64,000 nucleotides of DNA from a virus. The notes under the pieces are model-generated. The model made no database searches and was not told where the DNA came from. It saw nothing but the letters and a program-made list of their open reading frames with translations. This document shows, in pieces, positions 1-64,000 of the stretch. Position numbers and translations under genes: made by a program. The DNA is taken from positions 47,692 to 111,691 of the IMG/VR virus record IMGVR_UViG_3300049729_000226; one strand, written 5' to 3'. Each line of letters begins with the position of its first letter. The first letter of the stretch is position 1.

Positions 1-3000
1 CCTCGTGGCTCAATAAACACAGGAGCTCCGGATCTATCCAGCATTCTGAAGGGGATGAACAACATCACAGATGCCCAGATCTTGATGGTTGAGTTGTCTG
101 GGAAAATGAAAGTGGCTTTGGAAGAGATCCCAAAGACTTTGAGAGAGGTTGTTGACCAGTATAAGAAGGTCCAGACTGGATTGAAGGACGGTGTTGATGA
201 CATCGAGGAGACCGTAGATCACTACGATGTCTTGGTGAAGAAAACCAAGGAATTCAACAAGAATCTCAACGACACCAATCGCGGTGGACACAAGAGGCTT
301 CAAGATCTAAAGCAGCTGATAACAGCCCACGAAACGCTCGTTAGAAGTGGGAAGATGCATGGCAGAGAACTCGAGAATGTCACTCGTCAGCTTGCTCATC
401 TGAAGAAAGGGTTTCAAGATGCCAGCGCTGGAGCCATAGATCTGACAAATCCAAGTCATCTGAAGCCATTTCAGGTTGGTTTGGACAACATGCTCCGCAC
501 CATAAAGACCATTGGAATACAGTATAAAAGCATCAACAGCACTGGCCTGAATGCCAGAAGAGACAACATGCGCGCTGCCTTTTCTCAGGCTGGCTTCTAC
601 ATGAAGCCCGGTTACAGAGACCGCGCTGTAAGAATGGGACAACTTGCTGCCAATTTGAAGGCCAATACAGCCCATCACACAGCCTTGAGCAAGGAGGCTT
701 TTGAAGAAAAGATGGGAAAGGTACGAGGATTCGGTGGATTCATCAACAGAAAACCAGGCGGAGAGGTCGACTGGAAAGCATTTTCCAAGAAGGGAAGGAC
801 TCCTGAATTTTGGGAAAAACTAGACACCAAAGCGACAGCCAGGCAGATGGGAGGAGGAGGAATTGAATCCTATGCTCTGGGAAGACTGGCCAATGCTAAG
901 GCTGGAAAGGGAACCTTGGGATTTGGAACCAAAGCTATCCTGGGAATGATGGAGAAGGGAGAAGGATCCGCACTTCGAGGAGTCGGTGCTTGGGGAATGG
1001 GTCTAGCAGAAAAGGGGATGGGAATGGGAGCCGGAGCGATGGCTATTCCCGGTGTTGGAGAAGGTCTTGCTCTTCTTAGCCTAGTGAGAGCAGCCTTCGA
1101 CAAGCAAATTGAGATCAATCAGGGAATTGAGAAGAACCTTGGTACTGCCGGAATATTTGCCCCCGGCGCCAAATCTCCTGGAGTGTTTCAAAATTTGTCA
1201 AGAGTGCAAGCCAATCTGATGCCTGCAACTGGTGGAGGATTTTACAACACTATGGGCATCACTTACAAAAAGAACATGGAAGTCGCTCAAGCGATGGCTG
1301 CCAGTGGTATGGGATTATCAGAGCTTCAGCAGGGTGAAGGTATGTATGCGGGCAAGTATGCTCAGCCTGGTTCGGATACTAAACAGTGGGGGCCAGGAAC
1401 TTACGGAGCTATTCAGCACACAGCTTACACCACCGCTCGTCTTGCTGGTTACGATACAGCGGCTGGTACTGCTCAGGCTGTGAAGTTGATACAGACCTAT
1501 GGTCAGTCTTTGACTGCTACCAATGACTTTTTCCTCACATTGAACAAAGACGCCAAAGCTGCTGGCATGACCACAATCAAGTATGTGAGCATCATCGATG
1601 ATGTGACCAGTGGCCTTGGCCGTATGAACAAATCGTTCACGGAGTCCGTGAACATCATTCGCACTTTGGGCAGAACGGGCGGAACAACGGCACAGGATAT
1701 CAAGGACTACTTTGAAGCAATAACGGGCGGTGGAGCGAAGAAGGAGCTCCCGGTATCTTCATTCCTATTTGGTACAGCAACTCAAGGAGAAAAGGCAGAT
1801 TATAGAGAGATCACTCAAAACAGACAAAACGAACTGGCTGGTGGTATAGCTCAGTCCATTCAAGACGCTCACCTAACTGGAACAATGGGAGGGTACACCA
1901 AAGAGAAGTTAGCTGGTATGTCAGCAGAAGACCTTCGTGCATTGTTACCCGAACTGGCGAGAGCCGGTGGTGATGAAGGAGCCAAGACTGGAATTGGTGG
2001 CCAGATTAGAGAGGCTATCACTAACAAGTACCGATCCGATGCTGCTAGAGAGTTCGCTGCTGGAAAAATAAATGCTGTTCAAATGGCCTCCGTAAACAAC
2101 ATGCTGGGTTCGGACATAGGCACACAAGTGTGGCAACAGAATCAAGCACTGGAAAAGACTTTGAAGCCATTTGGTGGCAATATCAAAAAGGCAATCCAAA
2201 GTCCGTTATCTGGTGGATTGTTTGAAGCCTTTGGAGGAGGTAAGAGCGAGAACTTTGAAGCAATGATAGAAGCCCGTCAGATAGCAGCGGGTGGCGTGGT
2301 GGATAAGCTCCGGAACAAGACCACTACTCCAGCAGAGAAGGCGGAACTTATTGCGAGGTATGCGAATGTGGTACCTGGTGGTGCTAAGGCAATGTCAAGG
2401 ATGGCCGAAACTCAACCAGGTAAACTAGAGGATCTTCTCACAAAAAGTGCCGAAATTGGTACTGAGGTTCTGAAATCTCAGCAGCAGTCCATAACCCTAC
2501 AGGAGAAAATAGACGCAGACAACGCGGCGCGAGATTTGAATGTAGCAACCAAGAGTTCAGCAGACATCTTCGCTGATGCTTTCGAGCACTTGTTCATGCT
2601 GATTGTGAAGCCGGTGAATGACATTCTGGACGCCTTGCCCTGGCATGGCGCAAAAGCTGGTGAAGGCGAGAGAACAGCATACGATGCTGCCTATCATAAT
2701 GTGTCAAAGGATATGCAAAACTTGCAGAATGCCATCGATGACACGACTGGAAAATACACTCCTCAACAGAAAGAAACTTTCCATCAAATGATATCTAGCA
2801 TCAGAACTGAGCTAGCAGCTAATGCCACCGGAAGACAAACAAGAGAGGCAACAGCCCAGCTTAACCAAGCTGAGAACATGGGAAGTAACTATCAATCTGC
2901 AAATACTCCTTCTCACTTTGGCTATGTGTATGGAGAAGGAGTTGACAACGTATACGGAAAAGGCGATCTTGATCCTCTGCATAACAAGAAAGGACAGGAC

Positions 3001-3525
3001 AAAAAGTACAGTGAGATGGCTGATGCTTATCTCAACAATGTAGTCAAGGGTGGCATCAACCCGCAAACTGGAAAGCCCTATGCAGGAAAGTTAGAAGAAG
3101 ACGAATCCGAAATGTTGCCAGTCATGAATCTCTCTAGCGGACTAGCAATGGGCACCGACAAACATGCTGGTCAGATAGCAATTCCTACTGAAGATTTGGT
3201 GACAAAAGAGGGAGAGTCAAAGCTGGCTCTGTATCTTGACAGAGCAGCTGGAAAGAAGGGAGGACTTTTTGGTGCTGATGCTTGGGGTGGTGATCAAGGC
3301 AAGTATAACTATGGAACTGATGCAAGCGGCAAATCAGTTGTCTATGTAACTCTCATCAACAACAACGCTGCAAACTGGAATCAGTTCCTTGGTAGTCACC
3401 CTGCTCTAGTGACTGGAAAGAGCGAGGTTGTTTCCGCTCCAAAGCCAGCTGTTCCTGCAGTTCCAGGCAAAGATCCAAAGAGCACCTCTTGGCATGCAGG
3501 TCCTAACGGTGTGTGGAGTCAATAG
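1..3525 (+). CDS. Tape-measure-like tail protein, 5' end outside the window
   Basis: The reading frame is open from base 1 with no stop before the first ATG at 55, so the true start probably lies upstream and at least 1174 residues are encoded. The first ~130 residues after the ATG are charged and heptad-like, predicting a long coiled coil. A glycine/alanine/methionine-rich hydrophobic stretch follows at about residues 290-345, then long helical segments and a glycine-rich C-terminus. Length, coiled coil, internal hydrophobic segment and position before a lysozyme-like protein and baseplate genes fit a tape measure that sets tail length and may insert into the membrane during DNA entry. No signature motif proves it. 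The alternative is another large virion or tail-lumen protein. Confidence 0.6.
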   Translation, partial: PRGSINTGAPDLSSILKGMNNITDAQILMVELSGKMKVALEEIPKTLREVVDQYKKVQTGLKDGVDDIEETVDHYDVLVKKTKEFNKNLNDTNRGGHKRLQDLKQLITAHETLVRSGKMHGRELENVTRQLAHLKKGFQDASAGAIDLTNPSHLKPFQVGLDNMLRTIKTIGIQYKSINSTGLNARRDNMRAAFSQAGFYMKPGYRDRAVRMGQLAANLKANTAHHTALSKEAFEEKMGKVRGFGGFINRKPGGEVDWKAFSKKGRTPEFWEKLDTKATARQMGGGGIESYALGRLANAKAGKGTLGFGTKAILGMMEKGEGSALRGVGAWGMGLAEKGMGMGAGAMAIPGVGEGLALLSLVRAAFDKQIEINQGIEKNLGTAGIFAPGAKSPGVFQNLSRVQANLMPATGGGFYNTMGITYKKNMEVAQAMAASGMGLSELQQGEGMYAGKYAQPGSDTKQWGPGTYGAIQHTAYTTARLAGYDTAAGTAQAVKLIQTYGQSLTATNDFFLTLNKDAKAAGMTTIKYVSIIDDVTSGLGRMNKSFTESVNIIRTLGRTGGTTAQDIKDYFEAITGGGAKKELPVSSFLFGTATQGEKADYREITQNRQNELAGGIAQSIQDAHLTGTMGGYTKEKLAGMSAEDLRALLPELARAGGDEGAKTGIGGQIREAITNKYRSDAAREFAAGKINAVQMASVNNMLGSDIGTQVWQQNQALEKTLKPFGGNIKKAIQSPLSGGLFEAFGGGKSENFEAMIEARQIAAGGVVDKLRNKTTTPAEKAELIARYANVVPGGAKAMSRMAETQPGKLEDLLTKSAEIGTEVLKSQQQSITLQEKIDADNAARDLNVATKSSADIFADAFEHLFMLIVKPVNDILDALPWHGAKAGEGERTAYDAAYHNVSKDMQNLQNAIDDTTGKYTPQQKETFHQMISSIRTELAANATGRQTREATAQLNQAENMGSNYQSANTPSHFGYVYGEGVDNVYGKGDLDPLHNKKGQDKKYSEMADAYLNNVVKGGINPQTGKPYAGKLEEDESEMLPVMNLSSGLAMGTDKHAGQIAIPTEDLVTKEGESKLALYLDRAAGKKGGLFGADAWGGDQGKYNYGTDASGKSVVYVTLINNNAANWNQFLGSHPALVTGKSEVVSAPKPAVPAVPGKDPKSTSWHAGPNGVWSQ

Positions 3526-3533
3526 GAGTTTGA

Positions 3534-5009
3534 ATGAGCACCAATCCAACGCAGGCACAAATCGCAGCAGAGGCGGCAGCCCTGAGTGCTCAGTATGGAA
3601 TTCCTGCAAGTGTGATCATGTCTGTGATTCAGAGTGAATCCAGTTACAAGCAGTTTGATTCATCTGGAAATCCTCTTCTCAATGTCCCAGTTGCACCAGC
3701 AACCTCGACTTCTGGCGCTGTGGGACTGATGCAGGTAATGCAAAACAGTGTTTCTCCTCCACTGACATACGATCAAGTTTCCAATGACTGGCAAGCCAAC
3801 ATGCAGGCTGGTGCTTCCATTCTCAGCAAGGATATTCAAAATGCCAATCCAGGCCAGACACCAGGTCAGGATGGATGGAGCGCAGCACAAACAGCAGCAG
3901 GTCTTCCGGCTTATGGAGGATTTGTCAAGAACGATCCTTCAGCCTATGTCAACAAGATCATGACCAACGCTGGGATGTCTGGGTATCCACAAGTGGGACC
4001 GCCCTCCTCTTCGGCTAATGGTCCTCTCCTTCCAGGAGTTTCAGGCGCGGCGGTTGAAGCTCTTCCGGTTACTGGGCAACCCATCACTGACACTGCTGAT
4101 CTCTACCCTCCATATGTCATAACAGAGGGACTGGATGCAAATCCTTGGTGGCTGATGAAGGGATATACAGAAAATCCCTGGCTCAAGCAAGTTCCAGCCC
4201 CGGTCACCTTTGAGGTCATGCTCCCCAACCAAAAGATGCTTTCAAACACCAAGGCTGGAAACACCTCTGGTACAATCTCGATTCAACTAAATGCTTCGGT
4301 CGCCAGCTTTGAAGTTCAGGCCGGTCACGTTGTTAACAAAGGTCTGTCCCGCACAGGAATGCATATCACGATGTGGGGACAGGAAGCTGACTTGATCTCG
4401 GGAGAAGCTAACACCGGCGCATTCATGAATGCTCTGGGCATCACGAGTTTTCTTAGCGTTTCAAACATCAGTTCTCAACTTCAGCGTCAGATCATCAGTG
4501 CTTTCTCAAATTCCAGTAAACAAGAGAGCAACGTAGATTTCAGCATGACCAGCAACGACCTGAGAATTGCTGCCAGAGATGCCTTCATGGAGCTTCTAGC
4601 ACTGTTCAAGGCCAATGGAGTTGTGTGGTTCAGAAATTCCACTACTGGTTCTGGTACTGGAGCAACCAATCCGGTTGGAGTGGACGCCTTTTCTCCTCAA
4701 ACTGGATTGTCAAACTACCAGATGAACGCTCGTACCAATGATGTCATGGCTCGAGGCCAAGTCATCATGAAGTTCCGCAATTCAATGTACTTGGGATACT
4801 TCAAGTCGCTGGAATACGAAATGGAAGCAGAACGTCCGTTCTACTGGAAGTTCAGATTCGTGTTCCAGGTTGAGAAGACTCTGACTTTGAACTATATCCC
4901 GATGTACACCACAGCAAACCTTCAACCTGTATCCACTCCTGTCACAACAACAATTTCCTATGTTCCTTTGCAGACTCTCTCGCTTCCAGGATCGGTGAGC
5001 AAATCATGA
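3534..5009 (+). CDS. Tail protein with N-terminal lytic transglycosylase (SLT-like) domain
   Basis: The first ~150 residues look like a soluble lytic transglycosylase fold: an ESSY segment with the likely catalytic glutamate, then GAVGLMQVM, then a conserved helical tail with AYGGF. Such domains cleave peptidoglycan glycan strands, here probably to let the tail tip cross the cell wall. Residues from about 180 onward are an unrelated beta-rich structural region without recognisable motifs, probably a baseplate or tail-hub part. The gene starts 8 bases after the tape-measure stop with AGGAG upstream, and its end overlaps the next gene by 4 bases (ATGA). The enzyme-structural fusion is inferred from one uninterrupted frame. 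Confidence 0.65.
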   Translation: MSTNPTQAQIAAEAAALSAQYGIPASVIMSVIQSESSYKQFDSSGNPLLNVPVAPATSTSGAVGLMQVMQNSVSPPLTYDQVSNDWQANMQAGASILSKDIQNANPGQTPGQDGWSAAQTAAGLPAYGGFVKNDPSAYVNKIMTNAGMSGYPQVGPPSSSANGPLLPGVSGAAVEALPVTGQPITDTADLYPPYVITEGLDANPWWLMKGYTENPWLKQVPAPVTFEVMLPNQKMLSNTKAGNTSGTISIQLNASVASFEVQAGHVVNKGLSRTGMHITMWGQEADLISGEANTGAFMNALGITSFLSVSNISSQLQRQIISAFSNSSKQESNVDFSMTSNDLRIAARDAFMELLALFKANGVVWFRNSTTGSGTGATNPVGVDAFSPQTGLSNYQMNARTNDVMARGQVIMKFRNSMYLGYFKSLEYEMEAERPFYWKFRFVFQVEKTLTLNYIPMYTTANLQPVSTPVTTTISYVPLQTLSLPGSVSKS

Positions 5010-6175
5010 CACTCTCAGCAGCCCTTTCTCTACCAATCCGTTCCGAGAGACAGATCGTTCCTGCATATAATGCTCAGGTGATCAATCCTGCTCAGGGGAA
5101 TCCTGTTGCGTCAACTCCAAGCGATTACCAAATCATCGCTGCCCTAAAACCGTACACGGACTACATCGTGTTCAGAATTCCTCATCGTGGAGTCACTTCA
5201 AGTGGCAGTCCGGACCCCACCAATCCAGCCTACTTCCGATTCTTGATCAATCCTCACACAGTGAGGGTTTCTCACCAGACTCAAGACACTCAGTTGATGA
5301 CTCGCGATGGTTGGAAGTTCGGAGTTTGGGGAGAGGGATTTGTAGAGGTGAGCTTCTCAGGTAAGACTGCTGGGCAGTACTTCACATTGGGAACCACTGA
5401 CATGTTCAAGGAGTTCACTGAATCTTACCAGAATTTGCTGGAACTTCAGTCTCTCTTTGACAACAACGGATACTGGTTCGAAGGAGAGACTCCGGCAGTC
5501 GGAGGAACATCGACAGGACAGGCGATTCCCACGGCTCTTACCAAGCGCAGAATCAAGATGCACGAGGATGTGGAGATCTTCTGTGGAGAAACCATCTGGT
5601 CTGGAATGTTTGACAAACTGAATGTTTCTCAGAATGTAGACAGCCCTTTCTTGGCTGACTTCAACATCTCGTTCACGGCTTGGAAGGAAAGGTATCGCTT
5701 AGATTCGCCATATAGAAACGCAGGAGCATGCAACATCCAGCGCGGTCATTCCTACAGTGCCTTTGCCTCTGTAGCGAATCCTTCTGGGCAAAACACGACG
5801 CTGGCAGATGCTGATGTGGATTCCGGCGCTGCTACTTCTCTGTTGACGAACTTTTATTCTAATGGAAAACTAGCTGTTTCTGGCATGTCAAGCACGCCAA
5901 AGGCAGCTCAGGTATCAAATTCTCCTGCTTTGGTTGTAGCAGCGCAGCAGCAAACTGCTCCAGTAGTGACTCCCAGTCTGACCGCCGCATCTACTGATTG
6001 TAGCGATCTGTTGAATCCAGATCCCACTTTTTGGAATGGAGGAGGAGGTGGAGGAAGTTTGGGGCCGGCAGTGTCGTATTCTGGTGTCACTCCAGTTGTT
6101 TCATCCGCGTTTTCGTATCTACCAATCGTTTCAACTGCATTTCCTATCCAGGAAGGAGGGATAAATGTCAAGTAA
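5006..6175 (+). CDS. Baseplate/tail protein, unknown exact role
   Basis: A 389-residue protein starting at an ATGA overlap. Residues ~55-240 contain a segment with FLINPHTVRVSHQ, TRDGW and WGEGF. This pattern is typical of tail/baseplate proteins that carry an INP...TRGGW...WG core and often sit near LysM or hub proteins. The C-terminal third is low complexity with a poly-glycine run near residue 345. It sits between the SLT fusion and the hub and overlaps the hub start by 11 bases, so it is probably co-translated with the baseplate proteins. No enzymatic motif is visible. Confidence 0.55.
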   Translation: MTLSAALSLPIRSERQIVPAYNAQVINPAQGNPVASTPSDYQIIAALKPYTDYIVFRIPHRGVTSSGSPDPTNPAYFRFLINPHTVRVSHQTQDTQLMTRDGWKFGVWGEGFVEVSFSGKTAGQYFTLGTTDMFKEFTESYQNLLELQSLFDNNGYWFEGETPAVGGTSTGQAIPTALTKRRIKMHEDVEIFCGETIWSGMFDKLNVSQNVDSPFLADFNISFTAWKERYRLDSPYRNAGACNIQRGHSYSAFASVANPSGQNTTLADADVDSGAATSLLTNFYSNGKLAVSGMSSTPKAAQVSNSPALVVAAQQQTAPVVTPSLTAASTDCSDLLNPDPTFWNGGGGGGSLGPAVSYSGVTPVVSSAFSYLPIVSTAFPIQEGGINVK

Positions 6176-8831
6176 TCCTGTTCTTCCACATCCAGTTGAG
6201 ACCGTTGAAGTGAGTGCTACCGGACCAGGGACGATCCGCAACATAATCCAGACTGTCCAAGAGCGTGAAATAGTCAAGACCGCTCCAGATCTGGTGGTGA
6301 TGATTGACGGAGCTTCCTATCTTGAGAACGGATATGTTCATCCTCAGGATGGAAGTACGGCTCCCTATGCTCTTGTACATTTCAACGATCACGTCGTTGG
6401 GTTCAGTGCAGGATATGACACTGATCAGCTAGTGCCTCAGTGTTCAATCAATCTCAGTGTACCAAATGCTCAGAAGTACCTCTACCAGACTATCGGAGGC
6501 AACAATCTTCTGAAGACCATGGACGAGCTCGTTGTGTTTGCCAAAGGGTACTGGCTTTCTCCCAATGGCAACTCACTCTATCACAGAGTCTTCAAAGGAT
6601 TGATCAAGTCGGTTTCCCACACTGACAACGGCAAGACTCTCGACATCACGATTCAGGGAATTGGAATTTTGTACTTCTTGCAACTGATGCACATAGAGTT
6701 GGCTGCCCCGGTGCAGTCTACCGTTGCTTCAGGTGCTGAAGTGATGAACACAAAATATGCTAACCTGAGTCCTTACGAGATGATTGGAGCCACCTTCCGG
6801 GATATCGATCTTCAGCAAGGATTTCAATCTCCCACTGCAAACTATAACTTTTCTCAGAGTACCAATGCGAATGGTCAGACAGGAGTCACCAACCCTGATG
6901 TGTCTCCTTGGGCAGATGCCATCAACGCTGGATACATATCGAAATGGCAAGCGATACTCACTAATCTTGATCGAGATGTCCATGTGTTCGGACTTCAACC
7001 ACCCAACCCGAAGTCTCCAACCTTGATTCGTATTCCTCCGAGCACTGAACTCACAGAGCAGGCACTGGGTCACACAATGTTTTCAACAGTGGCGGAGAAA
7101 ACTCAAGTTGACAACAACATCTACTTGGACAAAATTCGTGAGCATCTTCCAGAGATGGCAATAGGACACATTGAGATGTCCAATGGAAGAATCACGTCAC
7201 GACTAGACAGACTCCGTTATCTCATCAACATGATCGGTTTTGAGGGATACCAGGACGTCAATGGAGCCGTGATCATCAAGCCTCCTATGTACAACCTGGA
7301 TTGTACTCAACTCTACCTTCCTAACGAGGCTAAGATCGCTCCTCCAGCGGGATCTTCGACGTTCATTTCCAGTCTGACCAACTCTAACAATCCGTTCGTG
7401 ATCTACCTCTCAGAGATCACCAACGAATCTGAAATTGAAGATGAGGCTGGAGTGGTTGCAACTCGCATGATAGTCCAGGGGAGTCTTGAACCTTCTCAGG
7501 CTTTTGTCGATATTGCGGGCGGTATCAAGCCTGCAGGTGAGTTTGTTGACCTGGCAAAACTGTCGAGATTTGGACTTCGTGAGCAACCTCCCCGGCTCTG
7601 TGGATGGGCTCATTACGATGATACGACACTGCTCTTCGCAATCGCTTGCTGGGAACTTCAGAAGGCCAACAAGGCATGGAGGAACTACACTTGCACTATT
7701 CCTCTTCGTCCTGAATTGAAACTGGGATTCCCTGTATTTTTGCCTCACAAGGACATGTATGGCTACGTGAAGAGCATTCAGCACAGCTATCAATACGGAG
7801 GAACTGCCACCACCACAATCACTTTGGATGCGATCAGGAAGAGACCGATGTATCCAGCTTCAACTGTACAGAATTCACAGAACGGAGATGGAGCGACCGG
7901 ACCCACAACATACTACTCAGCACAGCCAAACCTGGTTCACAAGATGACGACCATCGCGGCAAATTCGAATCAGGCCCCGGCTCAGCAGTTGGTAGATGCA
8001 GCCAGTAAAGTGAGTCAGGATCACGAAGTATTTCTTTCCGGAAATCCATCGTCAATCAATACAGCGGCTCTAGACAACAATCATGTCGTGAATCTTTCTG
8101 ATGATCAAGCCAGATTGCAAGCCTACAAAGCGACTCAACTCAGGAATTGGATGGGGTTGCCTTATGACACTCCTGGCAAGAACTATCGTGTTCAGATGGA
8201 CAACTCGTTCGATAAGAAAATGCCTGCAGATGGAGCATACATCACTCTCCTAACAGGGGTGATAGGCACGCCGTCCACTGCTGCAAATTCTGGTGGAACA
8301 GCAGGTGGAACTCCCTCTATAATCCCGTACACAGACAGCACTGGATACGAAGTCATTGCTCCGTTTCCTTGGGGAAGATACACGGGTCTGTGCACTGCTC
8401 TGTATGAGTGTTGCCAGGGATTCAATGTATCGCCGGAACCTGCTTCAGACGGAACTGGTACTCTAAACGCAGTTCAGTCCTTCTTGTTCTCAGGAATTGG
8501 AACTCCTCCCAACTCGAGCGCAGGAGATAACATGCAATCCGCTGTCTCCACACTAGCTGCATTGGTGAATGATGACTCCATTTTTGAACTCACTTACACC
8601 GATGCCACCACGGCGGCTGATCAATCCACAAAACAGCAACAGAGTCTAGTATCAGACCTGGAGACATCCATTAATGCCAAGGCTCAACTGATGGTCAGTG
8701 GATTACCCACCAATTCCAACTTGGTCAAGGTTCTGTCACAAATTGGGAATTCAACTACACAGGTTACTGGATCCTCGATATCTGCTGATTTGAAACAACT
8801 GAACGCGGGATTCAAGAGCTTCACCTCATAG
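6165..8831 (+). CDS. Baseplate hub-like protein (gpD/gp27-like role)
   Basis: 888 residues, ATG preceded by GGAGGG inside the previous gene. The N-terminal half reads like a hub protein: statements such as CSINLSVPN, then a region describing a KGYW...YHRVFKGLIKSV strand pattern and a DITIQGIG strand, as in phage late-control/gp27 hub proteins that bind the spike. The middle (about 430-560) is beta-rich and the C-terminus is helical and serine/threonine-rich. The immediate downstream neighbour is an OB-fold/spike-like protein, the usual hub-spike order. Assignment is by pattern and position; residue identity to T4 gp27 could not be tested. Confidence 0.55.
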   Translation: MSSNPVLPHPVETVEVSATGPGTIRNIIQTVQEREIVKTAPDLVVMIDGASYLENGYVHPQDGSTAPYALVHFNDHVVGFSAGYDTDQLVPQCSINLSVPNAQKYLYQTIGGNNLLKTMDELVVFAKGYWLSPNGNSLYHRVFKGLIKSVSHTDNGKTLDITIQGIGILYFLQLMHIELAAPVQSTVASGAEVMNTKYANLSPYEMIGATFRDIDLQQGFQSPTANYNFSQSTNANGQTGVTNPDVSPWADAINAGYISKWQAILTNLDRDVHVFGLQPPNPKSPTLIRIPPSTELTEQALGHTMFSTVAEKTQVDNNIYLDKIREHLPEMAIGHIEMSNGRITSRLDRLRYLINMIGFEGYQDVNGAVIIKPPMYNLDCTQLYLPNEAKIAPPAGSSTFISSLTNSNNPFVIYLSEITNESEIEDEAGVVATRMIVQGSLEPSQAFVDIAGGIKPAGEFVDLAKLSRFGLREQPPRLCGWAHYDDTTLLFAIACWELQKANKAWRNYTCTIPLRPELKLGFPVFLPHKDMYGYVKSIQHSYQYGGTATTTITLDAIRKRPMYPASTVQNSQNGDGATGPTTYYSAQPNLVHKMTTIAANSNQAPAQQLVDAASKVSQDHEVFLSGNPSSINTAALDNNHVVNLSDDQARLQAYKATQLRNWMGLPYDTPGKNYRVQMDNSFDKKMPADGAYITLLTGVIGTPSTAANSGGTAGGTPSIIPYTDSTGYEVIAPFPWGRYTGLCTALYECCQGFNVSPEPASDGTGTLNAVQSFLFSGIGTPPNSSAGDNMQSAVSTLAALVNDDSIFELTYTDATTAADQSTKQQQSLVSDLETSINAKAQLMVSGLPTNSNLVKVLSQIGNSTTQVTGSSISADLKQLNAGFKSFTS

Positions 8832-8838
8832 GAGATCG

Positions 8839-11136
8839 ATGCCTGAATTCTTCACAACCTATCCTGTCGGTTCACTTGAGACAACTCAGGCGCAGGACGA
8901 ATTTCAGCTATTTACAGCAAGAGTCATGTCAGTTGACCACGAGAGGATCACGTGTTCTCTCAAGGATGAACGCAACGGAGCAGTCTACCAGGAAGTGAAC
9001 ATCTTTCCGGCGAACTCATCCTCGACGACATCAACAGACGTGAATCTCCCTGAAATTGGAACCAAGTGCATGTGTGCAAACATCACATACACCAAGGGAG
9101 TGGTCAGAATTGCTATCATCGCCTATGTGGTTTCTGACACCCTGCAGGGAGTGAATGCTGTTGCTACGAGAGGTCCTCAAGAGGTCCCTGGATACTCCAC
9201 CAGGACTCGTTCTCTCTATCGCAAAGCCTATCCTGGCCAGAAGACGGTCAACACGAGTGGCGGATATACCGAGAAAACTGATGGAGGCTGGGACAAAACC
9301 ACTGCAGATCTGAGCAGGGACAAGTTAGACCCACACAGTCGAACTTGGTCACAATCGACGTCAGCCCTTGTGAGATACACTGACAGTGGCCTTCACGTGG
9401 CTGGTCCGGTGAGTCGCCCAGGCGCGGCAACGGTGTCTCCTCGCATTCTCCCAGATGGATCGTCGGAGAACATCGTCTATCTCCAACCAAACAGCAAACT
9501 CGCCAGCCGATACACGAGTGGATCTCAGGATATCACTCCCTTGGTGGAAGCTCGTGAGATGGTTCAGGAGTTCGCTCTAGACTATCCGGTTCCCATCGAG
9601 GTTCTCAACACGAGCCTCATGGACCAGATTCTGGGGACTACTGCCAATCTCTGGGAAAGAACCAAGATTGTTCAGAAGGGCAATGTATCCAATGATGACC
9701 AGGCAATCGCAATCAGTCAGACATGGGATCATCCAACTGATGTGAATGCTAAACCTGTCGGCCCAACTACGAGTGATGGTCCAACTCCTCGTCGTCGTGG
9801 ATACATTATGGAGAGGGTGGCAGGTACACTGGTTGGTTACAACCAGTTCGACAAAGCCAACTATGGACAGGTTCTCAAACCATATCTCTTCAAGGATAGA
9901 TTCTCGAATGATGTAGCCTCCGGATACAACGTGGTTGCAGCCAGCAACGATCACTCCGAGACCCGGCTCGCGGCCTCAGCCCTTGCTGTTCGCTTTCCTC
10001 ATGAGTACAACACTACTCGTTGGGATGTAACCAAAGAAGGATCGATGAGTTTCGAGATCGGATCTACCATCCCCAAGGAGAATATCCTCTACGACGGTGG
10101 ATCCTACGAGAATCCTCTTGGTGCAGGTCGTTCAGTCGAAGGTCACCTAGTTGGAAGTTTGAAGATGGTCGTGGGGAAGAACCGTGATCAGGAAGACTCC
10201 ATCGATCTGACAGCCCTGGGCCAGACAGTCTTTCGGTTTGGTGCTGATGACACTTCACTTCCCAATGTTCGTCGGACAGTCTTCACTCAGAATCGCGGTC
10301 AGAACGACGCTTCTCTTGCTCGTACACTTCAGTACTGGACTCATCCGAAGACAGGACTTGGAGACGCTGGGAGTCTGACCAACAAGACTGCGATGGAGAA
10401 TGTCTCGCTTCGGGCGGCCATGGATGGCGGCACCATCATCAGATTTGGAGCCAGAAATCCTGGAGTTTTGCGCAAGCATTTGATGAACGGATACAGTGAT
10501 GGTCCTGGAATTCACGAAGTGGCTCCTGGGGATCCATCACGCCAGGATAGCAAGACGAGCGGTCGTCCTACCTATGGATCCGGAGACACAAAGTACTCCT
10601 TCCATGATCTAACTCAGGCCGGTGCTCCCATCGTCAAGATGCTCCCCTACAACTGGAGTGGTTCTCCTATTTCCACGAGCATGGATCGTCATGGCCTTTC
10701 AATCGACTTTCACACCGTTCGTGATGTTCTATTGAGAATAGGAGCCAACCCCGACACCAATCAATCTCTGCTGATGGATCTTGCTGGAGGACTGGCAGGC
10801 TGGTTTGGCAAGGATAATCAAGGTCGTTCAGTGACAGCCACCTTGGATGGTGGGGCTGAATTGGTAATCGGACCTAACAATCAGCAGAAGGGTCTCCGGA
10901 TGGAGATAACTGGTGACGTGGATTGGACGATAAAGGGGAACTTCCACATGCTGGTGACTGGCGATACAGTATGGGAATCCACTACACATCGCCATAATGT
11001 CAAGACTGATTATATCATCGCTGCCCAGAACATTACGGAGAAGGCTATGGTGAGGCATACTACTGAATCTGTGGATGTTATCCACAACCAGGGTCTTTAT
11101 CAGAGTGATGAAAACTCTCTGAATCTGATTCCATGA
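8839..11136 (+). CDS. Tail spike / gp5-VgrG-like protein with N-terminal OB-like domain
   Basis: 765 residues, start preceded by AGGAG. The first ~110 residues have the alternating strands of an OB fold (VMSVDHERITCSLKDE, then PEIGTKCMCANITY). The final ~110 residues contain repeated short strands typical of a trimeric needle (GAELVIG, MEITGDVDWTIKGNFHMLVTG). This is the arrangement of gp5/VgrG spikes that tip the tail tube. The middle is enriched in Asn/Asp/Gly/Arg without a known catalytic motif, so no lysozyme domain is claimed; peptidoglycan cleavage could come from the SLT fusion two genes upstream. Confidence 0.55.
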   Translation: MPEFFTTYPVGSLETTQAQDEFQLFTARVMSVDHERITCSLKDERNGAVYQEVNIFPANSSSTTSTDVNLPEIGTKCMCANITYTKGVVRIAIIAYVVSDTLQGVNAVATRGPQEVPGYSTRTRSLYRKAYPGQKTVNTSGGYTEKTDGGWDKTTADLSRDKLDPHSRTWSQSTSALVRYTDSGLHVAGPVSRPGAATVSPRILPDGSSENIVYLQPNSKLASRYTSGSQDITPLVEAREMVQEFALDYPVPIEVLNTSLMDQILGTTANLWERTKIVQKGNVSNDDQAIAISQTWDHPTDVNAKPVGPTTSDGPTPRRRGYIMERVAGTLVGYNQFDKANYGQVLKPYLFKDRFSNDVASGYNVVAASNDHSETRLAASALAVRFPHEYNTTRWDVTKEGSMSFEIGSTIPKENILYDGGSYENPLGAGRSVEGHLVGSLKMVVGKNRDQEDSIDLTALGQTVFRFGADDTSLPNVRRTVFTQNRGQNDASLARTLQYWTHPKTGLGDAGSLTNKTAMENVSLRAAMDGGTIIRFGARNPGVLRKHLMNGYSDGPGIHEVAPGDPSRQDSKTSGRPTYGSGDTKYSFHDLTQAGAPIVKMLPYNWSGSPISTSMDRHGLSIDFHTVRDVLLRIGANPDTNQSLLMDLAGGLAGWFGKDNQGRSVTATLDGGAELVIGPNNQQKGLRMEITGDVDWTIKGNFHMLVTGDTVWESTTHRHNVKTDYIIAAQNITEKAMVRHTTESVDVIHNQGLYQSDENSLNLIP

Positions 11137-11177
11137 AGAAGTTTCAGGGCAAGCAATTTACCTAGAGGTACTTTAAT

Positions 11178-14100
11178 ATGGGAAGCATCACAAATCCGAT
11201 TGTTCAAGCCATCACCACTGCGACAGGGAGACTCTCCAGCCTCGTCAACGCAGGTGCGGCTCTTATCAATTCAGGGCCAGCCGGTAGCATCAATGCAGCA
11301 GGCAATCCTGGTCAAGAGAACTGGTACATCCAAGCCAAGGGAGGAATCAACCGGCTCAATGTTCTCAACAGTCACAAAGTCAACGAATACTACACCAAAT
11401 CCTTGGAACAAGGTCGCCTCCTGGAAAACAGCATTGGGGATTCCATGGTTTGGATTCAGGAGAAGAAGAAACAGCTTGATGCCAGGATACTTCATCTGAT
11501 GCACATGACCACTCTCGGAACGGATGGTCAACTCCCTACTGCTGCTCGGAAACCAAAGTATATCGTCGACTGTATCAAGTTCATGAAGGAAGTTCAGAAA
11601 GTGATGGGAGAAATATCTGGTCTCGTCACTGCTCTAGAGAAGGATCTCACTACTTTGGTGATGATTGAGAAGAACGTCTTGGGAATGATCCAGGCTTGCC
11701 TCAATATGTTGTCGTCTCTGCTGGCAAACATCTGTAACTGGGGTCTTCCTAAACTCCCTTCGATTCCCTTCATCGTCGGAGACACAATGTGGCGCTTCAA
11801 TGGATTTGGAACTGCTTTGAACCAGTTGATGGCCAAACCTAACCTCTCCTTCAACTTCTCGTTCTCTCAGTGCAATATTACTCCTGCAAATTTGAACATT
11901 TTCAGCAACATTCCGACCAGCATTGCCACGGCCATTCCAAGCTCAGCTATTGGAGCCACTCCGGTCTATATTCCTCCTCTAGACGGTTTGGTTCTCCTGC
12001 CCACAGTTCCAGCCTCTGATCCGGTTTTGTCAACTGTCACGGATACTCCCATATTCAACTCAACATTCGATCCGTTCAATCAGATGCTGGGGAGCGTACC
12101 AGATCCTGTCACTATTGTCAGCAATTACTTGATGCCACCAGATGTTTATCAGAAAAACATCGTGAGTATTGCCCCGGCTCTCAGATCCTTGGTTCTTCCA
12201 GTGGGAGTTGCTCCCACATTGGCAGACATGAACGCTTTGAAGATGGCTCTTAGGCTCAATGTCAATCTGGATTCTTTGGTAGACAGTAACTTTGATCCCT
12301 ACCTGACATCAGCATGGCTCTATGAGCTCAATCTCAATCGACAGGTGATGACTCAAGGACGCGGTGGTCAGTGGATTGCCAACTACCAGGCTATCTACGA
12401 TCAGTATATCCAGCCTTCAGTTGACATTCTGACAAGCACGCCAATTCCTTGGAACAATTTGAACGCACTTGGAATCAACGATCTTCCCACGATTCCTTTG
12501 ATTCCAATTTTGAAGGCTGATTCAACTCGTAACCTAGCTTGGAAATTGTCGTATGTCGAGGCAGCCATCCTTGGCTATCCCAGGACTACCACGTTTGAAC
12601 AGGGTCAGGATTCCACATACGTGTCTTCGTTCACCGGCTCAGACCTCGATTACAAGTCAACTCCAGTCGATATGACAGTGGTTTCTACCTACACTCTTGG
12701 TGTTGGGACAGCGGACTATCCAGTCGTAATCTCATATCCGACCAGCATGAACAACGCGCTGATGGATGTGGTGTCGACAGCTGCTACTAGCATCGCAAAC
12801 AGTCCGTCATGGCAGTCTTCACATCCCCAGTTCCGATACATCTATAACCAGTTCGCCCAGGCGGCACTGGTAGACAGGTATTCTCAGTTCTGGAGGGAAT
12901 TCCGTTCAAACTTGTCTATGTTCTTAACTCAGAATATCGGTCTTATTCAGGAGGTCGTGAGTTATCCGGCGGCTCTCGATTCAGCCATTGATCCTTTGGG
13001 ATCCAACACGATTTACAACACGATGGAAGCCGACTTTCTGTCGAAGAATCAGAACTGGGTGCCAGGTTCCATTCTACTTCCGATTCCAAACGAATTATTT
13101 CTTCCTCAACTTGACAACACTCCTCCTAGTGACACACCTGGATGGAGTGGTGGACTCTTTGATGCTGCAACGTTCTTGGCACGTCCGGATATTCAATCGC
13201 AATCGATTCCTGTTCAAATGGCAATGCTCCGCACCAACCAGAGCTATGCAAGTCTGATGACCTTCCAGAACAATTTCCAGTCGGCGATTTCAGCAGCAGT
13301 GACAGCAGCAACCGCTATGATCAGCACTGTTCAGAATTCCGGAGCTCACGTTCTGACAACAATCGACGAACTGGTTCCTACTTCAGCAGGACTGGGAGGA
13401 GTTCCAGTTATTTTTCAGACAGTGGATTACGACAACGGTGGCTTCCTTGAAAATCCAGACACAATAGTCATCAATCAGGGCGGAAGTTATCTCGTCAGCG
13501 GAGATCTGGATTGGGGATCAACCTCTGCTTTGGCCAATCTTGGCTATATGCTCATGCTCAATGGGTCTACAGTCTTGGGCACTGAGACGTTATCGACTGA
13601 TTCAACCGATCCTCAAACTGAAGTCTTTTCCTTGACCTACAACTTCAACACTGGAGATACTATTCAACTGCTTGCATTTTCAAGTGAAGATGTAGAACTT
13701 CAATCAGGAACAGACTTAACGATTACGGTCAATACCAGTCCAGATACAACTAACTCCTTGCCAGTTTCGGTTCCTCCCACGGGTACCATGATGCTCACAG
13801 CCGAAGTCAACCTTGTGGCAGGACAAGCGGTTTCGGTAGACTCAAGTGGTAAAGTTACACCAGTACTTCCCACTCTTGTGGCATTACCTCAAGTTGCCGG
13901 AGAATTTTGTATTCCTTATGTAGACGGTATTGCTCTAGAGTCAGCCACAGCAGGTTCCACAGCTACAGTTGCGAATGCGTATGGTACTACATTTACAGTT
14001 TCTGGAGCATCCTTTACTGTGGGGGGAATCATCTATGTGGCTCACGATGGATCTATGACTCAAGACTATGCAGGAGAAGTTTTAACTAACTGTGATTGGA

Positions 14101-14207
14101 CTGTTGTACTTGGGAAAGCTCTCACTTCAGACACTTTGCTGTTTCAGCCACATCTACCCTATTCACGGTGGGATGCTGGAACATATTCAAATCCAGTATC
14201 GGAATAG
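11178..14207 (+). CDS. Large baseplate/tail structural protein with C1q-like and decoration-like C-terminal domains
   Basis: 1009 residues. The N-terminal ~240 residues are helical, including a hydrophobic leucine/methionine segment around 160-190. From ~740 to 850 there is a C1q/TNF-like jelly-roll pattern: a GGFLENPDTIVINQGGSYLVSG segment, then LNGSTVLGTE, then TGDTIQLLAFSS. The last ~110 residues match the phage decoration-type pattern AGQAVSVDSSGKV...ATVANAYG...LGKAL. It follows the spike gene after 41 bases. A wedge, tail-collar or fibre-anchor role is plausible. The domain names are from pattern reading only. Confidence 0.5.
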   Translation: MGSITNPIVQAITTATGRLSSLVNAGAALINSGPAGSINAAGNPGQENWYIQAKGGINRLNVLNSHKVNEYYTKSLEQGRLLENSIGDSMVWIQEKKKQLDARILHLMHMTTLGTDGQLPTAARKPKYIVDCIKFMKEVQKVMGEISGLVTALEKDLTTLVMIEKNVLGMIQACLNMLSSLLANICNWGLPKLPSIPFIVGDTMWRFNGFGTALNQLMAKPNLSFNFSFSQCNITPANLNIFSNIPTSIATAIPSSAIGATPVYIPPLDGLVLLPTVPASDPVLSTVTDTPIFNSTFDPFNQMLGSVPDPVTIVSNYLMPPDVYQKNIVSIAPALRSLVLPVGVAPTLADMNALKMALRLNVNLDSLVDSNFDPYLTSAWLYELNLNRQVMTQGRGGQWIANYQAIYDQYIQPSVDILTSTPIPWNNLNALGINDLPTIPLIPILKADSTRNLAWKLSYVEAAILGYPRTTTFEQGQDSTYVSSFTGSDLDYKSTPVDMTVVSTYTLGVGTADYPVVISYPTSMNNALMDVVSTAATSIANSPSWQSSHPQFRYIYNQFAQAALVDRYSQFWREFRSNLSMFLTQNIGLIQEVVSYPAALDSAIDPLGSNTIYNTMEADFLSKNQNWVPGSILLPIPNELFLPQLDNTPPSDTPGWSGGLFDAATFLARPDIQSQSIPVQMAMLRTNQSYASLMTFQNNFQSAISAAVTAATAMISTVQNSGAHVLTTIDELVPTSAGLGGVPVIFQTVDYDNGGFLENPDTIVINQGGSYLVSGDLDWGSTSALANLGYMLMLNGSTVLGTETLSTDSTDPQTEVFSLTYNFNTGDTIQLLAFSSEDVELQSGTDLTITVNTSPDTTNSLPVSVPPTGTMMLTAEVNLVAGQAVSVDSSGKVTPVLPTLVALPQVAGEFCIPYVDGIALESATAGSTATVANAYGTTFTVSGASFTVGGIIYVAHDGSMTQDYAGEVLTNCDWTVVLGKALTSDTLLFQPHLPYSRWDAGTYSNPVSE

Positions 14208-14213
14208 GAAGAT

Positions 14214-14618
14214 ATGAGATACGAATTCCAATGTGTTGAATGCAGCACGATTCAAGAAGTTGTCTGTCCGATGTCCAAGGCCAACTTTGACGATCGCGTG
14301 TGTCCGAAATGCGGAGGGGTTGCCAAACACAAACTTGGAGCACCAGCTGTGCTGACTGCCAATATGACACATCAGACTATTGATGTCGCAGTTGGTAGAG
14401 ATGCCAATGCCAGGTGGGACGATATTCATAGAAGACAAGAACTTCGAGAGAAGGTCCGTACGGAATCCAAGACCCAGGGTGTCTCTCTTACTGGACGAAA
14501 CGAGTTCCAACCCCTGTCTGACTTAAAAAAGACGATCCGTACTGATACCAACAAGCAACTACAGACTAAAGGATACGAGAGCCTCTCTGAAGGGGATGCT
14601 CGTCTCATAAAGCGATAG
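14214..14618 (+). CDS. Small FmdB-like zinc-ribbon protein
   Basis: 134 residues beginning MRYEFQC. Two CxxC knuckles (residues ~7-10 and ~30-33, CPKCGG) at the N-terminus form a likely zinc ribbon of the FmdB/CxxC_CXXC_SSSS type. The rest is basic and probably helical. Such proteins are frequently found inside phage structural operons, with no established biochemical role. It is separated from the preceding gene by 6 bases with AGGAAG upstream, and a hairpin follows 7 bases after its stop. It could bind nucleic acid or chaperone assembly, but neither can be shown. Confidence 0.65.
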   Translation: MRYEFQCVECSTIQEVVCPMSKANFDDRVCPKCGGVAKHKLGAPAVLTANMTHQTIDVAVGRDANARWDDIHRRQELREKVRTESKTQGVSLTGRNEFQPLSDLKKTIRTDTNKQLQTKGYESLSEGDARLIKR

Positions 14619-14625
14619 TGAACTT

Positions 14626-14667
14626 CTCTTTTTGATTGTTGAGAAAGGATATCAAAACCAAAAAGAG
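14626..14667 (+). terminator. Hairpin ahead of the sheath gene
   Basis: A perfect 9-bp inverted repeat (CTCTTTTTG at 14626-14634 with CAAAAAGAG at 14659-14667) encloses a 24-base loop. It lies between the zinc-ribbon gene and the sheath leader and may act as an attenuator or an RNA-processing structure. It lacks a GC-rich stem and a clear U tail, so strong termination is unlikely. Confidence 0.3.
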
Positions 14668-14725
14668 AATTCCTTTGTTCTTTATAGAGACGCTAAGCAA
14701 CCCGAGTCTTCAGGGAGAAATCAAA

Positions 14726-17700
14726 ATGGCTCTTTTCGACCAGTACACAAAGCCCGGTGTTTATACAGACGTGAAGATTGTGAATGCGGGCACTCCGCTT
14801 TTCGGCACGGCTCGTGTCCCGGTGCTCATCGGAGAAGGTGTTCAGTCCTTCACGTACTCCGATGTCGAAATTCCTCGCGGGTCTGTGGCGGGTGGCAATG
14901 AGTCGGTGGTTGGCGAGGACATTTCATCTCAAGCCAATGGAATCACCACTGTATTCCAGCTTTCCTACTACCCGGTTGTGACTGGCGACGGAACCGACAC
15001 AGTTTCCACCAATCCTGCTGATATCACGGTCTCGGCCAACGGAATCCAGTGTGCAGTTGCTGCTTTGAACGGCGCTCTTGGCCAGTTCACCTGCTACGAG
15101 ATCCCTGCCGGCTCAGATGTGGTGGTCAACTATTCCTTCGATCGCACCGATACACTGATCACCAACGAGAATCTGACCAACCAGATTCCCACCTTCGCTT
15201 CCCTGACTCTCCAGACTCTCGCCCTGTCTCTTTCGGTTCCTGGGGCGACAGGCAATGAAGTGACTTTGGCCTTCACCCTGGCTTCTTCAATGAATGGAGT
15301 TGCTGACGTTGCAGCGGTCACGGTCAATGGCAATGCAGTGAGTGTGGAACTTCGGAACAACGACATTGGCAACACCATTCGCACCGTGGGCAAAGTGGCT
15401 TCTCTGCTCAACAATGTTCTGACTCTGTCGGCAGGGTATATCCTGGTCGCTTCTGCTTCTACCACACCGGCAACTGCTGTCTCAGCCACTCCTTTTGTTG
15501 GTGGAACTGGTCAGAGCACCAACACGACTTTCTCCGTATCTCACCTTCCCATCACCGACGGATCGAACGCTGGAGCCGCAACCACTACTCCTTCCGATGT
15601 GACGGTTTTGGTGAACGGCACAGCAGCTTCAGTCACGGCAGTCAATGGAGCAGCAGGACAGTTCACTCTGGCAACAGGCGTCACCACTGGCCAGACTCTG
15701 GAAGTCTCCTACTACACCAACACCTACCAGAGAACCTTCGACGTCATTCCTTCTCCGAATGTCAGTTCGATCATTGAAGTGGGCCTTGGTCCCGACAGAT
15801 CTGACTATATTCAGGGAATTGACTACGTCCTCAGTGGCAACACCATCTCCTGGGGAGCAGCGGTCACCACAGAACAGGGAGCAGTGATCGGCACAACCGC
15901 TCCTTTCAACGGTCTCTACATCATCACGACCTTGAAGGACGATCATGCGTATCTTCGTAAGGTAACTGGTGGAATCAGCAACAGCGTCAACCTGAGCTTC
16001 ACTCTGGCTGACGTGCCGGTTGATGGATCTGGTCTGGGCAATCCGACCAATGACCCTTCTCTGATCAAGGTGTACGTGGGAACGGATCCGATCGCGGCTT
16101 TCACTTCAGGAGTTGTGACGGTTTCGAGCCTTCGTGGAGATTCGGCGACGGTGGTTCTCAAGAATCCTCCGGCAATCGGATCTTTCGTGTATGCTTCTTA
16201 CTATCGCTCTGTGCTGAACGATCACACCCTTTCACTGACGGCCACGAATCCGGCTGCTAGTGGATACATCATCACTGACGAAAACGGCATCGTTGTTCCG
16301 ACAGCCCAGATCACTACGATCATGACTGGCGGCGGTATAACCCCGGCTTCTGAAAGCACCACGATGGTCTGGCCTTACAGCTTCTCCGATCTCAAGGCAG
16401 CGATCGAAGGACCGAACGAAGTTGTGACTCTCACCTTCCAGAATGACAGCCTGTACCAGAACACGGTTCCTGGAACTCAGGCTGGCGCCACTATCCAGCA
16501 CCTGGTCCTGCAGGCCACAACAATTGGCGTCAATGTTACCACCAATGTCTCTTTCGTGGCAGGAGCACCAGTGGCGGACAGTCTTGCCGTGACTGTAACT
16601 GGAGAAGCGATTTCGGTGAACATCACCACTTCTATCTCCGGTGTTCGCACCATGGGAGACATTCTCACCATTTTCGACACCTATCCAGTTTCCACTACTC
16701 TGGCTGGTGTCGTTCTTGCTACTCTTTCCAGCACGTACACCGCAACCCCGGCAACGGCAGCTGGTCCGATCAGTTTCAGTGGAGGCACCGCCACCACTGG
16801 AACCAATCCATACGCGGATCGCTTCATCGTGACTTCTACTCTATCCAGTGGTTCTGCTGGCACTGGCTACGTGGGACAGACCTATGTCGATGCCAGAACA
16901 GGACTGAAGTTCACTCTGGTTCCGATGTTTCCATCCACTGCTGCTCTCAGCTATGGATACACTTCTGCTCCATCTGGATACATCTGGGAGCCTGCTGACA
17001 CAATTGCCATCACGGTGTCTAACGCAACAACTCGCCATGCTTCACAGATTCCCACCATCGACGTTCCGGGAGTCTGGACTGAAGTCGAGCAGTTCTTCAA
17101 TGTGGGCACCGGCAACACGGCCATCATCACGACCTTCAATGGATCTGGCAATGGACCTTCGGTGGGTGAGTACTACTACATCACCTACACGGTCGCAAAG
17201 CAGGCCAGCGACTACGCTCTGAAGTTGTACACCAGCGCGGCGGATGCCTATGCGGCATACGGACAGCCTTCTGCTATCAACCGTCTGTCCTTGGGCATCT
17301 ATCTCGCAACTCTCAATGGTGCTCAGACCTTTGGTTGCATCCAGGTCCCACAGCAGCTTAACTCGAACCAGGCCGCCGATTCCGAGTACATCGCGGCTTT
17401 GCAGACTTTGACCACAACTCTACCAGGAAGCGATTCCAAGGTCAACGTGATCGTGCCTCTCAGCACTTCGCTGACGGTACAGCAGGCACTTTCTCGCCAG
17501 CTGATCACCCAGGCTCAGATTCGCAATCGTGGAGAGGCAATCGGATTCGTGGGCTTCAATCAGTTCACCACTCCGACTCTGGCTCGCCAGTATGCTCGGT
17601 CTCTCGCCAATTCCCGCGTTGTCGCGGTGGCTCCATTCTACGCAGCCGTGCAGCTTCCCACGCAGGATGCCAACGGAGTCTTCGAAGTCATCGGTGTGAC

Positions 17701-18220
17701 GGGCGAATTCATTGCGGCGGCTCTTGCCGGCCTGAACCTCAACACGGCAAACGACGTTGCAACCTCGCTCACCAACCAGAACCTGGTAGGATTCACTCAG
17801 CTTCTGCAACGCTACGACGATCCCACCAAGGATCTCATGGCAGGAAGCGGAATCACGGTCTTGGAAGAGAACAACGGAGCACTGTATGTTCGCGACTACC
17901 TGACCACTGATCCTTCGAACCCGATCACCAGCGAGCCGACTTCCACCACTATCGTCGACTACACTCGCCAGCAGTTCCGCCTTGGCCTCAAGCAGTTCAT
18001 CGCTCGCAAGTTCACGGCTCAACTCCTGAACGACATCACGATCGTCTCCAACTCGATCTTGACGTCACTGGTTGGCAACGAAATTCTATCGGCTTTCGCA
18101 AATCTGTCGGTGGTTGCAAGTCCGACCGATCCAACCGTCGCTCTGGTCACTGTGGCCATCAAGCCTATCTTCGCTCTGAAGTACATCCAGGTCACCTTCT
18201 CGGTGGCTACACAGCTGTAA
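14726..18220 (+). CDS. Giant tail sheath protein
   Basis: Contractile tail sheath subunit. The frame is open from a TTG at 14636, but the ATG at 14726 is preferred: it has AGGGAG upstream and yields the typical sheath opening MALFDQYTKPGVY. The C-terminal ~330 residues look like the conserved sheath core (phrases such as LGIYLATLNGAQTFGC, VIVPLS, FVGFNQF, then a FIARKFTAQLLND helix). At about 1164 residues it is nearly twice T4 gp18. The extra length lies between residues ~50 and ~760 and is made of repeated beta modules. A strong hairpin terminator follows directly. Confidence 0.88.
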   Translation: MALFDQYTKPGVYTDVKIVNAGTPLFGTARVPVLIGEGVQSFTYSDVEIPRGSVAGGNESVVGEDISSQANGITTVFQLSYYPVVTGDGTDTVSTNPADITVSANGIQCAVAALNGALGQFTCYEIPAGSDVVVNYSFDRTDTLITNENLTNQIPTFASLTLQTLALSLSVPGATGNEVTLAFTLASSMNGVADVAAVTVNGNAVSVELRNNDIGNTIRTVGKVASLLNNVLTLSAGYILVASASTTPATAVSATPFVGGTGQSTNTTFSVSHLPITDGSNAGAATTTPSDVTVLVNGTAASVTAVNGAAGQFTLATGVTTGQTLEVSYYTNTYQRTFDVIPSPNVSSIIEVGLGPDRSDYIQGIDYVLSGNTISWGAAVTTEQGAVIGTTAPFNGLYIITTLKDDHAYLRKVTGGISNSVNLSFTLADVPVDGSGLGNPTNDPSLIKVYVGTDPIAAFTSGVVTVSSLRGDSATVVLKNPPAIGSFVYASYYRSVLNDHTLSLTATNPAASGYIITDENGIVVPTAQITTIMTGGGITPASESTTMVWPYSFSDLKAAIEGPNEVVTLTFQNDSLYQNTVPGTQAGATIQHLVLQATTIGVNVTTNVSFVAGAPVADSLAVTVTGEAISVNITTSISGVRTMGDILTIFDTYPVSTTLAGVVLATLSSTYTATPATAAGPISFSGGTATTGTNPYADRFIVTSTLSSGSAGTGYVGQTYVDARTGLKFTLVPMFPSTAALSYGYTSAPSGYIWEPADTIAITVSNATTRHASQIPTIDVPGVWTEVEQFFNVGTGNTAIITTFNGSGNGPSVGEYYYITYTVAKQASDYALKLYTSAADAYAAYGQPSAINRLSLGIYLATLNGAQTFGCIQVPQQLNSNQAADSEYIAALQTLTTTLPGSDSKVNVIVPLSTSLTVQQALSRQLITQAQIRNRGEAIGFVGFNQFTTPTLARQYARSLANSRVVAVAPFYAAVQLPTQDANGVFEVIGVTGEFIAAALAGLNLNTANDVATSLTNQNLVGFTQLLQRYDDPTKDLMAGSGITVLEENNGALYVRDYLTTDPSNPITSEPTSTTIVDYTRQQFRLGLKQFIARKFTAQLLNDITIVSNSILTSLVGNEILSAFANLSVVASPTDPTVALVTVAIKPIFALKYIQVTFSVATQL

Positions 18221-18225
18221 CCCAC

Positions 18226-18253
18226 GGGGAGGAGCGATCCTCCCCACATTTTC
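18226..18253 (+). terminator. Rho-independent terminator after the sheath gene
   Basis: A perfect 8-bp GC-rich stem (GGGGAGGA at 18226-18233, TCCTCCCC at 18238-18245) closes on the GNRA-type tetraloop GCGA and is followed by ACATTTTCT. It starts 5 bases after the sheath stop. This is the clearest intrinsic terminator in the window. Confidence 0.8.
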
Positions 18254-18270
18254 TCGTCTGGTGAAGACAA

Positions 18271-19113
18271 ATGAAATCAAAGATGATCGCGCGTCGCAAG
18301 CAAGCAGCACCTCCGGTAACTCCTGCGGCCCCGGCTCCTCCAAAGCCTGTGGCTGCTCCACCTCCGGTTCCTGGTGTTGGTGCACCTCCAGTTCCTACGG
18401 CTCCTCAGGAATACCAATCCACTGATGAAGCTCTCAAGGCTGTCAGCACTGACGTCCTGGCTTCAATGGTGAAGGCTCTCGTGGGTGGCAAGGAATTTGC
18501 GAACGACAAGGCGGCTCAGTTCTTGATCGAAACCATGACGGCTGAACTCAAGACTCGTCCGGTCCAGGTCGAGGATGGCGAACCTCGTCTCGCCTCCAAC
18601 AAGAAGAAGGCCGGTTGGATTTCCGTCAACGACAAGACCATGGATCTCGAAGAAGGTGGCGATCGAGTTCCGGAAATTGCTGAAGCTCACGGAAAGCTGG
18701 AAGATCACACTGGCATCGTGAAGACCAGGGTGGTTCTCCCCGAGAAGCTCGCTGCTGCTGAAATTTCTACGGCTTCTGCAGTAAAGAAGGCTGAAGGATA
18801 CGTTGCCAGTCTGAAGAACACATACCTCGAATCCAAGGTTCTGAGCACTGTCAATGGAACTCGTCCAGTTCGCGAAGCGGTCGAGTCCATCTATGCTGCC
18901 TCTCTTCGGATGGCCGATGCGACAAAGACACTTGCCAAACAGCAAGAGCAGGAAGAAGAGGAATCCGAAAAGGCCAGGAAGGCTCTTGAAACCAAGAAGT
19001 CAAGTTCGAAGTACAAGCTGGGCGGTTTGATGGTCGCGGCGGCTGAAGACGAGATCAAAGAAGACATTTGCAAGACTTGCAGAAAGCCTCAGTCTGCTTG
19101 TACCTGCGAGTAG
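18271..19113 (+). CDS. Proline-rich virion-associated protein with C-terminal Cys cluster, unknown function
   Basis: 280 residues lying between sheath and tube genes. The first ~50 residues are a Pro/Ala-rich linker (repeated PP, AP, VP). The central part is mixed helical, a KQQEQEEEESEK coiled segment follows at about 230, and the end is a CKTCRKPQSACTCE cluster that could bind a metal. No family is recognised. Its position suggests a tail or tail-assembly protein. The lack of any signal peptide or enzyme motif leaves the function open. Confidence 0.6.
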   Translation: MKSKMIARRKQAAPPVTPAAPAPPKPVAAPPPVPGVGAPPVPTAPQEYQSTDEALKAVSTDVLASMVKALVGGKEFANDKAAQFLIETMTAELKTRPVQVEDGEPRLASNKKKAGWISVNDKTMDLEEGGDRVPEIAEAHGKLEDHTGIVKTRVVLPEKLAAAEISTASAVKKAEGYVASLKNTYLESKVLSTVNGTRPVREAVESIYAASLRMADATKTLAKQQEQEEEESEKARKALETKKSSSKYKLGGLMVAAAEDEIKEDICKTCRKPQSACTCE

Positions 19114-19172
19114 TTTCTTCAAGTTTTCTTACTACCGGGCACCAGAGTTAGAAGCACACAGGAGATTGAATC

Positions 19173-19856
19173 ATGGCAACGGGCGCATATCTTTACCAAG
19201 AGGGGGCAACTCCTCAAACAAGCACAGTCCTGAGCACCCGCTTCCGCATCTTTTCACATGCGGTGGGCAACGGCAAGTTCACGAAGTTGGGAGTGACGTC
19301 TTCTTTCAACATTCAGGAACAACGCAATGTCGAAGCGGTGCGTGGCTTGGGATTTGGCGATCAGGTTGCTGAGCTTGTGCCCGGAGTGACGGCCCCGATG
19401 TCAATCTCTGTGAATCGCACCGCTCTGTACCTGGCAAATCTTCAGCAGATGATGGGATACAAGGCTGGCGTTTCCGGCCTGGTCCGTTCACTGCGTCACC
19501 ACAAGTGGCCCTTCGATATCAAGACCGAGATCGCCTTCTCGGAACTGGTGTCCGAGCTTGGCAGTGGTGCAGGCCCCGATTCAACAGTGGCGTCCTACTT
19601 CAACAGCGAGGGCGGTCTCAACAACTATGGCAACACCGGAATCTACGCTGTGGCCACGGTTTACGAGGGATGCTGGATGGAGTCCTACACATCCAACTAC
19701 CAGGTCGAGCAGGCAGCGGTAACTGAAGATTGCCAGATTGTGGTGACGGATATCTTTGATTGCAGTGGGAGCGTGTACGGTGAGTTCATCGACGGAGGAC
19801 TCAATAAAAATGACCCCACCGGCAGAAGCCTCTTGTTTTCTTTAGTTGGAAGCTAA
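19173..19856 (+). CDS. Tail tube-like protein
   Basis: 227 residues starting with AGGAGA upstream. The pattern is that of contractile-tail tube proteins: a start rich in small residues, a beta strand FRIFSHAVGNGKF, then SFNIQEQRNVEAVRGLGFGDQVAELVPG, a phrase similar to tube-protein loops that describe interaction with membrane-like rings. It ends in short strands with VVTDIFDCSGS. It follows the sheath module, as a tube normally does, so it is called the tail tube. A homing endonuclease gene lies directly downstream. Confidence 0.65.
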   Translation: MATGAYLYQEGATPQTSTVLSTRFRIFSHAVGNGKFTKLGVTSSFNIQEQRNVEAVRGLGFGDQVAELVPGVTAPMSISVNRTALYLANLQQMMGYKAGVSGLVRSLRHHKWPFDIKTEIAFSELVSELGSGAGPDSTVASYFNSEGGLNNYGNTGIYAVATVYEGCWMESYTSNYQVEQAAVTEDCQIVVTDIFDCSGSVYGEFIDGGLNKNDPTGRSLLFSLVGS

Positions 19857-19941
19857 CCCAGTTTACTGACACAAGTCTGAACTTCGCAGTATTAGAGAGG
19901 TGAGCAGAACATCGTTCACCTTTTCTATTGCGAGGATTCCA

Positions 19942-20868
19942 ATGAACGTCTTCACCGTTTATAAAACCGTCAATCTGATCAATCATCGCTATTATCAAGG
20001 AGTCCACGAAACTTCTAATCCCAACGACAGCTATCTAGGTTCCGGCATCGTTCTCACAAGAGCCGTAGCCAAGTATGGTGCCAGCAACTTCTCCAAAGAA
20101 ATCTTATTCGTATACAACACAGCAGAAGAAGCCTTCTCCAAAGAGGTCGAACTTTGCGCTATTTCCAAAAATGATCCTCTTTGCTACAATCTACATCCCG
20201 GTGGCAAAGGAGGTTTCAAGTTCATACTAGATCATCACCTGATGACTCCAGTACCCAAAGAATTCCTCACAGGTCGCAAGCCCGGTTCCAAGAATCTCAT
20301 TGTCCCTGTCACAATATTTCCTGAACCAGTTTGTAAGTACGGATGTGGACTAGGAGCCAGGTTTCTTCTTGGAGAGAAAGGCACTCCTTGCTGCTCTGAT
20401 CATTCTGGTAAGTGTGCCGGATATAAAGCCTCAAAGAAGTCCACCAAAGTGAAACGAATCTATAAACAAGAGTTGATCTGTTTCTACGGATGTGATAGGT
20501 CTGCCAGCTATCTTCTAGGAGTTAGTGAGAAACCTTGTTGTTCCAAATCCTTTTACGATTGTCCTGGTCACTGGAATAATAGACCGAGCATATCTCTTCC
20601 GGAAATGAGAGCAAAATCAGAGATTACTATGTTGAAGAGGTACGGAGTAGTTAATCCGTCATCGGATCCTGAACTTCTCGCTAAAAGAACAGCAACTAAT
20701 GTTAGACTCTATGGAGGAGCCAGCCCCACCTGTGATTCCACCGTTAATCAAAAGCGCATTCGTACCAACAAGAAACGCTTTGGTGGCAACGCTCCAGCCT
20801 GTTCTAAGGAAATCAGGGACAAGATGAATGCTACTCGGAGGAAATCCAAACTTCTCCCCTCTTCTTAG
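19942..20868 (+). CDS. GIY-YIG-like homing endonuclease with tandem zinc modules
   Basis: The ATG at 19942 (GAGG six bases upstream) is preferred to a GTG at 19900. The N-terminal ~90 residues follow the GIY-YIG plan but with variant signatures: VYKTVN...YYQGVH in place of GIY...YIG, then KYGASNFSKEIL and YNLHPGG. Two similar Cys modules follow (CKYGCGLGARFLLG...CC...C and CFYGCDRSASYLLG...CC...C), and the tail has two or more RYG/RFGG..P repeats like DNA-binding modules of phage endonucleases. It is free-standing between the tube gene and a small head gene. The mobile element probably cuts an allele lacking the insert near the tube gene. Confidence 0.75.
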   Translation: MNVFTVYKTVNLINHRYYQGVHETSNPNDSYLGSGIVLTRAVAKYGASNFSKEILFVYNTAEEAFSKEVELCAISKNDPLCYNLHPGGKGGFKFILDHHLMTPVPKEFLTGRKPGSKNLIVPVTIFPEPVCKYGCGLGARFLLGEKGTPCCSDHSGKCAGYKASKKSTKVKRIYKQELICFYGCDRSASYLLGVSEKPCCSKSFYDCPGHWNNRPSISLPEMRAKSEITMLKRYGVVNPSSDPELLAKRTATNVRLYGGASPTCDSTVNQKRIRTNKKRFGGNAPACSKEIRDKMNATRRKSKLLPSS

Positions 20869-20875
20869 AGGCAAT

Positions 20876-21292
20876 ATGATGTATAGTCGTCTTCTCCAGC
20901 CTAAGACTGCAGTCTTCTACGCTTCCCCTGAAGGAGAAACTGACGATCCATTCTATGGACCTATTCCCAGAGGGGTGGGCGGTGCAGATCTTGACGGTAT
21001 TCCGGACTCTCCGATAAACAACAAAACTCCTGAATATGCTGAGGAGTCTCGCGGGTACAAGAACCCTCTGGCTGAGAAGGGAACTGAGAACAAGGATGAG
21101 GATGCCAACTTGGTGGAAGGAATTCCTCCCGGTTTGATTGTGGCAGGAGTGGATATCCACGAGTCTCCGACGAAGCTCCCGCCGCGCAATGATCTACGCA
21201 GACACCTCGACAAAGACGCTCTAGAAGAAGATGAAGAGCCTGAGATGAGGCATCTGATCTCATGTTTAGTAGTTGCTGAGAAGGAAATCTGA
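20876..21292 (+). CDS. Small acidic head-region protein, unknown
   Basis: 138 residues from the ATG at 20876 (AGAGG upstream). The open frame extends back to 20828 inside the endonuclease, but that start has no good ribosome site. The protein is rich in Asp, Glu and Pro (for example DKDALEEDEEPEM) and has no recognised domain. It sits between two homing endonuclease genes in the head module, so a head-assembly or connector role is possible but not supported by motif. Confidence 0.55.
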   Translation: MMYSRLLQPKTAVFYASPEGETDDPFYGPIPRGVGGADLDGIPDSPINNKTPEYAEESRGYKNPLAEKGTENKDEDANLVEGIPPGLIVAGVDIHESPTKLPPRNDLRRHLDKDALEEDEEPEMRHLISCLVVAEKEI

Positions 21293-21318
21293 CTAAGAGA
21301 CTCTCTATAGGAAGCACA

Positions 21319-22308
21319 ATGACGAAACTGCCTTTTGGACACAAAATCTCGCAGGCTAATCCAACATGGGATGAAGTGTGCCTTGAGATGATTCTGGAGA
21401 AGTACCCGGACTGCGACCAGAAAGCAGTGGAAAACTATCTGAAATTTGTAGCGGATGGAAAACAAGTAAATGGAAAATTAGAAGGTCATCATACCTTGAT
21501 GAGAGCTGATTTTCCTCAGTATATAGACACACCTGTTAACATCGTTAAGCTGACAGCACGCAATCACTTTGTAGCTCACTACTTGTTAGCAAAGGCGGTT
21601 CCATCATCTTCCAGTATTCAAATCACTTTTTATCTCATGGCCAACATGAAAAGGGCTATGTATCTAAAATTGCAAGAAGTTTATAAGATGGCAGATGTAT
21701 ACGAAGCCTCTAAACTTCACATACCTTCGACAAAGGGGTTCACTCCAGTTTATAACCCAGATACTAAAATGGTTGTACTCATGTCTAAAACAGATCCTGT
21801 AGTGGTTTCAGGACAGTTTAGACATCACACAACAGGAACTACTTCAGTGAGAGACAAGCAGAGGAACTGTTTTCGTGTTCCCAAAGACGACTCTAGGATA
21901 ATTTCCGGAGAATTACAACCAATCAACAAAGGAAGAAAAGTTCGTATGAATACAGTAACGGGAGAAACTGCTTCTATGATTGCTGGAGATGTCAGGCTAG
22001 AAGATCCCAACTGGGTTCATCCCTCTACAGGAAAAGTAGCTGTAGTTGATTCAGAAGGAAATACTTTTTCTGTCTCAAAAAATGATTCTCGTTTTCTTTC
22101 AGGTGAATTACGTGGTGTAATGTCAGCTGCCTCTGAGGATACTAGAAAAAGAATCGGAAATGCTCAGTTAGGTAGACATCCTTCTCTGGAATTGAGAAAA
22201 TTGTGGAGTAAGCGACGTAAAGGACGGGTTGTTTCACAGAAGACAAGAGACAAAATCAGTGCCTCTCATTTTCTTATGCATCAGAAAAGGAGAGAAAATG
22301 TCATTTAA
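21319..22308 (+). CDS. HNH homing endonuclease
   Basis: 329 residues. The HNH core is visible around residues 55-95: GHHTLMRADFPQY followed by NIVKLTARNHFVAHYLL, the same layout as the proteins at 27895 and 51449. Downstream lie two copies of a short module (FRVPKDDSRIISGEL and FSVSKNDSRFLSGEL) that probably read DNA sequence. The C-terminus has the NUMOD3-like pattern SEDTRKRIGNAQLG and SQKTRDKISASH. It overlaps the start of the protease-like gene by 11 bases, a typical free-standing insertion. Ribosome site TAGGAAG. Confidence 0.85.
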   Translation: MTKLPFGHKISQANPTWDEVCLEMILEKYPDCDQKAVENYLKFVADGKQVNGKLEGHHTLMRADFPQYIDTPVNIVKLTARNHFVAHYLLAKAVPSSSSIQITFYLMANMKRAMYLKLQEVYKMADVYEASKLHIPSTKGFTPVYNPDTKMVVLMSKTDPVVVSGQFRHHTTGTTSVRDKQRNCFRVPKDDSRIISGELQPINKGRKVRMNTVTGETASMIAGDVRLEDPNWVHPSTGKVAVVDSEGNTFSVSKNDSRFLSGELRGVMSAASEDTRKRIGNAQLGRHPSLELRKLWSKRRKGRVVSQKTRDKISASHFLMHQKRRENVI

Positions 22309-23173
22309 GAAGCAGGCTCAGGCAGTACTAGCCAGCCCACTTGTCAGTCTTAATGATTGGCATAAGATGTATGGAAATAACGCTTTTGGAGTTAAGACTG
22401 CCTCATTGAAGAAAGTTGCGGAGTCATCTCAGTACCTTCTATCTCATTGCACAATTATGGCATCAGTAATGGTAGAGGCAGAACCTTATGACTACCTAAT
22501 TAAGCCTGAGACGAGCCATTTGGCTAATAATAATCAGGACGCCTGGAGTAATGAAGTACTCAAAATGAGTCACAAATCTTTCATTGGTGCATTCAATTTT
22601 CTTGAACACTTCCAAAATTCTAAGCATGCCAAGGGACATATTCTAGACGCTGTCCTTCGTAAAGTATCGATTGCTTCTCCGGATATTTGGGTCTACTTTT
22701 GTGATATTTTGGTAGCAACAGATATGAAACATGAATCACTTGTAGGAGATATCCGTTCGGGTAAAACTAAGTATATGTCGATGGGTTGCGTCGCAGATGA
22801 AGTTACATGCTCCTTTTGTGGAACTAGAGTCACTGATGCCAACACCTATTGTCAGCATCTCAATTTTCAGAAAGGCATGTTCATGCCTGATGACGACGGT
22901 GTTCCTCGGATCATAGTGGAATTGTGCGGACGGCCTTCGCTTCCAGGTGGTGGAGTTCATTTTATCGAGGCTTCATGGGTTGAGACCCCTGCCTTTCCTG
23001 GAGCGGAACTTCGTGGGATTATATCTGACGAGAACGGGAACGATACCTGGACAGGACCTAAGACTAAGTTTACATATAGTACCACCGCTGGAATTAAGAA
23101 AGCTGCCTCTAGTCCAAGAGAAGAGTTGTCCAGAGCTTCCATTGCCGATTTTAGACGGAGGTTTGGTTCATGA
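22298..23173 (+). CDS. Putative prohead protease / head maturation protein
   Basis: 291 residues from the ATG at 22298 (GGAGAG upstream); the longer frame back to 22229 runs through the endonuclease and is not used. Residues ~95-240 carry a pattern I associate with T4 gp21-like prohead core proteases: an SHKSFIGAF segment, DILVATDMKHESLVGDI, then a zinc-knuckle-like block YMSMGCVADEVTCSFCG with later CQHL and ELCGRPSLPGG. Location before the scaffold-like gene and capsid gene supports cleavage of head core proteins. The catalytic dyad cannot be assigned with certainty. Confidence 0.6.
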   Translation: MSFKKQAQAVLASPLVSLNDWHKMYGNNAFGVKTASLKKVAESSQYLLSHCTIMASVMVEAEPYDYLIKPETSHLANNNQDAWSNEVLKMSHKSFIGAFNFLEHFQNSKHAKGHILDAVLRKVSIASPDIWVYFCDILVATDMKHESLVGDIRSGKTKYMSMGCVADEVTCSFCGTRVTDANTYCQHLNFQKGMFMPDDDGVPRIIVELCGRPSLPGGGVHFIEASWVETPAFPGAELRGIISDENGNDTWTGPKTKFTYSTTAGIKKAASSPREELSRASIADFRRRFGS

Positions 23174-23243
23174 AGATTACCTGTTGGTATAAGAAACGAC
23201 TTCAAAACACCCTAGTAGTGAGTGGTTCACTGGAGACTGCGCA

Positions 23244-25277
23244 ATGCGTAAACTTTCTCAACTGAAACAGGCTCTCTTGAAGAAGGAAGCTGATCTTGAC
23301 ATGCTTGACGACCAGATCATGTCTCTGCCGACTTCTTCAGTCAAGTTTGACTCCCTTGCCCAGAAGCGTGAGGACATGGAAACCGATATCCGTCAGCTTC
23401 GAGAGGGCATCGAGGTTCTCAATGCTTGGGACACTCTCAAGGGCGGCGATTGGTCAGATGAGATGAAACAGTCTCTCGGCGAAATCGATCCGTTGGTCGT
23501 GGAAATGGCGACCGGCGAGGCTGATGAAGGAATGGGCATGGATGATTTGGGTATGGGTGCTCCTCCCATGACCGACTTCGCACCTGAAGCTCCTCTGCCT
23601 CCTCCTGCACCAGCTGTTGAACCTCCTCCCCTGGAAGAGCCTGTAGCACCTCCGCCTGTTGAAGAAAACACCATGGATGAAATTCCTTCCGGTGATGAAC
23701 TTGCCGGCGAAGAGCCACCGGCGGAAGAGCCACCTGTCGAGGAAGAACCTCCTGCTGAAGAGGCACCGATTACGGCATCAAGCAAGAAATCCAACTTCCC
23801 GACTCCAAGTAAGAAAGGCACTCCGGTGCCTACCGCTCAGAAGAAAGGCAACACAACCATGGCGACTGCGACCGAAACCACGAAGTCTTCTTCTCTTAAG
23901 GATAGAATCGCTGCTATCAAATCAAAGAGAGCAGAAGCGATCAATAAGGAAGCACAGACTAGAGTCGCTTCCGCTTGGACTGTTGCTAAGACTCTTTTGC
24001 CCACAGCCCCTGCAACCATTCAACAGAAGCTAGCAGAATCTCTTCTGGCGAATACCACCAAGGCTCTCAAGGCCATCTGCCGGCAGACAGCGAGAAATGC
24101 TGCTTTCCAGAAGACCTGCGAGGCGATCGCGTCGGTCACCAAGACCACGATGAATGACCTCATGGAGAACCCAAGCATTCTTGCCAGTGAAGAGAGTGCT
24201 GTGAAGTCTGAATTGAAGGGTGATCCCAAGAGTGCCACCACGAAGAAGGCTGACGACCGCAAGGACGCTGGCCCGGTGCCTCCTGCTTATCCCGAACCCA
24301 TCCGCAAGGAACCTGCTGAGATCGATGCCGGCAAGGCTGGCGATCGTGAAAAGGACACCGTCGACAAGACCATGAGCGACCAGAAGGTCACGCCCAAGGA
24401 AGCAGCCAAGACCAAGAAGGCCTGCTCTGCCTGTGGCAAGGATCACCTGGAAGGCGAATGCTCGATGGCGCCAACAGCGTCCAAGAAGACCAAGAAGGCC
24501 GGTCCTGAGGACATGGCTCCCCCGGCTGCAGGCCCCACGGCTCCTCCAGTTGAAGAAGGCGGCGACATGCCTCTACCTCCTCTGCCGGAAGAGGGTGAAG
24601 GCGAAGAGAAGCCTGAAGGTGAGTCCGAGGAAGTGGTTGGCGACGAAGAGAAGCTCGAAGTTGTTGAGCAGATCGACGAAGTCATCCAGGACATCGAACA
24701 GATCAAGGATGACATCGAGGAGAATTCCGAAGAGCTCAACCTTGAAAGCATCTTCGACAACGACAAGCTCGAGGACAAGGAAGCATCTCTCGCCAACAAT
24801 GGCAACGTCACTGCCGGCGAAGACGACAATGACTTCCTACCCAGTTCAGCCCAGAACATGGAAGCCAGCATGGAAGAGTCTCCCATCGGTGACATGTTCG
24901 ACCTGACTGCCTCCGATGCTGACCCGATGGCTCGTCTCTTGGGCAGCACCAAGTATGCCGAAGTGGACGCGTCTCTGTCCAAGGTCGTGAAGCCTGGGGA
25001 TATCGCTCAGACCTTCAAGACTGATGCCGTTGGCAAGGATCCTCGTGATAACGAAACCGATCACGAAGATTCTCTGCTGACTGACATCCTCAAGAGTCTC
25101 GACCAGGACGACTACGACACCACTCGTGACCAGACTTCGCACCAGGAAGAGCCCACCGAGGCCAACACCAAGGTCGGCACCAAGAAGTCCATCACCAAAC
25201 TGAAGACTGTGGTTGCGGCGGCTCCTGCTGCGGAATCCAATCTGGCGTCTCTGCTGTTCAGCGACGACGACATGTAA
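23244..25277 (+). CDS. Scaffold/prohead-core-like acidic protein
   Basis: 677 residues with an N-terminal coiled coil (~1-65), a long Pro/Glu-rich acidic linker (~95-175), a helical Lys/Ala region (~215-330) with repeated KTxx motifs, a Cys pair CSACGKDHLEGEC near 400, a second acidic low-complexity block (~415-510) and a helical end. Extreme charge, low complexity and placement between the protease-like gene and the capsid genes fit a scaffolding or core protein degraded during head maturation. Base use follows Lys/Glu-rich synthesis rather than foreign origin. Terminator follows. Confidence 0.55.
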   Translation: MRKLSQLKQALLKKEADLDMLDDQIMSLPTSSVKFDSLAQKREDMETDIRQLREGIEVLNAWDTLKGGDWSDEMKQSLGEIDPLVVEMATGEADEGMGMDDLGMGAPPMTDFAPEAPLPPPAPAVEPPPLEEPVAPPPVEENTMDEIPSGDELAGEEPPAEEPPVEEEPPAEEAPITASSKKSNFPTPSKKGTPVPTAQKKGNTTMATATETTKSSSLKDRIAAIKSKRAEAINKEAQTRVASAWTVAKTLLPTAPATIQQKLAESLLANTTKALKAICRQTARNAAFQKTCEAIASVTKTTMNDLMENPSILASEESAVKSELKGDPKSATTKKADDRKDAGPVPPAYPEPIRKEPAEIDAGKAGDREKDTVDKTMSDQKVTPKEAAKTKKACSACGKDHLEGECSMAPTASKKTKKAGPEDMAPPAAGPTAPPVEEGGDMPLPPLPEEGEGEEKPEGESEEVVGDEEKLEVVEQIDEVIQDIEQIKDDIEENSEELNLESIFDNDKLEDKEASLANNGNVTAGEDDNDFLPSSAQNMEASMEESPIGDMFDLTASDADPMARLLGSTKYAEVDASLSKVVKPGDIAQTFKTDAVGKDPRDNETDHEDSLLTDILKSLDQDDYDTTRDQTSHQEEPTEANTKVGTKKSITKLKTVVAAAPAAESNLASLLFSDDDM

Positions 25278-25305
25278 ACCCAGTAAAACCAGTTACATCA
25301 CAGGG

Positions 25306-25338
25306 TCGGCTCAGATTAACCTCTGAGCCGATTCTATT
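25306..25338. terminator. Bidirectional terminator hairpin between scaffold and endonuclease genes
   Basis: A perfect 9-bp stem (TCGGCTCAG at 25306-25314 with CTGAGCCGA at 25323-25331) and an 8-base loop, followed by TTCTATTT. It lies between convergent gene ends: 29 bases after the scaffold stop and immediately beyond the stop of the minus-strand endonuclease at 25334. It could end transcription from both sides. Confidence 0.75.
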
Positions 25339-25960
25339 TGAAGTGAAGACAGTATCTTCTATGTCCTCCATAAACTCCCTTGGTGACTTGAATGAACTTC
25401 GCTCCACATTTAGGACAGGTGTAATCATGCAATTTAGTATTCTCAGTTAAATTCACTCTTGTAGCAACGGAAGATTGAGACTGTTTTCTGGGGATATTCC
25501 AACTGTTAGATATTTTGTCCTTGTGATCCTTGGTTTTTGGTACTCCAGTAAGTTTATCAGATAATGCCTTGGCTGCTTTTCGATGAATTTCTTTAGTTCC
25601 TTCAGGATCGTCAATCCACTGCTGTTTCTTGAATTGACTCAGCTTTCTTTTGGTCTCTTCGTTGGCTCGACATCCGTGACCACCGAGAGTGAGATTGTAC
25701 CCGATCTTGGGATCAGATGAACGAAGAAGAATGATCCAGAGAGTTTCAAATTCGTTCAACTTGTCTATACTGGAGGTTTCACAAAGAAGTTCCATAGTGA
25801 AACTTGACTCTCCATATTTTCTCATTGCTTTGTACAAATAGGAATTATCTCCATATTTAGCATTTTTGACATGCTGATTCCATCGTTCTCTCAGTGAAAG
25901 AACAGTTTGGCCAACATAGAATTTTCCGTTAACGAGATTGGTGATTAAGTAGACGCACAT
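25334..25960 (-). CDS. GIY-YIG homing endonuclease
   Basis: 208 residues on the minus strand, opposite to the head genes around it. The nuclease domain is near-complete at residues 1-90: CVYLITNLVNGKFYVGQT (GIY..YVG), LRERWNQHV, KAMRKYGESSF, GYNLTLGG. A NUMOD3-like pattern (NEETKRKLSQFK and KTKDHKDKISNSW) and a final CPKCG...CLHF zinc finger follow. It lies between the scaffold-like and decoration-like genes and shares the bidirectional terminator. Being inverted, it must have its own promoter. No clear ribosome site precedes its ATG. Confidence 0.85.
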   Translation of the reverse strand: MCVYLITNLVNGKFYVGQTVLSLRERWNQHVKNAKYGDNSYLYKAMRKYGESSFTMELLCETSSIDKLNEFETLWIILLRSSDPKIGYNLTLGGHGCRANEETKRKLSQFKKQQWIDDPEGTKEIHRKAAKALSDKLTGVPKTKDHKDKISNSWNIPRKQSQSSVATRVNLTENTKLHDYTCPKCGAKFIQVTKGVYGGHRRYCLHFK

Positions 25961-26136
25961 GATTACTATGGCCTAAGTAGTCGATTGATACGGGCATTAT
26001 CGCTAATTGCCTAAAAAACTGGATTACAACCCCCATAAGTGTAGGATGGCTGCTGGTCATCTATAGATCTTGTCTTAGCTTGACTGATCTGGATGGCTGA
26101 CAAATCAAAACCAGACTATGTAGCTGAGATTCAACC

Positions 26137-26619
26137 ATGTTGAAACTTGACTATTACGGTCAGAACGATGGAACCACGGTTCCAAACGTCACCCTCACAG
26201 GTGACCCCGGTACTGACCAGCTCACGTTGACCAATGCAGGTTACTTGGGCGGAAAGATCATGGCGGTCGTAGGCACTTACTCCGACGGCTCTGCTCTTAT
26301 CGCTCCCTGCGATGGCAACACCATGTCGCCCTATGGGACACTCATCAATGGCCCCGGTGAATTTGCCGGCGCTATCGGTCCCTCTGGCTCCAAGAAGGCC
26401 CCTGTCGTCCGCTCCATGTGGAAGGGTTCGGTCGACAATCAGGCTTATGACACAACCAAGCAGTACGTGGTCGGCACTCCGCTGTACGCGGGTACTGGCG
26501 GCGCGGCTGGACTCTACACCAATGCAACACCTGGTGGAGTTGCCAAGATCGTTGGACTTGTCACAGCAGTCCCAACTCAGCAGAACTCTTTCCTGCTGGG
26601 CGTCGGATCACTGATCTAA
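26137..26619 (+). CDS. Capsid decoration-like protein
   Basis: 160 residues, Gly/Thr/Ser-rich, with repeated short strands (TLTGDPGTDQLTLTNAG, GSLINGPGEFAGAIGPSGS). This is the simple beta sandwich look of head decoration proteins, often encoded just before the major capsid protein as here (41 bases apart). A likely role is stabilising the mature shell. The upstream 176-base gap to the inverted endonuclease holds CTATAG at 26061 and a TTGACT, possible promoter parts. Confidence is limited because the fold is inferred only from composition and order. Confidence 0.55.
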   Translation: MLKLDYYGQNDGTTVPNVTLTGDPGTDQLTLTNAGYLGGKIMAVVGTYSDGSALIAPCDGNTMSPYGTLINGPGEFAGAIGPSGSKKAPVVRSMWKGSVDNQAYDTTKQYVVGTPLYAGTGGAAGLYTNATPGGVAKIVGLVTAVPTQQNSFLLGVGSLI

Positions 26620-26659
26620 CCCAACGCTGCTCTTAAAGAGAGAAATCGGAGAAATTCAA

Positions 26660-27793
26660 ATGGCTACTCTTTCGAGAACTCAGCAGCAGACAGCGCAGTT
26701 GGGTCAGTTGCTGAAAACCGCAGGCGGACGTCAGAAGCTCGCAGCTTCTCTCGGACCCTCCCTGAGACGCCGCCGTGACTATATGTCGATTGCCCGCAAG
26801 GCACTCATGGTGGAAACCCTTCCGGATGGCGCACTTCCCATCTACGACAAGGAATTTGACGCGACTGGTAAGTCGTTCGTCGAGGCCTTTGTGGTTGGTG
26901 AAGAAGGCGGCGACATTGTCCGGGTAACCAAGCCCATTCGTGTGACGGTTCCGACGTTCGAAATCGTTGCCAATCCCATGATCCCGATCACCCAGATCAA
27001 GGAACGTCGCTTCGACCTCGTTGCCCGTTCTCTCAATCTGGCCAAGGCAGAAGTGGGCGCGACTGAGGACGGCTATGTGTTTGGCCTGTTCGACGCCGTC
27101 GCAACCGCAGCCACAGCGGCGACCCTCGTTGCCGGCACTGGCTCGACGGACTACGTTTTCAACGAAGACCTCAACATCTTCGTGGCGACGTCCGGCATCA
27201 CCACTCCTCCCGTTGCTTGGGTCAGCGGCGGACCCTTTGCTGTTGGTGCTTACACGACGGGTTCCGATGGAAACCTCTATGTTTGCATCAAGGCAGCAAC
27301 CACACAGAACCCGGTAGTGGGCGGCGGCGGTTATGCAGCTGGCTACTGGCTGTTTGTCGGCACCGACACCTTCGCTGTCAAGGGAATTGACGTGGACTCG
27401 ATGGCTGATGCATTTGGCCAGGTTCAGCGCCATGACCTTTCGGTGGCCTATGTGTTCTTCAACCCGCGCGACTATGTCGACCTGTTGAAGTGGACCGATG
27501 CGAACATCGACCGTGAGACGCAGCGCAAGCTGTTGAAGACGGGCGTGATGGGATACCTCTGGGGCGCCACTCTGCTCCAGTCTCGTAAGATCAACTATGG
27601 TGAAGTGTACGTTCTGGCCGATGCCGAGTTCTTGGGCGTCATCCCCGAGCGTATTCCGCTCACGGTCATGTCAGCCGACCGTCCGGACCTCCGCCAGATC
27701 GGCTTCAGCATCTTCGAGAATTTGGGCTTCCTTGTTTTCAACCCGAGCGGAGTCCAGCGCATCAACGTAGTACGTGGCACCGGCAACGTTTAA
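26660..27793 (+). CDS. Major capsid protein, HK97-type, with an inserted domain
   Basis: 377 residues with GGAGAAATTCAA before the ATG. Features are those of HK97-fold capsid proteins: a basic N-arm, a strand-rich E-loop region (residues ~60-95), VTVPTFEIVANP, a spine helix (RRFDLVARSLNLAK), and a C-terminal P/A-domain run with FNPRDYVDLLKW, ETQRKLLKTGVMGYLWGATL and FENLGFLVFNPSGVQRINVV. Residues ~186-234 form an extra piece resembling a carbohydrate-binding (CBM5/12-like) module. A strong hairpin terminator follows. The decoration-like gene precedes it. Confidence 0.85.
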   Translation: MATLSRTQQQTAQLGQLLKTAGGRQKLAASLGPSLRRRRDYMSIARKALMVETLPDGALPIYDKEFDATGKSFVEAFVVGEEGGDIVRVTKPIRVTVPTFEIVANPMIPITQIKERRFDLVARSLNLAKAEVGATEDGYVFGLFDAVATAATAATLVAGTGSTDYVFNEDLNIFVATSGITTPPVAWVSGGPFAVGAYTTGSDGNLYVCIKAATTQNPVVGGGGYAAGYWLFVGTDTFAVKGIDVDSMADAFGQVQRHDLSVAYVFFNPRDYVDLLKWTDANIDRETQRKLLKTGVMGYLWGATLLQSRKINYGEVYVLADAEFLGVIPERIPLTVMSADRPDLRQIGFSIFENLGFLVFNPSGVQRINVVRGTGNV

Positions 27794-27808
27794 CCATCAC
27801 CTAACCAT

Positions 27809-27838
27809 CTAGAGCCTCTCTTAATCGGGAGGCTCTAG
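27809..27838 (+). terminator. Terminator hairpin after the major capsid gene
   Basis: Perfect 10-bp stem CTAGAGCCTC (27809-27818) with GAGGCTCTAG (27829-27838) and a 10-base loop, starting 15 bases after the capsid stop. No long U tract follows, so it may act as a terminator or as an mRNA-stabilising 3' end. Confidence 0.7.
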
Positions 27839-27894
27839 CTGTCTTCAGAACAATAATTTCCCCTAATTGGCAAAACCTATAGTATCATGAATTC

Positions 27895-29028
27895 ATGAAC
27901 AGCGTTATCAAACAAAGCCTCACTTCCATTCCTCACGATCCTGTCTGGGTCGACACCTACCTAGAATTCATTACCAACACTCCTACTCCCACAGAATCCT
28001 TCGACAAGCACCACATCCTGATGGAGAGCATCTTCCCTGACTTCCGCAGTCTCACCAAATTCCCCTGGAACATCAAGCGGCTTTCTTATGCTGATCATCT
28101 CATCGCTCACTATCTACTTCGCAAGGCCATTCCTTGTGGAGCAACCAACGGAGCATTCCGCCTCATGGTGGGCCTCAGATTCGGCGAGCTACGTGCCAGC
28201 GGTTACGATCTTGAACTTCTTTCCGACATCGCAGCAGAATTTGAACTCATCCGTCGCATGAACGATTTTTCCATCAAGGGTTACATCAGAATCTATCGCG
28301 AAGACGACGTCACTGTCTGCAAACCTAGCCAACTCTCTAACTATGAAGCTGAAGGTTGGAGCTTAGTCTACCCCGAACAACAGTGGATTTACAAAGATGA
28401 CGAAGAACGTCGTGTTCTGAAAACTGATCTTCCTCCTCTCCTCCTCGATGGTTGGGAATGCGGAAGATGCTATCGTGCTACTGATTCCACTAAACAGAAA
28501 CTTTCCGATTGGAGTTTAGCCAAGCATAAACAAAGAACTGCAGAACCTAATGGTTATTCCTTCATACCTAAAGGAGATCAGCACCATCGTAGAGTCCTAG
28601 GCATTTCGGAAGAAACCAAGCAAAAGATCCGTGAAACTCTCATGGGGCGTACTCTAGCACCAGAGCATGCCGATAAGGTTCGTGTTGCTACAATTGGCAA
28701 ATCCTGGACCTGGTCCTTGGAATCCAGAGCAGCCAAGTCCCAATCCATGACAGGAGAGGGCAACAATCGCTTTGGCAAGCCTGGTTACTGGAAAGACAAG
28801 ACCAGACCTCAGTCAACTCGTGACAAAATGTCCGCTTCTCAATCCGCTCGCACTGATAATGCCTTCTGGAAAGGTAAGGTCGGTCCACACAAAGACCATC
28901 TTCAATCTCAGAAATCTCGTGACCAGATAGCTCTCAAACTCACAGGTAGAATAGCTTCTGAAGAAACTCGTCGTAAGATGCGTGAGGCCCACGCTCTAAG
29001 AAAGAAACTATCAAATCCAGTAAAGTGA
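27895..29028 (+). CDS. HNH homing endonuclease
   Basis: 377 residues. The HNH core is at residues ~40-80 (DKHHILMESIFPDF, NIKRLSYADHLIAHYLL), matching the proteins at 21319 and 51449. The C-terminal third carries NUMOD3-like repeats: SEETKQKIRETLMG, RPQSTRDKMSASQ, SEETRRKMREAH. It is free-standing between the capsid gene and a SAP/HeH-like gene. The start has no Shine-Dalgarno; it sits in the palindrome TCATGAATTCATGA (27885-27898), where an ATG at 27887 opens a four-codon ORF whose stop overlaps this start. CTATAG at 27877 may be part of a promoter. Confidence 0.85.
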   Translation: MNSVIKQSLTSIPHDPVWVDTYLEFITNTPTPTESFDKHHILMESIFPDFRSLTKFPWNIKRLSYADHLIAHYLLRKAIPCGATNGAFRLMVGLRFGELRASGYDLELLSDIAAEFELIRRMNDFSIKGYIRIYREDDVTVCKPSQLSNYEAEGWSLVYPEQQWIYKDDEERRVLKTDLPPLLLDGWECGRCYRATDSTKQKLSDWSLAKHKQRTAEPNGYSFIPKGDQHHRRVLGISEETKQKIRETLMGRTLAPEHADKVRVATIGKSWTWSLESRAAKSQSMTGEGNNRFGKPGYWKDKTRPQSTRDKMSASQSARTDNAFWKGKVGPHKDHLQSQKSRDQIALKLTGRIASEETRRKMREAHALRKKLSNPVK

Positions 29029-29060
29029 GCAGTATTACTATCTCGAGGAGCACAAAATCA

Positions 29061-29603
29061 ATGGCTCAGAAATCCTACTTGGCAAAGAGACAGATCTACT
29101 TTTCAATTGGAGCAACTTATGTTCGCCCTGGTGACATCCTAACCTACGAAGAGAGTGTGTCAAGAATGACCATCTTCCGTGGTGGAGTCCTGGTCGGCTC
29201 AGTTCGTCAGACAGCGACCGGAATCAAGAGTCTCCTAGCACAGAAAGTTCCTCTGATCGAAGAGATCAAGCCAACTCCGGTTGCTCCGGTTGTGGTGAAG
29301 GAAGAGCCCAAGGTTGATCCCGCTGTGCCAGAAAGATACATTGGCCACGAGGCAGAGTACTTGGCGGACACACAACGGGCACAGACCATGGACCCAGTGG
29401 TTGTTCCTGTTCCTGTAGAGAAGCCGATTGTCCTGGCTGATCTGACCAAGGCCAAGATTGCGGCTCATGCCAAGACCTTTGGTCTGGAAATTGATCCGGA
29501 GGCTTACACTAAGATTGATCTGATTGCTCGTGTGGAAAAGCACAAGGAGTCACTCAACAATCTGCCGACTATCGCCGATGATACGAGCCAAACCGACTCT
29601 TGA
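29061..29603 (+). CDS. Head-associated protein with C-terminal SAP/HeH-like motif
   Basis: 180 residues from the ATG at 29061 (GAGGAG upstream); the frame extends to 29025 but that start overlaps the endonuclease. The N-terminal ~60 residues are compact (YFSIGATYVRPGDILTYEE), a Pro/Val linker follows, and residues ~135-170 read LTKAKIAAHAKTFGLEIDPEAYTKIDLIARVEKHKE, the helix-extended-helix plan of SAP or HeH DNA-binding modules often found at the ends of phage head proteins. Possibly a head-completion protein. The role is inferred from position and motif only. Confidence 0.55.
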   Translation: MAQKSYLAKRQIYFSIGATYVRPGDILTYEESVSRMTIFRGGVLVGSVRQTATGIKSLLAQKVPLIEEIKPTPVAPVVVKEEPKVDPAVPERYIGHEAEYLADTQRAQTMDPVVVPVPVEKPIVLADLTKAKIAAHAKTFGLEIDPEAYTKIDLIARVEKHKESLNNLPTIADDTSQTDS

Positions 29604-29629
29604 GTTCTTAAGAGAGGGCATTGTGCTCG

Positions 29630-32488
29630 ATGGCAACTGTTGACACCAACCTTGATTCCGCCATATTCACTGGCAACTCTCAGTTTGTTTTCAGTGGATC
29701 CAATCTGTATGTGGTAGGAAACACCACAACGACTGGAAGTCTGGATGTATTCCTTTCAACAGATTACGGATACACCTTTACAAACGTCGGTTCTGTGACC
29801 GTTGCTGGAGATACAACCAAGGGATTTGATCCTGCTGTGTGCCTTGACTCCGGCGGGATTCTTCGCATCGTTGGAACTATCTATGGCTCAGGTGGTTCCA
29901 CCTCCCTAGGGATCTACTTCTTCAACATCAGCACACACACGTTTGCCAGCAACTCTCCATTCATAATTGTAGCGGGATCTCAGATTGGCCGCGACTACGA
30001 TGTCGCGATGCTGCCTGACTTGACGGTGATGGTCGTGTCCTCCTTGCTGAATCAGGGAGGTTTCTACGGAGAGACTGTGATGGCCTATTTCCTAAGTGCC
30101 AGCACTTCTTCTCCTGCAGTTTTGAGTTCGCATGAACTCACTTCAAGTCCATTCAGATCTGGAAACACTTTCGGAACTGTCTCGACTTTGGCAAATGCAA
30201 CTGGAGTGGAAGTCTATCTAGGATCTCACAACAAGGTTTTCACCTTCACTCCGTTCCCAGCATCCATCACTCTTTACAAATACACCCAGAGCACCACAAC
30301 CTGGGCAACCAGCACCTTGACTACCATAATGTGTCAGTACATCGATGATAGAATGACCATCATTGGCGATGGCACAAAGCGGTATCTGAGTCAGTGTTTC
30401 TTCACTCAGACCAGGTACAGTCTTGTTGGAAATGCCCTGCTGGGATACAGCGCGGATTCAGGAGCCACTTGGTCATGGGAATCCTATCTTGGAACAGGAC
30501 TGCAATCAATCACTGATCCTGTGATCAGTGTCGCGCCTGAAGGATTGCGTTTTTCTTATGTGGAGAAGAACTTCACTTCCACCAACACTGGCAATGTGAT
30601 GAACGGAACGCTCCGTGTCAAGCTCCTGGGTGTCGCTCCTTGGTCCATCACGATTGATCCGACTTTCTACAATGTCATCACCACTTCACGTCTGAGAGGA
30701 ACCAAGGACAAACTTCTTGCAGGAATGCTCTATGCCCTGATGGGAGAAACCACCTCTGGAGATGGTCAATTCTACACAGGATACAGCGTTCCACCAGTAG
30801 CTGCCATCGCTACTTCTACGATTTCTCTTCCAAGAGGAAGCACTCTAGTTTTGGACGCATCTGCAAGCTACGATCTAAACGGAAGCCCTCTACGTTTCAC
30901 CTGGTCCACCGACAACGCGGTTGTACATGTAACCCCGATTCCTGACATTACTGGAGCAGCGAATACAGCCGCCATCTTCACTCCAACGAATACAGCTGCT
31001 CCTCTTCAAACAGCCCATGTGAGCGTGGTTGTAGAAGATCTCGATTTGAATGGCAATCCTATCCATCCCTGGGATCCAGTTCATCACACACCTGCAAGTG
31101 AATTGGCAACATGTACGGTCACGATTCCTCTTCTTCTGGCCCCGGTTATCGGATATCTGTCACCGTTCAATGTCTCTAGAGGAACAATTGTAAGGATCGC
31201 TCCAACAATCACTGACGATGCTGTTGGAGTGACTCTCAGCTATGCTTGGACTCAGGTGTCTGGCACCACGATTGCTCTGAGTGACACAGATTTTCCATTC
31301 CTGAATGTTCTAACTCAGGCGGCTCTGCTAACAGGTGAAAGCCTGGTGTTCTCTCTATCTGTAAGTGATGGAATCAATCTTCCAGTTTTCAGAAATTTCA
31401 CCATCAATGTCGCTGCTCATGCTTTTGCTGAGCCGGATACTTTCATCAGTAGAGGAGTCTGGAGCGGCAACATCGCCCAGCGTAACACAGCTGGTTCCTA
31501 CCTCTCTGATGAGAGTTGCCTTGCATCTTCTCTGAACAATTACAAGAAGTACACCATGATTGATGGCACTGAAAGAACTCTGGTTGTCACGCCAACAGAC
31601 ATCATGGTGTTTAACTACAGCGGTGCCACTGATACCACTCCACAGCAGGTGATTCTTCGCAGATTCTTTCCTCCTGGATTTCTGACAGTAGTTGACGGTG
31701 TTCAAACTGAAGACGACTACACGATCATGTTGGCAAGTGACGGGAATCTCTACAAGTACACCACAGCCCCGGCCATCAACACTGACAACTATGATTCCAT
31801 AATCTACTTGCCTTCTTTGACCTCCATGACCTTTAACAAGTTGCTGTGCACCTACAATTTCAACAACACTCGAGTTCTGGCACTCAGTGGACCTCAAGGA
31901 TGCTACCTGCTCCAGATCGACAATGCCTACTTTACCACGACCATTGGCATGGCAATTTCTCCTTCATCCAAGCTCCTGTTTGGAGGATCGAATGTAGTCT
32001 GGATTCGCACCAACAACGTAGAGTCAACCATTCAGGGGAAGGTTCTGCTTGGAACTGTCCAAAATGGCAACACCTACGAAACTCTGATCGATTTGAGCAA
32101 GAGAATTATCCTTGGAACATGGGAATCGGCCAATTTGAGCAACGCGATCGTAGACTCAGGGGAAATTCTTTTCAATGCAGAGTCGAGCTACATGGGATTC
32201 CCATCTCCTCCAGTTCTGGTTTCTGCGTTGGTTGGAACCATTTCGCATTTTATCGCTCCTGTGTGGATCACCTGGACACAGAATCGCCCAGACCTGATTT
32301 CACTGTACAACCTCTTTACCTCGAATGATGGAGGAACTTCTTGGAGTGAAGCTCTCACAGTGACCAACGGCAACCAGTTGTCTGCTATTCTCCCAATGAC
32401 TCAGGGTTACACCTACCAGCTTCGAATGCGAGCAATTAACACTGATGGAGTGAGTGGATGGTCAAATGTACTGTCCGTGTCCATCTAG
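29630..32488 (+). CDS. Large virion protein with sialidase/BNR-like repeats and fibronectin-like C-terminus
   Basis: 952 residues from the ATG at 29630; a TTG at 29621 is in frame. The N-terminal half has BNR-like Asp-box phrases (STDYGYTF, SADSGATWSWE) that mark beta-propellers such as sialidase-like or glycan-binding folds. PKD-like sandwich segments follow (VLDASASYDLNGSPLRFTW near residue 415). Near the end SNDGGTSWSE repeats the Asp-box and the last ~90 residues look like a fibronectin type III module (YQLRMRAINTDGVSGWSN). This suggests a virion surface or fibre protein for polysaccharide contact. Confidence 0.6.
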   Translation: MATVDTNLDSAIFTGNSQFVFSGSNLYVVGNTTTTGSLDVFLSTDYGYTFTNVGSVTVAGDTTKGFDPAVCLDSGGILRIVGTIYGSGGSTSLGIYFFNISTHTFASNSPFIIVAGSQIGRDYDVAMLPDLTVMVVSSLLNQGGFYGETVMAYFLSASTSSPAVLSSHELTSSPFRSGNTFGTVSTLANATGVEVYLGSHNKVFTFTPFPASITLYKYTQSTTTWATSTLTTIMCQYIDDRMTIIGDGTKRYLSQCFFTQTRYSLVGNALLGYSADSGATWSWESYLGTGLQSITDPVISVAPEGLRFSYVEKNFTSTNTGNVMNGTLRVKLLGVAPWSITIDPTFYNVITTSRLRGTKDKLLAGMLYALMGETTSGDGQFYTGYSVPPVAAIATSTISLPRGSTLVLDASASYDLNGSPLRFTWSTDNAVVHVTPIPDITGAANTAAIFTPTNTAAPLQTAHVSVVVEDLDLNGNPIHPWDPVHHTPASELATCTVTIPLLLAPVIGYLSPFNVSRGTIVRIAPTITDDAVGVTLSYAWTQVSGTTIALSDTDFPFLNVLTQAALLTGESLVFSLSVSDGINLPVFRNFTINVAAHAFAEPDTFISRGVWSGNIAQRNTAGSYLSDESCLASSLNNYKKYTMIDGTERTLVVTPTDIMVFNYSGATDTTPQQVILRRFFPPGFLTVVDGVQTEDDYTIMLASDGNLYKYTTAPAINTDNYDSIIYLPSLTSMTFNKLLCTYNFNNTRVLALSGPQGCYLLQIDNAYFTTTIGMAISPSSKLLFGGSNVVWIRTNNVESTIQGKVLLGTVQNGNTYETLIDLSKRIILGTWESANLSNAIVDSGEILFNAESSYMGFPSPPVLVSALVGTISHFIAPVWITWTQNRPDLISLYNLFTSNDGGTSWSEALTVTNGNQLSAILPMTQGYTYQLRMRAINTDGVSGWSNVLSVSI

Positions 32489-32502
32489 AGTATTAGAGGC
32501 CC

Positions 32503-33501
32503 ATGGGATTGCTAAACAAGAGCGAGCTTCTCAAAACCCTGCGCGCAATTATGGGTTTCGATGTGAATGCTTCGCCCTTCGCGGCCTTGGAACTGAAATC
32601 CGATGAACCCTGTTTCTATCGCAGTAGCCACACCGGCTTCATTCAATCCAAGAACTACGGATCTGGAAATCACACCCACATACTTCTTTCTCACCTGAGA
32701 GACTCTCTGCAGGTTCTCAAGGATGAAGCTGTTGAGCTTTCCTTGGACGGATCTGGGGTGTTGAAACTCTCGAGCACAGACAACGTCTACGAATCCGAGA
32801 TTCGAGTTCACACAGTTCGTCCTGAACAGGCTGGACTGAAGACTCACAACATTGGCGACATCGTTCATCGGCTTCCTGCTCACGTATTCCAGGACTTTGA
32901 TGCCAGACCGTTCATCTGTGCTGCCCAGCCAACTCTGATTGACGGAAGAATCATGATGCCTACTCAGTCAGGAATTGTCGTATGGCAGGGTCCACAAGAT
33001 CTCATTCCTCTCTCGCTGTATCCAAGAGAGACCATGCTCAAGTTCATTTCGAGCTCTCAGAATTTGGAGAAGGTTGTGGTCTCTTCCAAAGGATACTGGG
33101 GTGCGGTGGCTGGAGGTCTGATCTCGTTTATTTCTGGACACACTACCGGAGACACCCTCTACAAGAGTTACAACGTCTCTGGAAAGCCTTTGGACACGTT
33201 GCCGGCTGAACGTCTAATTGTGTCACTCGAAGCGGCGGCTGGTATGTGTGGAGACAACAAGATCGAGATCGACCCGTTGCTGGGTGTTGTAACCCGAGAC
33301 ACCACTGGGAACCAAAGCAGATTTGCCTTCGGTAGCCATCAGGGTTGGAGCAAGTTCGCGATCACTGGAAGAACGGCCAAGGTCATTGCTGACGCCTTGC
33401 GTCAGTCATCGGACACAGACACTGCTCTGGTCTATGTTCCCACCAATCAGTCTATGCGACTGGTTCGAGGTAATTGGCAAGTGAACTTCCGAACCTTCTG
33501 A
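32503..33501 (+). CDS. Sliding-clamp-like protein (DNA polymerase processivity factor)
   Basis: 332 residues. The strand-helix rhythm suits DnaN/clamp domains: VELSLDGSGVLKLSSTD, a central domain with QPTLIDGRIMMPTQSG, a third domain beginning AERLIVSLEAAAGMCG with KIEIDPLLGVVTRD and a final helix-strand pair ALRQSSDTDTALVYV. Domain-by-domain resemblance to a three-domain beta clamp is moderate. The neighbourhood supports it: an SMC-like ATPase, a primase, an exonuclease and a DnaX-type clamp loader lie downstream. An alternative is another replication accessory protein. It starts 14 bases after the structural gene. Confidence 0.5.
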   Translation: MGLLNKSELLKTLRAIMGFDVNASPFAALELKSDEPCFYRSSHTGFIQSKNYGSGNHTHILLSHLRDSLQVLKDEAVELSLDGSGVLKLSSTDNVYESEIRVHTVRPEQAGLKTHNIGDIVHRLPAHVFQDFDARPFICAAQPTLIDGRIMMPTQSGIVVWQGPQDLIPLSLYPRETMLKFISSSQNLEKVVVSSKGYWGAVAGGLISFISGHTTGDTLYKSYNVSGKPLDTLPAERLIVSLEAAAGMCGDNKIEIDPLLGVVTRDTTGNQSRFAFGSHQGWSKFAITGRTAKVIADALRQSSDTDTALVYVPTNQSMRLVRGNWQVNFRTF

Positions 33502-33521
33502 ATGACAGTATTATCAATAAC

Positions 33522-34256
33522 ATGGACACTGTCTTGCTTACTCGTCTGGCCACTATAAGAGGTCGGCACAGTCATCTTGGAACTCAGATTCTCTTCGAGG
33601 ACAGGAACATTGCTCGACTCCATGGGAAGATTGAGCAACTTGAGAAGGACAAGATCGAACTGGTCAAGGTTCAGACTCTCATTGACCGAGCCATAACGAC
33701 AATCAGCGCAAATGGGATCGGGAAGATCGAGCAGGTTGTGACTGCTGGACTTCATCAAGTCTTCGGAAACAGAGGGAATCTGCGTTTCGTAGTTGAGAAG
33801 AAAGAGGGCAAACGCGGCAACATCTACAAGCTCAAGGTACAGAAGACTCGCAAAGATGGTCTCGTGATCCAAGGAGATGTCCTCAAGTCCTTCGGCGGCG
33901 GCCTGGCAAACGTCATCAGCTTTCTTCTCCGAGTCATGATGATCAAGAAGTTCCGCTTAACCCCATTTATAGTTCTGGATGAAAGTTTCTCAAACGTCAG
34001 TGCAAACTACTTGCCACAGGTGAGTGCTATGCTAAAATCTCTCACGTCAAAACATGGATTTACAGTACTGCTTGTTACTCATCAGGCAAGAGTAGCTGAA
34101 GAGGCAGATGCTATTTACCAAGCAGTTCCCAGTGATGACGAGAATGGTTCACCTCAACTTGTGAAGACAGAATTTTCGGAGGATCTTTTTGCTAATTTAC
34201 CTTCTTCAGAATCTAGCCAACAAGAAATGTTACGTGGGTCAATGGAGGGGGAATAA
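33522..34256 (+). CDS. SMC/Rad50-type ATPase, C-terminal half only
   Basis: The first ~60 residues are coiled-coil-like (KIEQLEKDKIELVK). The ABC signature-type segment SFGGGLANVISFLL, Walker B FIVLDES with D-loop SNVSANY, and an H-loop LLVTHQ follow. A Walker A motif is missing and no N-terminal half is encoded adjacently, so it is either a fragment of a gp46/Rad50-like recombination ATPase or one half of a split protein. The start ATG at 33522 lacks a strong ribosome site; a TTG at 33474, inside the clamp gene, is an alternative. Its last 68 bases overlap an endonuclease gene. Confidence 0.6.
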   Translation: MDTVLLTRLATIRGRHSHLGTQILFEDRNIARLHGKIEQLEKDKIELVKVQTLIDRAITTISANGIGKIEQVVTAGLHQVFGNRGNLRFVVEKKEGKRGNIYKLKVQKTRKDGLVIQGDVLKSFGGGLANVISFLLRVMMIKKFRLTPFIVLDESFSNVSANYLPQVSAMLKSLTSKHGFTVLLVTHQARVAEEADAIYQAVPSDDENGSPQLVKTEFSEDLFANLPSSESSQQEMLRGSMEGE

Positions 34257-34815
34257 TCTTCGTCACAGATGGAGTATGCATCTGCGAGATGCCTTCAAGT
34301 ACAAAATAGATACACGGTTGGCTCGTGCAATCAGAAAATACGGTGAAGAATCCTTCACTCTCGAGATTCTCTCTTCTGCTTCATCTCCAGAAGAACTCAA
34401 TAAGTTAGAAACCTTGTGGATTGTGGTTCTGAATAGCATCAATCCAGAATTTGGGTATAACATGACTTTTGGAGGAGATTCGAGAACTCCTGATGAAGAA
34501 ACTCGAAGGAAAATTGGTGATAGCAATCGAGGACAAAAACGAGGTCCGGAAGCTCTGGCTAATCTATCCAGATGCAAGCAAGGTTCAAAACACCCTATGT
34601 TTGGAAAACATCATTCCCTGATTACTAGGAATCAGATGGCAAAATCTCACTCTGGAGTGCCTAAAGGAACTCCCAGTGAAGAGACAAAAGCAAGTATCAG
34701 TAGATCGTGCCAGGGAAGAATTCCTTGGAATAAGGGGAAGAGCGATGCTCGATACAACGCTACTCCGAAGGCTGAAGCCGAAGCCATTGGAAGAGATAAT
34801 TTCGAGGCTGAATGA
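34189..34815 (+). CDS. GIY-YIG homing endonuclease with TTG start
   Basis: 208 residues. The nuclease domain is complete at residues 1-85: LIYLLQNLANKKCYVGQW, LRHRWSMHL, RAIRKYGEESF, LWIVVLNS, GYNMTFGG. A NUMOD3-like tail follows (DEETRRKIGDSNRG and SEETKASISRS). Translation starts at TTG 34189 with CGGAGG six bases upstream. It begins inside the 3' end of the ATPase gene (68-bp overlap) and ends inside the next gene (71-bp overlap). Both neighbours are read in other frames. Confidence 0.85.
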   Translation: MLIYLLQNLANKKCYVGQWRGNNLRHRWSMHLRDAFKYKIDTRLARAIRKYGEESFTLEILSSASSPEELNKLETLWIVVLNSINPEFGYNMTFGGDSRTPDEETRRKIGDSNRGQKRGPEALANLSRCKQGSKHPMFGKHHSLITRNQMAKSHSGVPKGTPSEETKASISRSCQGRIPWNKGKSDARYNATPKAEAEAIGRDNFEAE

Positions 34816-35119
34816 GTTAGTTCATCGCCATTGCAGGAAATACCTCAAGAGAAATCTCAAACCTTGCCCTTACAACTGCAAATTGGCCAAGTGGAACGGA
34901 CCCCGGCTTATTTGCTGTGAGGGTCGTAACAGCCTAGACCCAGAGAAATGCTTCAGACCAGAGAAGTTCGTGCCGATATTCACCAAGGCCGAACTGTATG
35001 AGCAATTCAAGAGTGATCTTCGAGATCCGGAGACCTTGGTTCGCGAATACCGAGATCTGGCGATTCTTTTTTGGTGCGTGGGCGCTGACGGAGACATCAT
35101 AGAGGAAACGAAGAAATGA
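34745..35119 (+). CDS. Small Cys-containing protein, unknown
   Basis: 124 residues from the ATG at 34745 (AAGGGGAAG upstream), located within the endonuclease 3' end. The middle has a Cys cluster: CPYNCKLAKWNGPRLICC and a later CFRP, possibly a zinc site. The C-terminal half is helical with FTKAELYEQF. No family is recognised. It is in the replication module, so a DNA-related accessory role is possible. Its stop overlaps an ATG (ATGA at 35116), but the following frame is only 24 codons long and is not called. Confidence 0.5.
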   Translation: MLDTTLLRRLKPKPLEEIISRLNELVHRHCRKYLKRNLKPCPYNCKLAKWNGPRLICCEGRNSLDPEKCFRPEKFVPIFTKAELYEQFKSDLRDPETLVREYRDLAILFWCVGADGDIIEETKK

Positions 35120-35134
35120 CAGAACCTGCTCAGT

Positions 35135-35308
35135 TTACCGATATCGACGGATTGGAGCACCGGCGTTCTTCAGCGGCCCATCATCACCTTTAGGCGGCAC
35201 AGGCCAATATTTAGGACAAGCAGAGTTATCTCTACATGGATAACCCCACAATGGACATCCTTTACAGTGCTCTGGACAGAGTTTAGTGAGGTAGATGGAA
35301 ATATCCAA
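35135..35308 (-). CDS. Short Cys-rich protein, unknown
   Basis: A 57-residue minus-strand frame with TTG start at 35308, GGAG nine bases upstream. It overlaps the end of the holin-like gene in another frame, suggesting translational coupling. It encodes a compact cysteine cluster (CPEHCKGCPLWGYPCRDN, then CPKYW) that looks like a metal-binding or disulfide-rich peptide. No homolog is known to me. Confidence rests on the dense, orderly cysteines and lack of another explanation for this 150-base gap. Confidence 0.4.
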   Translation of the reverse strand: MDISIYLTKLCPEHCKGCPLWGYPCRDNSACPKYWPVPPKGDDGPLKNAGAPIRRYR

Positions 35309-35552
35309 GGATCAAAGCTCCAACCACGGTTCCCACCACTCCAATAACCATCACCAGAGTAGCTCCGGAAATCCAGATTAGAGCCGTGACTGGTGTTTCT
35401 AGTTTGGTGACCCTAGACACAAGAGATTCTCCATTTCCTTCGTACACAACCCGACGTAGAGTTTTCACATCCTCAGCGATATCTTGCACAAACTGGCAAG
35501 GTACCATGCACTTCTCAGCTATGTTAATGTTCCCGATGCCAAGTTCACTCAT
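35283..35552 (-). CDS. Small membrane protein, holin/XhlA-like
   Basis: 89 residues on the minus strand. The first ~50 residues are a short coiled coil (EDVKTLRRVVYEG, VSRVTKLETPV). Residues ~57-85 are one long hydrophobic segment (ALIWISGATLVMVIG...GALILGYF) predicted to cross the membrane. This coil-plus-one-anchor plan is that of XhlA-type holin partners. It is alone with a short Cys-rich ORF on the minus strand within plus-strand replication genes. Lysis function is plausible but not proven, and no endolysin is adjacent. Confidence 0.5.
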   Translation of the reverse strand: MSELGIGNINIAEKCMVPCQFVQDIAEDVKTLRRVVYEGNGESLVSRVTKLETPVTALIWISGATLVMVIGVVGTVVGALILGYFHLPH

Positions 35553-35579
35553 TGTGTACGATTCTCTCTGATTGAGCCG

Positions 35580-35609
35580 TTGAACTGAATATCTGGCCCT
35601 ATCTATAGT
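35580..35609 (+). promoter_or_regulatory. Sigma70-like promoter
   Basis: TTGAAC (35580-35585) and TATAGT (35604-35609) are separated by 18 bases in a 143-base gap between a minus-strand holin-like gene and the plus-strand gene at 35696. The direction fits the downstream plus-strand genes. CTATAG occurs twice here (35603, 35610). Confidence 0.4.
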
Positions 35610-35695
35610 CTATAGAGGAGGGCAAAGTTGAAGAATACCCGATTATTAAATTCATAGAGTAGAGAGTCCAAGACTACTGATCCCGAGGCAAAGAC

Positions 35696-36082
35696 GTGAA
35701 AGCAACAAGGGATGATTACCGCGCATTTTTCGATTATCTTGATTGTCCAGAATCTAAGACAACGGAGACAGGCTGCTCTCATGAAGATGCAGTAGTCCTA
35801 TCTCAGTTTTCTGATTTCTCTGTGCCTTCTAGGATCTCAACTATTCGTAGACGAAGCATTAGTCCACAGGCTGGAAAGGCACTATCTATCCTTGGTCATG
35901 CCATCGAGTACTTATCAGACGAATTCATACATGACTACGATGGAGTCACACAAGTAGGTATGAGTGCACAGATCAGAGCAATTCAGATACTGATGGCCGC
36001 TAACCGTCAGGTCTATTTTGAATGCCCAGAAATGCCAACAGTGATGGAAAGGATACGGAGAGTACTTCATGGGATCAGGTAA
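35696..36082 (+). CDS. Hypothetical protein, unknown
   Basis: 128 residues with GTG start (GAGG ten bases upstream). Mostly helical, with DYDGVTQVGMSAQIRAIQILM and an N-terminal TTETGCSH segment. No domain, signal peptide or membrane segment is recognised. It follows the best promoter candidate of the window and leads a short run of genes up to the primase. Its stop is inside the next gene by 14 bases. Confidence 0.55.
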   Translation: MKATRDDYRAFFDYLDCPESKTTETGCSHEDAVVLSQFSDFSVPSRISTIRRRSISPQAGKALSILGHAIEYLSDEFIHDYDGVTQVGMSAQIRAIQILMAANRQVYFECPEMPTVMERIRRVLHGIR

Positions 36083-36338
36083 GATGATTCAACCCACGAA
36101 AGAAGTATACAAACTCGCTTTGGAACTTGCTTGCAAGGATACATGCAAGAATTTTCAGTACAGTCGTGATCCTGGTTACTTCATCCAATGTGCCGAACGG
36201 ATCATCACTGAGAAAAACCTCACTGTGATCGTAGTTCTACACTCGCAAAGCAGTAGGGAACACTTGCCGACAACCCTTTCTACAGCGGATCAGCAGTCCA
36301 AACTCCAGCTGAAGTACACGCATAAAGTGTCGTTGTAA
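36069..36338 (+). CDS. Hypothetical small protein, unknown
   Basis: 89 residues starting at 36069 with GGAGAG seven bases upstream, overlapping the previous gene by 14 bases. An alternative start is the ATG at 36084. The sequence has ELACKDTCKNF and a helical middle, with an Ile/Val strand TVIVVLHS. No function can be assigned. The end is followed by another short frame before the endonuclease gene. Confidence 0.45.
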   Translation: MGSGKMIQPTKEVYKLALELACKDTCKNFQYSRDPGYFIQCAERIITEKNLTVIVVLHSQSSREHLPTTLSTADQQSKLQLKYTHKVSL

Positions 36339-36351
36339 GAGTTTATGCGTG

Positions 36352-36528
36352 ATGGAGACGATCCTATTATCAAAGAGCATCGGATGGATTGTCCACGATG
36401 CCGAGCCTAGAGTGTACTTGCTTTCGCAATCAATCACGACCAGACAGTCACTTTCTACCGATGATAAACATAGACTAGAGTACGAGTTGTTGACTTTTTC
36501 ATTACCTCATATAGAGGTAATGAAATGA
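36352..36528 (+). CDS. Short protein preceding an endonuclease, unknown
   Basis: A 58-residue frame (METILLSKSIGW...LPHIEVMK) fills the gap before the endonuclease at 36525 and shares ATGA with its start. The amino-acid mix looks like a real soluble protein rather than random reading. Its final codons form the upstream arm and loop of the hairpin covering the endonuclease ribosome site. If translated, it could open that hairpin and couple the two genes. A competing 21-codon frame at 36345 ends in CPRCRA; neither is certain. Confidence 0.4.
   Translation: METILLSKSIGWIVHDAEPRVYLLSQSITTRQSLSTDDKHRLEYELLTFSLPHIEVMK
36497..36525 (+). promoter_or_regulatory. Hairpin hiding the ribosome binding site of the endonuclease at 36525
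   Basis: A perfect 12-bp inverted repeat, TTTCATTACCTC (36497-36508) with GAGGTAATGAAA (36514-36525) and a five-base ATATA loop. The descending arm contains the GAGG ribosome site and the first base of the start codon. TTGACT (36490) and TATAGA (36510) stand 14 bases apart, too close for a canonical promoter. Translation of the endonuclease is expected to be low unless the arm is freed. Confidence 0.75.
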
Positions 36529-37349
36529 AAGGGTACTACGTGTACATGTATCTTCGATCTAAGTCTTCTCCTAACGGAGAAATTGGAACTCCGTACTATG
36601 TTGGAAAAGGGAATGGAAGTAGAATTCAGGAGTTTCATGGAAGGCACATCGCAGTCCCAAAATCTTCAGAAAATAGACGGACGGTTTCTGAAGGGCTTAA
36701 CGAAGCTGATGCTTTTCAACTCGAGATGCTCCTCATTCATCAGTATGGTAGGATAGATCTTGGAACTGGATGCCTTCACAACCTTACCGATGGAGGAGAA
36801 GGTGCGAGAAGGTCACTTAGGAAACCTCAATCAGAGGCGTTAAAGGCTCGTAAGAGTGTGATCATGAAGGAGTGGTACTTAAAGCATGGTGTTTCAAAGG
36901 AAAGACGAGATAAGATTCGTACAACTTTAACCAGGTACTACCAGCATAATACCAATCCTCGTGCTGGATCAGTAACGTCTGAAGAACAGAAGACGAAAGT
37001 AAGTCAGGCTATGAAACAGGTATGGTCCGTTCAAGAACATCCAATGAAGGGGAAACCTAGGAGTGAATCTACTAAACAAGCCATGAGTGTGGGTATGAAA
37101 GAGTACTATAAAAATGGAGGAATACCTCCAGGATTAGGAGTTAGTCCAAGTGTACTTACACGCGAGAAAATAAGTCAAAAGTTAACAGGAGTTAAGCATT
37201 CTGAAGAAAGACGTAGACGTCGAAGTGAACAAATGAAATCTATGTGGGCCAAAAGAAAGGCAGAAAAGAATGACGGGAATCGAATGGTACCAGTCTTGGT
37301 GGCAGGACGTTCCGTTGCTTATCTCCGAGACCAATGTCATCTATCGTAA
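36525..37349 (+). CDS. GIY-YIG homing endonuclease
   Basis: 274 residues. The N-terminal ~95 residues match the GIY-YIG plan: YYVYMYLRSKSSPNG, TPYYVGKGNG, DAFQLEMLLIHQYGR, HNLTDGGEG. The long linker holds NUMOD3-like modules (SEEQKTKVSQAMK, RSESTKQAMSVGM, TREKISQKLTGVKHSEERRRR). The ribosome site is inside a perfect hairpin. The gene sits directly before the primase gene and overlaps its start by 80 bases. The C-terminal tail after residue ~245 is read in a frame different from the primase. Confidence 0.85.
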   Translation: MKGYYVYMYLRSKSSPNGEIGTPYYVGKGNGSRIQEFHGRHIAVPKSSENRRTVSEGLNEADAFQLEMLLIHQYGRIDLGTGCLHNLTDGGEGARRSLRKPQSEALKARKSVIMKEWYLKHGVSKERRDKIRTTLTRYYQHNTNPRAGSVTSEEQKTKVSQAMKQVWSVQEHPMKGKPRSESTKQAMSVGMKEYYKNGGIPPGLGVSPSVLTREKISQKLTGVKHSEERRRRRSEQMKSMWAKRKAEKNDGNRMVPVLVAGRSVAYLRDQCHLS

Positions 37350-38073
37350 GCAGATTGCTAAGGGTCTGTCAGACAAGGTTACAGCAACCAAGAAGAAGAT
37401 CATCTCCGAGCGTGGATGGGAGCCTTGCGCTCATCTGATTGAGAAGAATTTTAGTCAAACTCTTGAGGAACTGCATTTCTTCTATGTACCCAGGGGATGG
37501 TTGCCTGGGCCATGTTTTATCTTTCCTCAACGAGATCTGACGGGTGCCTTCACCCGAGCGCAGACAAGGCCCTTGTACAAAGTGGTCTACAACACAGAAG
37601 AGGGTGAGAGCACAGCCAAATACTGCGTTGCCGGTTGCAAGAAGGATGACTTCAACGGACCAATCTGGCTGGGCAATGATCCACGAACTTTACAGATGAT
37701 CGTGGAATTGGGATGGGTTATCATTGTAGAAGGACCCTTCGATCTCTTGGCCTGTCGTCTTCTGTGTCCAGATACTCCTTTCCTTTGTTCCATGACCAAA
37801 AACATCGGCGAGAGACATGAAGACTACCTTCGCATGATGGGCGTCACCAAGATATTTCTGATGTATGACAACGAAGCTCCCAAAGCAGGCAAGGATGTGG
37901 GAGCCGGAAACCTATCGATGTGGAGGATTCAGAATCACATCAAGTGGTGCCAGGTAGACGTTATCCTCTCCCCAGCGGAAGATGCTTCGGCTTGCCTTAA
38001 GAACCCTGTTAAGGCTAGACTTCTCAAATCTCGAATTCTTTCAGCAGTTCCGGTATCAGTCACTCATGAATGA
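37270..38073 (+). CDS. TOPRIM-type primase (DnaG-like)
   Basis: 267 residues. A TOPRIM domain is visible from about residue 145: IIVEGPFDLLA with the expected Glu, then LMYDNEAPKAGKDVGAG with the DxD-like acidic pair, and a final PAEDASACLKNP segment, as in phage primases. The N-terminal ~145 residues have no classical zinc-binding domain and include LHFFYVPRGWLPGPCFIFP. A primase or a related toprim nuclease would make or process RNA primers. The start lies within an endonuclease 3' end. It overlaps the next gene by 8 bases. Confidence 0.75.
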   Translation: MTGIEWYQSWWQDVPLLISETNVIYRKQIAKGLSDKVTATKKKIISERGWEPCAHLIEKNFSQTLEELHFFYVPRGWLPGPCFIFPQRDLTGAFTRAQTRPLYKVVYNTEEGESTAKYCVAGCKKDDFNGPIWLGNDPRTLQMIVELGWVIIVEGPFDLLACRLLCPDTPFLCSMTKNIGERHEDYLRMMGVTKIFLMYDNEAPKAGKDVGAGNLSMWRIQNHIKWCQVDVILSPAEDASACLKNPVKARLLKSRILSAVPVSVTHE

Positions 38074-38293
38074 GTGGCAATTCTTTGAGGAAATGGACAG
38101 GGAAGACATGTTGTTAGCTGTTCCAGGCATCATACCGGGTCGTCCTCGATTCGGATATCCCAGTACGGAACCATGCTGGGTTTGTGGCAGGCACAATAAC
38201 AACCAGGCCGAACCTCGATTCCTCTATGTGGTCTGTGAAGATCACCAGAATGTTCCACCAACAGAGATAAACCGGAGATTCAGACCAGAGTGA
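38066..38293 (+). CDS. Small zinc-binding-like protein
   Basis: 75 residues from the ATG at 38066, overlapping the primase stop; the ORF extends to 37982 without a ribosome site. It contains EPCWVCGRHNNN and a later CEDH, a possible four-ligand metal site. No family is recognised. It is followed at once by the DUF4031-like gene through a GTGA overlap. Probably an accessory replication or nucleotide protein. Confidence 0.5.
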   Translation: MNEWQFFEEMDREDMLLAVPGIIPGRPRFGYPSTEPCWVCGRHNNNQAEPRFLYVVCEDHQNVPPTEINRRFRPE

Positions 38294-38559
38294 GTGTCTA
38301 CGTCGATCCGCTCTTCGAGTACGGAGGCAATGCGAAGCACAGTTGTCACATGTATGCCGACACCCTTGAAGAACTTCACGCCATGGCGAAGAAGATCGGG
38401 ATGAGACGTGAGTGGTTTCAGAACAAAGAGAATGGCGACCTGCCCCACTACGATTTGGTCGAGAGCAGACGAGTGAAAGCAATAATGTTTGGAGCCGTGG
38501 AACATACCAGACATCAGATGGTTGAGTATCGAAGAGCAAGGAGAGAATCGAATGTATAA
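38290..38559 (+). CDS. DUF4031-family protein
   Basis: 89 residues beginning at a GTG that overlaps the previous stop (GTGA). The sequence carries the family plan: MSVYVDPLFEYGG at the start, HMYADTLEELHAMAKKIGMRREWFQ in the middle and RRVKAIMFGA near the end. DUF4031 proteins are short, widespread in phages and bacteria, of unknown biochemical role. It overlaps the next gene start by 8 bases, so it is part of the same translation unit. Confidence 0.7.
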   Translation: MSVYVDPLFEYGGNAKHSCHMYADTLEELHAMAKKIGMRREWFQNKENGDLPHYDLVESRRVKAIMFGAVEHTRHQMVEYRRARRESNV

Positions 38560-39946
38560 GCGTGGAAATTGGTCTGTGCTGGGAGTGAAGAAAAACGACA
38601 AGCTGCTGGAAGCCATCGGTCAGCCAAGGATGATGCTGGAACTATCGGCTCTGGTTGCCCTGGTGAGTTGCAAGATGAAGGAAATCACGACGTCAGGCAT
38701 CAATCCATTTGCTCAGCCTCGTCTGGATGAAACCATCTATGCAGTGACCAGTGATTCCACGGACGAGCCTTCAGACTTCCTGGAAAACTTGTACCACTAT
38801 GCCAAGGACACCCCGGCTGACCGGGCGATCGCGGACATCGATCCCTACCTCCCATTCGTCGGACTCAGTGAATCCGACTACAGTCTGGGCGACGAGAAGT
38901 TTGCCTTCTGGTATGTCATCAATCAGTGGAAGGACTCGAACGACGCGGCGAGCTTCAAGGAGAAGCTCTGCTACGAGAGGTTCGAACGTCCATATGCGTT
39001 CATCAGTGGAGACGACAAGAAGCGCATCGATGCAGAAGCCTCCTCACAGACGGCCATCCTCCGCCGGCAGTTTCCGGTCTTCATTGATTTCCGGGCGGGA
39101 CTGATCTTCGCCGAGACCACTGCAGGCCCCGAGATTGAGATCCTACTCGACACCTTCAAGACCATTGGGTTGGAAATCGAAGGTCGTCACTGGGAGTTTG
39201 ACAACGATCCTCTCTGGATGTTCAAGTTCCTGAACTTCGCGGCAGAGAACACCAAGTACAAGGAAGAATTCGCCAAGCGTGCCGAAGAACTGACCATGTT
39301 CTCCAAGGGCAACATTGCGAAGCTCGAGAACAAGGCCATGGAGGCAATTGTCTCGAACTACTATTCCTTGGCCGAACTTCCCAACTCTCTGTGGGCTGGC
39401 TTGAAGGCACCGGCTCAGTTCCGTCTGCATCCAGCGAGCGACACCCCTATTGGCGCCACGACACCGAGCAATGCGTGGACCGTGCTCAATTTCACGGATG
39501 ATGCTCAAGTGTTCGCTTCGGGCGTGGTCATCCAGGAACTTTACACCAGGATCAACAAGGCTGACCAGAGCGAGAAGATCATCCGCAAGGATCTCTTCAC
39601 CCTCACCATCGACCCATCCATCAACAACTTGGACTTGGGCGTGGCCTTCCTCAAGGGATTCGATCTTCCCAAGATCAAGACGGAGATCAACCGTGAAGTG
39701 AAGAAGACCAAGACCAACCTGGCAATCTCTCAGTACTGGATGCGCTGGCTCCAGGAAATGGAAGAGGCCGTCCTCACCTTCATCAGTTGTGTTCGCGACA
39801 CCCTCGAACTTTCCGGCAGCGCCAAGGCTGGTATCCTCCCCATGGATCTCGACGATGACAAGAGCGGAACCTTTGTGATGGGCACGGACGTGAGTTCCGT
39901 CAGCGATTCGCCAGCTGTGGTGTTCATCGACAAGAAAACGGCATGA
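38552..39946 (+). CDS. Hypothetical 464-residue protein in the replication module
   Basis: Start ATG at 38552 (AAGGAGA upstream), overlapping the previous gene; the ORF reaches back to 38489. The protein is soluble, mixed alpha/beta, with PVFIDFRAGLIFAETTAGPEIEILL near 200, a helical KRAEELTMFSKGNIAKLENKA segment near 260, and a region DLFTLTIDPSINNLDLG near 370. I considered RdgC-type exonuclease-regulator similarity but cannot support it. Size and position before small replication genes suggest a DNA-metabolism protein. No catalytic motif can be named. Confidence 0.55.
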   Translation: MYKRGNWSVLGVKKNDKLLEAIGQPRMMLELSALVALVSCKMKEITTSGINPFAQPRLDETIYAVTSDSTDEPSDFLENLYHYAKDTPADRAIADIDPYLPFVGLSESDYSLGDEKFAFWYVINQWKDSNDAASFKEKLCYERFERPYAFISGDDKKRIDAEASSQTAILRRQFPVFIDFRAGLIFAETTAGPEIEILLDTFKTIGLEIEGRHWEFDNDPLWMFKFLNFAAENTKYKEEFAKRAEELTMFSKGNIAKLENKAMEAIVSNYYSLAELPNSLWAGLKAPAQFRLHPASDTPIGATTPSNAWTVLNFTDDAQVFASGVVIQELYTRINKADQSEKIIRKDLFTLTIDPSINNLDLGVAFLKGFDLPKIKTEINREVKKTKTNLAISQYWMRWLQEMEEAVLTFISCVRDTLELSGSAKAGILPMDLDDDKSGTFVMGTDVSSVSDSPAVVFIDKKTA

Positions 39947-39952
39947 GGACTT

Positions 39953-40258
39953 ATGACCGCCAAAGAAGAAGTGATTGAAATCCTCAACAGGATGAGATTC
40001 AACAGTGAGGACTTTACTCCCGAGACCATTGCTGATGCTTTGGAAGCAGAAAATCTCATCTCAATGAACGCTCATCTCGAGGCTCTCCGTCGCATCAGTG
40101 AGGCCCTGGGCCATCCGTATAGAGGCGACACCACCAAGTCCTGTCTCGACCTGGCAGACCTTGCTGTCATCAAGATTGGAATTGGTCTTGGGAAAGAAGA
40201 GGATCTAAAGAACAATCCGTTCAGGCAGCACTGGATTGAAATGGGAATGAAGCCGTGA
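39953..40258 (+). CDS. Hypothetical small protein, unknown
   Basis: 101 residues, helical, beginning 6 bases after the previous stop and sharing GTGA with the phosphoesterase start. It contains IADALEAENLISMNAHLEALRRI. No known domain, membrane segment or signal. Probably co-translated with the next gene. Confidence 0.5.
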   Translation: MTAKEEVIEILNRMRFNSEDFTPETIADALEAENLISMNAHLEALRRISEALGHPYRGDTTKSCLDLADLAVIKIGIGLGKEEDLKNNPFRQHWIEMGMKP

Positions 40259-40974
40259 GAGTTACCTGCATATCCGACACTCATGGATTCCAAGGCCACA
40301 TGAGGTTGCCAGATGGAGATCTACTCATTCATGCTGGCGATTTTTCTATGAATGGAAATCCCATCCAGGTCCTCAATTTCCTAGCCTGGTTTGAAGAGGT
40401 GTGTTCGAAGTTTACCTATGGCGGTATTCTGATTGCGGGTAACCACGACCTCACACTCGATCCAAATCGTTGCTCAAAGGAAAACTTTGTTCTCATCAGT
40501 CATCTGGTTCGACAGGGCAAACACTTCAAATACCTCGAAAACTCTCATGTGATCCTACCCAATGGCATCACAGTGTGGGGAAGCCCTTACACACCCTGGT
40601 TTCTGGGACACATCTGGGCTTTCAGTCAGACTGAGGACAAGCTCCAGTTGAACTGGTGGGGAATTCCTCAGGAGGTTGACATCCTCGTGACTCATGGCCC
40701 GGTGTGGGGCATTCTAGACCAGATCATCCCCGGGAGCGGTGAACATCTGGGCAGTCCTTCACTCAGAAATCTCATCGACAGAGTCTTTCATGACATGAAA
40801 CTTCATGTTGGAGGGCACATCCACGGAGGGTACGGGATTCACCAGGATCCTCGAGATTCAAGTGGTCGAATTTTTGTAAATCCGTCTTTCGTAGACGAGC
40901 GGTATCATCCAGTGAACGATCCTATTTCTGTGGAGATCAAGGAGAGAACAAATGGCTTCATCCAGAGGATATGA
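40255..40974 (+). CDS. Calcineurin-like metallophosphoesterase
   Basis: 239 residues from GTG at 40255. All metal-binding motifs of the family are present in order: ISDTHG at ~6-11, HAGDF at ~26-30, AGNHDL near 62-67, VTHGPVWG near 145, and GGHIHGGYG near 185. This matches small phosphoesterases of the MPPED type, expected to hydrolyse phosphoester bonds with two metal ions. In a phage it may act on nucleotides, cyclic messengers or modified phosphates. The substrate is unknown. Confidence 0.85.
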   Translation: MRVTCISDTHGFQGHMRLPDGDLLIHAGDFSMNGNPIQVLNFLAWFEEVCSKFTYGGILIAGNHDLTLDPNRCSKENFVLISHLVRQGKHFKYLENSHVILPNGITVWGSPYTPWFLGHIWAFSQTEDKLQLNWWGIPQEVDILVTHGPVWGILDQIIPGSGEHLGSPSLRNLIDRVFHDMKLHVGGHIHGGYGIHQDPRDSSGRIFVNPSFVDERYHPVNDPISVEIKERTNGFIQRI

Positions 40975-41296
40975 ATCACGTGTTTTGAAGGAACCAGCCC
41001 CAAATCGTATACGAGAACGCGATATGGACGAGTGTTGCAACGAGGCACCCAGTCCTTCTACGGACGACAGTTTGCTGAGAACAGCAGCCAGGAATCACGA
41101 ACTTTCCTGTGACATTGCCACCCTGATCTGCAATGTTGAAGACCTCCTGTTCGAACCCCGCAAGGATGCCAGCGAGGGTAAGACGGTTGAATCTCCCAGG
41201 ACGGTCGAGACCTTCTTGAACCAGACCGGCTCAAGTCTCCATTTCACCAAGAGACGTCTTGAGGTTCTGCTGGGCAGACTGGGAAGCAAGGGATAG
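40952..41296 (+). CDS. Hypothetical protein, unknown
   Basis: 114 residues overlapping the 3' end of the phosphoesterase by 23 bases and ending just before the exonuclease start. It has a charged N-terminus (NRIRERDMDECC), a helical middle and the segment HFTKRRLEVLLGRLG. No function is recognised. The overlap and tight spacing indicate co-expression with the exonuclease. Confidence 0.45.
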   Translation: MASSRGYESRVLKEPAPNRIRERDMDECCNEAPSPSTDDSLLRTAARNHELSCDIATLICNVEDLLFEPRKDASEGKTVESPRTVETFLNQTGSSLHFTKRRLEVLLGRLGSKG

Positions 41297-41297
41297 T

Positions 41298-42260
41298 TTG
41301 AACACAAACGTCCTCATCATTGACGGAAGCAACGCGGCCCATCGCTTCAAGGCTGTGTTGCCTCCACTGAATGGCCCTCATGGAGAGCGGGTAGAGATCA
41401 TGCTGGGACTTCTCCGCATGATCTCCTCCACAGTTCGCAACAATACTGCCCAGGAGATCTACGTCTGCTGGGACGGTGATGGATCCCGGAAGATTCGAAC
41501 AGACATCGATCCTGAATACAAGGCCAATCGAGGCGACAAGAACGACTTTGAGAAGAGCATGGACAGTCTCATGCACCGTCAGGTGGAATGGTTCTGGGAG
41601 CTCTTTGGTCAATATCTGCCGCTCACTTGGATCGTCTCGAACAAATACGAAGCTGACGATCTCATCGCGATGTTCTCTCATGCCTGCAGCAAGCGCGGCG
41701 AGAAGGCCCTGATCGTCTCCAACGACAAAGACATGCTCCAGCTGGTCACCAAGGAAGTCAGCATCTACAGTCCTTCCACCGAGAAGTACTGCACGCTGGC
41801 AAACTTTGCCGAGTACAGCAAGGGATTTCCCAGCCCAGAAGTCCACTTGATGGCCAAGATCCTCATGGGTGATGGTTCGGACAACGTCAAGGGAGTGGGT
41901 GGAGTCGGAGAGAAGACCGCCATCAAGTTGCTGGAAGAGTATGGGACCCTAGACCGTCTCGTGAGTTACCAGACCCCGGCGCTCGAGAAGTTGAAGGTCG
42001 GAAGGAACATCAAGGCTGGCGTAGATCGCATCAAGATGAATCGGGAATTGATGTCGCTTTCACTTCCCTTTCACTTCCGACCGGACATGAAGTCGGTAGA
42101 AGTGAAGGAGGGAGTCTTGAATCCCGAGGCGTTTCGCAAGAGCTTGATCAAAATGGAGTTCATGTCCATCTTGGCTTCGTACACTCAGTTCATGCGCGCC
42201 TTCGAGTACAATCCAGTGTCAGAAGAACAAGAACTCTTTGATAACGAAGAGACGTTCTAG
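41298..42260 (+). CDS. FEN-type 5'-3' exonuclease (RNase H / flap nuclease)
   Basis: 320 residues from TTG 41298 (AAGGGA upstream); the track frame also opens at 41259. The PIN-like active site is evident: LIIDGSNAAHRF, VCWDGDG, YEADDLIA, IVSNDKDMLQL, then GDGSDNVKGVGGVGEKTA, the helix-three-turn-helix that grips DNA. These are the residues of phage and polymerase-I-type 5' nucleases that remove RNA primers and flaps. It sits beside primase, clamp and clamp loader. Gene identity is the most secure in the replication block. Confidence 0.9.
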   Translation: MNTNVLIIDGSNAAHRFKAVLPPLNGPHGERVEIMLGLLRMISSTVRNNTAQEIYVCWDGDGSRKIRTDIDPEYKANRGDKNDFEKSMDSLMHRQVEWFWELFGQYLPLTWIVSNKYEADDLIAMFSHACSKRGEKALIVSNDKDMLQLVTKEVSIYSPSTEKYCTLANFAEYSKGFPSPEVHLMAKILMGDGSDNVKGVGGVGEKTAIKLLEEYGTLDRLVSYQTPALEKLKVGRNIKAGVDRIKMNRELMSLSLPFHFRPDMKSVEVKEGVLNPEAFRKSLIKMEFMSILASYTQFMRAFEYNPVSEEQELFDNEETF

Positions 42261-42295
42261 TAACCCATTGAAGACTGGAACGAGTAGAGGGTCAG

Positions 42296-42751
42296 ATGGA
42301 AATCGAAGTGATCACAGGCGATTGTGTCACTGGACACATCGTCGAACCTGAAGATGGCAGCAACCCCATTGGGTTCTCTGCTCGCAGTAACGATCACACC
42401 GGCTGGGTTCGTCTGACCGTTGGTCAGGATGCAAACTCAGTATCCTTCGAAGGCAAGAAGGAAGAGCTTCAGAAGTTGGTTGCCGATATGCAAGAGGTCC
42501 TGAACGACATGACCGAACCCTGGCCAGAGATATCTACCACGATGAATAACTTGCACTGGGATGGCAACCTGACTTGTGTTGAGATTGACAAAACGCACAG
42601 ACACGTAACACTTGACGATGCCGGTAGACCAGCTATAGATGGATACTGCGTGCCAGATACTGTGATTGGTCGTGCACAGCTTCAAATGGCACTACAAGCT
42701 GACGACATTGCAGGCTTTGCTCCGCTCGCTTTGGAACACGATGATGCCTGA
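42296..42751 (+). CDS. Hypothetical protein, unknown
   Basis: 151 residues, acidic, beta-rich at the start (EVITGDCVTGHIVEPE) with a helical central part (KKEELQKLVADMQEVLNDM). No recognised domain. It follows the exonuclease after 35 bases and overlaps a short frame at its end. Confidence 0.5.
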   Translation: MEIEVITGDCVTGHIVEPEDGSNPIGFSARSNDHTGWVRLTVGQDANSVSFEGKKEELQKLVADMQEVLNDMTEPWPEISTTMNNLHWDGNLTCVEIDKTHRHVTLDDAGRPAIDGYCVPDTVIGRAQLQMALQADDIAGFAPLALEHDDA

Positions 42752-42983
42752 CATGAGCATGGGATCTAAGAGACCAAAGCAAATGAATTGCCGATATGAA
42801 CCGGCATATCCTGATCATGCTACGGTGTGCTTTGCTGAACATGGAGGATCATCAATGGTGGTTCATTCTATTTCACAACGATGTTCAGTAGAATACCCAC
42901 ACGAATTCACAAATTGTGGCGAATTTGATCCTCCTAGAGTCTTAGCTGCCATTTTGGGAGTAGTTTCACCTCTTCTGTTCTGA
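42741..42983 (+). CDS. Short Cys-containing frame, possibly cut by an endonuclease insertion
   Basis: 80 residues from the ATG at 42741, overlapping the previous stop. Cys and His residues (MNCRYEP, TVCFAEHGG, QRCSVEY, TNCGEFD) suggest a small metal-binding protein. The last 50 bases overlap the 3' end of the inverted PD-(D/E)XK endonuclease, so the natural C-terminus may have been replaced when that element inserted. No strong ribosome site. It could also be a chance frame. Confidence 0.4.
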   Translation: MMPDMSMGSKRPKQMNCRYEPAYPDHATVCFAEHGGSSMVVHSISQRCSVEYPHEFTNCGEFDPPRVLAAILGVVSPLLF

Positions 42984-43863
42984 CCAATTCTTTCAATCTG
43001 TCATTGCTGACTTTTTGTGGGTTATCCTCTTCTGTTAGAACCTTGAATTTGTCTCCTAAAACAGCTTGGGCGGCTGCAAATTTGGCTTTGTTTCCGGCAG
43101 TATAGGTCAAGGCTTCGGGTTTTATCTCAATGAACTCTCCTGTGATTGGAAGGAAGAAATCGGCAAAGAAGGTCTTTGTACCAGTTGAGGTCTGATATGA
43201 GATTCCGTAGCATTTCTTCTCAGCAGTCTCCCAGACCACTCCTTCCTTATCAAATTTCAACATGTAGGAAAGCTCAAGGAGACTTCGAAAGTAGTGACCC
43301 TTATACCAACCACTCCACCCACAACCAGAGCCAATAGGAGAAGGCTTTCCGAACATAGGGTTGTTGGAACCGGAAGAATCCAAACTTTGCTTTTCTTTGA
43401 ATTTTGACAAACGAAGATCAGCTTCTTCTTTACCAAATTTGGAGAGCCACACAGAGTAAAACGAACGACCACTCATTGGGTTATCACTGGTCATGAGATC
43501 ACTGTGAGCCTTCTTGCGAGTTGGATTCCAAGGACGTCCTATCTTTGAGTTGACGTCTACTCTGAGACGACCAGCTTCATCTTCTCCGTACTTCTCTCTC
43601 CAAAGAGAATCCACTGATTTACCAAACATGAGGTTCTTATTCCCAGTACACGAACGATGAAATTGAGCAGCTTTTTCTAAAGCAGTATTGGAAAGACGAT
43701 GACCTTTTCTTTTGTCGCTTACGATCTTTCGAGCCTCCGTAGTCCATCGACGACTAGAGGCACATTTGCGACATATTCTGGATTCATTCATCGCCATTTG
43801 TTGTTCTCGCTGATTTTTGTGAATGACTTCACGACCACATTGAGGACAAATTCTTGGATACAT
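42934..43863 (-). CDS. PD-(D/E)XK homing endonuclease with NUMOD3 repeats
   Basis: 309 residues on the minus strand. The N-terminus holds an MYPRICPQCG...CRKC zinc motif. The middle has NUMOD3-like repeats (NKNLMFGKSVDSLWREKYGEDEAG, DNPMSGRSFYSVWLSKFGKEEAD, NNPMFGK). The C-terminal ~130 residues carry the restriction-endonuclease pattern: GHYFRSLLEL, then FADFFLPITGEFIEIKP with the Asp...Glu-x-Lys triad. This is a free-standing homing endonuclease of the EDxHD/Vsr-like or related PD-(D/E)XK class. It lies between replication genes, opposite to them, leaving 56 bases to the clamp-loader start. Confidence 0.8.
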   Translation of the reverse strand: MYPRICPQCGREVIHKNQREQQMAMNESRICRKCASSRRWTTEARKIVSDKRKGHRLSNTALEKAAQFHRSCTGNKNLMFGKSVDSLWREKYGEDEAGRLRVDVNSKIGRPWNPTRKKAHSDLMTSDNPMSGRSFYSVWLSKFGKEEADLRLSKFKEKQSLDSSGSNNPMFGKPSPIGSGCGWSGWYKGHYFRSLLELSYMLKFDKEGVVWETAEKKCYGISYQTSTGTKTFFADFFLPITGEFIEIKPEALTYTAGNKAKFAAAQAVLGDKFKVLTEEDNPQKVSNDRLKELVRTEEVKLLPKWQLRL

Positions 43864-43919
43864 ACTAGAGAATTCGGTAGTCTCTTCCTTGAGGCAACTA
43901 TCGGGATAGGACTTATCCC

Positions 43920-45059
43920 TTGTCTCTGATAACTCACAGACCCAAGAATTTCAACGATGTTGTGGGTCAGACTCGAGCAATTCGTGTGCTCACAGCAATT
44001 ATGACCAAAGCTATCTTTATTCCAAGAGGTTTCCTACTCGAAGGGCAAGTAGGAACCGGCAAAACCTCTGTTGGCTACCTTCTTGCGAAGGCCCTGATGT
44101 GTCACAACGATCCTCTGGGCTGCAACAGTTGCCCTTCCTGCATTCTCATAGCCGAACAAGGAATTGAGCAGCACCCAGACTTCCTAGAAGTGGACGCGGC
44201 GAGCAATCGAGGGGTGGAGAACGCTCGCAACATCCTACTCCAAGCGGAGTCCTTGTCAGTTATAGGGAAGCGGCGGGTGGTGTTGATTGACGAGGCTCAT
44301 GACCTGACAACGCTGGCCTGGGATGTCTTTCTGAAGCCTTTGGAAGTGAAGGACAACAACAGCGTGTTTATCTTCGCTTCGAGCGAGGGTGATTCCATTC
44401 CCAAGACCATCCGATCACGTTGCGCCAAGGCTCGTTTCAACATCATTCCTGAGGATCTTCTGCTTGGTTTGCTCTGTAACACAGCCAATGCACACAACAT
44501 CAAGTACGACATGGATGCGATGAAACTGATTGCCAGGGTGTCCAAGGGAATCGTGCGCGATGCCTACACCACTTTGGACTCGGTTGCTTCGATGGGATTG
44601 GTCACCAAGGAACTCGTACAGGCTGTCGTAGATACAAGCCTAGACGATTCATGCGTGAAGATCTTTCTCCATATCCTTCGCAAAGAGCAAATCGAGGCTT
44701 GCAAGATCTGCGACGAAGCCTGTGGTGCCAACTCTCCGGTCAAGGTCATCCAGACGATGTTTGAAGTTTATGGCAGGGCGATCTTCAAGCCAGAGGGACC
44801 GGCTCATGAAGCCATTCGAGCCGGATTGGGTAACGTATCATTGGTTACTTCAGTTTTCATAAAGTGGAGCCTGCTTTCGAGCCTATCATTGGATGCGATG
44901 CCTTTGTTCATCATCGACATGATGAACATGCTTGAACCTGAAAATAGACAGACAAACAGGCAAACGTATGTTATCTCCGGTCCTTCTAAATCAGATATGG
45001 CAGAGGAAGTACTCAATATTCGGGAGCTACTGCAGCAAACTGGTGGTCATGTCGATTAA
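43920..45059 (+). CDS. Clamp loader subunit, DnaX-like AAA+ ATPase
   Basis: 379 residues from TTG at 43920. Walker A GQVGTGKT (42-49), zinc module C-x6-CNSCPSC (61-74), Walker B VLIDEAHD (121-128), sensor-like ASSEGDSIPKTIRSRC with an SRC finger at 166-168. The C-terminal domain is helical. This is the gamma/tau-type ATPase that loads the sliding clamp. The start region GGGATAggactTATCCC is a small hairpin over the TTG, and no strong ribosome site is evident. The Ala/Val-rich tau extension is absent. Confidence 0.88.
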   Translation: MSLITHRPKNFNDVVGQTRAIRVLTAIMTKAIFIPRGFLLEGQVGTGKTSVGYLLAKALMCHNDPLGCNSCPSCILIAEQGIEQHPDFLEVDAASNRGVENARNILLQAESLSVIGKRRVVLIDEAHDLTTLAWDVFLKPLEVKDNNSVFIFASSEGDSIPKTIRSRCAKARFNIIPEDLLLGLLCNTANAHNIKYDMDAMKLIARVSKGIVRDAYTTLDSVASMGLVTKELVQAVVDTSLDDSCVKIFLHILRKEQIEACKICDEACGANSPVKVIQTMFEVYGRAIFKPEGPAHEAIRAGLGNVSLVTSVFIKWSLLSSLSLDAMPLFIIDMMNMLEPENRQTNRQTYVISGPSKSDMAEEVLNIRELLQQTGGHVD

Positions 45060-45077
45060 TCGAATATTTTCTTCAAA

Positions 45078-45107
45078 TTGCTCGTTATGTGAAATTCACA
45101 GTATAGA
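45078..45107 (+). promoter_or_regulatory. Sigma70-like promoter before the endonuclease and NusG-like genes
   Basis: TTGCTC (45078-45083) and TATAGA (45102-45107) stand 18 bases apart in the 111-base gap between the clamp loader and the endonuclease at 45171. TGTCGGT/ACCGACA and TAACCT/AGGTTA inverted repeats near 45122-45170 could also partly hide the ribosome site GAGG. Confidence 0.35.
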
Positions 45108-45170
45108 TTAGTAGCCATCGGTGTCGGTTGTTCTCTGTTAACCTTGCCTTCACCGACAACTGAGGTTACT

Positions 45171-45746
45171 ATGTCCTGCATCTACTTGCTGACTAACGTA
45201 GTGAACAAAAAAGTCTATGTTGGCAAGACAAAAGGAGATCCTCTCTTCCGTTGGAGGGAACACGTACACGATGCGAATAACGGAAGTATTCTTCCATTTC
45301 ACTGTGCATTGCGTAAGTACGGAGTAGAGAATTTTCAGTTGTCAACTTTGGTGCTTGGAGATTACTCTAGAGAAGATCTGAATAATTTAGAAAAACAGTT
45401 CATCTCTGATTACCAATCCTACCCTCCAAATCTTGGATTTGGATACAATTCCAGCCCAGGAGGAGATGGTGGTGCAGAGATTGCACTTGGACCAAAAAGT
45501 CAAGCAACTCGTGACAAGATATCAAAATCCAGACTGGGTTATGTGGTTCCTAGAGAGCAAGTAGAAAGACAGCGAGCTAAACTACTAGGAAGAAAGCAGT
45601 CTCCTGAGCACATTAAGAAGAGATTGGCTCATCTTGGGGATAGAAACCATAAAAACCTAGGAAGAACTTTGTCACCAGAGTGGAGAGCTCACATTTCTCT
45701 TGGTCTTCTAAAATGGAACAGAAAGAAGACGGAGGTGGAGGCTTGA
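45171..45746 (+). CDS. GIY-YIG homing endonuclease
   Basis: 191 residues from ATG 45171 (GAGG upstream); the frame opens at 45144. The nuclease domain is clear: SCIYLLTNVVNKKVYVGKTKG, LFRWREHV, CALRKYGVENF, FGYNSSPGG. The tail has NUMOD3-like motifs (SQATRDKISKSRLG and SPEHIKKRLAHLG). Its last codons overlap the start of the NusG-like gene at TTGA (45743-45746). It is free-standing between clamp loader and NusG-like genes, adjacent to essential replication and transcription genes as for the other copies. Confidence 0.85.
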   Translation: MSCIYLLTNVVNKKVYVGKTKGDPLFRWREHVHDANNGSILPFHCALRKYGVENFQLSTLVLGDYSREDLNNLEKQFISDYQSYPPNLGFGYNSSPGGDGGAEIALGPKSQATRDKISKSRLGYVVPREQVERQRAKLLGRKQSPEHIKKRLAHLGDRNHKNLGRTLSPEWRAHISLGLLKWNRKKTEVEA

Positions 45747-46927
45747 TCCTTTTTTATGGGGACAGAAAGGTTCTAGAAGGCCGGGTGTGGTACCTTCTCG
45801 AGCTGTCTAGTGATAAGACTGTTCAGTCTATCATGAAACGGGTCGGAAAGGCCATACCGAGCATATTTCGGGACCAATCTATAGAAATTTTCCTCCCAGT
45901 ATTTGAGCGCGATCTCGATGAGTTCGACATGCGAACTGGCAACTATATCTTTGCCAGATCCACTGGACTTACACAGTTACTTAGACTCAAGACCATAACT
46001 GGAATAGTGGGAATTGTAACTGAGGGCGAGTGTAATCGACCTTCAAAAGCCATCTTGGTTGAAGACGACTATGTTCAGCAAGTCATGTGCGATGCCAAGA
46101 AGGCATTCGATGACAGGATCTTGGGGATCAAGGTCGGCAGTTTCGTGAGGATTCTCGATGGGGAGACCCGCGACTATTGTGGCAAGGTGACTGTGATTCA
46201 CGACGGCAAGGCGGCGGTCCAGGTCGAGCTCAAGACGAAGCTGGTTATCATAGAAACACCCCTTCGAAATCTCATCAATCTTCCTCATGTCCCTCCGGAA
46301 CAGCAGGTCTTCTACTATGGACCTCTGGTGAAGGAGATGATGGACGAGCAGCAGGACAACGGTCGACTTCTGGTCGAGGAAGATCTTGAGTACGAAGATG
46401 AGATCCCGGTCGAGGTGGACATTCCTCTCATCACAGATGACATCAATCACCATTCCAGACAGAAGACCATCACGGCGCTCGCCAAGCGTTTGGTCTTTGA
46501 AGGAATCACTGAGCCGGTGCCCTTGGCTGCCAGAGTGATCACTGCCATCAAGGCTCACGAGGTCAAGGCCCCGAAGAATCTCTTCATCGTTTACTGCGTG
46601 CTGAAATCCTCTCTGATGGACAATCACTTCACCAAGATCGATCCCACGATCAAGAACTATCGCGATGTCATACACAAGTTTGGCAAGTCATACAAGTTTT
46701 CTGCCAACGACATCGCGGAGATCGATCCAGAGCTTGGCATTCCGATCACAACCATTGGTGTTTGCAATGACGGACGATCTCGTGAGGCTCGTCTCAAGAA
46801 GCTGATGATGGCTTCAAGTAGTGAACCTGAGACAGTCCTTTGCATAGTGGAACCAGAGAAAACGATCATTCGTAGTATCGAGAATGAGCCTCACGAAATG
46901 CGGTTGCTGACTGCCGGAGTGAATTGA
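45743..46927 (+). CDS. NusG-like transcription factor with a long C-terminal extension
   Basis: 394 residues from TTG 45743, preceded by GGAGG inside the endonuclease end; a longer frame opens at 45680. Residues ~14-105 follow the NusG N-terminal (NGN) plan: VWYLLELSSDK, IFLPVFERDL, GNYIFARS, TGIVGIV. A KOW-like motif follows at ~130-180 (VGSFVRILDGETRDYCGKVTVIHDGKAAVQVEL). Residues 181-394 have no match I recognise, with an acidic linker first (EEDLEYEDEIP). It probably binds host or phage RNA polymerase to control elongation or termination. Confidence 0.6.
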   Translation: MILFYGDRKVLEGRVWYLLELSSDKTVQSIMKRVGKAIPSIFRDQSIEIFLPVFERDLDEFDMRTGNYIFARSTGLTQLLRLKTITGIVGIVTEGECNRPSKAILVEDDYVQQVMCDAKKAFDDRILGIKVGSFVRILDGETRDYCGKVTVIHDGKAAVQVELKTKLVIIETPLRNLINLPHVPPEQQVFYYGPLVKEMMDEQQDNGRLLVEEDLEYEDEIPVEVDIPLITDDINHHSRQKTITALAKRLVFEGITEPVPLAARVITAIKAHEVKAPKNLFIVYCVLKSSLMDNHFTKIDPTIKNYRDVIHKFGKSYKFSANDIAEIDPELGIPITTIGVCNDGRSREARLKKLMMASSSEPETVLCIVEPEKTIIRSIENEPHEMRLLTAGVN

Positions 46928-47532
46928 TGGAAGTCAAGAGAGAAATTGTCCACAGGCTCACGTTTGTCAATGACTGCGGTTGCCAGTCCATACGAGAGTA
47001 CAAGGATCAGATGTGCAAGGAGCCTATGGGTGGCAGCAAGTTCACAGCTTGTGATGTCCACAAGGCCAAATCTCAGGACGTCCAGGAAATCCTGGAAATG
47101 ATGACCAATCAGGCTCTGGATAGAGAGGCTAGTAGCACCCCGGCTCCTCCTGTTCAGCATGTCTCCGGACCGGATGCTCGGTTTCCGTTATTGGGGAATG
47201 TCGTGGTCACAGAAGGCTCGAGCACTGTGGTCGCTACGGGCGGCGGAAAAGCAACGACCATGCATATGCCAAACATGCCCAAGAGGAATCCTGAAGACAT
47301 TCTCAATCCTCGGACAGTTAGCCGCACAGTTGTAACCACATCCAGAAAATCCTCCAAGACAGCGGCTCCGGCTGCTCTCGATATGCATGATGAGGACGCT
47401 GCACTCTTTGCCGGCGCAGGATCGGATGCTCAGATGGATGAGGTAGAAGAGCACGAAGGTCTTACGGCTCTTCTGGACAATGGTGGCTTGGGTTCACTTG
47501 AAGATGATCCCGATCGCTCTACTTCTTCTTAG
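46927..47532 (+). CDS. Hypothetical protein with N-terminal Cys cluster, unknown
   Basis: 201 residues from ATG 46927, which overlaps the previous stop (TGATG). The first ~45 residues hold C-x-C-x(10)-C and a later TACDVH that could form a metal site. The rest is low-complexity, acidic and Ser/Thr-rich at the end. It converges with the minus-strand gene at 47519, sharing 14 bases of 3' end. No function. Confidence 0.5.
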   Translation: MEVKREIVHRLTFVNDCGCQSIREYKDQMCKEPMGGSKFTACDVHKAKSQDVQEILEMMTNQALDREASSTPAPPVQHVSGPDARFPLLGNVVVTEGSSTVVATGGGKATTMHMPNMPKRNPEDILNPRTVSRTVVTTSRKSSKTAAPAALDMHDEDAALFAGAGSDAQMDEVEEHEGLTALLDNGGLGSLEDDPDRSTSS

Positions 47533-47836
47533 CAGCTTCTCGTCTTAGAGAATTCCAAATCCAGGTTCTCCAAGCGGATTCGGTATCTAGAATCTGACTT
47601 TTCGAAGTCGGTTGAGGAGCATCGTCACACCAGGCGAACTCCATTCCCTTTGTTGTGTGAGACACCATCACGAGGGTTCCCCTGGGAGGATCTTTCACAG
47701 GTAGACCACCATGCTTTAGATCTTGAAAGAGGAGGCGAGCTACATCCATCCAAGTGGGATCTTCTCCTAACCTGTTATGCCTGATTTTAATGGGAATGAT
47801 GGAGATTTCGTCTTGAATTGGAGAACAAGTAGCCAT
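47519..47836 (-). CDS. Hypothetical protein, unknown
   Basis: 105 residues, ATG preceded by GAGGG on the minus strand. Helical middle (DPTWMDVARLLFQDLKHGG), with TLVMVSHTTKGMEFAWC and a basic tail. No family known. It is the last gene of the minus-strand block and overlaps the end of the plus-strand gene before it. Confidence 0.55.
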   Translation of the reverse strand: MATCSPIQDEISIIPIKIRHNRLGEDPTWMDVARLLFQDLKHGGLPVKDPPRGTLVMVSHTTKGMEFAWCDDAPQPTSKSQILDTESAWRTWIWNSLRREAAKKK

Positions 47837-47880
47837 ATTTATCCCTCAGAACTGGATACTCAGATTCAGCTTCCTTTCTA

Positions 47881-48438
47881 CTATCGTCTCGCGATGAAAA
47901 TCTTGTGACCCGCAGGTTTCAGCGGCTTGTTTTCCGGCCCCTTGATGTATGCTTCGATGAAGATCTTCTTGAAAGATCCATCCTTGTACGGCTGATTCCG
48001 CCAGTGTCCACTGACTTCCCATTGCCATTGCCAGTCTACCGGGTGCAGTTCGTCACTCTTGGGACGATCCTCTTCCAATCGGCGAAGGCTGATCACTCTG
48101 ACATCAGGAGAGATCTTCTCGTTGGCACGCTCGTGACGGCGGCGGGTGGGACGGTCGACGGGAACGGAAGTGTGATGAGAGAGTCGCTGGGCCATGAGAT
48201 ACTGAGCAGCATACACCCAGCGCATCTCATGCTTCATGTCAGATTCGCGACCCTTCAAGTATGCTCCCATTCCAAAGGATTTGGACTCGAAGTCGTGGAT
48301 CCTGTCGATCAGTTTGTCGCCTTGGGAGAGAGTGAAGTGTGACCAGCAGCCGAACCCGGTCTTTCCGGGCATATAGCTCTCGAAATCTTGGTAGCAGAGG
48401 AAGTACATCTTGGTCTCAGAGACTTTGAACCATCCCAA
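47881..48438 (-). CDS. C-terminal intact frame of the broken gene
   Basis: 185 residues from ATG 48438. It contains GWFKVSETKMYFLCYQ and the terminal WQWEVSGHWRNQPYKDG with KGPENKPLKPAGHKIF, a pattern familiar from actinophage proteins. Taken alone it may be translated from this ATG. Its N-terminus is in frame with an open stretch reaching back to about 48505. Confidence 0.5.
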   Translation of the reverse strand: MGWFKVSETKMYFLCYQDFESYMPGKTGFGCWSHFTLSQGDKLIDRIHDFESKSFGMGAYLKGRESDMKHEMRWVYAAQYLMAQRLSHHTSVPVDRPTRRRHERANEKISPDVRVISLRRLEEDRPKSDELHPVDWQWQWEVSGHWRNQPYKDGSFKKIFIEAYIKGPENKPLKPAGHKIFIARR

Positions 48439-48794
48439 GGCAGAGACCCTGAGACCAGTCCCTCCAATTTCGCTCTTATAACGGGATCCTCCAGTCCAGG
48501 ATTTTGCAACTCCGGATTGGGAACTTCGAAGGGAACTTCAATCCACATCCATCCTTGGGGAGAATGGACCCAGGACATCTCGAACTCGATGTCGTCTGGG
48601 ATGGTGGATCGTGCGTTCTCTACCAGAGAGCAGAAGTTCTTGTTCATGAAGAAGGTGTCGCCGGTTTCCAATGCGTGTTGGTATGCGGGAAGAGCCTCTA
48701 GATATGAGGATGCAGCTTTTGGCCATCCCGATTGGCAATCCTGGTGATGTGATTCCAGGCCGGTCCTCCCTCTATTCTGGCCCATTTGAGCCAA
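48309..48794 (-). CDS. Middle frame of the broken gene
   Basis: This frame encodes AYQHALETGDTFFMNKNF and LVENARSTIPDDIEF before it slips out of phase; its last ~40 residues are a shadow of the downstream frame. Neither end has a good start or natural C-terminus, so it is best read as part of the 47881-48835 gene. Confidence 0.35.
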   Translation of the reverse strand: MAQMGQNRGRTGLESHHQDCQSGWPKAASSYLEALPAYQHALETGDTFFMNKNFCSLVENARSTIPDDIEFEMSWVHSPQGWMWIEVPFEVPNPELQNPGLEDPVIRAKLEGLVSGSLPWDGSKSLRPRCTSSATKISRAICPERPGSAAGHTSLSPKATN

Positions 48795-48835
48795 CGGAAG
48801 CGGACTTCGATCGCATTGATGTACTCGCTCTTCAT
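48698..48835 (-). CDS. N-terminal frame of the broken gene
   Basis: A 45-residue frame starting at the ATG shared with the previous stop (ATGA). It reads EVRFRWLKWARIEGGPAWNHITRIANRDG and stops after HPHI. The conserved-looking start and homopolymer break suggest it is the true N-terminus of the larger gene rather than a separate protein. Confidence 0.4.
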   Translation of the reverse strand: MKSEYINAIEVRFRWLKWARIEGGPAWNHITRIANRDGQKLHPHI

Positions 48836-49017
48836 CTTACTCTCACAATTTCTCCAGTTGGTCTCTTCTCAAGGAACTTGACACAGACGTCCCAAAATAG
48901 AGCATCGGGGTGATTCAGGTAGGCACCTGCCAGCAAGCCAAACAACAGAGCCAAAGTGGTCTGCTCGTTGGTTATCACCGCAGCGGCGATGTAGCGGCAG
49001 TCGCTAGAATCTCGCAC
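48832..49017 (-). CDS. Small conserved-looking phage protein, unknown
   Basis: 61 residues from GTG 49017, with GGAGG eight bases upstream and its G shared with the previous stop. Alternative TTG at 49023 is too near the ribosome site. Sequence RYIAAAVITNEQTTLALLFGLLAG suggests a soluble alpha/beta fold, although its middle is hydrophobic. No function known. It overlaps the next start by 4 bases. Confidence 0.55.
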   Translation of the reverse strand: MRDSSDCRYIAAAVITNEQTTLALLFGLLAGAYLNHPDALFWDVCVKFLEKRPTGEIVRVR

Positions 49018-49178
49018 TACCAATTTCCTCCGGCAGTATCAGCTTCTCCAAACGTGCAGGGACCGCACATTCCGGTGGCAGGAACAACTGGAGTCTCGCC
49101 ACAGACTTCGCACTTTCTGGTCCAGTCTGGCGTTGTGTCAGTTTCGCGCGGCTTCTTCGTGGGTTTCTTCTTGCTCAT
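49017..49178 (-). CDS. Tiny zinc-ribbon-like protein
   Basis: 53 residues too short for most ORF calls. A basic N-terminus (MSKKKPTKKPRE) is followed by CEVCGETPVVPATGMCGPCTFGEAD, two CxxC pairs in a compact rubredoxin-like plan seen in small phage proteins. The ATG overlaps the previous stop (ATGA) and the stop overlaps the next start, so it is part of a translationally coupled run. Function unknown. Confidence 0.6.
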   Translation of the reverse strand: MSKKKPTKKPRETDTTPDWTRKCEVCGETPVVPATGMCGPCTFGEADTAGGNW

Positions 49179-49471
49179 TTGTTATCCAAAATTCCGGAAT
49201 CGTCGATCAGGGTTTCCATCTGGTCAACTTCCTGCTTCATCTTGCGAAAGCTGGGAGAGAAGATGCAATGGATCCAATCTGGCGAATTCTGAACCAGCCA
49301 GGTCCAGGTCTTGATGTGAAGTGGTGCAGGCTTGATGCCTCGAGTGAGCAGCAACGCTGCATCACCGACTACATTGAGGGGTGCTTTGAGCTCGTACAAT
49401 CTCTGAAGCCGGTCAAGTCTTGATCGAAAGACGTGGTCTGGCACCCTGAGTTCGTTCATAAACCTTTGCAT
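49175..49471 (-). CDS. Hypothetical protein, unknown
   Basis: 98 residues from ATG 49471, chosen over the upstream ATG at 49507 because GAGAGG lies seven bases before it. Sequence includes RLDRLQRLYELKAPLNVVGDAALLLTRG, helical, and a WTWLVQ segment. No known family. The 129 bases upstream to 49601 hold no gene I can see. Confidence 0.5.
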   Translation of the reverse strand: MQRFMNELRVPDHVFRSRLDRLQRLYELKAPLNVVGDAALLLTRGIKPAPLHIKTWTWLVQNSPDWIHCIFSPSFRKMKQEVDQMETLIDDSGILDNK

Positions 49472-49600
49472 AAATAGACCTCTCCATGTCTCCCCTCCAT
49501 TCCTCATCTACGCGAGGTCTGATCAAAATCGGGTAATCAGATGCTATCCCAAAACCGCCAGAAGATGATAGCCATTCGTTGGCGAAGTCTGTGAATTTTG

Positions 49601-49999
49601 CTAAACCTCATTTGATCCTTCTTTCTTCAACCATGAGAAGCCTTGGGTTTCTTCGTTCCAGTGACAACTGGAATCCGTTTCAGCTAACTCTCTGAGGTGA
49701 TTGGCCAAGTGAGGATTGTTCACGCTCTCCACATAGACCCCTTGATATGTCTTGCCACAGCTCTTCTTGAAGAGTTCGAAAGTCTGTTTGAAGAGGCCGC
49801 GCCCACGCATTTCCTTGATCACTGTGATATTGGCAAGGTCGATGAAGAGGTACAGGTGGCGATTCACCATGTGATGACCCTTGCGAACATAGACAGAAAG
49901 CTGTCCAGTCGTCAGCCACTCATTCTTCGCATGAGGAGAGGCAAGGAACTTCTCCAACAGAGTTCGGAGCGAACGATCCAGCTTGATGGGCTCAACCAT
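49601..49999 (-). CDS. GNAT-like N-acetyltransferase fold protein (small)
   Basis: 132 residues. The central block LYLFIDLANITVIKEMRGRGLFKQTFELFKK has the GNAT motif A look (a strand, then RGRG/A-type pyrophosphate loop, then a helix), followed by GVYVESVNNPHLANHLREL, which suits motif B. The protein is short for a full GNAT and lacks an obvious catalytic acid, so it may bind acetyl-CoA with a small substrate or be degenerate. It is the first gene on this strand; the divergent gap to 50074 may hold promoters for both directions. Confidence 0.5.
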   Translation of the reverse strand: MVEPIKLDRSLRTLLEKFLASPHAKNEWLTTGQLSVYVRKGHHMVNRHLYLFIDLANITVIKEMRGRGLFKQTFELFKKSCGKTYQGVYVESVNNPHLANHLRELAETDSSCHWNEETQGFSWLKKEGSNEV

Positions 50000-50073
50000 A
50001 CGATCACTCTACGCATCAGATGATGTAAACCGTTAGTGTGAAATGACTATCACAACCCAGATAGAAGGAATTT

Positions 50074-50796
50074 ATGCTCACAAAACTCCTGAACAAGTCA
50101 TCTGCAGTGAGGCCCCGGTCAGTGCTTCGTAGCACAGATCGGAATTACATGCGCCTCTTGAACGACGGTGCTCACTTCACGCGTGAGACCAGGAAGTCCA
50201 ATGGGAGCCAGCAACTTCGCTGTGTACTTTCTGATGGAGATACTAGAGTTCTCACTTCAGCAGTCTTTTATGACATGCTGGAGCGCGGCCTGATCGAGAT
50301 TGGCAACACTGAAATGGGAGATAATCAAGCCACAGACTTCTTCACCATCAGTGGAAAAGGCAAGAAGATCCTTGAGGGTGAGGATCCATACGCTCCTGTG
50401 CTTCCTGAAGATGAGCCTGAGCAGACGTCAGAGATGCCTGATGAGATAGTGCCTCCGGCCCCGGAATCTCCTCTGATTCCAGCAACTGCAGGTCTGAAAG
50501 TCAATCTCTGGAAGAAAATTGCCGAGAACAGACCCAAGCTCAAAGATCTGAAAGTCATCTCTCAGGATGGTCGCTACATCGATCCTTCGGTTCCTAACAG
50601 CAACCTTGAGGTCTACACAGCATTCGTGAAGTGGAGCGATGATGGAGATGACAAGATGGCTGATGAAGAGATTGACGTCCTGGCAAAGAGCGAACTTCAC
50701 GCTGAAGAGATCGCTGCTGCAGCCATGAGACAGGATTACGAGCCTGGTGGCAGGATCATCGGTATCAGACAGAGGATTCGCGGAACTTATTATTGA
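50074..50796 (+). CDS. Hypothetical protein with Pro-rich linker, unknown
   Basis: 240 residues. The N-terminal ~115 residues look like a winged-helix or small DNA-binding fold (SSAVRPRSVLRSTDRNYMRLLNDG, VLTSAVFYDMLERGLIEIG), then a Pro/Glu linker and an alpha/beta tail (LKVISQDGRYIDPSVP). No motif confirms it. It starts a plus-strand run divergent from the GNAT-like gene. The winged-helix idea is a guess from layout. Confidence 0.45.
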   Translation: MLTKLLNKSSAVRPRSVLRSTDRNYMRLLNDGAHFTRETRKSNGSQQLRCVLSDGDTRVLTSAVFYDMLERGLIEIGNTEMGDNQATDFFTISGKGKKILEGEDPYAPVLPEDEPEQTSEMPDEIVPPAPESPLIPATAGLKVNLWKKIAENRPKLKDLKVISQDGRYIDPSVPNSNLEVYTAFVKWSDDGDDKMADEEIDVLAKSELHAEEIAAAAMRQDYEPGGRIIGIRQRIRGTYY

Positions 50797-50852
50797 CATC
50801 AGTGATCTAGTAAAGCGATTTAACGATTGATGAACATCGGAAGGAGGCTGTT

Positions 50853-51227
50853 ATGGCCCCTATCATCACTCTAAAGAACTGGTTCCGGAAGGATTTGCGT
50901 TATGCAAACTGGGACCGCGACGTGGAGATTCTAAAGGACACTGAAACTGAGTGCTCCATTAGAGTTTACACGGATACACACAGCTATCGCATCGGAGCCA
51001 TGGTTCGTGAAGACGGAACTGGCTATCTCGGATGTGAGGCTTCTACTCGGAAGCCCAGGGCTGGAGAAGACCACACTCGTGGCAACGATCTTCCCGATGG
51101 TCTGTTCACTCGTGCCAATTGGCAAAGTATTCTTGGTTCGATTGTGGGATATGAGCTCGTGAAGATTCATCGTGAAGTACCCAAATCACCCGGTCTAGTG
51201 TCCGAGGAATCTGTCCAGAAAGTCTGA
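50853..51227 (+). CDS. Hypothetical protein, unknown
   Basis: 124 residues with GGAAGGAGG nine bases before the ATG, one of the strongest ribosome sites here. Beta-rich middle (CSIRVYTDTHSYRIGAMV) and WQSILGSIVGYELVKIH. No known domain. It converges with a small minus-strand gene, sharing 33 bases of sequence. Confidence 0.5.
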   Translation: MAPIITLKNWFRKDLRYANWDRDVEILKDTETECSIRVYTDTHSYRIGAMVREDGTGYLGCEASTRKPRAGEDHTRGNDLPDGLFTRANWQSILGSIVGYELVKIHREVPKSPGLVSEESVQKV

Positions 51228-51416
51228 CGCATCATAGAGTCCCAGCCGATTGGCGGCGACCTTGAGGATCACAAGCTGCTCCTTGGTGGAGTATTGCGCT
51301 TGCGGCTGCTTGGGGATCGACTCGGCAGCAACCATGCGAGGATCGCGATTCGGTAAAGGGAAAGAACAAAGGCTTGCAGGATAAGGCGTGGAAGTATCGT
51401 TACTCTTATCACTCAT
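51195..51416 (-). CDS. Small hypothetical protein, unknown
   Basis: 73 residues from ATG 51416, preferred over a longer frame back to 51464. It ends with STKEQLVILKVAANRLGLYDASDFLDRF, a helical pattern that looks like a conserved small phage protein. No function. It is just downstream of an HNH endonuclease on the same strand. Confidence 0.5.
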   Translation of the reverse strand: MSDKSNDTSTPYPASLCSFPLPNRDPRMVAAESIPKQPQAQYSTKEQLVILKVAANRLGLYDASDFLDRFLGH

Positions 51417-51448
51417 GCTTTTCTCTACTGATGTGAGTTGCCAAACAG

Positions 51449-52144
51449 CTAACCACCAGTACAAAAAGGACAGATGGGACTTGTAAGGTTGCGATTAACG
51501 TGCCATCGAAGATGTGCCAACTTCTGTATCTGACCTGTTGCTGACGCTAGTTTTCCAGATTTGGAAGCGGCATATCGCTGATGTTCCGTCGTTCTTAGTG
51601 AGGAGAGTTGTCCATTTTGCACTGCTTTTTGACCGGATTTCTTTCCGTTTTTACGAGCTCTACCACTACGAACGTGATCTTTTCCAGCGGCTATTCCTGC
51701 CTTAACCTGATGCTCGTGAGTTCTTAGCCTTGCCAGGAGTCCAGATTCCACAGCGGCCTTCCCCAGCAATCTAGCATGTTCGATCTGACGTTTTCTTCCA
51801 TGCTCATACATTAGAGAGTAGTTTTCCAGTTCTTGCTCAGTTAGGTGGGAAACCCAAACTTTGCGACTAAAATTACTCATCATAAATAGAACTCTTTGAA
51901 AAGGAACATATTTTGGAGCACAGCTTGATAGAAAGTAATGAGCCTTGAAATGATTGGCCGGTGCCAGGCATATCCTGTTGTTTGGGTCATTTCTGTACTG
52001 AGGAAATTCATTCTTAGGCAGAATGTGATGAAACTCTCCAGTGTCGGCTGTACAGAGGGATTCTAAAAAAGTGAAATACGATGAAAAATCACTCTCTGAT
52101 AACCGATTAGACAAAGACTTTCGTAGATAATCAAGTATTATCAC
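51449..52144 (-). CDS. HNH homing endonuclease with tandem DNA-binding repeats
   Basis: The frame is open from ATG 52201, but that would overlap the divergent SLOG-like gene. GTG at 52144 gives 231 residues and places the HNH core at the same distance as in the sister proteins. The core reads GEFHHILPKNEFPQY, then NRICLAPANHFKAHYFL. About 90 residues of three degenerate repeats (SGLLARLRTHEHQ, NGQLSSLRTTEHQ and similar) follow, then HVNR...CPFC. No Shine-Dalgarno is visible for either start. It is inserted between the small gene at 51195 and the accessory cluster. Confidence 0.75.
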   Translation of the reverse strand: MIILDYLRKSLSNRLSESDFSSYFTFLESLCTADTGEFHHILPKNEFPQYRNDPNNRICLAPANHFKAHYFLSSCAPKYVPFQRVLFMMSNFSRKVWVSHLTEQELENYSLMYEHGRKRQIEHARLLGKAAVESGLLARLRTHEHQVKAGIAAGKDHVRSGRARKNGKKSGQKAVQNGQLSSLRTTEHQRYAASKSGKLASATGQIQKLAHLRWHVNRNLTSPICPFCTGG

Positions 52145-52174
52145 AATAGGTAATACTGTTGTGAGGAGAATATC

Positions 52175-52624
52175 TTGCAAATTGGGTTCACCGGCACGCA
52201 TCGCGGAATGACAGATTCACAGAAGACAGCAATAAAAAGTCTTCTCACGAAGCTGTATGCGGCGAGCTACGTCATTGATCGCGAGCACAATTTCCGCCAC
52301 GGTCAATGCGTTGGTGCCGATGTTCAGTCAGCCGCTATGGCGAAGGAAATCGGATTCCGTGTAATTGCATTTCCCGGATATCCTCCCGATAACCCGACCA
52401 ACATGTCCAATCGGGGAGGGTTCGATGGCAACGATGAGGTCATGCCAGAAGGTGCTTTCCTAGAACGCGATCATCTCATCGTAGACGCTTCCACCACCAT
52501 GATTGCCACCCCGGCTCAACAGCATGAAGTCCTGAGATCTGGAACTTGGGCCACTGTTCGCTATGCTCGTAAGAAGGGCAAAATTGTGATCATCGTTGCT
52601 CCGGATGGAGAGATGTCTGTATGA
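52175..52624 (+). CDS. SLOG-like nucleotide-binding Rossmann protein
   Basis: 149 residues from TTG 52175 (GAGGAG upstream). The sequence has the SLOG/YpsA-like plan: GFTGTHRGMTDSQ at the start, HGQCVGADVQSAAMAKEIGFRVIAFPGYPPD in the middle, then RDHLIVDASTTMIATPAQQ and SGTWATVRYARKKGKIVIIV. SLOG domains bind nucleotide-derived signals, and in bacterial defence systems such as Thoeris they sense ADP-ribose-type messengers. Here no effector domain is attached. It starts a tight operon leading to a NADAR gene. Confidence 0.65.
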   Translation: MQIGFTGTHRGMTDSQKTAIKSLLTKLYAASYVIDREHNFRHGQCVGADVQSAAMAKEIGFRVIAFPGYPPDNPTNMSNRGGFDGNDEVMPEGAFLERDHLIVDASTTMIATPAQQHEVLRSGTWATVRYARKKGKIVIIVAPDGEMSV

Positions 52625-52806
52625 GGCGTCGTGCAGTGCACAACAAACCCTTTCTCTACTTTCGCAGTGGATACTGGTATGTTCAGATCGGAAAGAGAAA
52701 CTGGACAGCGTGGAGATTTGACTGGGCTCTCCATCTGGTGAAGGAGTACTGGCGTCGTAAGAACCTGGAACAGTTGATGAGAGAACGAGGTCATGTTGAC
52801 GTATGA
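52621..52806 (+). CDS. Small basic aromatic protein, unknown
   Basis: 61 residues sharing ATGA with the previous gene and TGA/ATG overlap with the next. Sequence is Trp/Tyr/Arg-rich (FRSGYWYVQIGKRNWTAWRFDWALHLVKEYW). No family is known. The order and coupling make it likely to be real. Confidence 0.5.
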   Translation: MRRRAVHNKPFLYFRSGYWYVQIGKRNWTAWRFDWALHLVKEYWRRKNLEQLMRERGHVDV

Positions 52807-52979
52807 AGTACCCAGTCTGCGCGGCCTGCAAGGGAAAGGGAGAAGTTCCTTGGAGCAGTCGATATGCCGCTGACGCCAACGGGGAATTCTCCATGTCTGG
52901 CGAGATCAGAGAAGAGAAGACCTCTGTGTGTAAAGTGTGCCATGGAACAGGAAATGGGAAACTGAATGAGAATCACTGA
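52803..52979 (+). CDS. Tiny DnaJ-type zinc-finger protein
   Basis: 58 residues, missing from length-filtered ORF lists. Two CxxCxGxG-type units (CAACKGKGEV and CKVCHGTGNG) separated by ~36 residues give a DnaJ-like zinc centre. Starts by TATGA overlap with the previous stop and overlaps the NADAR start by 14 bases. Possible chaperone or nucleic-acid binding role; not testable here. Confidence 0.55.
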   Translation: MKYPVCAACKGKGEVPWSSRYAADANGEFSMSGEIREEKTSVCKVCHGTGNGKLNENH

Positions 52980-53511
52980 GAAGTACACTTTCTTCTATGG
53001 CACCAACGACATCTACTCCAACTTCCACCCGGCTCCCTTTGTTACCGATGTGATCGAGCTTGGTCTGATCAAGCAGTCATTCCCCGATTCCGAGCATTAC
53101 TTCATGCTCTGCAAGGCTCTCTACTTTCATGATCTTCGGACTGCCAAGCGAATCATCACTGCTGAGACTCCAGCCATCGCCAAGGCCCTGGGTCGTGTGG
53201 TGACCAACTTCAACAAAGAAGTTTGGGATGCTGCTTCCCGGGAGTGGATGGACCTGGCTTGCTATTTCAAGTTCAGTCAGAATCCGGAACTCCTCAAGCA
53301 GCTACTGTCCACCAAAGGGACCATCTTGGTAGAAGCCTCACCCACGGACACTCTTTGGGGAGTGGGCATGAATTACTACGATGATCGGATCCTTGACCCG
53401 GCGAATTGGCGCGGCAAGAACTGGTTGGGAGAGGTCCTTACGGCTCTTCGTGATCGCTATCTATCTGGATTATTGAACACAAAATACCCGATCCCCTCTA
53501 GTTCGACGTAG
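52966..53511 (+). CDS. NADAR/YbiA-like ADP-ribose-processing protein
   Basis: 181 residues. It follows the NADAR (DUF1768) plan: FFYGTNDIYSNFHPAPF, SEHYFMLCKALYF, LGRVVTNFNKEVWDA, YFKFSQNPELLKQLL, LVEASPTDTLWGVGM, NWLGEVLTALRDRY. NADAR proteins include N-glycosidases and, in toxin-antitoxin and defence settings, enzymes that remove ADP-ribose from guanine. In a phage it could counter host ADP-ribosylation or remodel NAD-derived metabolites. The gene lies 13 bases before the hydrolase-like gene. Catalytic residues were not checked against a structure. Confidence 0.75.
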   Translation: MRITEKYTFFYGTNDIYSNFHPAPFVTDVIELGLIKQSFPDSEHYFMLCKALYFHDLRTAKRIITAETPAIAKALGRVVTNFNKEVWDAASREWMDLACYFKFSQNPELLKQLLSTKGTILVEASPTDTLWGVGMNYYDDRILDPANWRGKNWLGEVLTALRDRYLSGLLNTKYPIPSSST

Positions 53512-53524
53512 AGGGATCTTAGAT

Positions 53525-54085
53525 ATGAGTTCTAGATTTCAAAACGTGTACATATTCCATGGTCAGGGAGAGACTCCTGAGGGAAATCCCCTGACATTGG
53601 AAGAAATGCTCCGGGCGAGATTCCCAGGTGTGAACTACATTCGACCACTGTTGCGTCATCGAAATCCATCGGTCACCGCCAAGGATTCATTTAGGGCAGC
53701 ATCCCGCAAGACTTTCATGATTGAGCCCAAATCTTTGATCATCGGATTTGGTATGGGTGGCTTGATCGCCGCCGCGCTCCAGGAAAGATTTCCTCTTCAC
53801 GAACTATCCGTCTTCGCAATTTCATCTCCCACCAACATGCCAACTCTGACCCTCAACAAGAGGATCGAGGATTGCCGTGTCGCATTATACTCTCACTTGG
53901 ACAAAGCAACAGAGAGTGCGACTGCCGGCTGGCCTGATCTCACAAACCAAGCCTACGACGTGTCTTGGATGATGTCAGCAACACATCAGAAGTACAGCGT
54001 TGCCACTGTCGTCTCAGCTTTCATGATCGATGAGTACATCGCCATAGCAGTGAAGAACGTGTTTGGAGATGACGATGCCGATTGA
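53525..54085 (+). CDS. Alpha/beta-hydrolase-like protein lacking the nucleophile serine
   Basis: 186 residues. Starts VYIFHGQGETPEG, an HG-type oxyanion start; a strand then leads to LIIGFGMGGLIAA where hydrolases have GxSxG, so the elbow serine is replaced by glycine. Late segments (VALYSHLDKATE) give no clear acid or histidine. It is probably a binding or scaffold pseudoenzyme, or a different fold with the same outline. It overlaps the next gene by 11 bases. Confidence 0.55.
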   Translation: MSSRFQNVYIFHGQGETPEGNPLTLEEMLRARFPGVNYIRPLLRHRNPSVTAKDSFRAASRKTFMIEPKSLIIGFGMGGLIAAALQERFPLHELSVFAISSPTNMPTLTLNKRIEDCRVALYSHLDKATESATAGWPDLTNQAYDVSWMMSATHQKYSVATVVSAFMIDEYIAIAVKNVFGDDDAD

Positions 54086-54632
54086 ACTTAAGACAGCAAT
54101 CATTGTTGACCCGATTGGCAGTTCACTTGGAGATAGAACTCCAGAGGATGAGATCAAGCAACACATCAAGGATTTCTCCGAACTGCTTTCTCCAGCCAAG
54201 TTGAAGGTCTATTCTCCTTGGTCGTGTTATCCAGAGGATCTGCAGCCGGGAACGGACCTGGTGCTTTTCGACTACGGCGGGATGATGCTCGGGAACTCAA
54301 TGGCAGAAAAGAACTCGTGGCATCTGGTCACCTATGCTGCAGATAATCCCAGTGCTCTCGTAGTCGTTGTCAGTTCGTTCACATGGACCAACGTGATGGC
54401 CTCCGAACTGGAAGCGCGGAAAATGCTCGAGGTGCACAACATCGTGCCACGTTACTGGGAGCCCAAACGTCGCTATGGAGATGTCTTTGGTGGCGAAAAG
54501 GAACCAGATGACTGGGATTGCATCCCACAGTGGTTCCGTGACATGCACAGCCTTCCAAGAATTGACCCTTATGCGGCAACTGTAACAAAGCTAGTCACAC
54601 CCAGTAAGATCAGGAGAACGAGGAAGAAATGA
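54075..54632 (+). CDS. Hypothetical protein, unknown
   Basis: 185 residues from ATG 54075 (TGGAG upstream); a TTG at 54063 is an alternative. Alpha/beta pattern: TAIIVDPIGSSLGDRTPEDEI, LVLFDYGGMMLGNSMAEKN, LVVVVSSFTW. It resembles a small Rossmann-like or receiver-like layout but no family is assigned. Sits in the same operon as NADAR and hydrolase-like genes. Confidence 0.5.
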   Translation: MPIELKTAIIVDPIGSSLGDRTPEDEIKQHIKDFSELLSPAKLKVYSPWSCYPEDLQPGTDLVLFDYGGMMLGNSMAEKNSWHLVTYAADNPSALVVVVSSFTWTNVMASELEARKMLEVHNIVPRYWEPKRRYGDVFGGEKEPDDWDCIPQWFRDMHSLPRIDPYAATVTKLVTPSKIRRTRKK

Positions 54633-54859
54633 CTCTCAAGATCCCGAGAACGGGAGACGTTGTGTTCCGCATGCTCGCCGGGGAGATTGAACTGCCCCTG
54701 GTTGTCCACGTTGTTCGTGATGGCAAAGTGATCTGCGGTTCCTGGGAATTTGATCTCGCCACTGGTGCTGAGATCGATGACATGTTGGACTGGGGTCCTC
54801 CGCCCATGCAGACCGGGAGTTTCCTCCGGTTGAAAAACGGAGAAATCGAAGTTAGGTAG
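54629..54859 (+). CDS. Small beta-rich hypothetical protein
   Basis: 76 residues, sharing ATGA with the previous gene. It reads as a short beta-barrel-like domain (GDVVFRMLAGEIELPLVVHVVRDGKV, GSWEFDLATG). Function unknown. Confidence 0.55.
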   Translation: MTLKIPRTGDVVFRMLAGEIELPLVVHVVRDGKVICGSWEFDLATGAEIDDMLDWGPPPMQTGSFLRLKNGEIEVR

Positions 54860-54871
54860 AAGGAGAACCAA

Positions 54872-55357
54872 ATGGCAAAAGACAAGGAAAACAAGGATTC
54901 AAATACTCGGCGGTGTTGTGCAACTGTCGCTGCGGCTCACTATCTGCACGGTCGGTTGGAACAGCAGATCGAGAGCTTTGCTTCACAGTACGATCTTCCC
55001 TCTGATGAACTCGTTTCCAGAGTGGGACTGTTGCTGGCCGGTGATTTCTTGGCAGAGCACACGGTTGCCCTCCATCGGGTGGATCTGGAAGAGGAACTTC
55101 AACAGAAGGCGGCAGAGGCTTTCCAGGAATTCTTCCAGTCGCAGCATGCTGCGAAGAAGGTAGCCAAGAAGGCGGCCAAGAAGGAAGAGAAGGCAGCCAA
55201 GAAGCCTCATCTCGTCGCCAAGACCAAGGCAAGCTCCAGCGCTGGCAACAAGGACTACTGGGCCAAGTTGTCTCCCTTGCAGCGCAAGCGCGAAGTGGCT
55301 CGCCGCAAGAAGGTCTCGGTGGCCAAGAAGGCAGCGGCGGTCAAGGCAGCAGCCTAG
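54872..55357 (+). CDS. Histone-H1-like Lys/Ala-rich protein
   Basis: 161 residues. The N-terminal ~90 residues form a helical head (HYLHGRLEQQIESFASQYDLPSDELVSRVGLLL). The rest is a Lys/Ala tail with repeated AKK units, the composition of H1-type and nucleoid-associated tails that bind DNA non-specifically. It may condense or coat phage DNA. The ATG has AGGAGAA upstream. A hairpin follows the stop. Confidence 0.65.
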   Translation: MAKDKENKDSNTRRCCATVAAAHYLHGRLEQQIESFASQYDLPSDELVSRVGLLLAGDFLAEHTVALHRVDLEEELQQKAAEAFQEFFQSQHAAKKVAKKAAKKEEKAAKKPHLVAKTKASSSAGNKDYWAKLSPLQRKREVARRKKVSVAKKAAAVKAAA

Positions 55358-55374
55358 TTCCTGTTCGTTCGATA

Positions 55375-55399
55375 GGCTGAGTGCGAAGTGTGCTCAGCC
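55375..55399 (+). terminator. Hairpin after the H1-like gene
   Basis: GGCTGAG (55375-55381) pairs with CTCAGCC (55393-55399) around an 11-base loop. No U tract follows, so termination strength is doubtful. Confidence 0.4.
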
Positions 55400-55420
55400 G
55401 TCGACACCAGAAAGGATCCT

Positions 55421-55645
55421 GTGATTACAGTAACTCCAAGTCAAAGTTCAACTCCACCCGATGAACAATGGGCTCAGGAAGTCTGTCTTATGGGTCGAGG
55501 ATCCAGCTGTTGCAGTTTTCTTGGCAACAATGGTCACTGGGCATGCATGAAGAAGACAGAACTCGCCTTTTCCATAAATGAACGTCGTAGACTCCATACG
55601 ATTGGCGCCATGGGCGACAACTGTGAAGGAAGATCCTTAGAGTAA
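55421..55645 (+). CDS. Small Cys-rich conserved-looking protein, unknown
   Basis: 74 residues from GTG 55421 (AAGGA upstream); the frame extends to 55388 inside the hairpin. The pattern CLMGRGSSCCSFLGNNGHWACMKK with a final GDNCEG is reminiscent of actinophage small Cys proteins. The stop abuts, without a spacer, the stop of the minus-strand gene at 55646, so transcription must end or interfere here. Confidence 0.5.
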   Translation: MITVTPSQSSTPPDEQWAQEVCLMGRGSSCCSFLGNNGHWACMKKTELAFSINERRRLHTIGAMGDNCEGRSLE

Positions 55646-57115
55646 TCAGTTCGGCTTCTTCTCCTGCTTGAACTCATGTTCAAACATCTCTTTGGAGATA
55701 TCAGCGTCGAGCTGATTGGCTCCTCTCTGAATTGTGGGAAGTAGTGCTTTGAACTCTGGGTCAGTGATCACAGCCTGATTCTTTTCCTCGACCGTCTCTT
55801 CAATCGAAGACAGATGGTCTTCGGGGATATACTGCTCACACTCCTGCAGAATCTTCGTGAAGTCATCCATGTCCATGGGATAGTCCGGCTCGGCAAAGAT
55901 AGGCTTCAACCTATCCACAATCGGCTGCCACCCTTCCCGCTCAGCATCGGTGTAGAGCAAGTAGAGCGATTGCTTGAGAGGGTTGTGGAGGATCTCATTG
56001 ATGAGCACCTGCTCCGCTGTCAGCTCGATCTCTACCTCTGGGTCAGTGTATCTCGTGATGGGTTGAACCCTGCCGGCCTTAAGATCCTTGCAGTGATTCG
56101 ATGATTCCAACTCCAACTTACGCAGTTGTTGACCCTGTCTTATTTCAAAATTCTCAGAGGCACAGTTGATCAGGTATCCGTTGATCTTCAGACAGAGATC
56201 CATCACGTCATCTGGCCAGCTGCTGGAGTAGATGAGTTGTAAGAGACCGTCCATCTCAAGATCAGTCAGCTTGACGTTCTTGCCCAGATTGATGTTGGCG
56301 AATCTGAGAGATTCGCGAATTGCAGGAGTGTCAAGAATCTTGGCCGCCGTGCAGCGCAGCGTGGCTCTCTGACTGAGAGCCTTCTCGAGTAGATCAATTT
56401 CCAACCAGACCTGCTTGGTCTCAGGGTCCTGACGCTGGGCATCTTCCACCACATCCCCGGTATCCAGCAGCACCCACTCCTGAACATTGGCCACAGTTGA
56501 GTAGTCATAGACCAGGCCCACAAGATCGGCTTTCATTGCCTTGAACAGAATGTTTGCCAGGAGATTGGGAGAGAACGGACCCTCCTTGGGCTTATTCATG
56601 TTCTCCGGAATCCAGTAGTTGGGACACTCCTGCCTGATGAGGTCCCAGATATACTCGTCCGACTGCTTGTACAGATCCCGGGGATGAACAAACTTGTCCT
56701 GGGTGTTGCTGGTGGCCTTCTGAAGAACCTCTCCGAAGTGACGTCCCTCTGCGATCATCTCGCTGTACTGCTCAAGATCCGCAATGGTTGACTCAGCCAC
56801 CCCGGTGTCGCTGATGTACTGCTTGCCCAGACGAGTGTCTCCGCCGAACAAAGCCCTGCGATGGGAGACAAAAGCAAGTTCGACTTGTAGGAATCTGGGA
56901 TCATGAACCATATTCCAAGACGGTCCCAGGGTCTCACAATATCCCTTCTCCCCGAAGACGATGCCGTGAATGATCTTGGCATATTCGAACTCTTCCTTGG
57001 CGACTACCTCATCCTCATGGAAAAGATATACACGTTTTCCATCATCCAAGAGACCCAGCAAGTTCCGAACTAATCTGTCCACAAAAGATACCGTCCTAAC
57101 TTTGTTTGACTTCAA
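55646..57115 (-). CDS. Hypothetical 489-residue protein, unknown
   Basis: Long minus-strand frame from TTG 57115 (AGGA four bases upstream). Mostly alpha/beta with FLQVELAFVSHRRALFGGDTR, a middle TKQVWLEIDLLEKALSQ region and an acidic helical end (EEKNQAVITDPEFKALLPT). No recognised domain, signal or membrane segment. I considered a portal role from size but see no supporting motif. Its 74-base divergent gap to the structural operon at 57190 should contain promoters for both sides. Confidence 0.55.
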   Translation of the reverse strand: MKSNKVRTVSFVDRLVRNLLGLLDDGKRVYLFHEDEVVAKEEFEYAKIIHGIVFGEKGYCETLGPSWNMVHDPRFLQVELAFVSHRRALFGGDTRLGKQYISDTGVAESTIADLEQYSEMIAEGRHFGEVLQKATSNTQDKFVHPRDLYKQSDEYIWDLIRQECPNYWIPENMNKPKEGPFSPNLLANILFKAMKADLVGLVYDYSTVANVQEWVLLDTGDVVEDAQRQDPETKQVWLEIDLLEKALSQRATLRCTAAKILDTPAIRESLRFANINLGKNVKLTDLEMDGLLQLIYSSSWPDDVMDLCLKINGYLINCASENFEIRQGQQLRKLELESSNHCKDLKAGRVQPITRYTDPEVEIELTAEQVLINEILHNPLKQSLYLLYTDAEREGWQPIVDRLKPIFAEPDYPMDMDDFTKILQECEQYIPEDHLSSIEETVEEKNQAVITDPEFKALLPTIQRGANQLDADISKEMFEHEFKQEKKPN

Positions 57116-57189
57116 GATCCTAGGCAGAACCTGCCTTCGGTTCTATTTCATGATACTCGCAAAATCCGCTTTCCAAAAGGAGATTGCCT

Positions 57190-57702
57190 ATGAATCTGGT
57201 TCACGTCAACACCTCAACCTTCATCTCACCCAGTTTGTTCGAGGATAAGAATGCATTCTATGGCAATAACTGGTACAAAGCCACCACCGTAAGCAATAGC
57301 AACTATTTTCTCCAGGGAACTACGGTGGCCAATACCACTAAGGTTTACTTTGGCTTGAGGAATCGTGTCAACAATGTTCCAACAATTGTATCAGGAGGCA
57401 ATCCTTGGAATTGCGTATTTGTAAACAGTAACTATGATGGCTGTGCTGTAGACTCAGCAGGAGTGCTTGATGTTACCGCTACAGTCTCTATTCCACGAGG
57501 AGCTACTTCGTTGGCGGTAGTGTTTCCGCGCACAATGGCAGCAGTACCAAATAACATAAATATCTCCAATCCTAATGCAACTTGGCAACCTTCCTTTTCG
57601 TACGGGAATGTAACAATCACTGGAATGACTATATATTTCAGTGTTGCTGCACCGTCTGCCCTTCATGTACTGTACGAGGCTGAAGTTTCACAGAACTCAT
57701 AA
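57190..57702 (+). CDS. Structural/fibre-associated protein, unknown
   Basis: 170 residues from ATG 57190 (AAGGAGA upstream). Beta-rich with many Asn/Ser/Thr/Val (GNNWYKATTVSNSNYFLQGTTVANTTK) and no signal peptide. It starts the fibre operon. The stop overlaps the next start (TAATG). Probably part of the tail-fibre attachment or fibre itself. Confidence 0.5.
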   Translation: MNLVHVNTSTFISPSLFEDKNAFYGNNWYKATTVSNSNYFLQGTTVANTTKVYFGLRNRVNNVPTIVSGGNPWNCVFVNSNYDGCAVDSAGVLDVTATVSIPRGATSLAVVFPRTMAAVPNNINISNPNATWQPSFSYGNVTITGMTIYFSVAAPSALHVLYEAEVSQNS

Positions 57703-57950
57703 TGACCCAAGACCAGCTTGCTCTCATCACGGCAAACACATTCCAGTGGCAGCAAGCTGTTGACTTCGTCCCGGATGGGTTGGCTCGGCAAATCGCCAGC
57801 GGTTACAGAAACATTCCAACTTGGGACTGTGAAAGAGTTCTGGACAGCCTGGTCGCTTTGGGAGTGCTTGAACAACAGGCCTGTGATCCTGGTACACCCT
57901 ACTGGATGAGATACTTTCGCTTGACTCAGAACTTTGCGTTCCCACTGTAG
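57702..57950 (+). CDS. Small protein of the fibre operon, unknown
   Basis: 82 residues, helical (FVPDGLARQIASGYRNIPTWDCERVLDSLVALGVLEQQ). The helix-turn-helix-like layout (ALGVLEQ) may be incidental. It could be a chaperone for fibre assembly, as often encoded beside fibre genes, but nothing shows it. Confidence 0.5.
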   Translation: MTQDQLALITANTFQWQQAVDFVPDGLARQIASGYRNIPTWDCERVLDSLVALGVLEQQACDPGTPYWMRYFRLTQNFAFPL

Positions 57951-57962
57951 GGGAAGCCACCT

Positions 57963-58475
57963 ATGAAGGTCTGTGTTTTCAACACCACGAACAACCTCAT
58001 TCAGCCGGTCGATATTGCGTCGAGTGGTCTCACTCTGGCCAATGTGGATGTAACTTCCTCTGTTGGAAATTTCACAGTGGCTCATGGTCTCATTCAAACC
58101 CCGTCAGCAGTTGTGCTTCAGATGACTTCTAGCGGAGATATTTGGTTTCAAGATACTCCATTCGATGCCACTTATCTCTATCTGGACGCTGCGGTTGCTG
58201 GTCTAACAGCGATCGCTGCTTGTTTCCTTGGTGGAGGATTACTAACAACCTCCGTTCTTCCATTCACTCAACTTCCAGCAGTAATCGCAGTTCCAGACGG
58301 GGGAACTTCCTACCTGCTACCCACCATTCCAGGCTATCCTGCTGCTTCGTTCTACTTCGTCAACGGCATCAAGAGGCAATATGGTGTTTACTACACCATC
58401 ACTGAGGGTTTGCTCACGATATTGGCCCCATACCCACCAGAAGCGGGAGACTCACATGAAATCTACTACACCTAG
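57963..58475 (+). CDS. Structural/fibre protein, unknown
   Basis: 170 residues, beta-rich, Thr/Ser/Val-heavy (SSVGNFTVAHGLIQTPSAVVLQM, LAAVAGLTAIAACFLGGG). The C-terminal YYTITEGLLTILAPYPPEAG resembles a short propeller or sandwich end. It is overlapped by the following secreted-adhesin gene by 20 bases. Possible fibre hinge or knob. Confidence 0.5.
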   Translation: MKVCVFNTTNNLIQPVDIASSGLTLANVDVTSSVGNFTVAHGLIQTPSAVVLQMTSSGDIWFQDTPFDATYLYLDAAVAGLTAIAACFLGGGLLTTSVLPFTQLPAVIAVPDGGTSYLLPTIPGYPAASFYFVNGIKRQYGVYYTITEGLLTILAPYPPEAGDSHEIYYT

Positions 58476-61131
58476 GATTTTCTTCATCTTTGCGTGCTTC
58501 CTGGCTTTGCTTGGGGTCAATGCCTCGGCGCAGACTGTCAATCCAAAGACAGATATTCGTTGGCCAGCATCATGCACTGGTACTGCGATCTACTACAACA
58601 TCGTCACAGGACTTTGCACAATTCCTCCTTCTGGTATCACCTCTATCTCAATTGCCACATCCAATGGCTTTCAGGGTTCATCGAGCGGTGGACTGAATCC
58701 AACTCTGACCCTGAGTGTTGATTCAACTCACGTGTTGCCAGTGAATACAGGTCTAGCAACGACCTATCTTAATGGGGCAGGCACTTACACAACGCCACCA
58801 GGAGGTGGAGGCACAGTAAATTCGATCTCAGTCGCCACATCCAACGGTTTTCAGGGATCGTCAAGTGGAGGACCAACTCCAATACTGACCTTGAGTTTGG
58901 ATTCTACCCACGTCCTACCAGTGAATACAAACCTGGCAACGACCTTCCTCAATGGTGCAGGTTTCTATACAACACCTCCAGGCACTCCGTTACCTGCTAC
59001 CGTGATGCAGACGAATCAGAATGAAACCTTCGGCACCTATCAATTCAATCTCGCCAATTCAACCTTGTTGACCCTACCACCAACTGTTACAGTGGCCGGC
59101 AAGGTCATCAATCAGCCAACCAGTTCAGGAACTTATGCACTGACAAGTCAACTGACAACACCACCGATCGTGATCAATGGTATTGATGACTCTCTTTCAG
59201 GATGGAAGGGAGTTTGCGCTTACACAGCGACTGCCATCGGTACTTGGACCGGAATCACGAACACGATCACTGTCAGCAGCGTGGCTGGAACCATCGTAGG
59301 AGGTGGGTCTCAGGCGGTATGGGATGGCGGACACAGTGCTGTCAGTGCTGCAGTAGTCAGCATCGTCGGTAGCACTGTTGTTCTGACCACCAACACCCTC
59401 TCTTCGCAGCCTGGAGGAATTCAGTTGTATTTTGGCTGCAATCCTGGTGGTGACAATGTTCCAGGAGCTACTGCTCAGACTGTTGGTAACCCGACACCGT
59501 CTATAGATGGTGCCTCCATGCTGGTCTCGTTGACCACACTTCCTGTATCCACCCAGACCAACGCTCTGTGGGTATACGAAGCTGGAGCTTGCGACTCTTG
59601 CACCAATGTAACCTCAGATTTTGAGATCTACATCAACAATGGAGCGGCTGCTGACAACATGGAGTTTGATTCGTTCATCTTTGACCATACGGATCTGCTT
59701 GACTTCATGTGGGGCACACAGTGTAACCAGACGCTCGGAGTTTGGCAATATGCCAACAACAGCAGTCCCTGGCAGTCCACGACCGCTGCTTGCAACCTGA
59801 CCTCTGGAACATGGCATCACATTATTGAAACCTTCCACCGCGTTCCAGGAGACACAAGTTGCGGAGGAATGCCCTGCGAGTATTGGGATGACATTACGGT
59901 TGATGGAGTTGTGAACCACATCAATGCAACCTACACAGCAACAAATCTTTACACCAACTGGGCATCAGGATCTGGATTGCAGTTCCAGATCGATATCCCA
60001 GCATCAACAGGAACTGCAATCACTGTTTCTGAGAATCTTGATCAAATCCTCTTTCAGGAATCTCCCACTGCAGGCTACTGTCAGATCGCTGGCTGCACGA
60101 TGTCTGGACCGTTCCTTGTTCCGACCATCAATGGCCTGAGCGTGACCAACATTGGTATCGGAGCCGGATCTGTGAACCTTGGTGGTTCTCTGACCGCCTT
60201 CTCATCTGGCACTGGCAACTTGGCAGTCGGACCTGGAGTTCTCAATTCAAACACCACCGGCAGCAACAACGTGGGTGTTGGCCAGGGTGCTCTGTATGTC
60301 AACACGTCTGGAACAAACAACGTGGCAGTTGGTCTTAACTCCTTGAATTCCAACACCACTGGTGGCGGAAACACTGCTGTGGGACAGGGAGTCCTGGTTG
60401 CTAACACCACTGGAGGAGCCAACACTGGCATCGGCAAGAATTCTCTCACCCAGAACACCCTGGGCGGTGGCAATACTGCTATCGGTTACCAGGCTGGATT
60501 TAACCTGTCTACACCGTTGACGAACAACAACGCCTCAACTTTCATTGGTGAAAATGCCAACACCAGCGTCGATGCTCTGTCAAATGTCACCGTCATTGGT
60601 TACAACGCACAGGCCACCACAAGCAACACAATCATGATCGGCAACTCTGCTGTGACCGCGATGTGCTGGGCAGGTGGTCGTGCTTGCTGGTATAGCTCTT
60701 CGGGACTTCCATCCTCTGCTCTCTGCACGGTTAGCAACATCGGATCAATCTACTCCAACACAGACGGTAGCAGCCCGACCACGACGTTGTACATGTGTAC
60801 TTCGGCTGGTACCTGGACCGCCAGCGCCACTGGAGGCGGCACTACAAGCACCATCTGCAGCGGGTCATTCGCTCTGAGCACAGCCCTTATCGCGGCGGGT
60901 GGTGACTATCTCAACACTCAAGCCTGCACAGGATTGCTGTCCACAGATACCATCACTCTTGATTTCAACCTTGATCCAACCTCGACTGTGGGATTCATTC
61001 CTGGTTCTGGAGCGATTCTTTCTCTCTACAAATTCCCCACAGCCGGAACCATTAACGTGTATCAGGTGAACAACACGGCATCGAGTATCACGCCAGGAGC
61101 GGTGACGGTCAATTACCGTGTCTATCGCTAG
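58456..61131 (+). CDS. Secreted-type adhesin/tail-fibre protein with YadA-head-like repeats
   Basis: 891 residues from ATG 58456; the frame opens at 58381 in the previous gene. The first ~25 residues form a Sec signal peptide (MKSTTPRIFFIFACFLALLG, cleavage likely after NASA). Two ~55-residue repeats follow (SNGFQGSSSGG, TLTLSVDSTHVLP), then a LamG-like middle and, from about residue 590, YadA-head-like repeats with NTTGSNNVGVGQGAL / NTSGTNNVAVGLNSL. The C-terminus GSGAILSLYKF is sandwich-like. Probably a fibre or adhesin; the signal is unusual for a virion protein. Confidence 0.65.
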   Translation: MKSTTPRIFFIFACFLALLGVNASAQTVNPKTDIRWPASCTGTAIYYNIVTGLCTIPPSGITSISIATSNGFQGSSSGGLNPTLTLSVDSTHVLPVNTGLATTYLNGAGTYTTPPGGGGTVNSISVATSNGFQGSSSGGPTPILTLSLDSTHVLPVNTNLATTFLNGAGFYTTPPGTPLPATVMQTNQNETFGTYQFNLANSTLLTLPPTVTVAGKVINQPTSSGTYALTSQLTTPPIVINGIDDSLSGWKGVCAYTATAIGTWTGITNTITVSSVAGTIVGGGSQAVWDGGHSAVSAAVVSIVGSTVVLTTNTLSSQPGGIQLYFGCNPGGDNVPGATAQTVGNPTPSIDGASMLVSLTTLPVSTQTNALWVYEAGACDSCTNVTSDFEIYINNGAAADNMEFDSFIFDHTDLLDFMWGTQCNQTLGVWQYANNSSPWQSTTAACNLTSGTWHHIIETFHRVPGDTSCGGMPCEYWDDITVDGVVNHINATYTATNLYTNWASGSGLQFQIDIPASTGTAITVSENLDQILFQESPTAGYCQIAGCTMSGPFLVPTINGLSVTNIGIGAGSVNLGGSLTAFSSGTGNLAVGPGVLNSNTTGSNNVGVGQGALYVNTSGTNNVAVGLNSLNSNTTGGGNTAVGQGVLVANTTGGANTGIGKNSLTQNTLGGGNTAIGYQAGFNLSTPLTNNNASTFIGENANTSVDALSNVTVIGYNAQATTSNTIMIGNSAVTAMCWAGGRACWYSSSGLPSSALCTVSNIGSIYSNTDGSSPTTTLYMCTSAGTWTASATGGGTTSTICSGSFALSTALIAAGGDYLNTQACTGLLSTDTITLDFNLDPTSTVGFIPGSGAILSLYKFPTAGTINVYQVNNTASSITPGAVTVNYRVYR

Positions 61132-61144
61132 GGAGATTGCTGAA

Positions 61145-63196
61145 ATGAAACAGTACCTCACACTTGCAGTTCTAGCTTTCTCTCTTCCGATGTGGGCTCA
61201 GAGCACGGTTGCAACCGGAGACTCTAGAACAGTCACTGAGCCCATCTTTCCGTCAATCTGTGCAAGAGTGAATGCAACAAAGTACATCAAGCAGACGACT
61301 GCTGTGAACATTGATCCCTGGAATTCAACATGTGGATCTACTGGAGGAACCTTTGGGATTCTCTGGTGCACTGGAGGCACGGATTATCAGCCCTCGTCTT
61401 CGTCGAGCAGCTATGTCTCGGCGGAAACTCTGGACAACACGGCTGTACAGAATGCACTGAACTCTTGTCCCAGTGGTCAGGGAGTTGAATTGATCCCGGG
61501 CACAAGTGGTCAAAATGCTTTCGTCCTCGCGCCGTTCAGCATCGTAAACAGTTCTGGAGCAGGAGTAAATCTCATTGTTGATGCAGGCATTCACGTGTTT
61601 GCCTCGCGCAATCTGTCTGACTACGGTGGCACCAACTGTGGACTGACAACTAACTCTACCAGTGATTGCAATCACTGGATCACTTCGCCCAGCACGACTG
61701 GCGCTGGCATCTATGGCTATGGAGTGCTTGATGGACGTGGATGGTCTGCTTACATCGGGCAAACAACTCATGGATTCTATGCCAATCGCATTCTAGCCTA
61801 CTGTGATGCTCATGGTGGAGCCATAGCTGGATCTCCCGGTTGCCCGAACACAACTTCTGGTGTGAACTCTTACGGGCCAAACGGGATCAATCTGATTGGC
61901 ACAACCAATTTCACCATGTACAAGATCTCATTGTGGAACAGTGGAAACTTCCTTATTAACTGGCAGAGTGGCAATGGGTTCACTGCCTGGGATGTGAAGC
62001 TGATCGCTCCGTTCGAAGTTTCGAATACGGATGGTTGGGATCCTCTCAACTCGACTAATGGTACGTTCACTCACAGCTTCATAAGTGTTGGTGATAACCA
62101 TATGGCTGTGAAAGCAACATCAGGAGCTTCCTCCAACATCACGTTCTCAAATTCGCAAACCGGCGCTGGAATTGGAGTGGCAATTGGCACGAATGCTACA
62201 AACGGGATATCCAACGTCCTGGTAGATACTTTGGTGCAAAATGGAAATCTCTACAGCACTCAGAGCGCAGGAATAATGATTGGATCGAGCACCGCAGACG
62301 GTGGCCTTGTCAACAAAGTGACCTATCGGAACGTCTGCATGGTGAACGAGTACAACTCGATTCGTTTATACACCAACTATGGCGGTAACACTGGGTCAAA
62401 TATTCCTGTCTATCAAAACATCCTGCTGCGTAACATCACTGTGTTGCCCAGTACTGCTCCCTACACCACAGGCAACTCAGGCAGATATACCTTCCAGGGA
62501 TTAAGTGGACATCCAATAATTGCCCAAATCGACAACTTGCACATCCTGGGTACAAATCAAGGTGTCGCTGCTCAGTCAGGAGTAACGACTGATCAGTACT
62601 CGGCCATATACCTTGGTCCTGGGACGGTCGATTCCACGCTTCTAACCCAGTTTTCTGGTGGTACAGGAGTCACTACCTCTGGATCCACCACTTCCACTAC
62701 GCAGTACGCTTGCACCAGCACAACCTGGCAGCCACTGATTGGCGAATTGAACATCAAGACTTCGGTTTCCAACAACAATCAAACAGCGACTGTGATAGCC
62801 TTGGCTCCGTTCACCCTACAGGCCGTCCTACAGCCATCGACAGCAATCAGCACAAAGGAATCTCCGGCTCTCACAGCCTCAGTGAATTTCTATGACAATT
62901 GTTTCACAACTCCGACAAGTTGTTCACCAATCGGAACTGTTGCGCTTTCAGGAGATGGGACATATGCTGCCTATACTCTATCCAGCGGAACTTCACTGGG
63001 AACTCACAACTACATAGCTTATTATCCAGGAGATTCGAATTATCCAGCATACACATTTGGATCAGTCACGGTCACTGCAGTAACAGCGCCACCTGCTGCA
63101 AAGTCGTATGCACCCATTGTGATTGGTGAATTGGTGACCCCGGCAGGTTTCGAACCTGCGACCCTCTGCTTAGAAGGCAGATGCTCTATCCACTGA
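61145..63196 (+). CDS. Secreted GH28-like pectinase-fold protein with Ig-like C-terminus
   Basis: 683 residues from ATG 61145 (AGGGAG upstream); signal peptide MKQYLTLAVLAFSLPMWA. The body reads as a right-handed beta helix of polygalacturonase type: ASRNLSDYGG, GYGVLDGRGW, NSGNFLINW, NTDGWDP and GDNHMAVK. The usual DD is DN, GHG is GIG and RIK is replaced, so catalysis is doubtful. Residues ~560-650 look Ig-like. The reading frame runs into the tRNA-Arg(UCU) gene on the other strand and stops there, so its last ~20 residues are antisense tRNA. Confidence 0.7.
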   Translation: MKQYLTLAVLAFSLPMWAQSTVATGDSRTVTEPIFPSICARVNATKYIKQTTAVNIDPWNSTCGSTGGTFGILWCTGGTDYQPSSSSSSYVSAETLDNTAVQNALNSCPSGQGVELIPGTSGQNAFVLAPFSIVNSSGAGVNLIVDAGIHVFASRNLSDYGGTNCGLTTNSTSDCNHWITSPSTTGAGIYGYGVLDGRGWSAYIGQTTHGFYANRILAYCDAHGGAIAGSPGCPNTTSGVNSYGPNGINLIGTTNFTMYKISLWNSGNFLINWQSGNGFTAWDVKLIAPFEVSNTDGWDPLNSTNGTFTHSFISVGDNHMAVKATSGASSNITFSNSQTGAGIGVAIGTNATNGISNVLVDTLVQNGNLYSTQSAGIMIGSSTADGGLVNKVTYRNVCMVNEYNSIRLYTNYGGNTGSNIPVYQNILLRNITVLPSTAPYTTGNSGRYTFQGLSGHPIIAQIDNLHILGTNQGVAAQSGVTTDQYSAIYLGPGTVDSTLLTQFSGGTGVTTSGSTTSTTQYACTSTTWQPLIGELNIKTSVSNNNQTATVIALAPFTLQAVLQPSTAISTKESPALTASVNFYDNCFTTPTSCSPIGTVALSGDGTYAAYTLSSGTSLGTHNYIAYYPGDSNYPAYTFGSVTVTAVTAPPAAKSYAPIVIGELVTPAGFEPATLCLEGRCSIH

Positions 63197-63207
63197 GCTA
63201 CGAGGCC
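63132..63207 (-). tRNA. tRNA-Arg (UCU)
   Basis: Cloverleaf reads 5' GGCCTCG, D-arm AGCTC..., anticodon loop CTTCTAA (anticodon TCT, Arg for AGA), T-arm GGTTCGAAACC, acceptor CGGGGTC A and encoded CCA. Seven-base acceptor pairs with two G.U. The 3' end of a plus-strand CDS overlaps it, and the upstream minus-strand CDS ends at its U8-A9-G10. Confidence 0.93.
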
Positions 63208-63437
63208 ACGACTTCTTCAGGTAATGGATCGCGGCAATACTGCCTTAGATTCCGATCACAAGACCCGATGCTCTTGTAATTTATCCTACCCTCTCGCAGT
63301 GTCATGTGATTGCAATCACTGGGAGTGTCCTCATTCTCGAGACATTCATCTTCCCAGTAGCACACTGGACAGATTTCATACACATGACGCACGTCTTCGA
63401 GAGTGTGATTACCGCAACAAGGACAAGGAAATAGCAT
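63198..63437 (-). CDS. CPCC-family cysteine-rich protein
   Basis: 79 residues. The N-terminus has CPCCGNHTL and, after ~15 residues, CPVCYWEDE, the paired knuckles of the CPCC (Cys-rich) family, followed by the family-like GRINYKSIGSCDRN. It lies between two tRNA genes and ends with the TAG that forms U8-A9-G10 of tRNA-Arg(UCU), overlapping it by 10 bases. Function is unknown; zinc binding is likely. Confidence 0.7.
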   Translation of the reverse strand: MLFPCPCCGNHTLEDVRHVYEICPVCYWEDECLENEDTPSDCNHMTLREGRINYKSIGSCDRNLRQYCRDPLPEEVVAS

Positions 63438-63450
63438 GTCTCACCAAACT

Positions 63451-63527
63451 TGGTGACCGTGGAGGGGATTGAACCCCCGACCTGCGGTTTAGGAAACCAC
63501 CGCTCTATCCAACTGAGCTACACGGTC
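63451..63527 (-). tRNA. tRNA-Arg (CCU)
   Basis: Acceptor GACCGTG pairs perfectly with CACGGTC, discriminator A, encoded CCA. Anticodon stem GTGGT/ACCGC with loop TTCCTAA gives anticodon CCT (Arg, AGG). T-arm GGGGGTTCAATCCCC is canonical. Confidence 0.93.
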
Positions 63528-63688
63528 ATGCCTAACTTCTCTTTCAGGTACTCTCTCATCTGATACACTTCGTTCGGCTTGCACCAGATGTACACCGGAC
63601 CCGTTGGTGCGGGTATAAGGCTCTCAGCAAATGCTCTTTGGAGCATCTCCAACGTGATATCTCCCGCATTGGATTGTTTCAGTTCCAT
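63518..63688 (-). CDS. Small hypothetical protein between tRNAs
   Basis: 56 residues from ATG 63688; the ORF otherwise extends through tRNA-Lys to 63829 and is not used there. Helical (LEMLQRAFAESLIPAPT, EVYQMREYLKEKLG) with a short strand GPVYIWCKPN. It ends at the TAG of tRNA-Arg(CCU), overlapping that tRNA by 10 bases. Function unknown. Confidence 0.5.
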   Translation of the reverse strand: MELKQSNAGDITLEMLQRAFAESLIPAPTGPVYIWCKPNEVYQMREYLKEKLGMTV

Positions 63689-63696
63689 GGATGTTA

Positions 63697-63772
63697 TGGT
63701 GCGCCCGAAGGGACTCGAACCCCCAACCAACTGGTTAAAAGCCAGATGCTCTGACCATTGAGCTACGAGCGC
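63697..63772 (-). tRNA. tRNA-Lys (UUU)
   Basis: Acceptor GCGCTCG pairs with CGGGCGC, discriminator A, encoded CCA. Anticodon loop CTTTTAA gives anticodon TTT (Lys). T-arm GGGGTTCGAGTCCC. One T-T mismatch at the base of the anticodon stem. Confidence 0.93.
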
Positions 63773-63810
63773 ACAGTGCGTTTGCCAGGCTCGTCTGAAG
63801 GTTTTCGCAT
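63763..63810 (-). CDS. Possible 15-codon leader ORF ending in tRNA-Lys
   Basis: ATG 63810 with GGAG eight bases upstream opens MRKPSDEPGKRTVRS and stops at the TAG of tRNA-Lys positions 8-10. It is listed because it repeats the CDS-to-tRNA overlap of the other two tRNA genes; by itself it could be chance. Confidence 0.25.
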   Translation of the reverse strand: MRKPSDEPGKRTVRS

Positions 63811-63840
63811 TGTGACACTCCTCTCTCAAAACTGATCTTA

Positions 63841-63884
63841 GAACCGGATCAGGGATTCCGGCAGGTTGTTAGCTGATCCGGTTC
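63841..63884. repeat. 12-bp perfect inverted repeat
   Basis: GAACCGGATCAG (63841-63852) and CTGATCCGGTTC (63873-63884), 20 bases apart. It lies upstream of the tRNA cluster on the minus strand and could be a terminator for genes coming from the right or an RNA-processing stem. The remaining 116 bases of the window show a GAGCAC/GTGCTC hairpin but no gene I can support. Confidence 0.6.
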
Positions 63885-64000
63885 CTCGATTGATCAGGAG
63901 CGTTGAACTAGGTTTACCGAACTAGACGATCCGGATTACATGAGCACGGAGTGCTCGATGCGCGAATAGCCTCATCCTCTGTCTGAACCTCTACCTGAAC

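Follow-up and report, generated by a model that had tools for sequence, protein, structure and literature searches.

How did nine apparent homing endonuclease genes (HEGs) of different classes come to lie within 32.2 kb of one virus, and what is inherited when one class of nuclease takes the place of another at the same site? The ORFs, here called H1-H9, lie in a 64,000-nucleotide stretch of the viral record (the window). All nine were found to have GIY-YIG, HNH or PD-(D/E)XK features in Pfam, PHROG or alignments (Table 1), as a sequence-only reading had proposed. They amount to 7,332 of the 32,203 nucleotides between positions 19942 and 52144, or 22.8%. As had also been proposed, this is denser than expected of a T4-like phage: the passages of PMC2988022 that deal with T4 give it 15 HEGs, 12 of them free-standing, amounting to 11% of its coding potential, and term it an oddity among T-even phages.

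Table 1. Features discussed in the text, with their positions in the window.
Feature	Position	Strand	Basis
H1, SegE-type GIY-YIG HEG, DUF7487/Cys-rich tail	19900..20868 (ATG 19942)	+	PHROG, alignment
H2, HNH HEG	21319..22308	+	PHROG, alignment, L005 comparison
Protease gene g14, divergent tract beside H2	22298..23225	+	L005 comparison
H3, GIY-YIG HEG, C-terminal zinc-finger address module	25334..25960	-	Pfam, module HMM, structure model
H3 address module, residues 145-208	25337..25528	-	Sequence comparison with S3 nucleases
Site S3 segment, 810 bp in window allele	25342..26151		Contig comparison
g17, intact in window; proposed target of S3 nucleases	26137..26619	+	Contig comparison
Site S4 insert, capsid stop to exact g20 start codon (29061)	27796..29060		Contig comparison
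H4, HNH + NUMOD3 HEG	27895..29028	+	Pfam, PHROG, alignment
H5, GIY-YIG + NUMOD3 HEG	34189..34815	+	Pfam
H6, GIY-YIG-like + NUMOD3 HEG	36525..37349	+	PHROG, alignment
H7, PD-(D/E)XK HEG, Cys-rich N-terminus	42934..43863	-	PHROG, alignment
H8, GIY-YIG + NUMOD3 HEG	45144..45746 (ATG 45171)	+	Pfam, PHROG
H9, HNH HEG	51449..52201 (ATG 52144)	-	PHROG, alignment

Nuclease residues were found on alignment in every class. H3, H5 and H8 matched the GIY-YIG family PF01541 (E 2e-11, 4e-7 and 7e-10). A Pfam search of H1 and H6 gave no PF01541 match even at E up to 1; both matched the PHROG homing endonuclease family phrog_314 (E 9e-28 and 6e-11), PHROG matches being obtained for all five GIY-YIG proteins. 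The invariant Y, YxG, E and N columns of the alignment are kept in both, and the catalytic R is unaligned in H1. By these catalytic-domain residues, H1, H3, H5, H6 and H8 all classify as GIY-YIG nucleases. H2, H4 and H9 had no HNH family match in Pfam, where H4 matched NUMOD3 above the cut-off; all three matched phrog_655 and phrog_12434 (E 6e-27 to 1e-7), and their H-N-H residues, which do not vary among all 7 proteins aligned, mark them as HNH nucleases. In H7, residues D235, E246 and K248 are invariant across four homologues (H7 and three others), the D...E-x-K pattern of a putative PD-(D/E)XK nuclease; its NUMOD3 match fell below the cut-off. Its predicted model is of low confidence (pLDDT 60.6), with TnsA as the best Foldseek match (E 0.02). 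The nine genes are presumably free-standing homing endonucleases, with cutting and homing as their putative activities. In agreement with the claim that no recognisable intron surrounds them, an Rfam scan of the window at gathering thresholds, which also misses introns later found in relatives, returned three tRNAs only, and a core-motif search for an intron gave nothing convincing.

The neighbouring genes had been named with uneven success. The clamp loader is supported (DNA_pol3_delta2, E 1e-22), as is a 5'-3' exonuclease (E 4e-31); the protease, scaffold, capsid, primase-like and NusG-like genes had no Pfam match, and the "ATPase" g23 had a sub-threshold SMC_N match only. In the nearest isolate, Tunturiibacter phage Tunturi_5, the homologues of the sheath, protease and capsid genes are annotated as tail sheath, head maturation protease and major head protein. 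By megablast, the region matched no isolate phage. The virus is one of a family of soil jumbo phages.

We compared the flanks of each gene with its relatives, which are metagenome contigs (numbered L), several of them near-duplicates. Against contigs 90-99% identical, in separate assemblies (L002/L003 and L005/L049), the junctions are clean, and the sites of H1-H6 are either empty or occupied by another nuclease. The same genes at the same positions with no empty alleles, the outcome named beforehand as a refutation, were thus looked for and not found. H1, H2, H4 and H6 are absent in L005, where H3 and H5 are replaced by HNH genes, that at the H5 site on the minus strand. H1 is also missing from L049 (window 19856->20948 corresponds to locus 4515->4729), and the sister strains L002 and L003 have lost part of H1 and of H6: H1 of L002 has a 452-bp internal deletion, and L003 retains a 3' remnant only of H6. 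H2 is joined in frame after codon 13 of the uninterrupted protease allele and borrows its leader and start codon, the first 39 nucleotides of the ORF being identical to L005:5100-5138. The S4 interval shrinks to 91 bp in L005. H5 starts at a TTG that lies, with its SD-like GGAGG, within the 3' end of g23, and its junction is empty in L117, L120 and L121. The H6 insert ends at the g30 start codon (37270), and the ORF continues out of frame into g30. Several inserts thus lie at the start codon of the gene downstream or within its opening codons, so that the element would take over that gene's leader and bring a new one. These comparisons support the view that the nuclease genes are mobile and recent arrivals. 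The active competition deduced earlier from density gains indirect support from the class replacements at H3 and H5; density alone is no proof of it.

Could the nucleases instead be passengers at the edges of gene blocks exchanged by plain homologous recombination between divergent phages? Such HEG islands are known for ICP1 and its relatives, according to sections of PMC10448857, and the divergent tracts do reach beyond the inserts: the protease gene is 68.7% identical to L005 over 22319-23110, with outer flanks at 98.5-98.8%. In favour of homing, mismatches fall from 9.8 per 100 within 100 bp of the junctions to 1.8-2.0 beyond 800 bp; out of 5000 circular shifts, 869 equal this gradient when the protease tract is included, so that it lacks significance, and 69 when the tract is left out. 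The sheath gene also has a tract of 62-88% identity (16,000-16,900) with no HEG nearby. However, several junctions fall exactly at the insert edge, beyond which identity is 98-100%, and we consider block exchange an unlikely account.

The most informative site is S3, between the scaffold and capsid genes. The window has the GIY-YIG gene H3 there, whereas the ~99% identical L002 and L003 have an HNH gene; in L002 and L005 the segment is 1364 bp long and contains the HNH gene and an intron-like segment. The predicted model of H3 matches the I-TevI catalytic domain (TMt 0.80). A C-terminal zinc-finger module of about 60 residues is common to GIY-YIG, HNH and endonuclease VII-like HEGs at S3, and cross-family similarity is concentrated in and around it (H3 against L147, 63% over 57 aa, E 8e-22; against L175, E 8e-15; against L005, E 3e-10). 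An HMM of this finger, trained on GIY-YIG members only, picked out 29 ORFs from 21,143 at E<1e-10, the next one following at 0.0095; the matches comprise 22 GIY-YIG, 4 HNH and 3 endonuclease VII-like proteins. When IMG/VR was scanned with a motif drawn from S3 members, 57 stretches fitted the pattern and 43 were confirmed. All 43 lie at S3, antisense beside g17 (homologue in 42) and/or g15 (41), those lacking either homologue being contig ends; 31 belong to GIY-YIG, 8 to HNH and 4 to endonuclease VII-like nucleases. Among 84,980 prokaryote genomes there were 83 pattern matches, none of them confirmed, and the scan of isolate phages and of plasmids gave no match. The module is absent from some GIY-YIG genes at S3 (L008-L017, L031/32/35/39). 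HNH and endonuclease VII superpose as related catalytic cores according to PMC6083498, so the three families represent two unrelated folds, not three.

One site with three kinds of cutter and the same DNA-reading tail suggests that the address is inherited and the blade swapped. The module probably reads a single address, putatively the 5' end of g17. We lean, by a narrow margin, towards the stronger proposal that the heritable unit at S3 would be this module, not the nuclease; it would have been captured by three families, by HNH probably twice, and introns would land there as a by-product or as protection. Selfish elements may thus compete by re-arming an existing address label. We also tried to extend this rule to H5, whose similarity to the HNH protein of L005 is weak (E 5e-4) and lies in the NUMOD3 part; the rule is therefore not claimed for H5.

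Inserts interrupt g17 at its 5' end in L002/3/5/49, L051-55, L172-175 and L008-L017. All of these show the layout of collaborative homing, a free-standing HEG beside a gene with an ORF-less group I-type intron; S3 of the window itself does not, as its g17 is uninterrupted. Interrupted g17 occurs in six cluster-states with a nuclease and in none without (6/10/0/12, Fisher p 0.021), where the states are not fully independent and short contigs are dropped; with these kept the table is 6/10/0/16 (p 0.009), and we report the stricter. Ten HEG-bearing cluster-states, that of the window included, have an uninterrupted g17, and hence intron immunity cannot be general. The inserts form two families. 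Family 2 (L008-L017) gave a match to RF00028 in a 351-base search of L008 (E 1.3e-6; 32.1 bits, below the gathering score of 50), and in 19 of the 65 predicted pairs both partners differ among four sequences; covariance-model match and covarying pairs together place it with group I. Family 1 (L005/L051/L175) has a P3/P7/P8 layout with a P3/P7 pseudoknot, its helices being drawn by hand from one sequence, and 90.5% of cells are paired in the three sequences. Its seven two-sided changes were reached by 1 of 500 shuffles; of the five measures one, that of further pair types, did not exceed the shuffles (384/500). L005 and L051 gave no RF00028 match even at E 10, and no canonical in-frame 3' junction was found in the L005 insert. 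The RNA inserts are thus shown to be intron-like, with covariation, and their splicing is putative.

These inserts also bear on whether the shared tail serves expression or structure, for example through autorepressor binding near the g17 leader, and is no homing address at all. The tail adjoins g17 in the loci found, and T4 intron endonucleases double as transcriptional autorepressors (PMC2988022, in its account of T4), whereas the intron-like inserts in g17 occur only in lineages with an adjacent nuclease; a purely regulatory role is doubtful, though address and operator roles are not exclusive and can coexist. Least probable is that the nuclease genes are domesticated or resident and descend together with the genes around them, serving for example packaging or host-DNA degradation: 12 of the 27 clusters scored, across deep divergence, have a minus-strand GIY-YIG gene at S3 (the scoring HMMs leave endonuclease VII aside, so that the L041 cluster is counted as empty), which would fit long vertical inheritance there, but this reading is opposed by presence and absence in 90-99% identical strains, class replacement, internal deletions, and the nuclease-free sites S0-S4 of Tunturi_5 and L007, with empty H1-H4 junctions in the former.

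We therefore prefer, at roughly three chances in four, known free-standing homing at high density together with an address module that outlives its nuclease, where binding, cutting and homing are inferred. Each HEG would cut the HEG-less allele of a conserved neighbour gene, and repair would copy the HEG into the cut allele and drag flanking DNA along. Elements would then turn over, arriving and being replaced by another class or decaying by deletion. At S3 the zinc-finger module would be the conserved unit, joined to GIY-YIG, HNH and endonuclease VII-like domains, and where a lineage has a small group I-type intron without an ORF at this 5' end of g17, as some do, it may block self-cleavage.

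Nucleases of different classes with common DNA-binding parts are known from I-BasI, I-BmoI and I-HmuI, which are intron-encoded and pairwise cases; the S3 module, in contrast, is dedicated to one site across dozens of loci. The T4 seg and mob genes of PMC2988022 likewise include GIY-YIG and HNH members that separate essential genes and in some cases overlap the ORF upstream, but the window is locally denser (nine in 32 kb) and has a PD-(D/E)XK member, and its relatives supply near-identical empty or swapped alleles and a constant address module found with three catalytic families. In ICP1, according to the parts of PMC10448857 concerned with it, HEGs are also densely placed at essential genes, vary in presence, have undergone deletions and exchange Zn-finger tails between nucleases; there the swaps are among T5orf172 HEGs, whereas here a tail at one locus bears GIY-YIG, HNH and EndoVII-like domains. 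The closest parallel to the intron layout is the collaborative homing of cyanophage F-CphI, a free-standing EndoVII-motif nuclease of the DHHRN family, in whose target gene, psbA, a group I intron shields from self-cleavage (PMC6083498, in part); the DHDH described there, lying between CxxC pairs, also occurs in the L041 protein. Unlike F-CphI, the layout here occurs with GIY-YIG and HNH nucleases, and g17 is uninterrupted beside the EndoVII-like S3 members L144-L147. A search of the open-access literature for this layout returned no paper that we recognised as describing it.

Homing nucleases are known for domain exchange, and the acquisition of an existing target by a new nuclease is hard to observe. 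At S3, alleles that are empty or bear an intron stand next to three catalytic families that share a tail, and other sites in the window display decaying copies. The cultured Tunturi_5 is without these nucleases and its g17 begins with a similar 5' end, which makes the address idea testable. The modules would be a natural DNA-reading domain that works with different cutters.

For the 42-52 kb part, protein scans with the clamp loader, exonuclease, NusG-like protein and g53 found an identical contig as the sole near relative, which leaves distant relatives, or none, for judging H7-H9. In L116, L117, L120 and L121, none of the nine HEGs had a match upstream of g40, the place of H7, and the g40/g42 junction that holds H8 is empty; L118 has a GIY-YIG gene on the opposite strand at that junction. 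The search for relatives found none with both flanks of H9. Elsewhere on the same 111.7 kb record there are about nine more homing-type genes, one an intein; the intein-borne HEG lies about 5 kb upstream of the window. Also of note is that 47.5-50.0 kb has no long plus-strand ORFs, and minus-strand genes are the better reading there.

The dense array of free-standing homing endonuclease genes pointed out in the sequence-only reading is real: the nine nuclease ORFs of the window (H1-H9), each backed by Pfam, PHROGs or catalytic-residue alignment, occupy 7,332 of 32,203 nt. Such genes beside essential genes are an already known class of phenomenon. What is new is a site-dedicated module found on three catalytic families and accompanied by putative introns that landed in the adjacent gene, in jumbo phages from soil, a cultured relative of which lacks these nucleases. 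Because the catalytic cores of HNH and endonuclease VII superpose (PMC6083498), the three families represent two unrelated folds.

The module, proposed to act as a DNA-reading address, is the C-terminal zinc finger of the GIY-YIG nuclease H3, located at site S3 between the scaffold gene g15 and the capsid gene g18, next to the gene g17. The finger has the pattern C-x2-C...H-x3-C and is beta-beta-alpha in the predicted model. A finger HMM built from GIY-YIG members only and run on 21,143 ORFs of related loci found 29 ORFs at E<1e-10 (22 GIY-YIG, 4 HNH and 3 endonuclease VII-like); the best value outside this set was 0.0095. The endonuclease VII assignment comes from a PHROGs match (E 1e-27) and a CxxC-DHDH-CxxC pattern, which resembles that of F-CphI. 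When 2.9 million viral contigs were scanned with the module alignment, 57 stretches fitted the pattern and 43 were confirmed. The module gene lies antisense beside g17 and/or g15 homologues in 43/43 loci, several of which are near-duplicates and all of which were found with a motif derived from S3 members. A g17 homologue is present in 42 and g15 in 41 of them, the misses being contig ends; the catalytic domain is GIY-YIG in 31, HNH in 8 and endonuclease VII-like in 4.

In BLASTP comparisons between catalytic families the similarity is in and around the module, and proteins of one family from different sites resemble each other mainly in their catalytic domains. The HNH protein of locus L175 carries two module copies, and its catalytic domain is nearer to the HNH nuclease H9 (E 5e-24) than to that of the L005 HNH protein, which suggests that HNH domains captured the module twice. 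The module is absent from the S3 GIY-YIG genes of L008-L017, L031, L032, L035 and L039.

The conserved YYGQND of g17 lacks a directly preceding start codon in L002, L003, L005, L049, L051-L055, L172-L175 and L008-L017. In ten representatives, a segment cut as 213-284 bp parts it from the upstream exon 1, a few exon 2 bases being retained in the cut segments of L175 and the L008-type loci. In three sequences of the putative intron family 1, the helices of which were written by hand from L005, the P3/P7/P8 order is present, 90.5% of cells are paired and there are 7 two-sided changes; this family has no Rfam match. Family 2 matches RF00028 (E 1.3e-6, with a score below gathering) and has two-sided changes in 19 of 65 pairs. 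A canonical in-frame 3' junction of the insert was not found in L005. Over 85 loci in 25 clusters, the cluster-states were interrupted g17 with a nuclease 6, intact with 10, interrupted without 0 and intact without 12 (Fisher p 0.021); excluded from this table are 30 loci lacking the anchor motif and 7 whose upstream sequence was too short. Eleven of the 30 were inspected, and g17 was intact in all 11, with a nuclease present at some of them and absent from others. The S3 layout of the relatives is that of the collaborative homing reported for F-CphI (PMC6083498), whereas the window's own g17 is intron-free.

The capsid scan kept 80 loci. At a nucleotide identity of 95%, the window and 79 loci form 31 capsid clusters, and these were scored for site occupancy. 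Of the scored clusters, 12/27 have a GIY-YIG or HNH gene at S3 (g15/g17), a count to which the endonuclease VII-like gene found in the L041 cluster does not contribute; the values for the other sites are 3/11 at g9/g10, 3/20 at g10/g14, 1/25 at g14/g15, 0/31 at g17/g18 and 4/21, all HNH, at g18/g20. In distant relatives the replication-gene order g33-g40-g42 is conserved, preceded by g23-g25-g30 where seen. There, L117, L120 and L121 are empty at the H5 junction, and L117 and L120 also at the H6 junction, where L121 has a 333-aa ORF. The H8 junction (g40/g42) is empty in L116, L117, L120 and L121; L118 has an opposite-strand GIY-YIG gene there, and L119 has other ORFs. Compared with the nine nuclease genes themselves, the region upstream of g40 gave no match in L116, L117, L120 or L121.

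Among close relatives, L005 and L049 are without H1 and H2, and L005, whose contig extends further, also without H4 and H6. H4 and H5 are common to the window, L002 and L003 (both contigs about 99% identical to the window), and H2 to the window and L002. All four relatives have a 313-aa HNH gene in place of H3, and at the H5 site L005 has an HNH gene of 234 aa in the opposite orientation. L005 also carries a GIY-YIG gene, absent from the window, between g9 and the tube gene; it starts where the tube gene's start codon sat, behind that gene's leader, and a new leader follows it ahead of the tube gene. H2 forms an in-frame fusion with codons 1-13 of an uninterrupted protease allele, and the inserts bearing H4 and H6 (the latter 2.1 kb, with other small ORFs) terminate exactly at the next gene's start codon. 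H1 of L002 has an out-of-frame deletion of 452 bp, and only a 3' remnant of H6 is visible before the contig end of L003. A separate insertion of ~345 bp within g12 of L002 (L002:3585-3931), as compared with the window, leaves a single 270-aa ORF.

The closest isolate by capsid protein is Tunturi_5, a jumbo phage of the acidobacterium Tunturiibacter (75.7% identity, 73% of query covered); Bacillus phage G is a more distant one. Neither L007 nor Tunturi_5 has a nuclease at sites S0-S4, and the 308,711 bases of Tunturi_5 gave no match to PF01541 and none to the HNH alignment, the latter searched without a positive control. The window's capsid gene (26660-27793) is longer than that of Tunturi_5 and of the shorter distant relatives by ~200 bp at about residues 146-242, which may encode an inserted surface domain.

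L005 and the window share 68.7% identity in the protease gene next to H2, as against 98.5-98.8% in its outer flanks, and co-conversion at H2 is likely. Per 100 positions there are 9.8 mismatches at up to 100 bp from a junction and 1.8-2.0 at more than 800 bp; the circular-shift test of this gradient gave 869/5000 with the protease tract and 69/5000 without it. At the other junctions the signs of co-conversion are suggestive. Far from any homing endonuclease gene, a sheath gene segment (16000-16900) is 62-88% identical to L005 and the part directly downstream 94-98%; the L005 contig begins at 15,946, leaving the upstream flank outside the comparison.

The virus record has 111,691 bases, of which the window is positions 47,692-111,691, and the 187 kb IMG/VR contig 3300049728_000159 is identical to the window over the compared stretches. 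The genome of T4 is about 169 kb. Outside the window the record has five further GIY-YIG genes and the features tabulated below, and the whole record carries about 18 homing-type genes in its 111.7 kb, compared with 15 in T4 (PMC2988022).

Further nuclease features of the full record (G000)
Feature	Position	Strand	Remark
Vsr-like ORF	G000:4478-5296		phrog_559 match; family linked to VSR nucleases (PMC11878797)
HNH/endonuclease VII-like ORF	G000:9100-9936		
PD-(D/E)XK ORF	G000:31949-32752		alignable with H7
Intein (HNH endonuclease plus NUMOD3 motif) within 1484-aa ribonucleotide reductase ORF	G000:C1:38308-42762 (= L127:10309-14763)	-	upstream of window

The NUMOD-like linker (NPMFGK...W..KFGKEEAD) of the PD-(D/E)XK nuclease H7 is also present in other viruses (L132, L133, L134), in proteins of GIY-YIG-like and HNH-like type. 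At the L005 contig end (20565-20986), the order is swapped relative to window 39998-40414, with 40220-40414 ahead of 39998-40222, by either a rearrangement or an assembly artefact. The block at window 47519-49999 is readable as minus-strand genes in mostly plus-strand surroundings.
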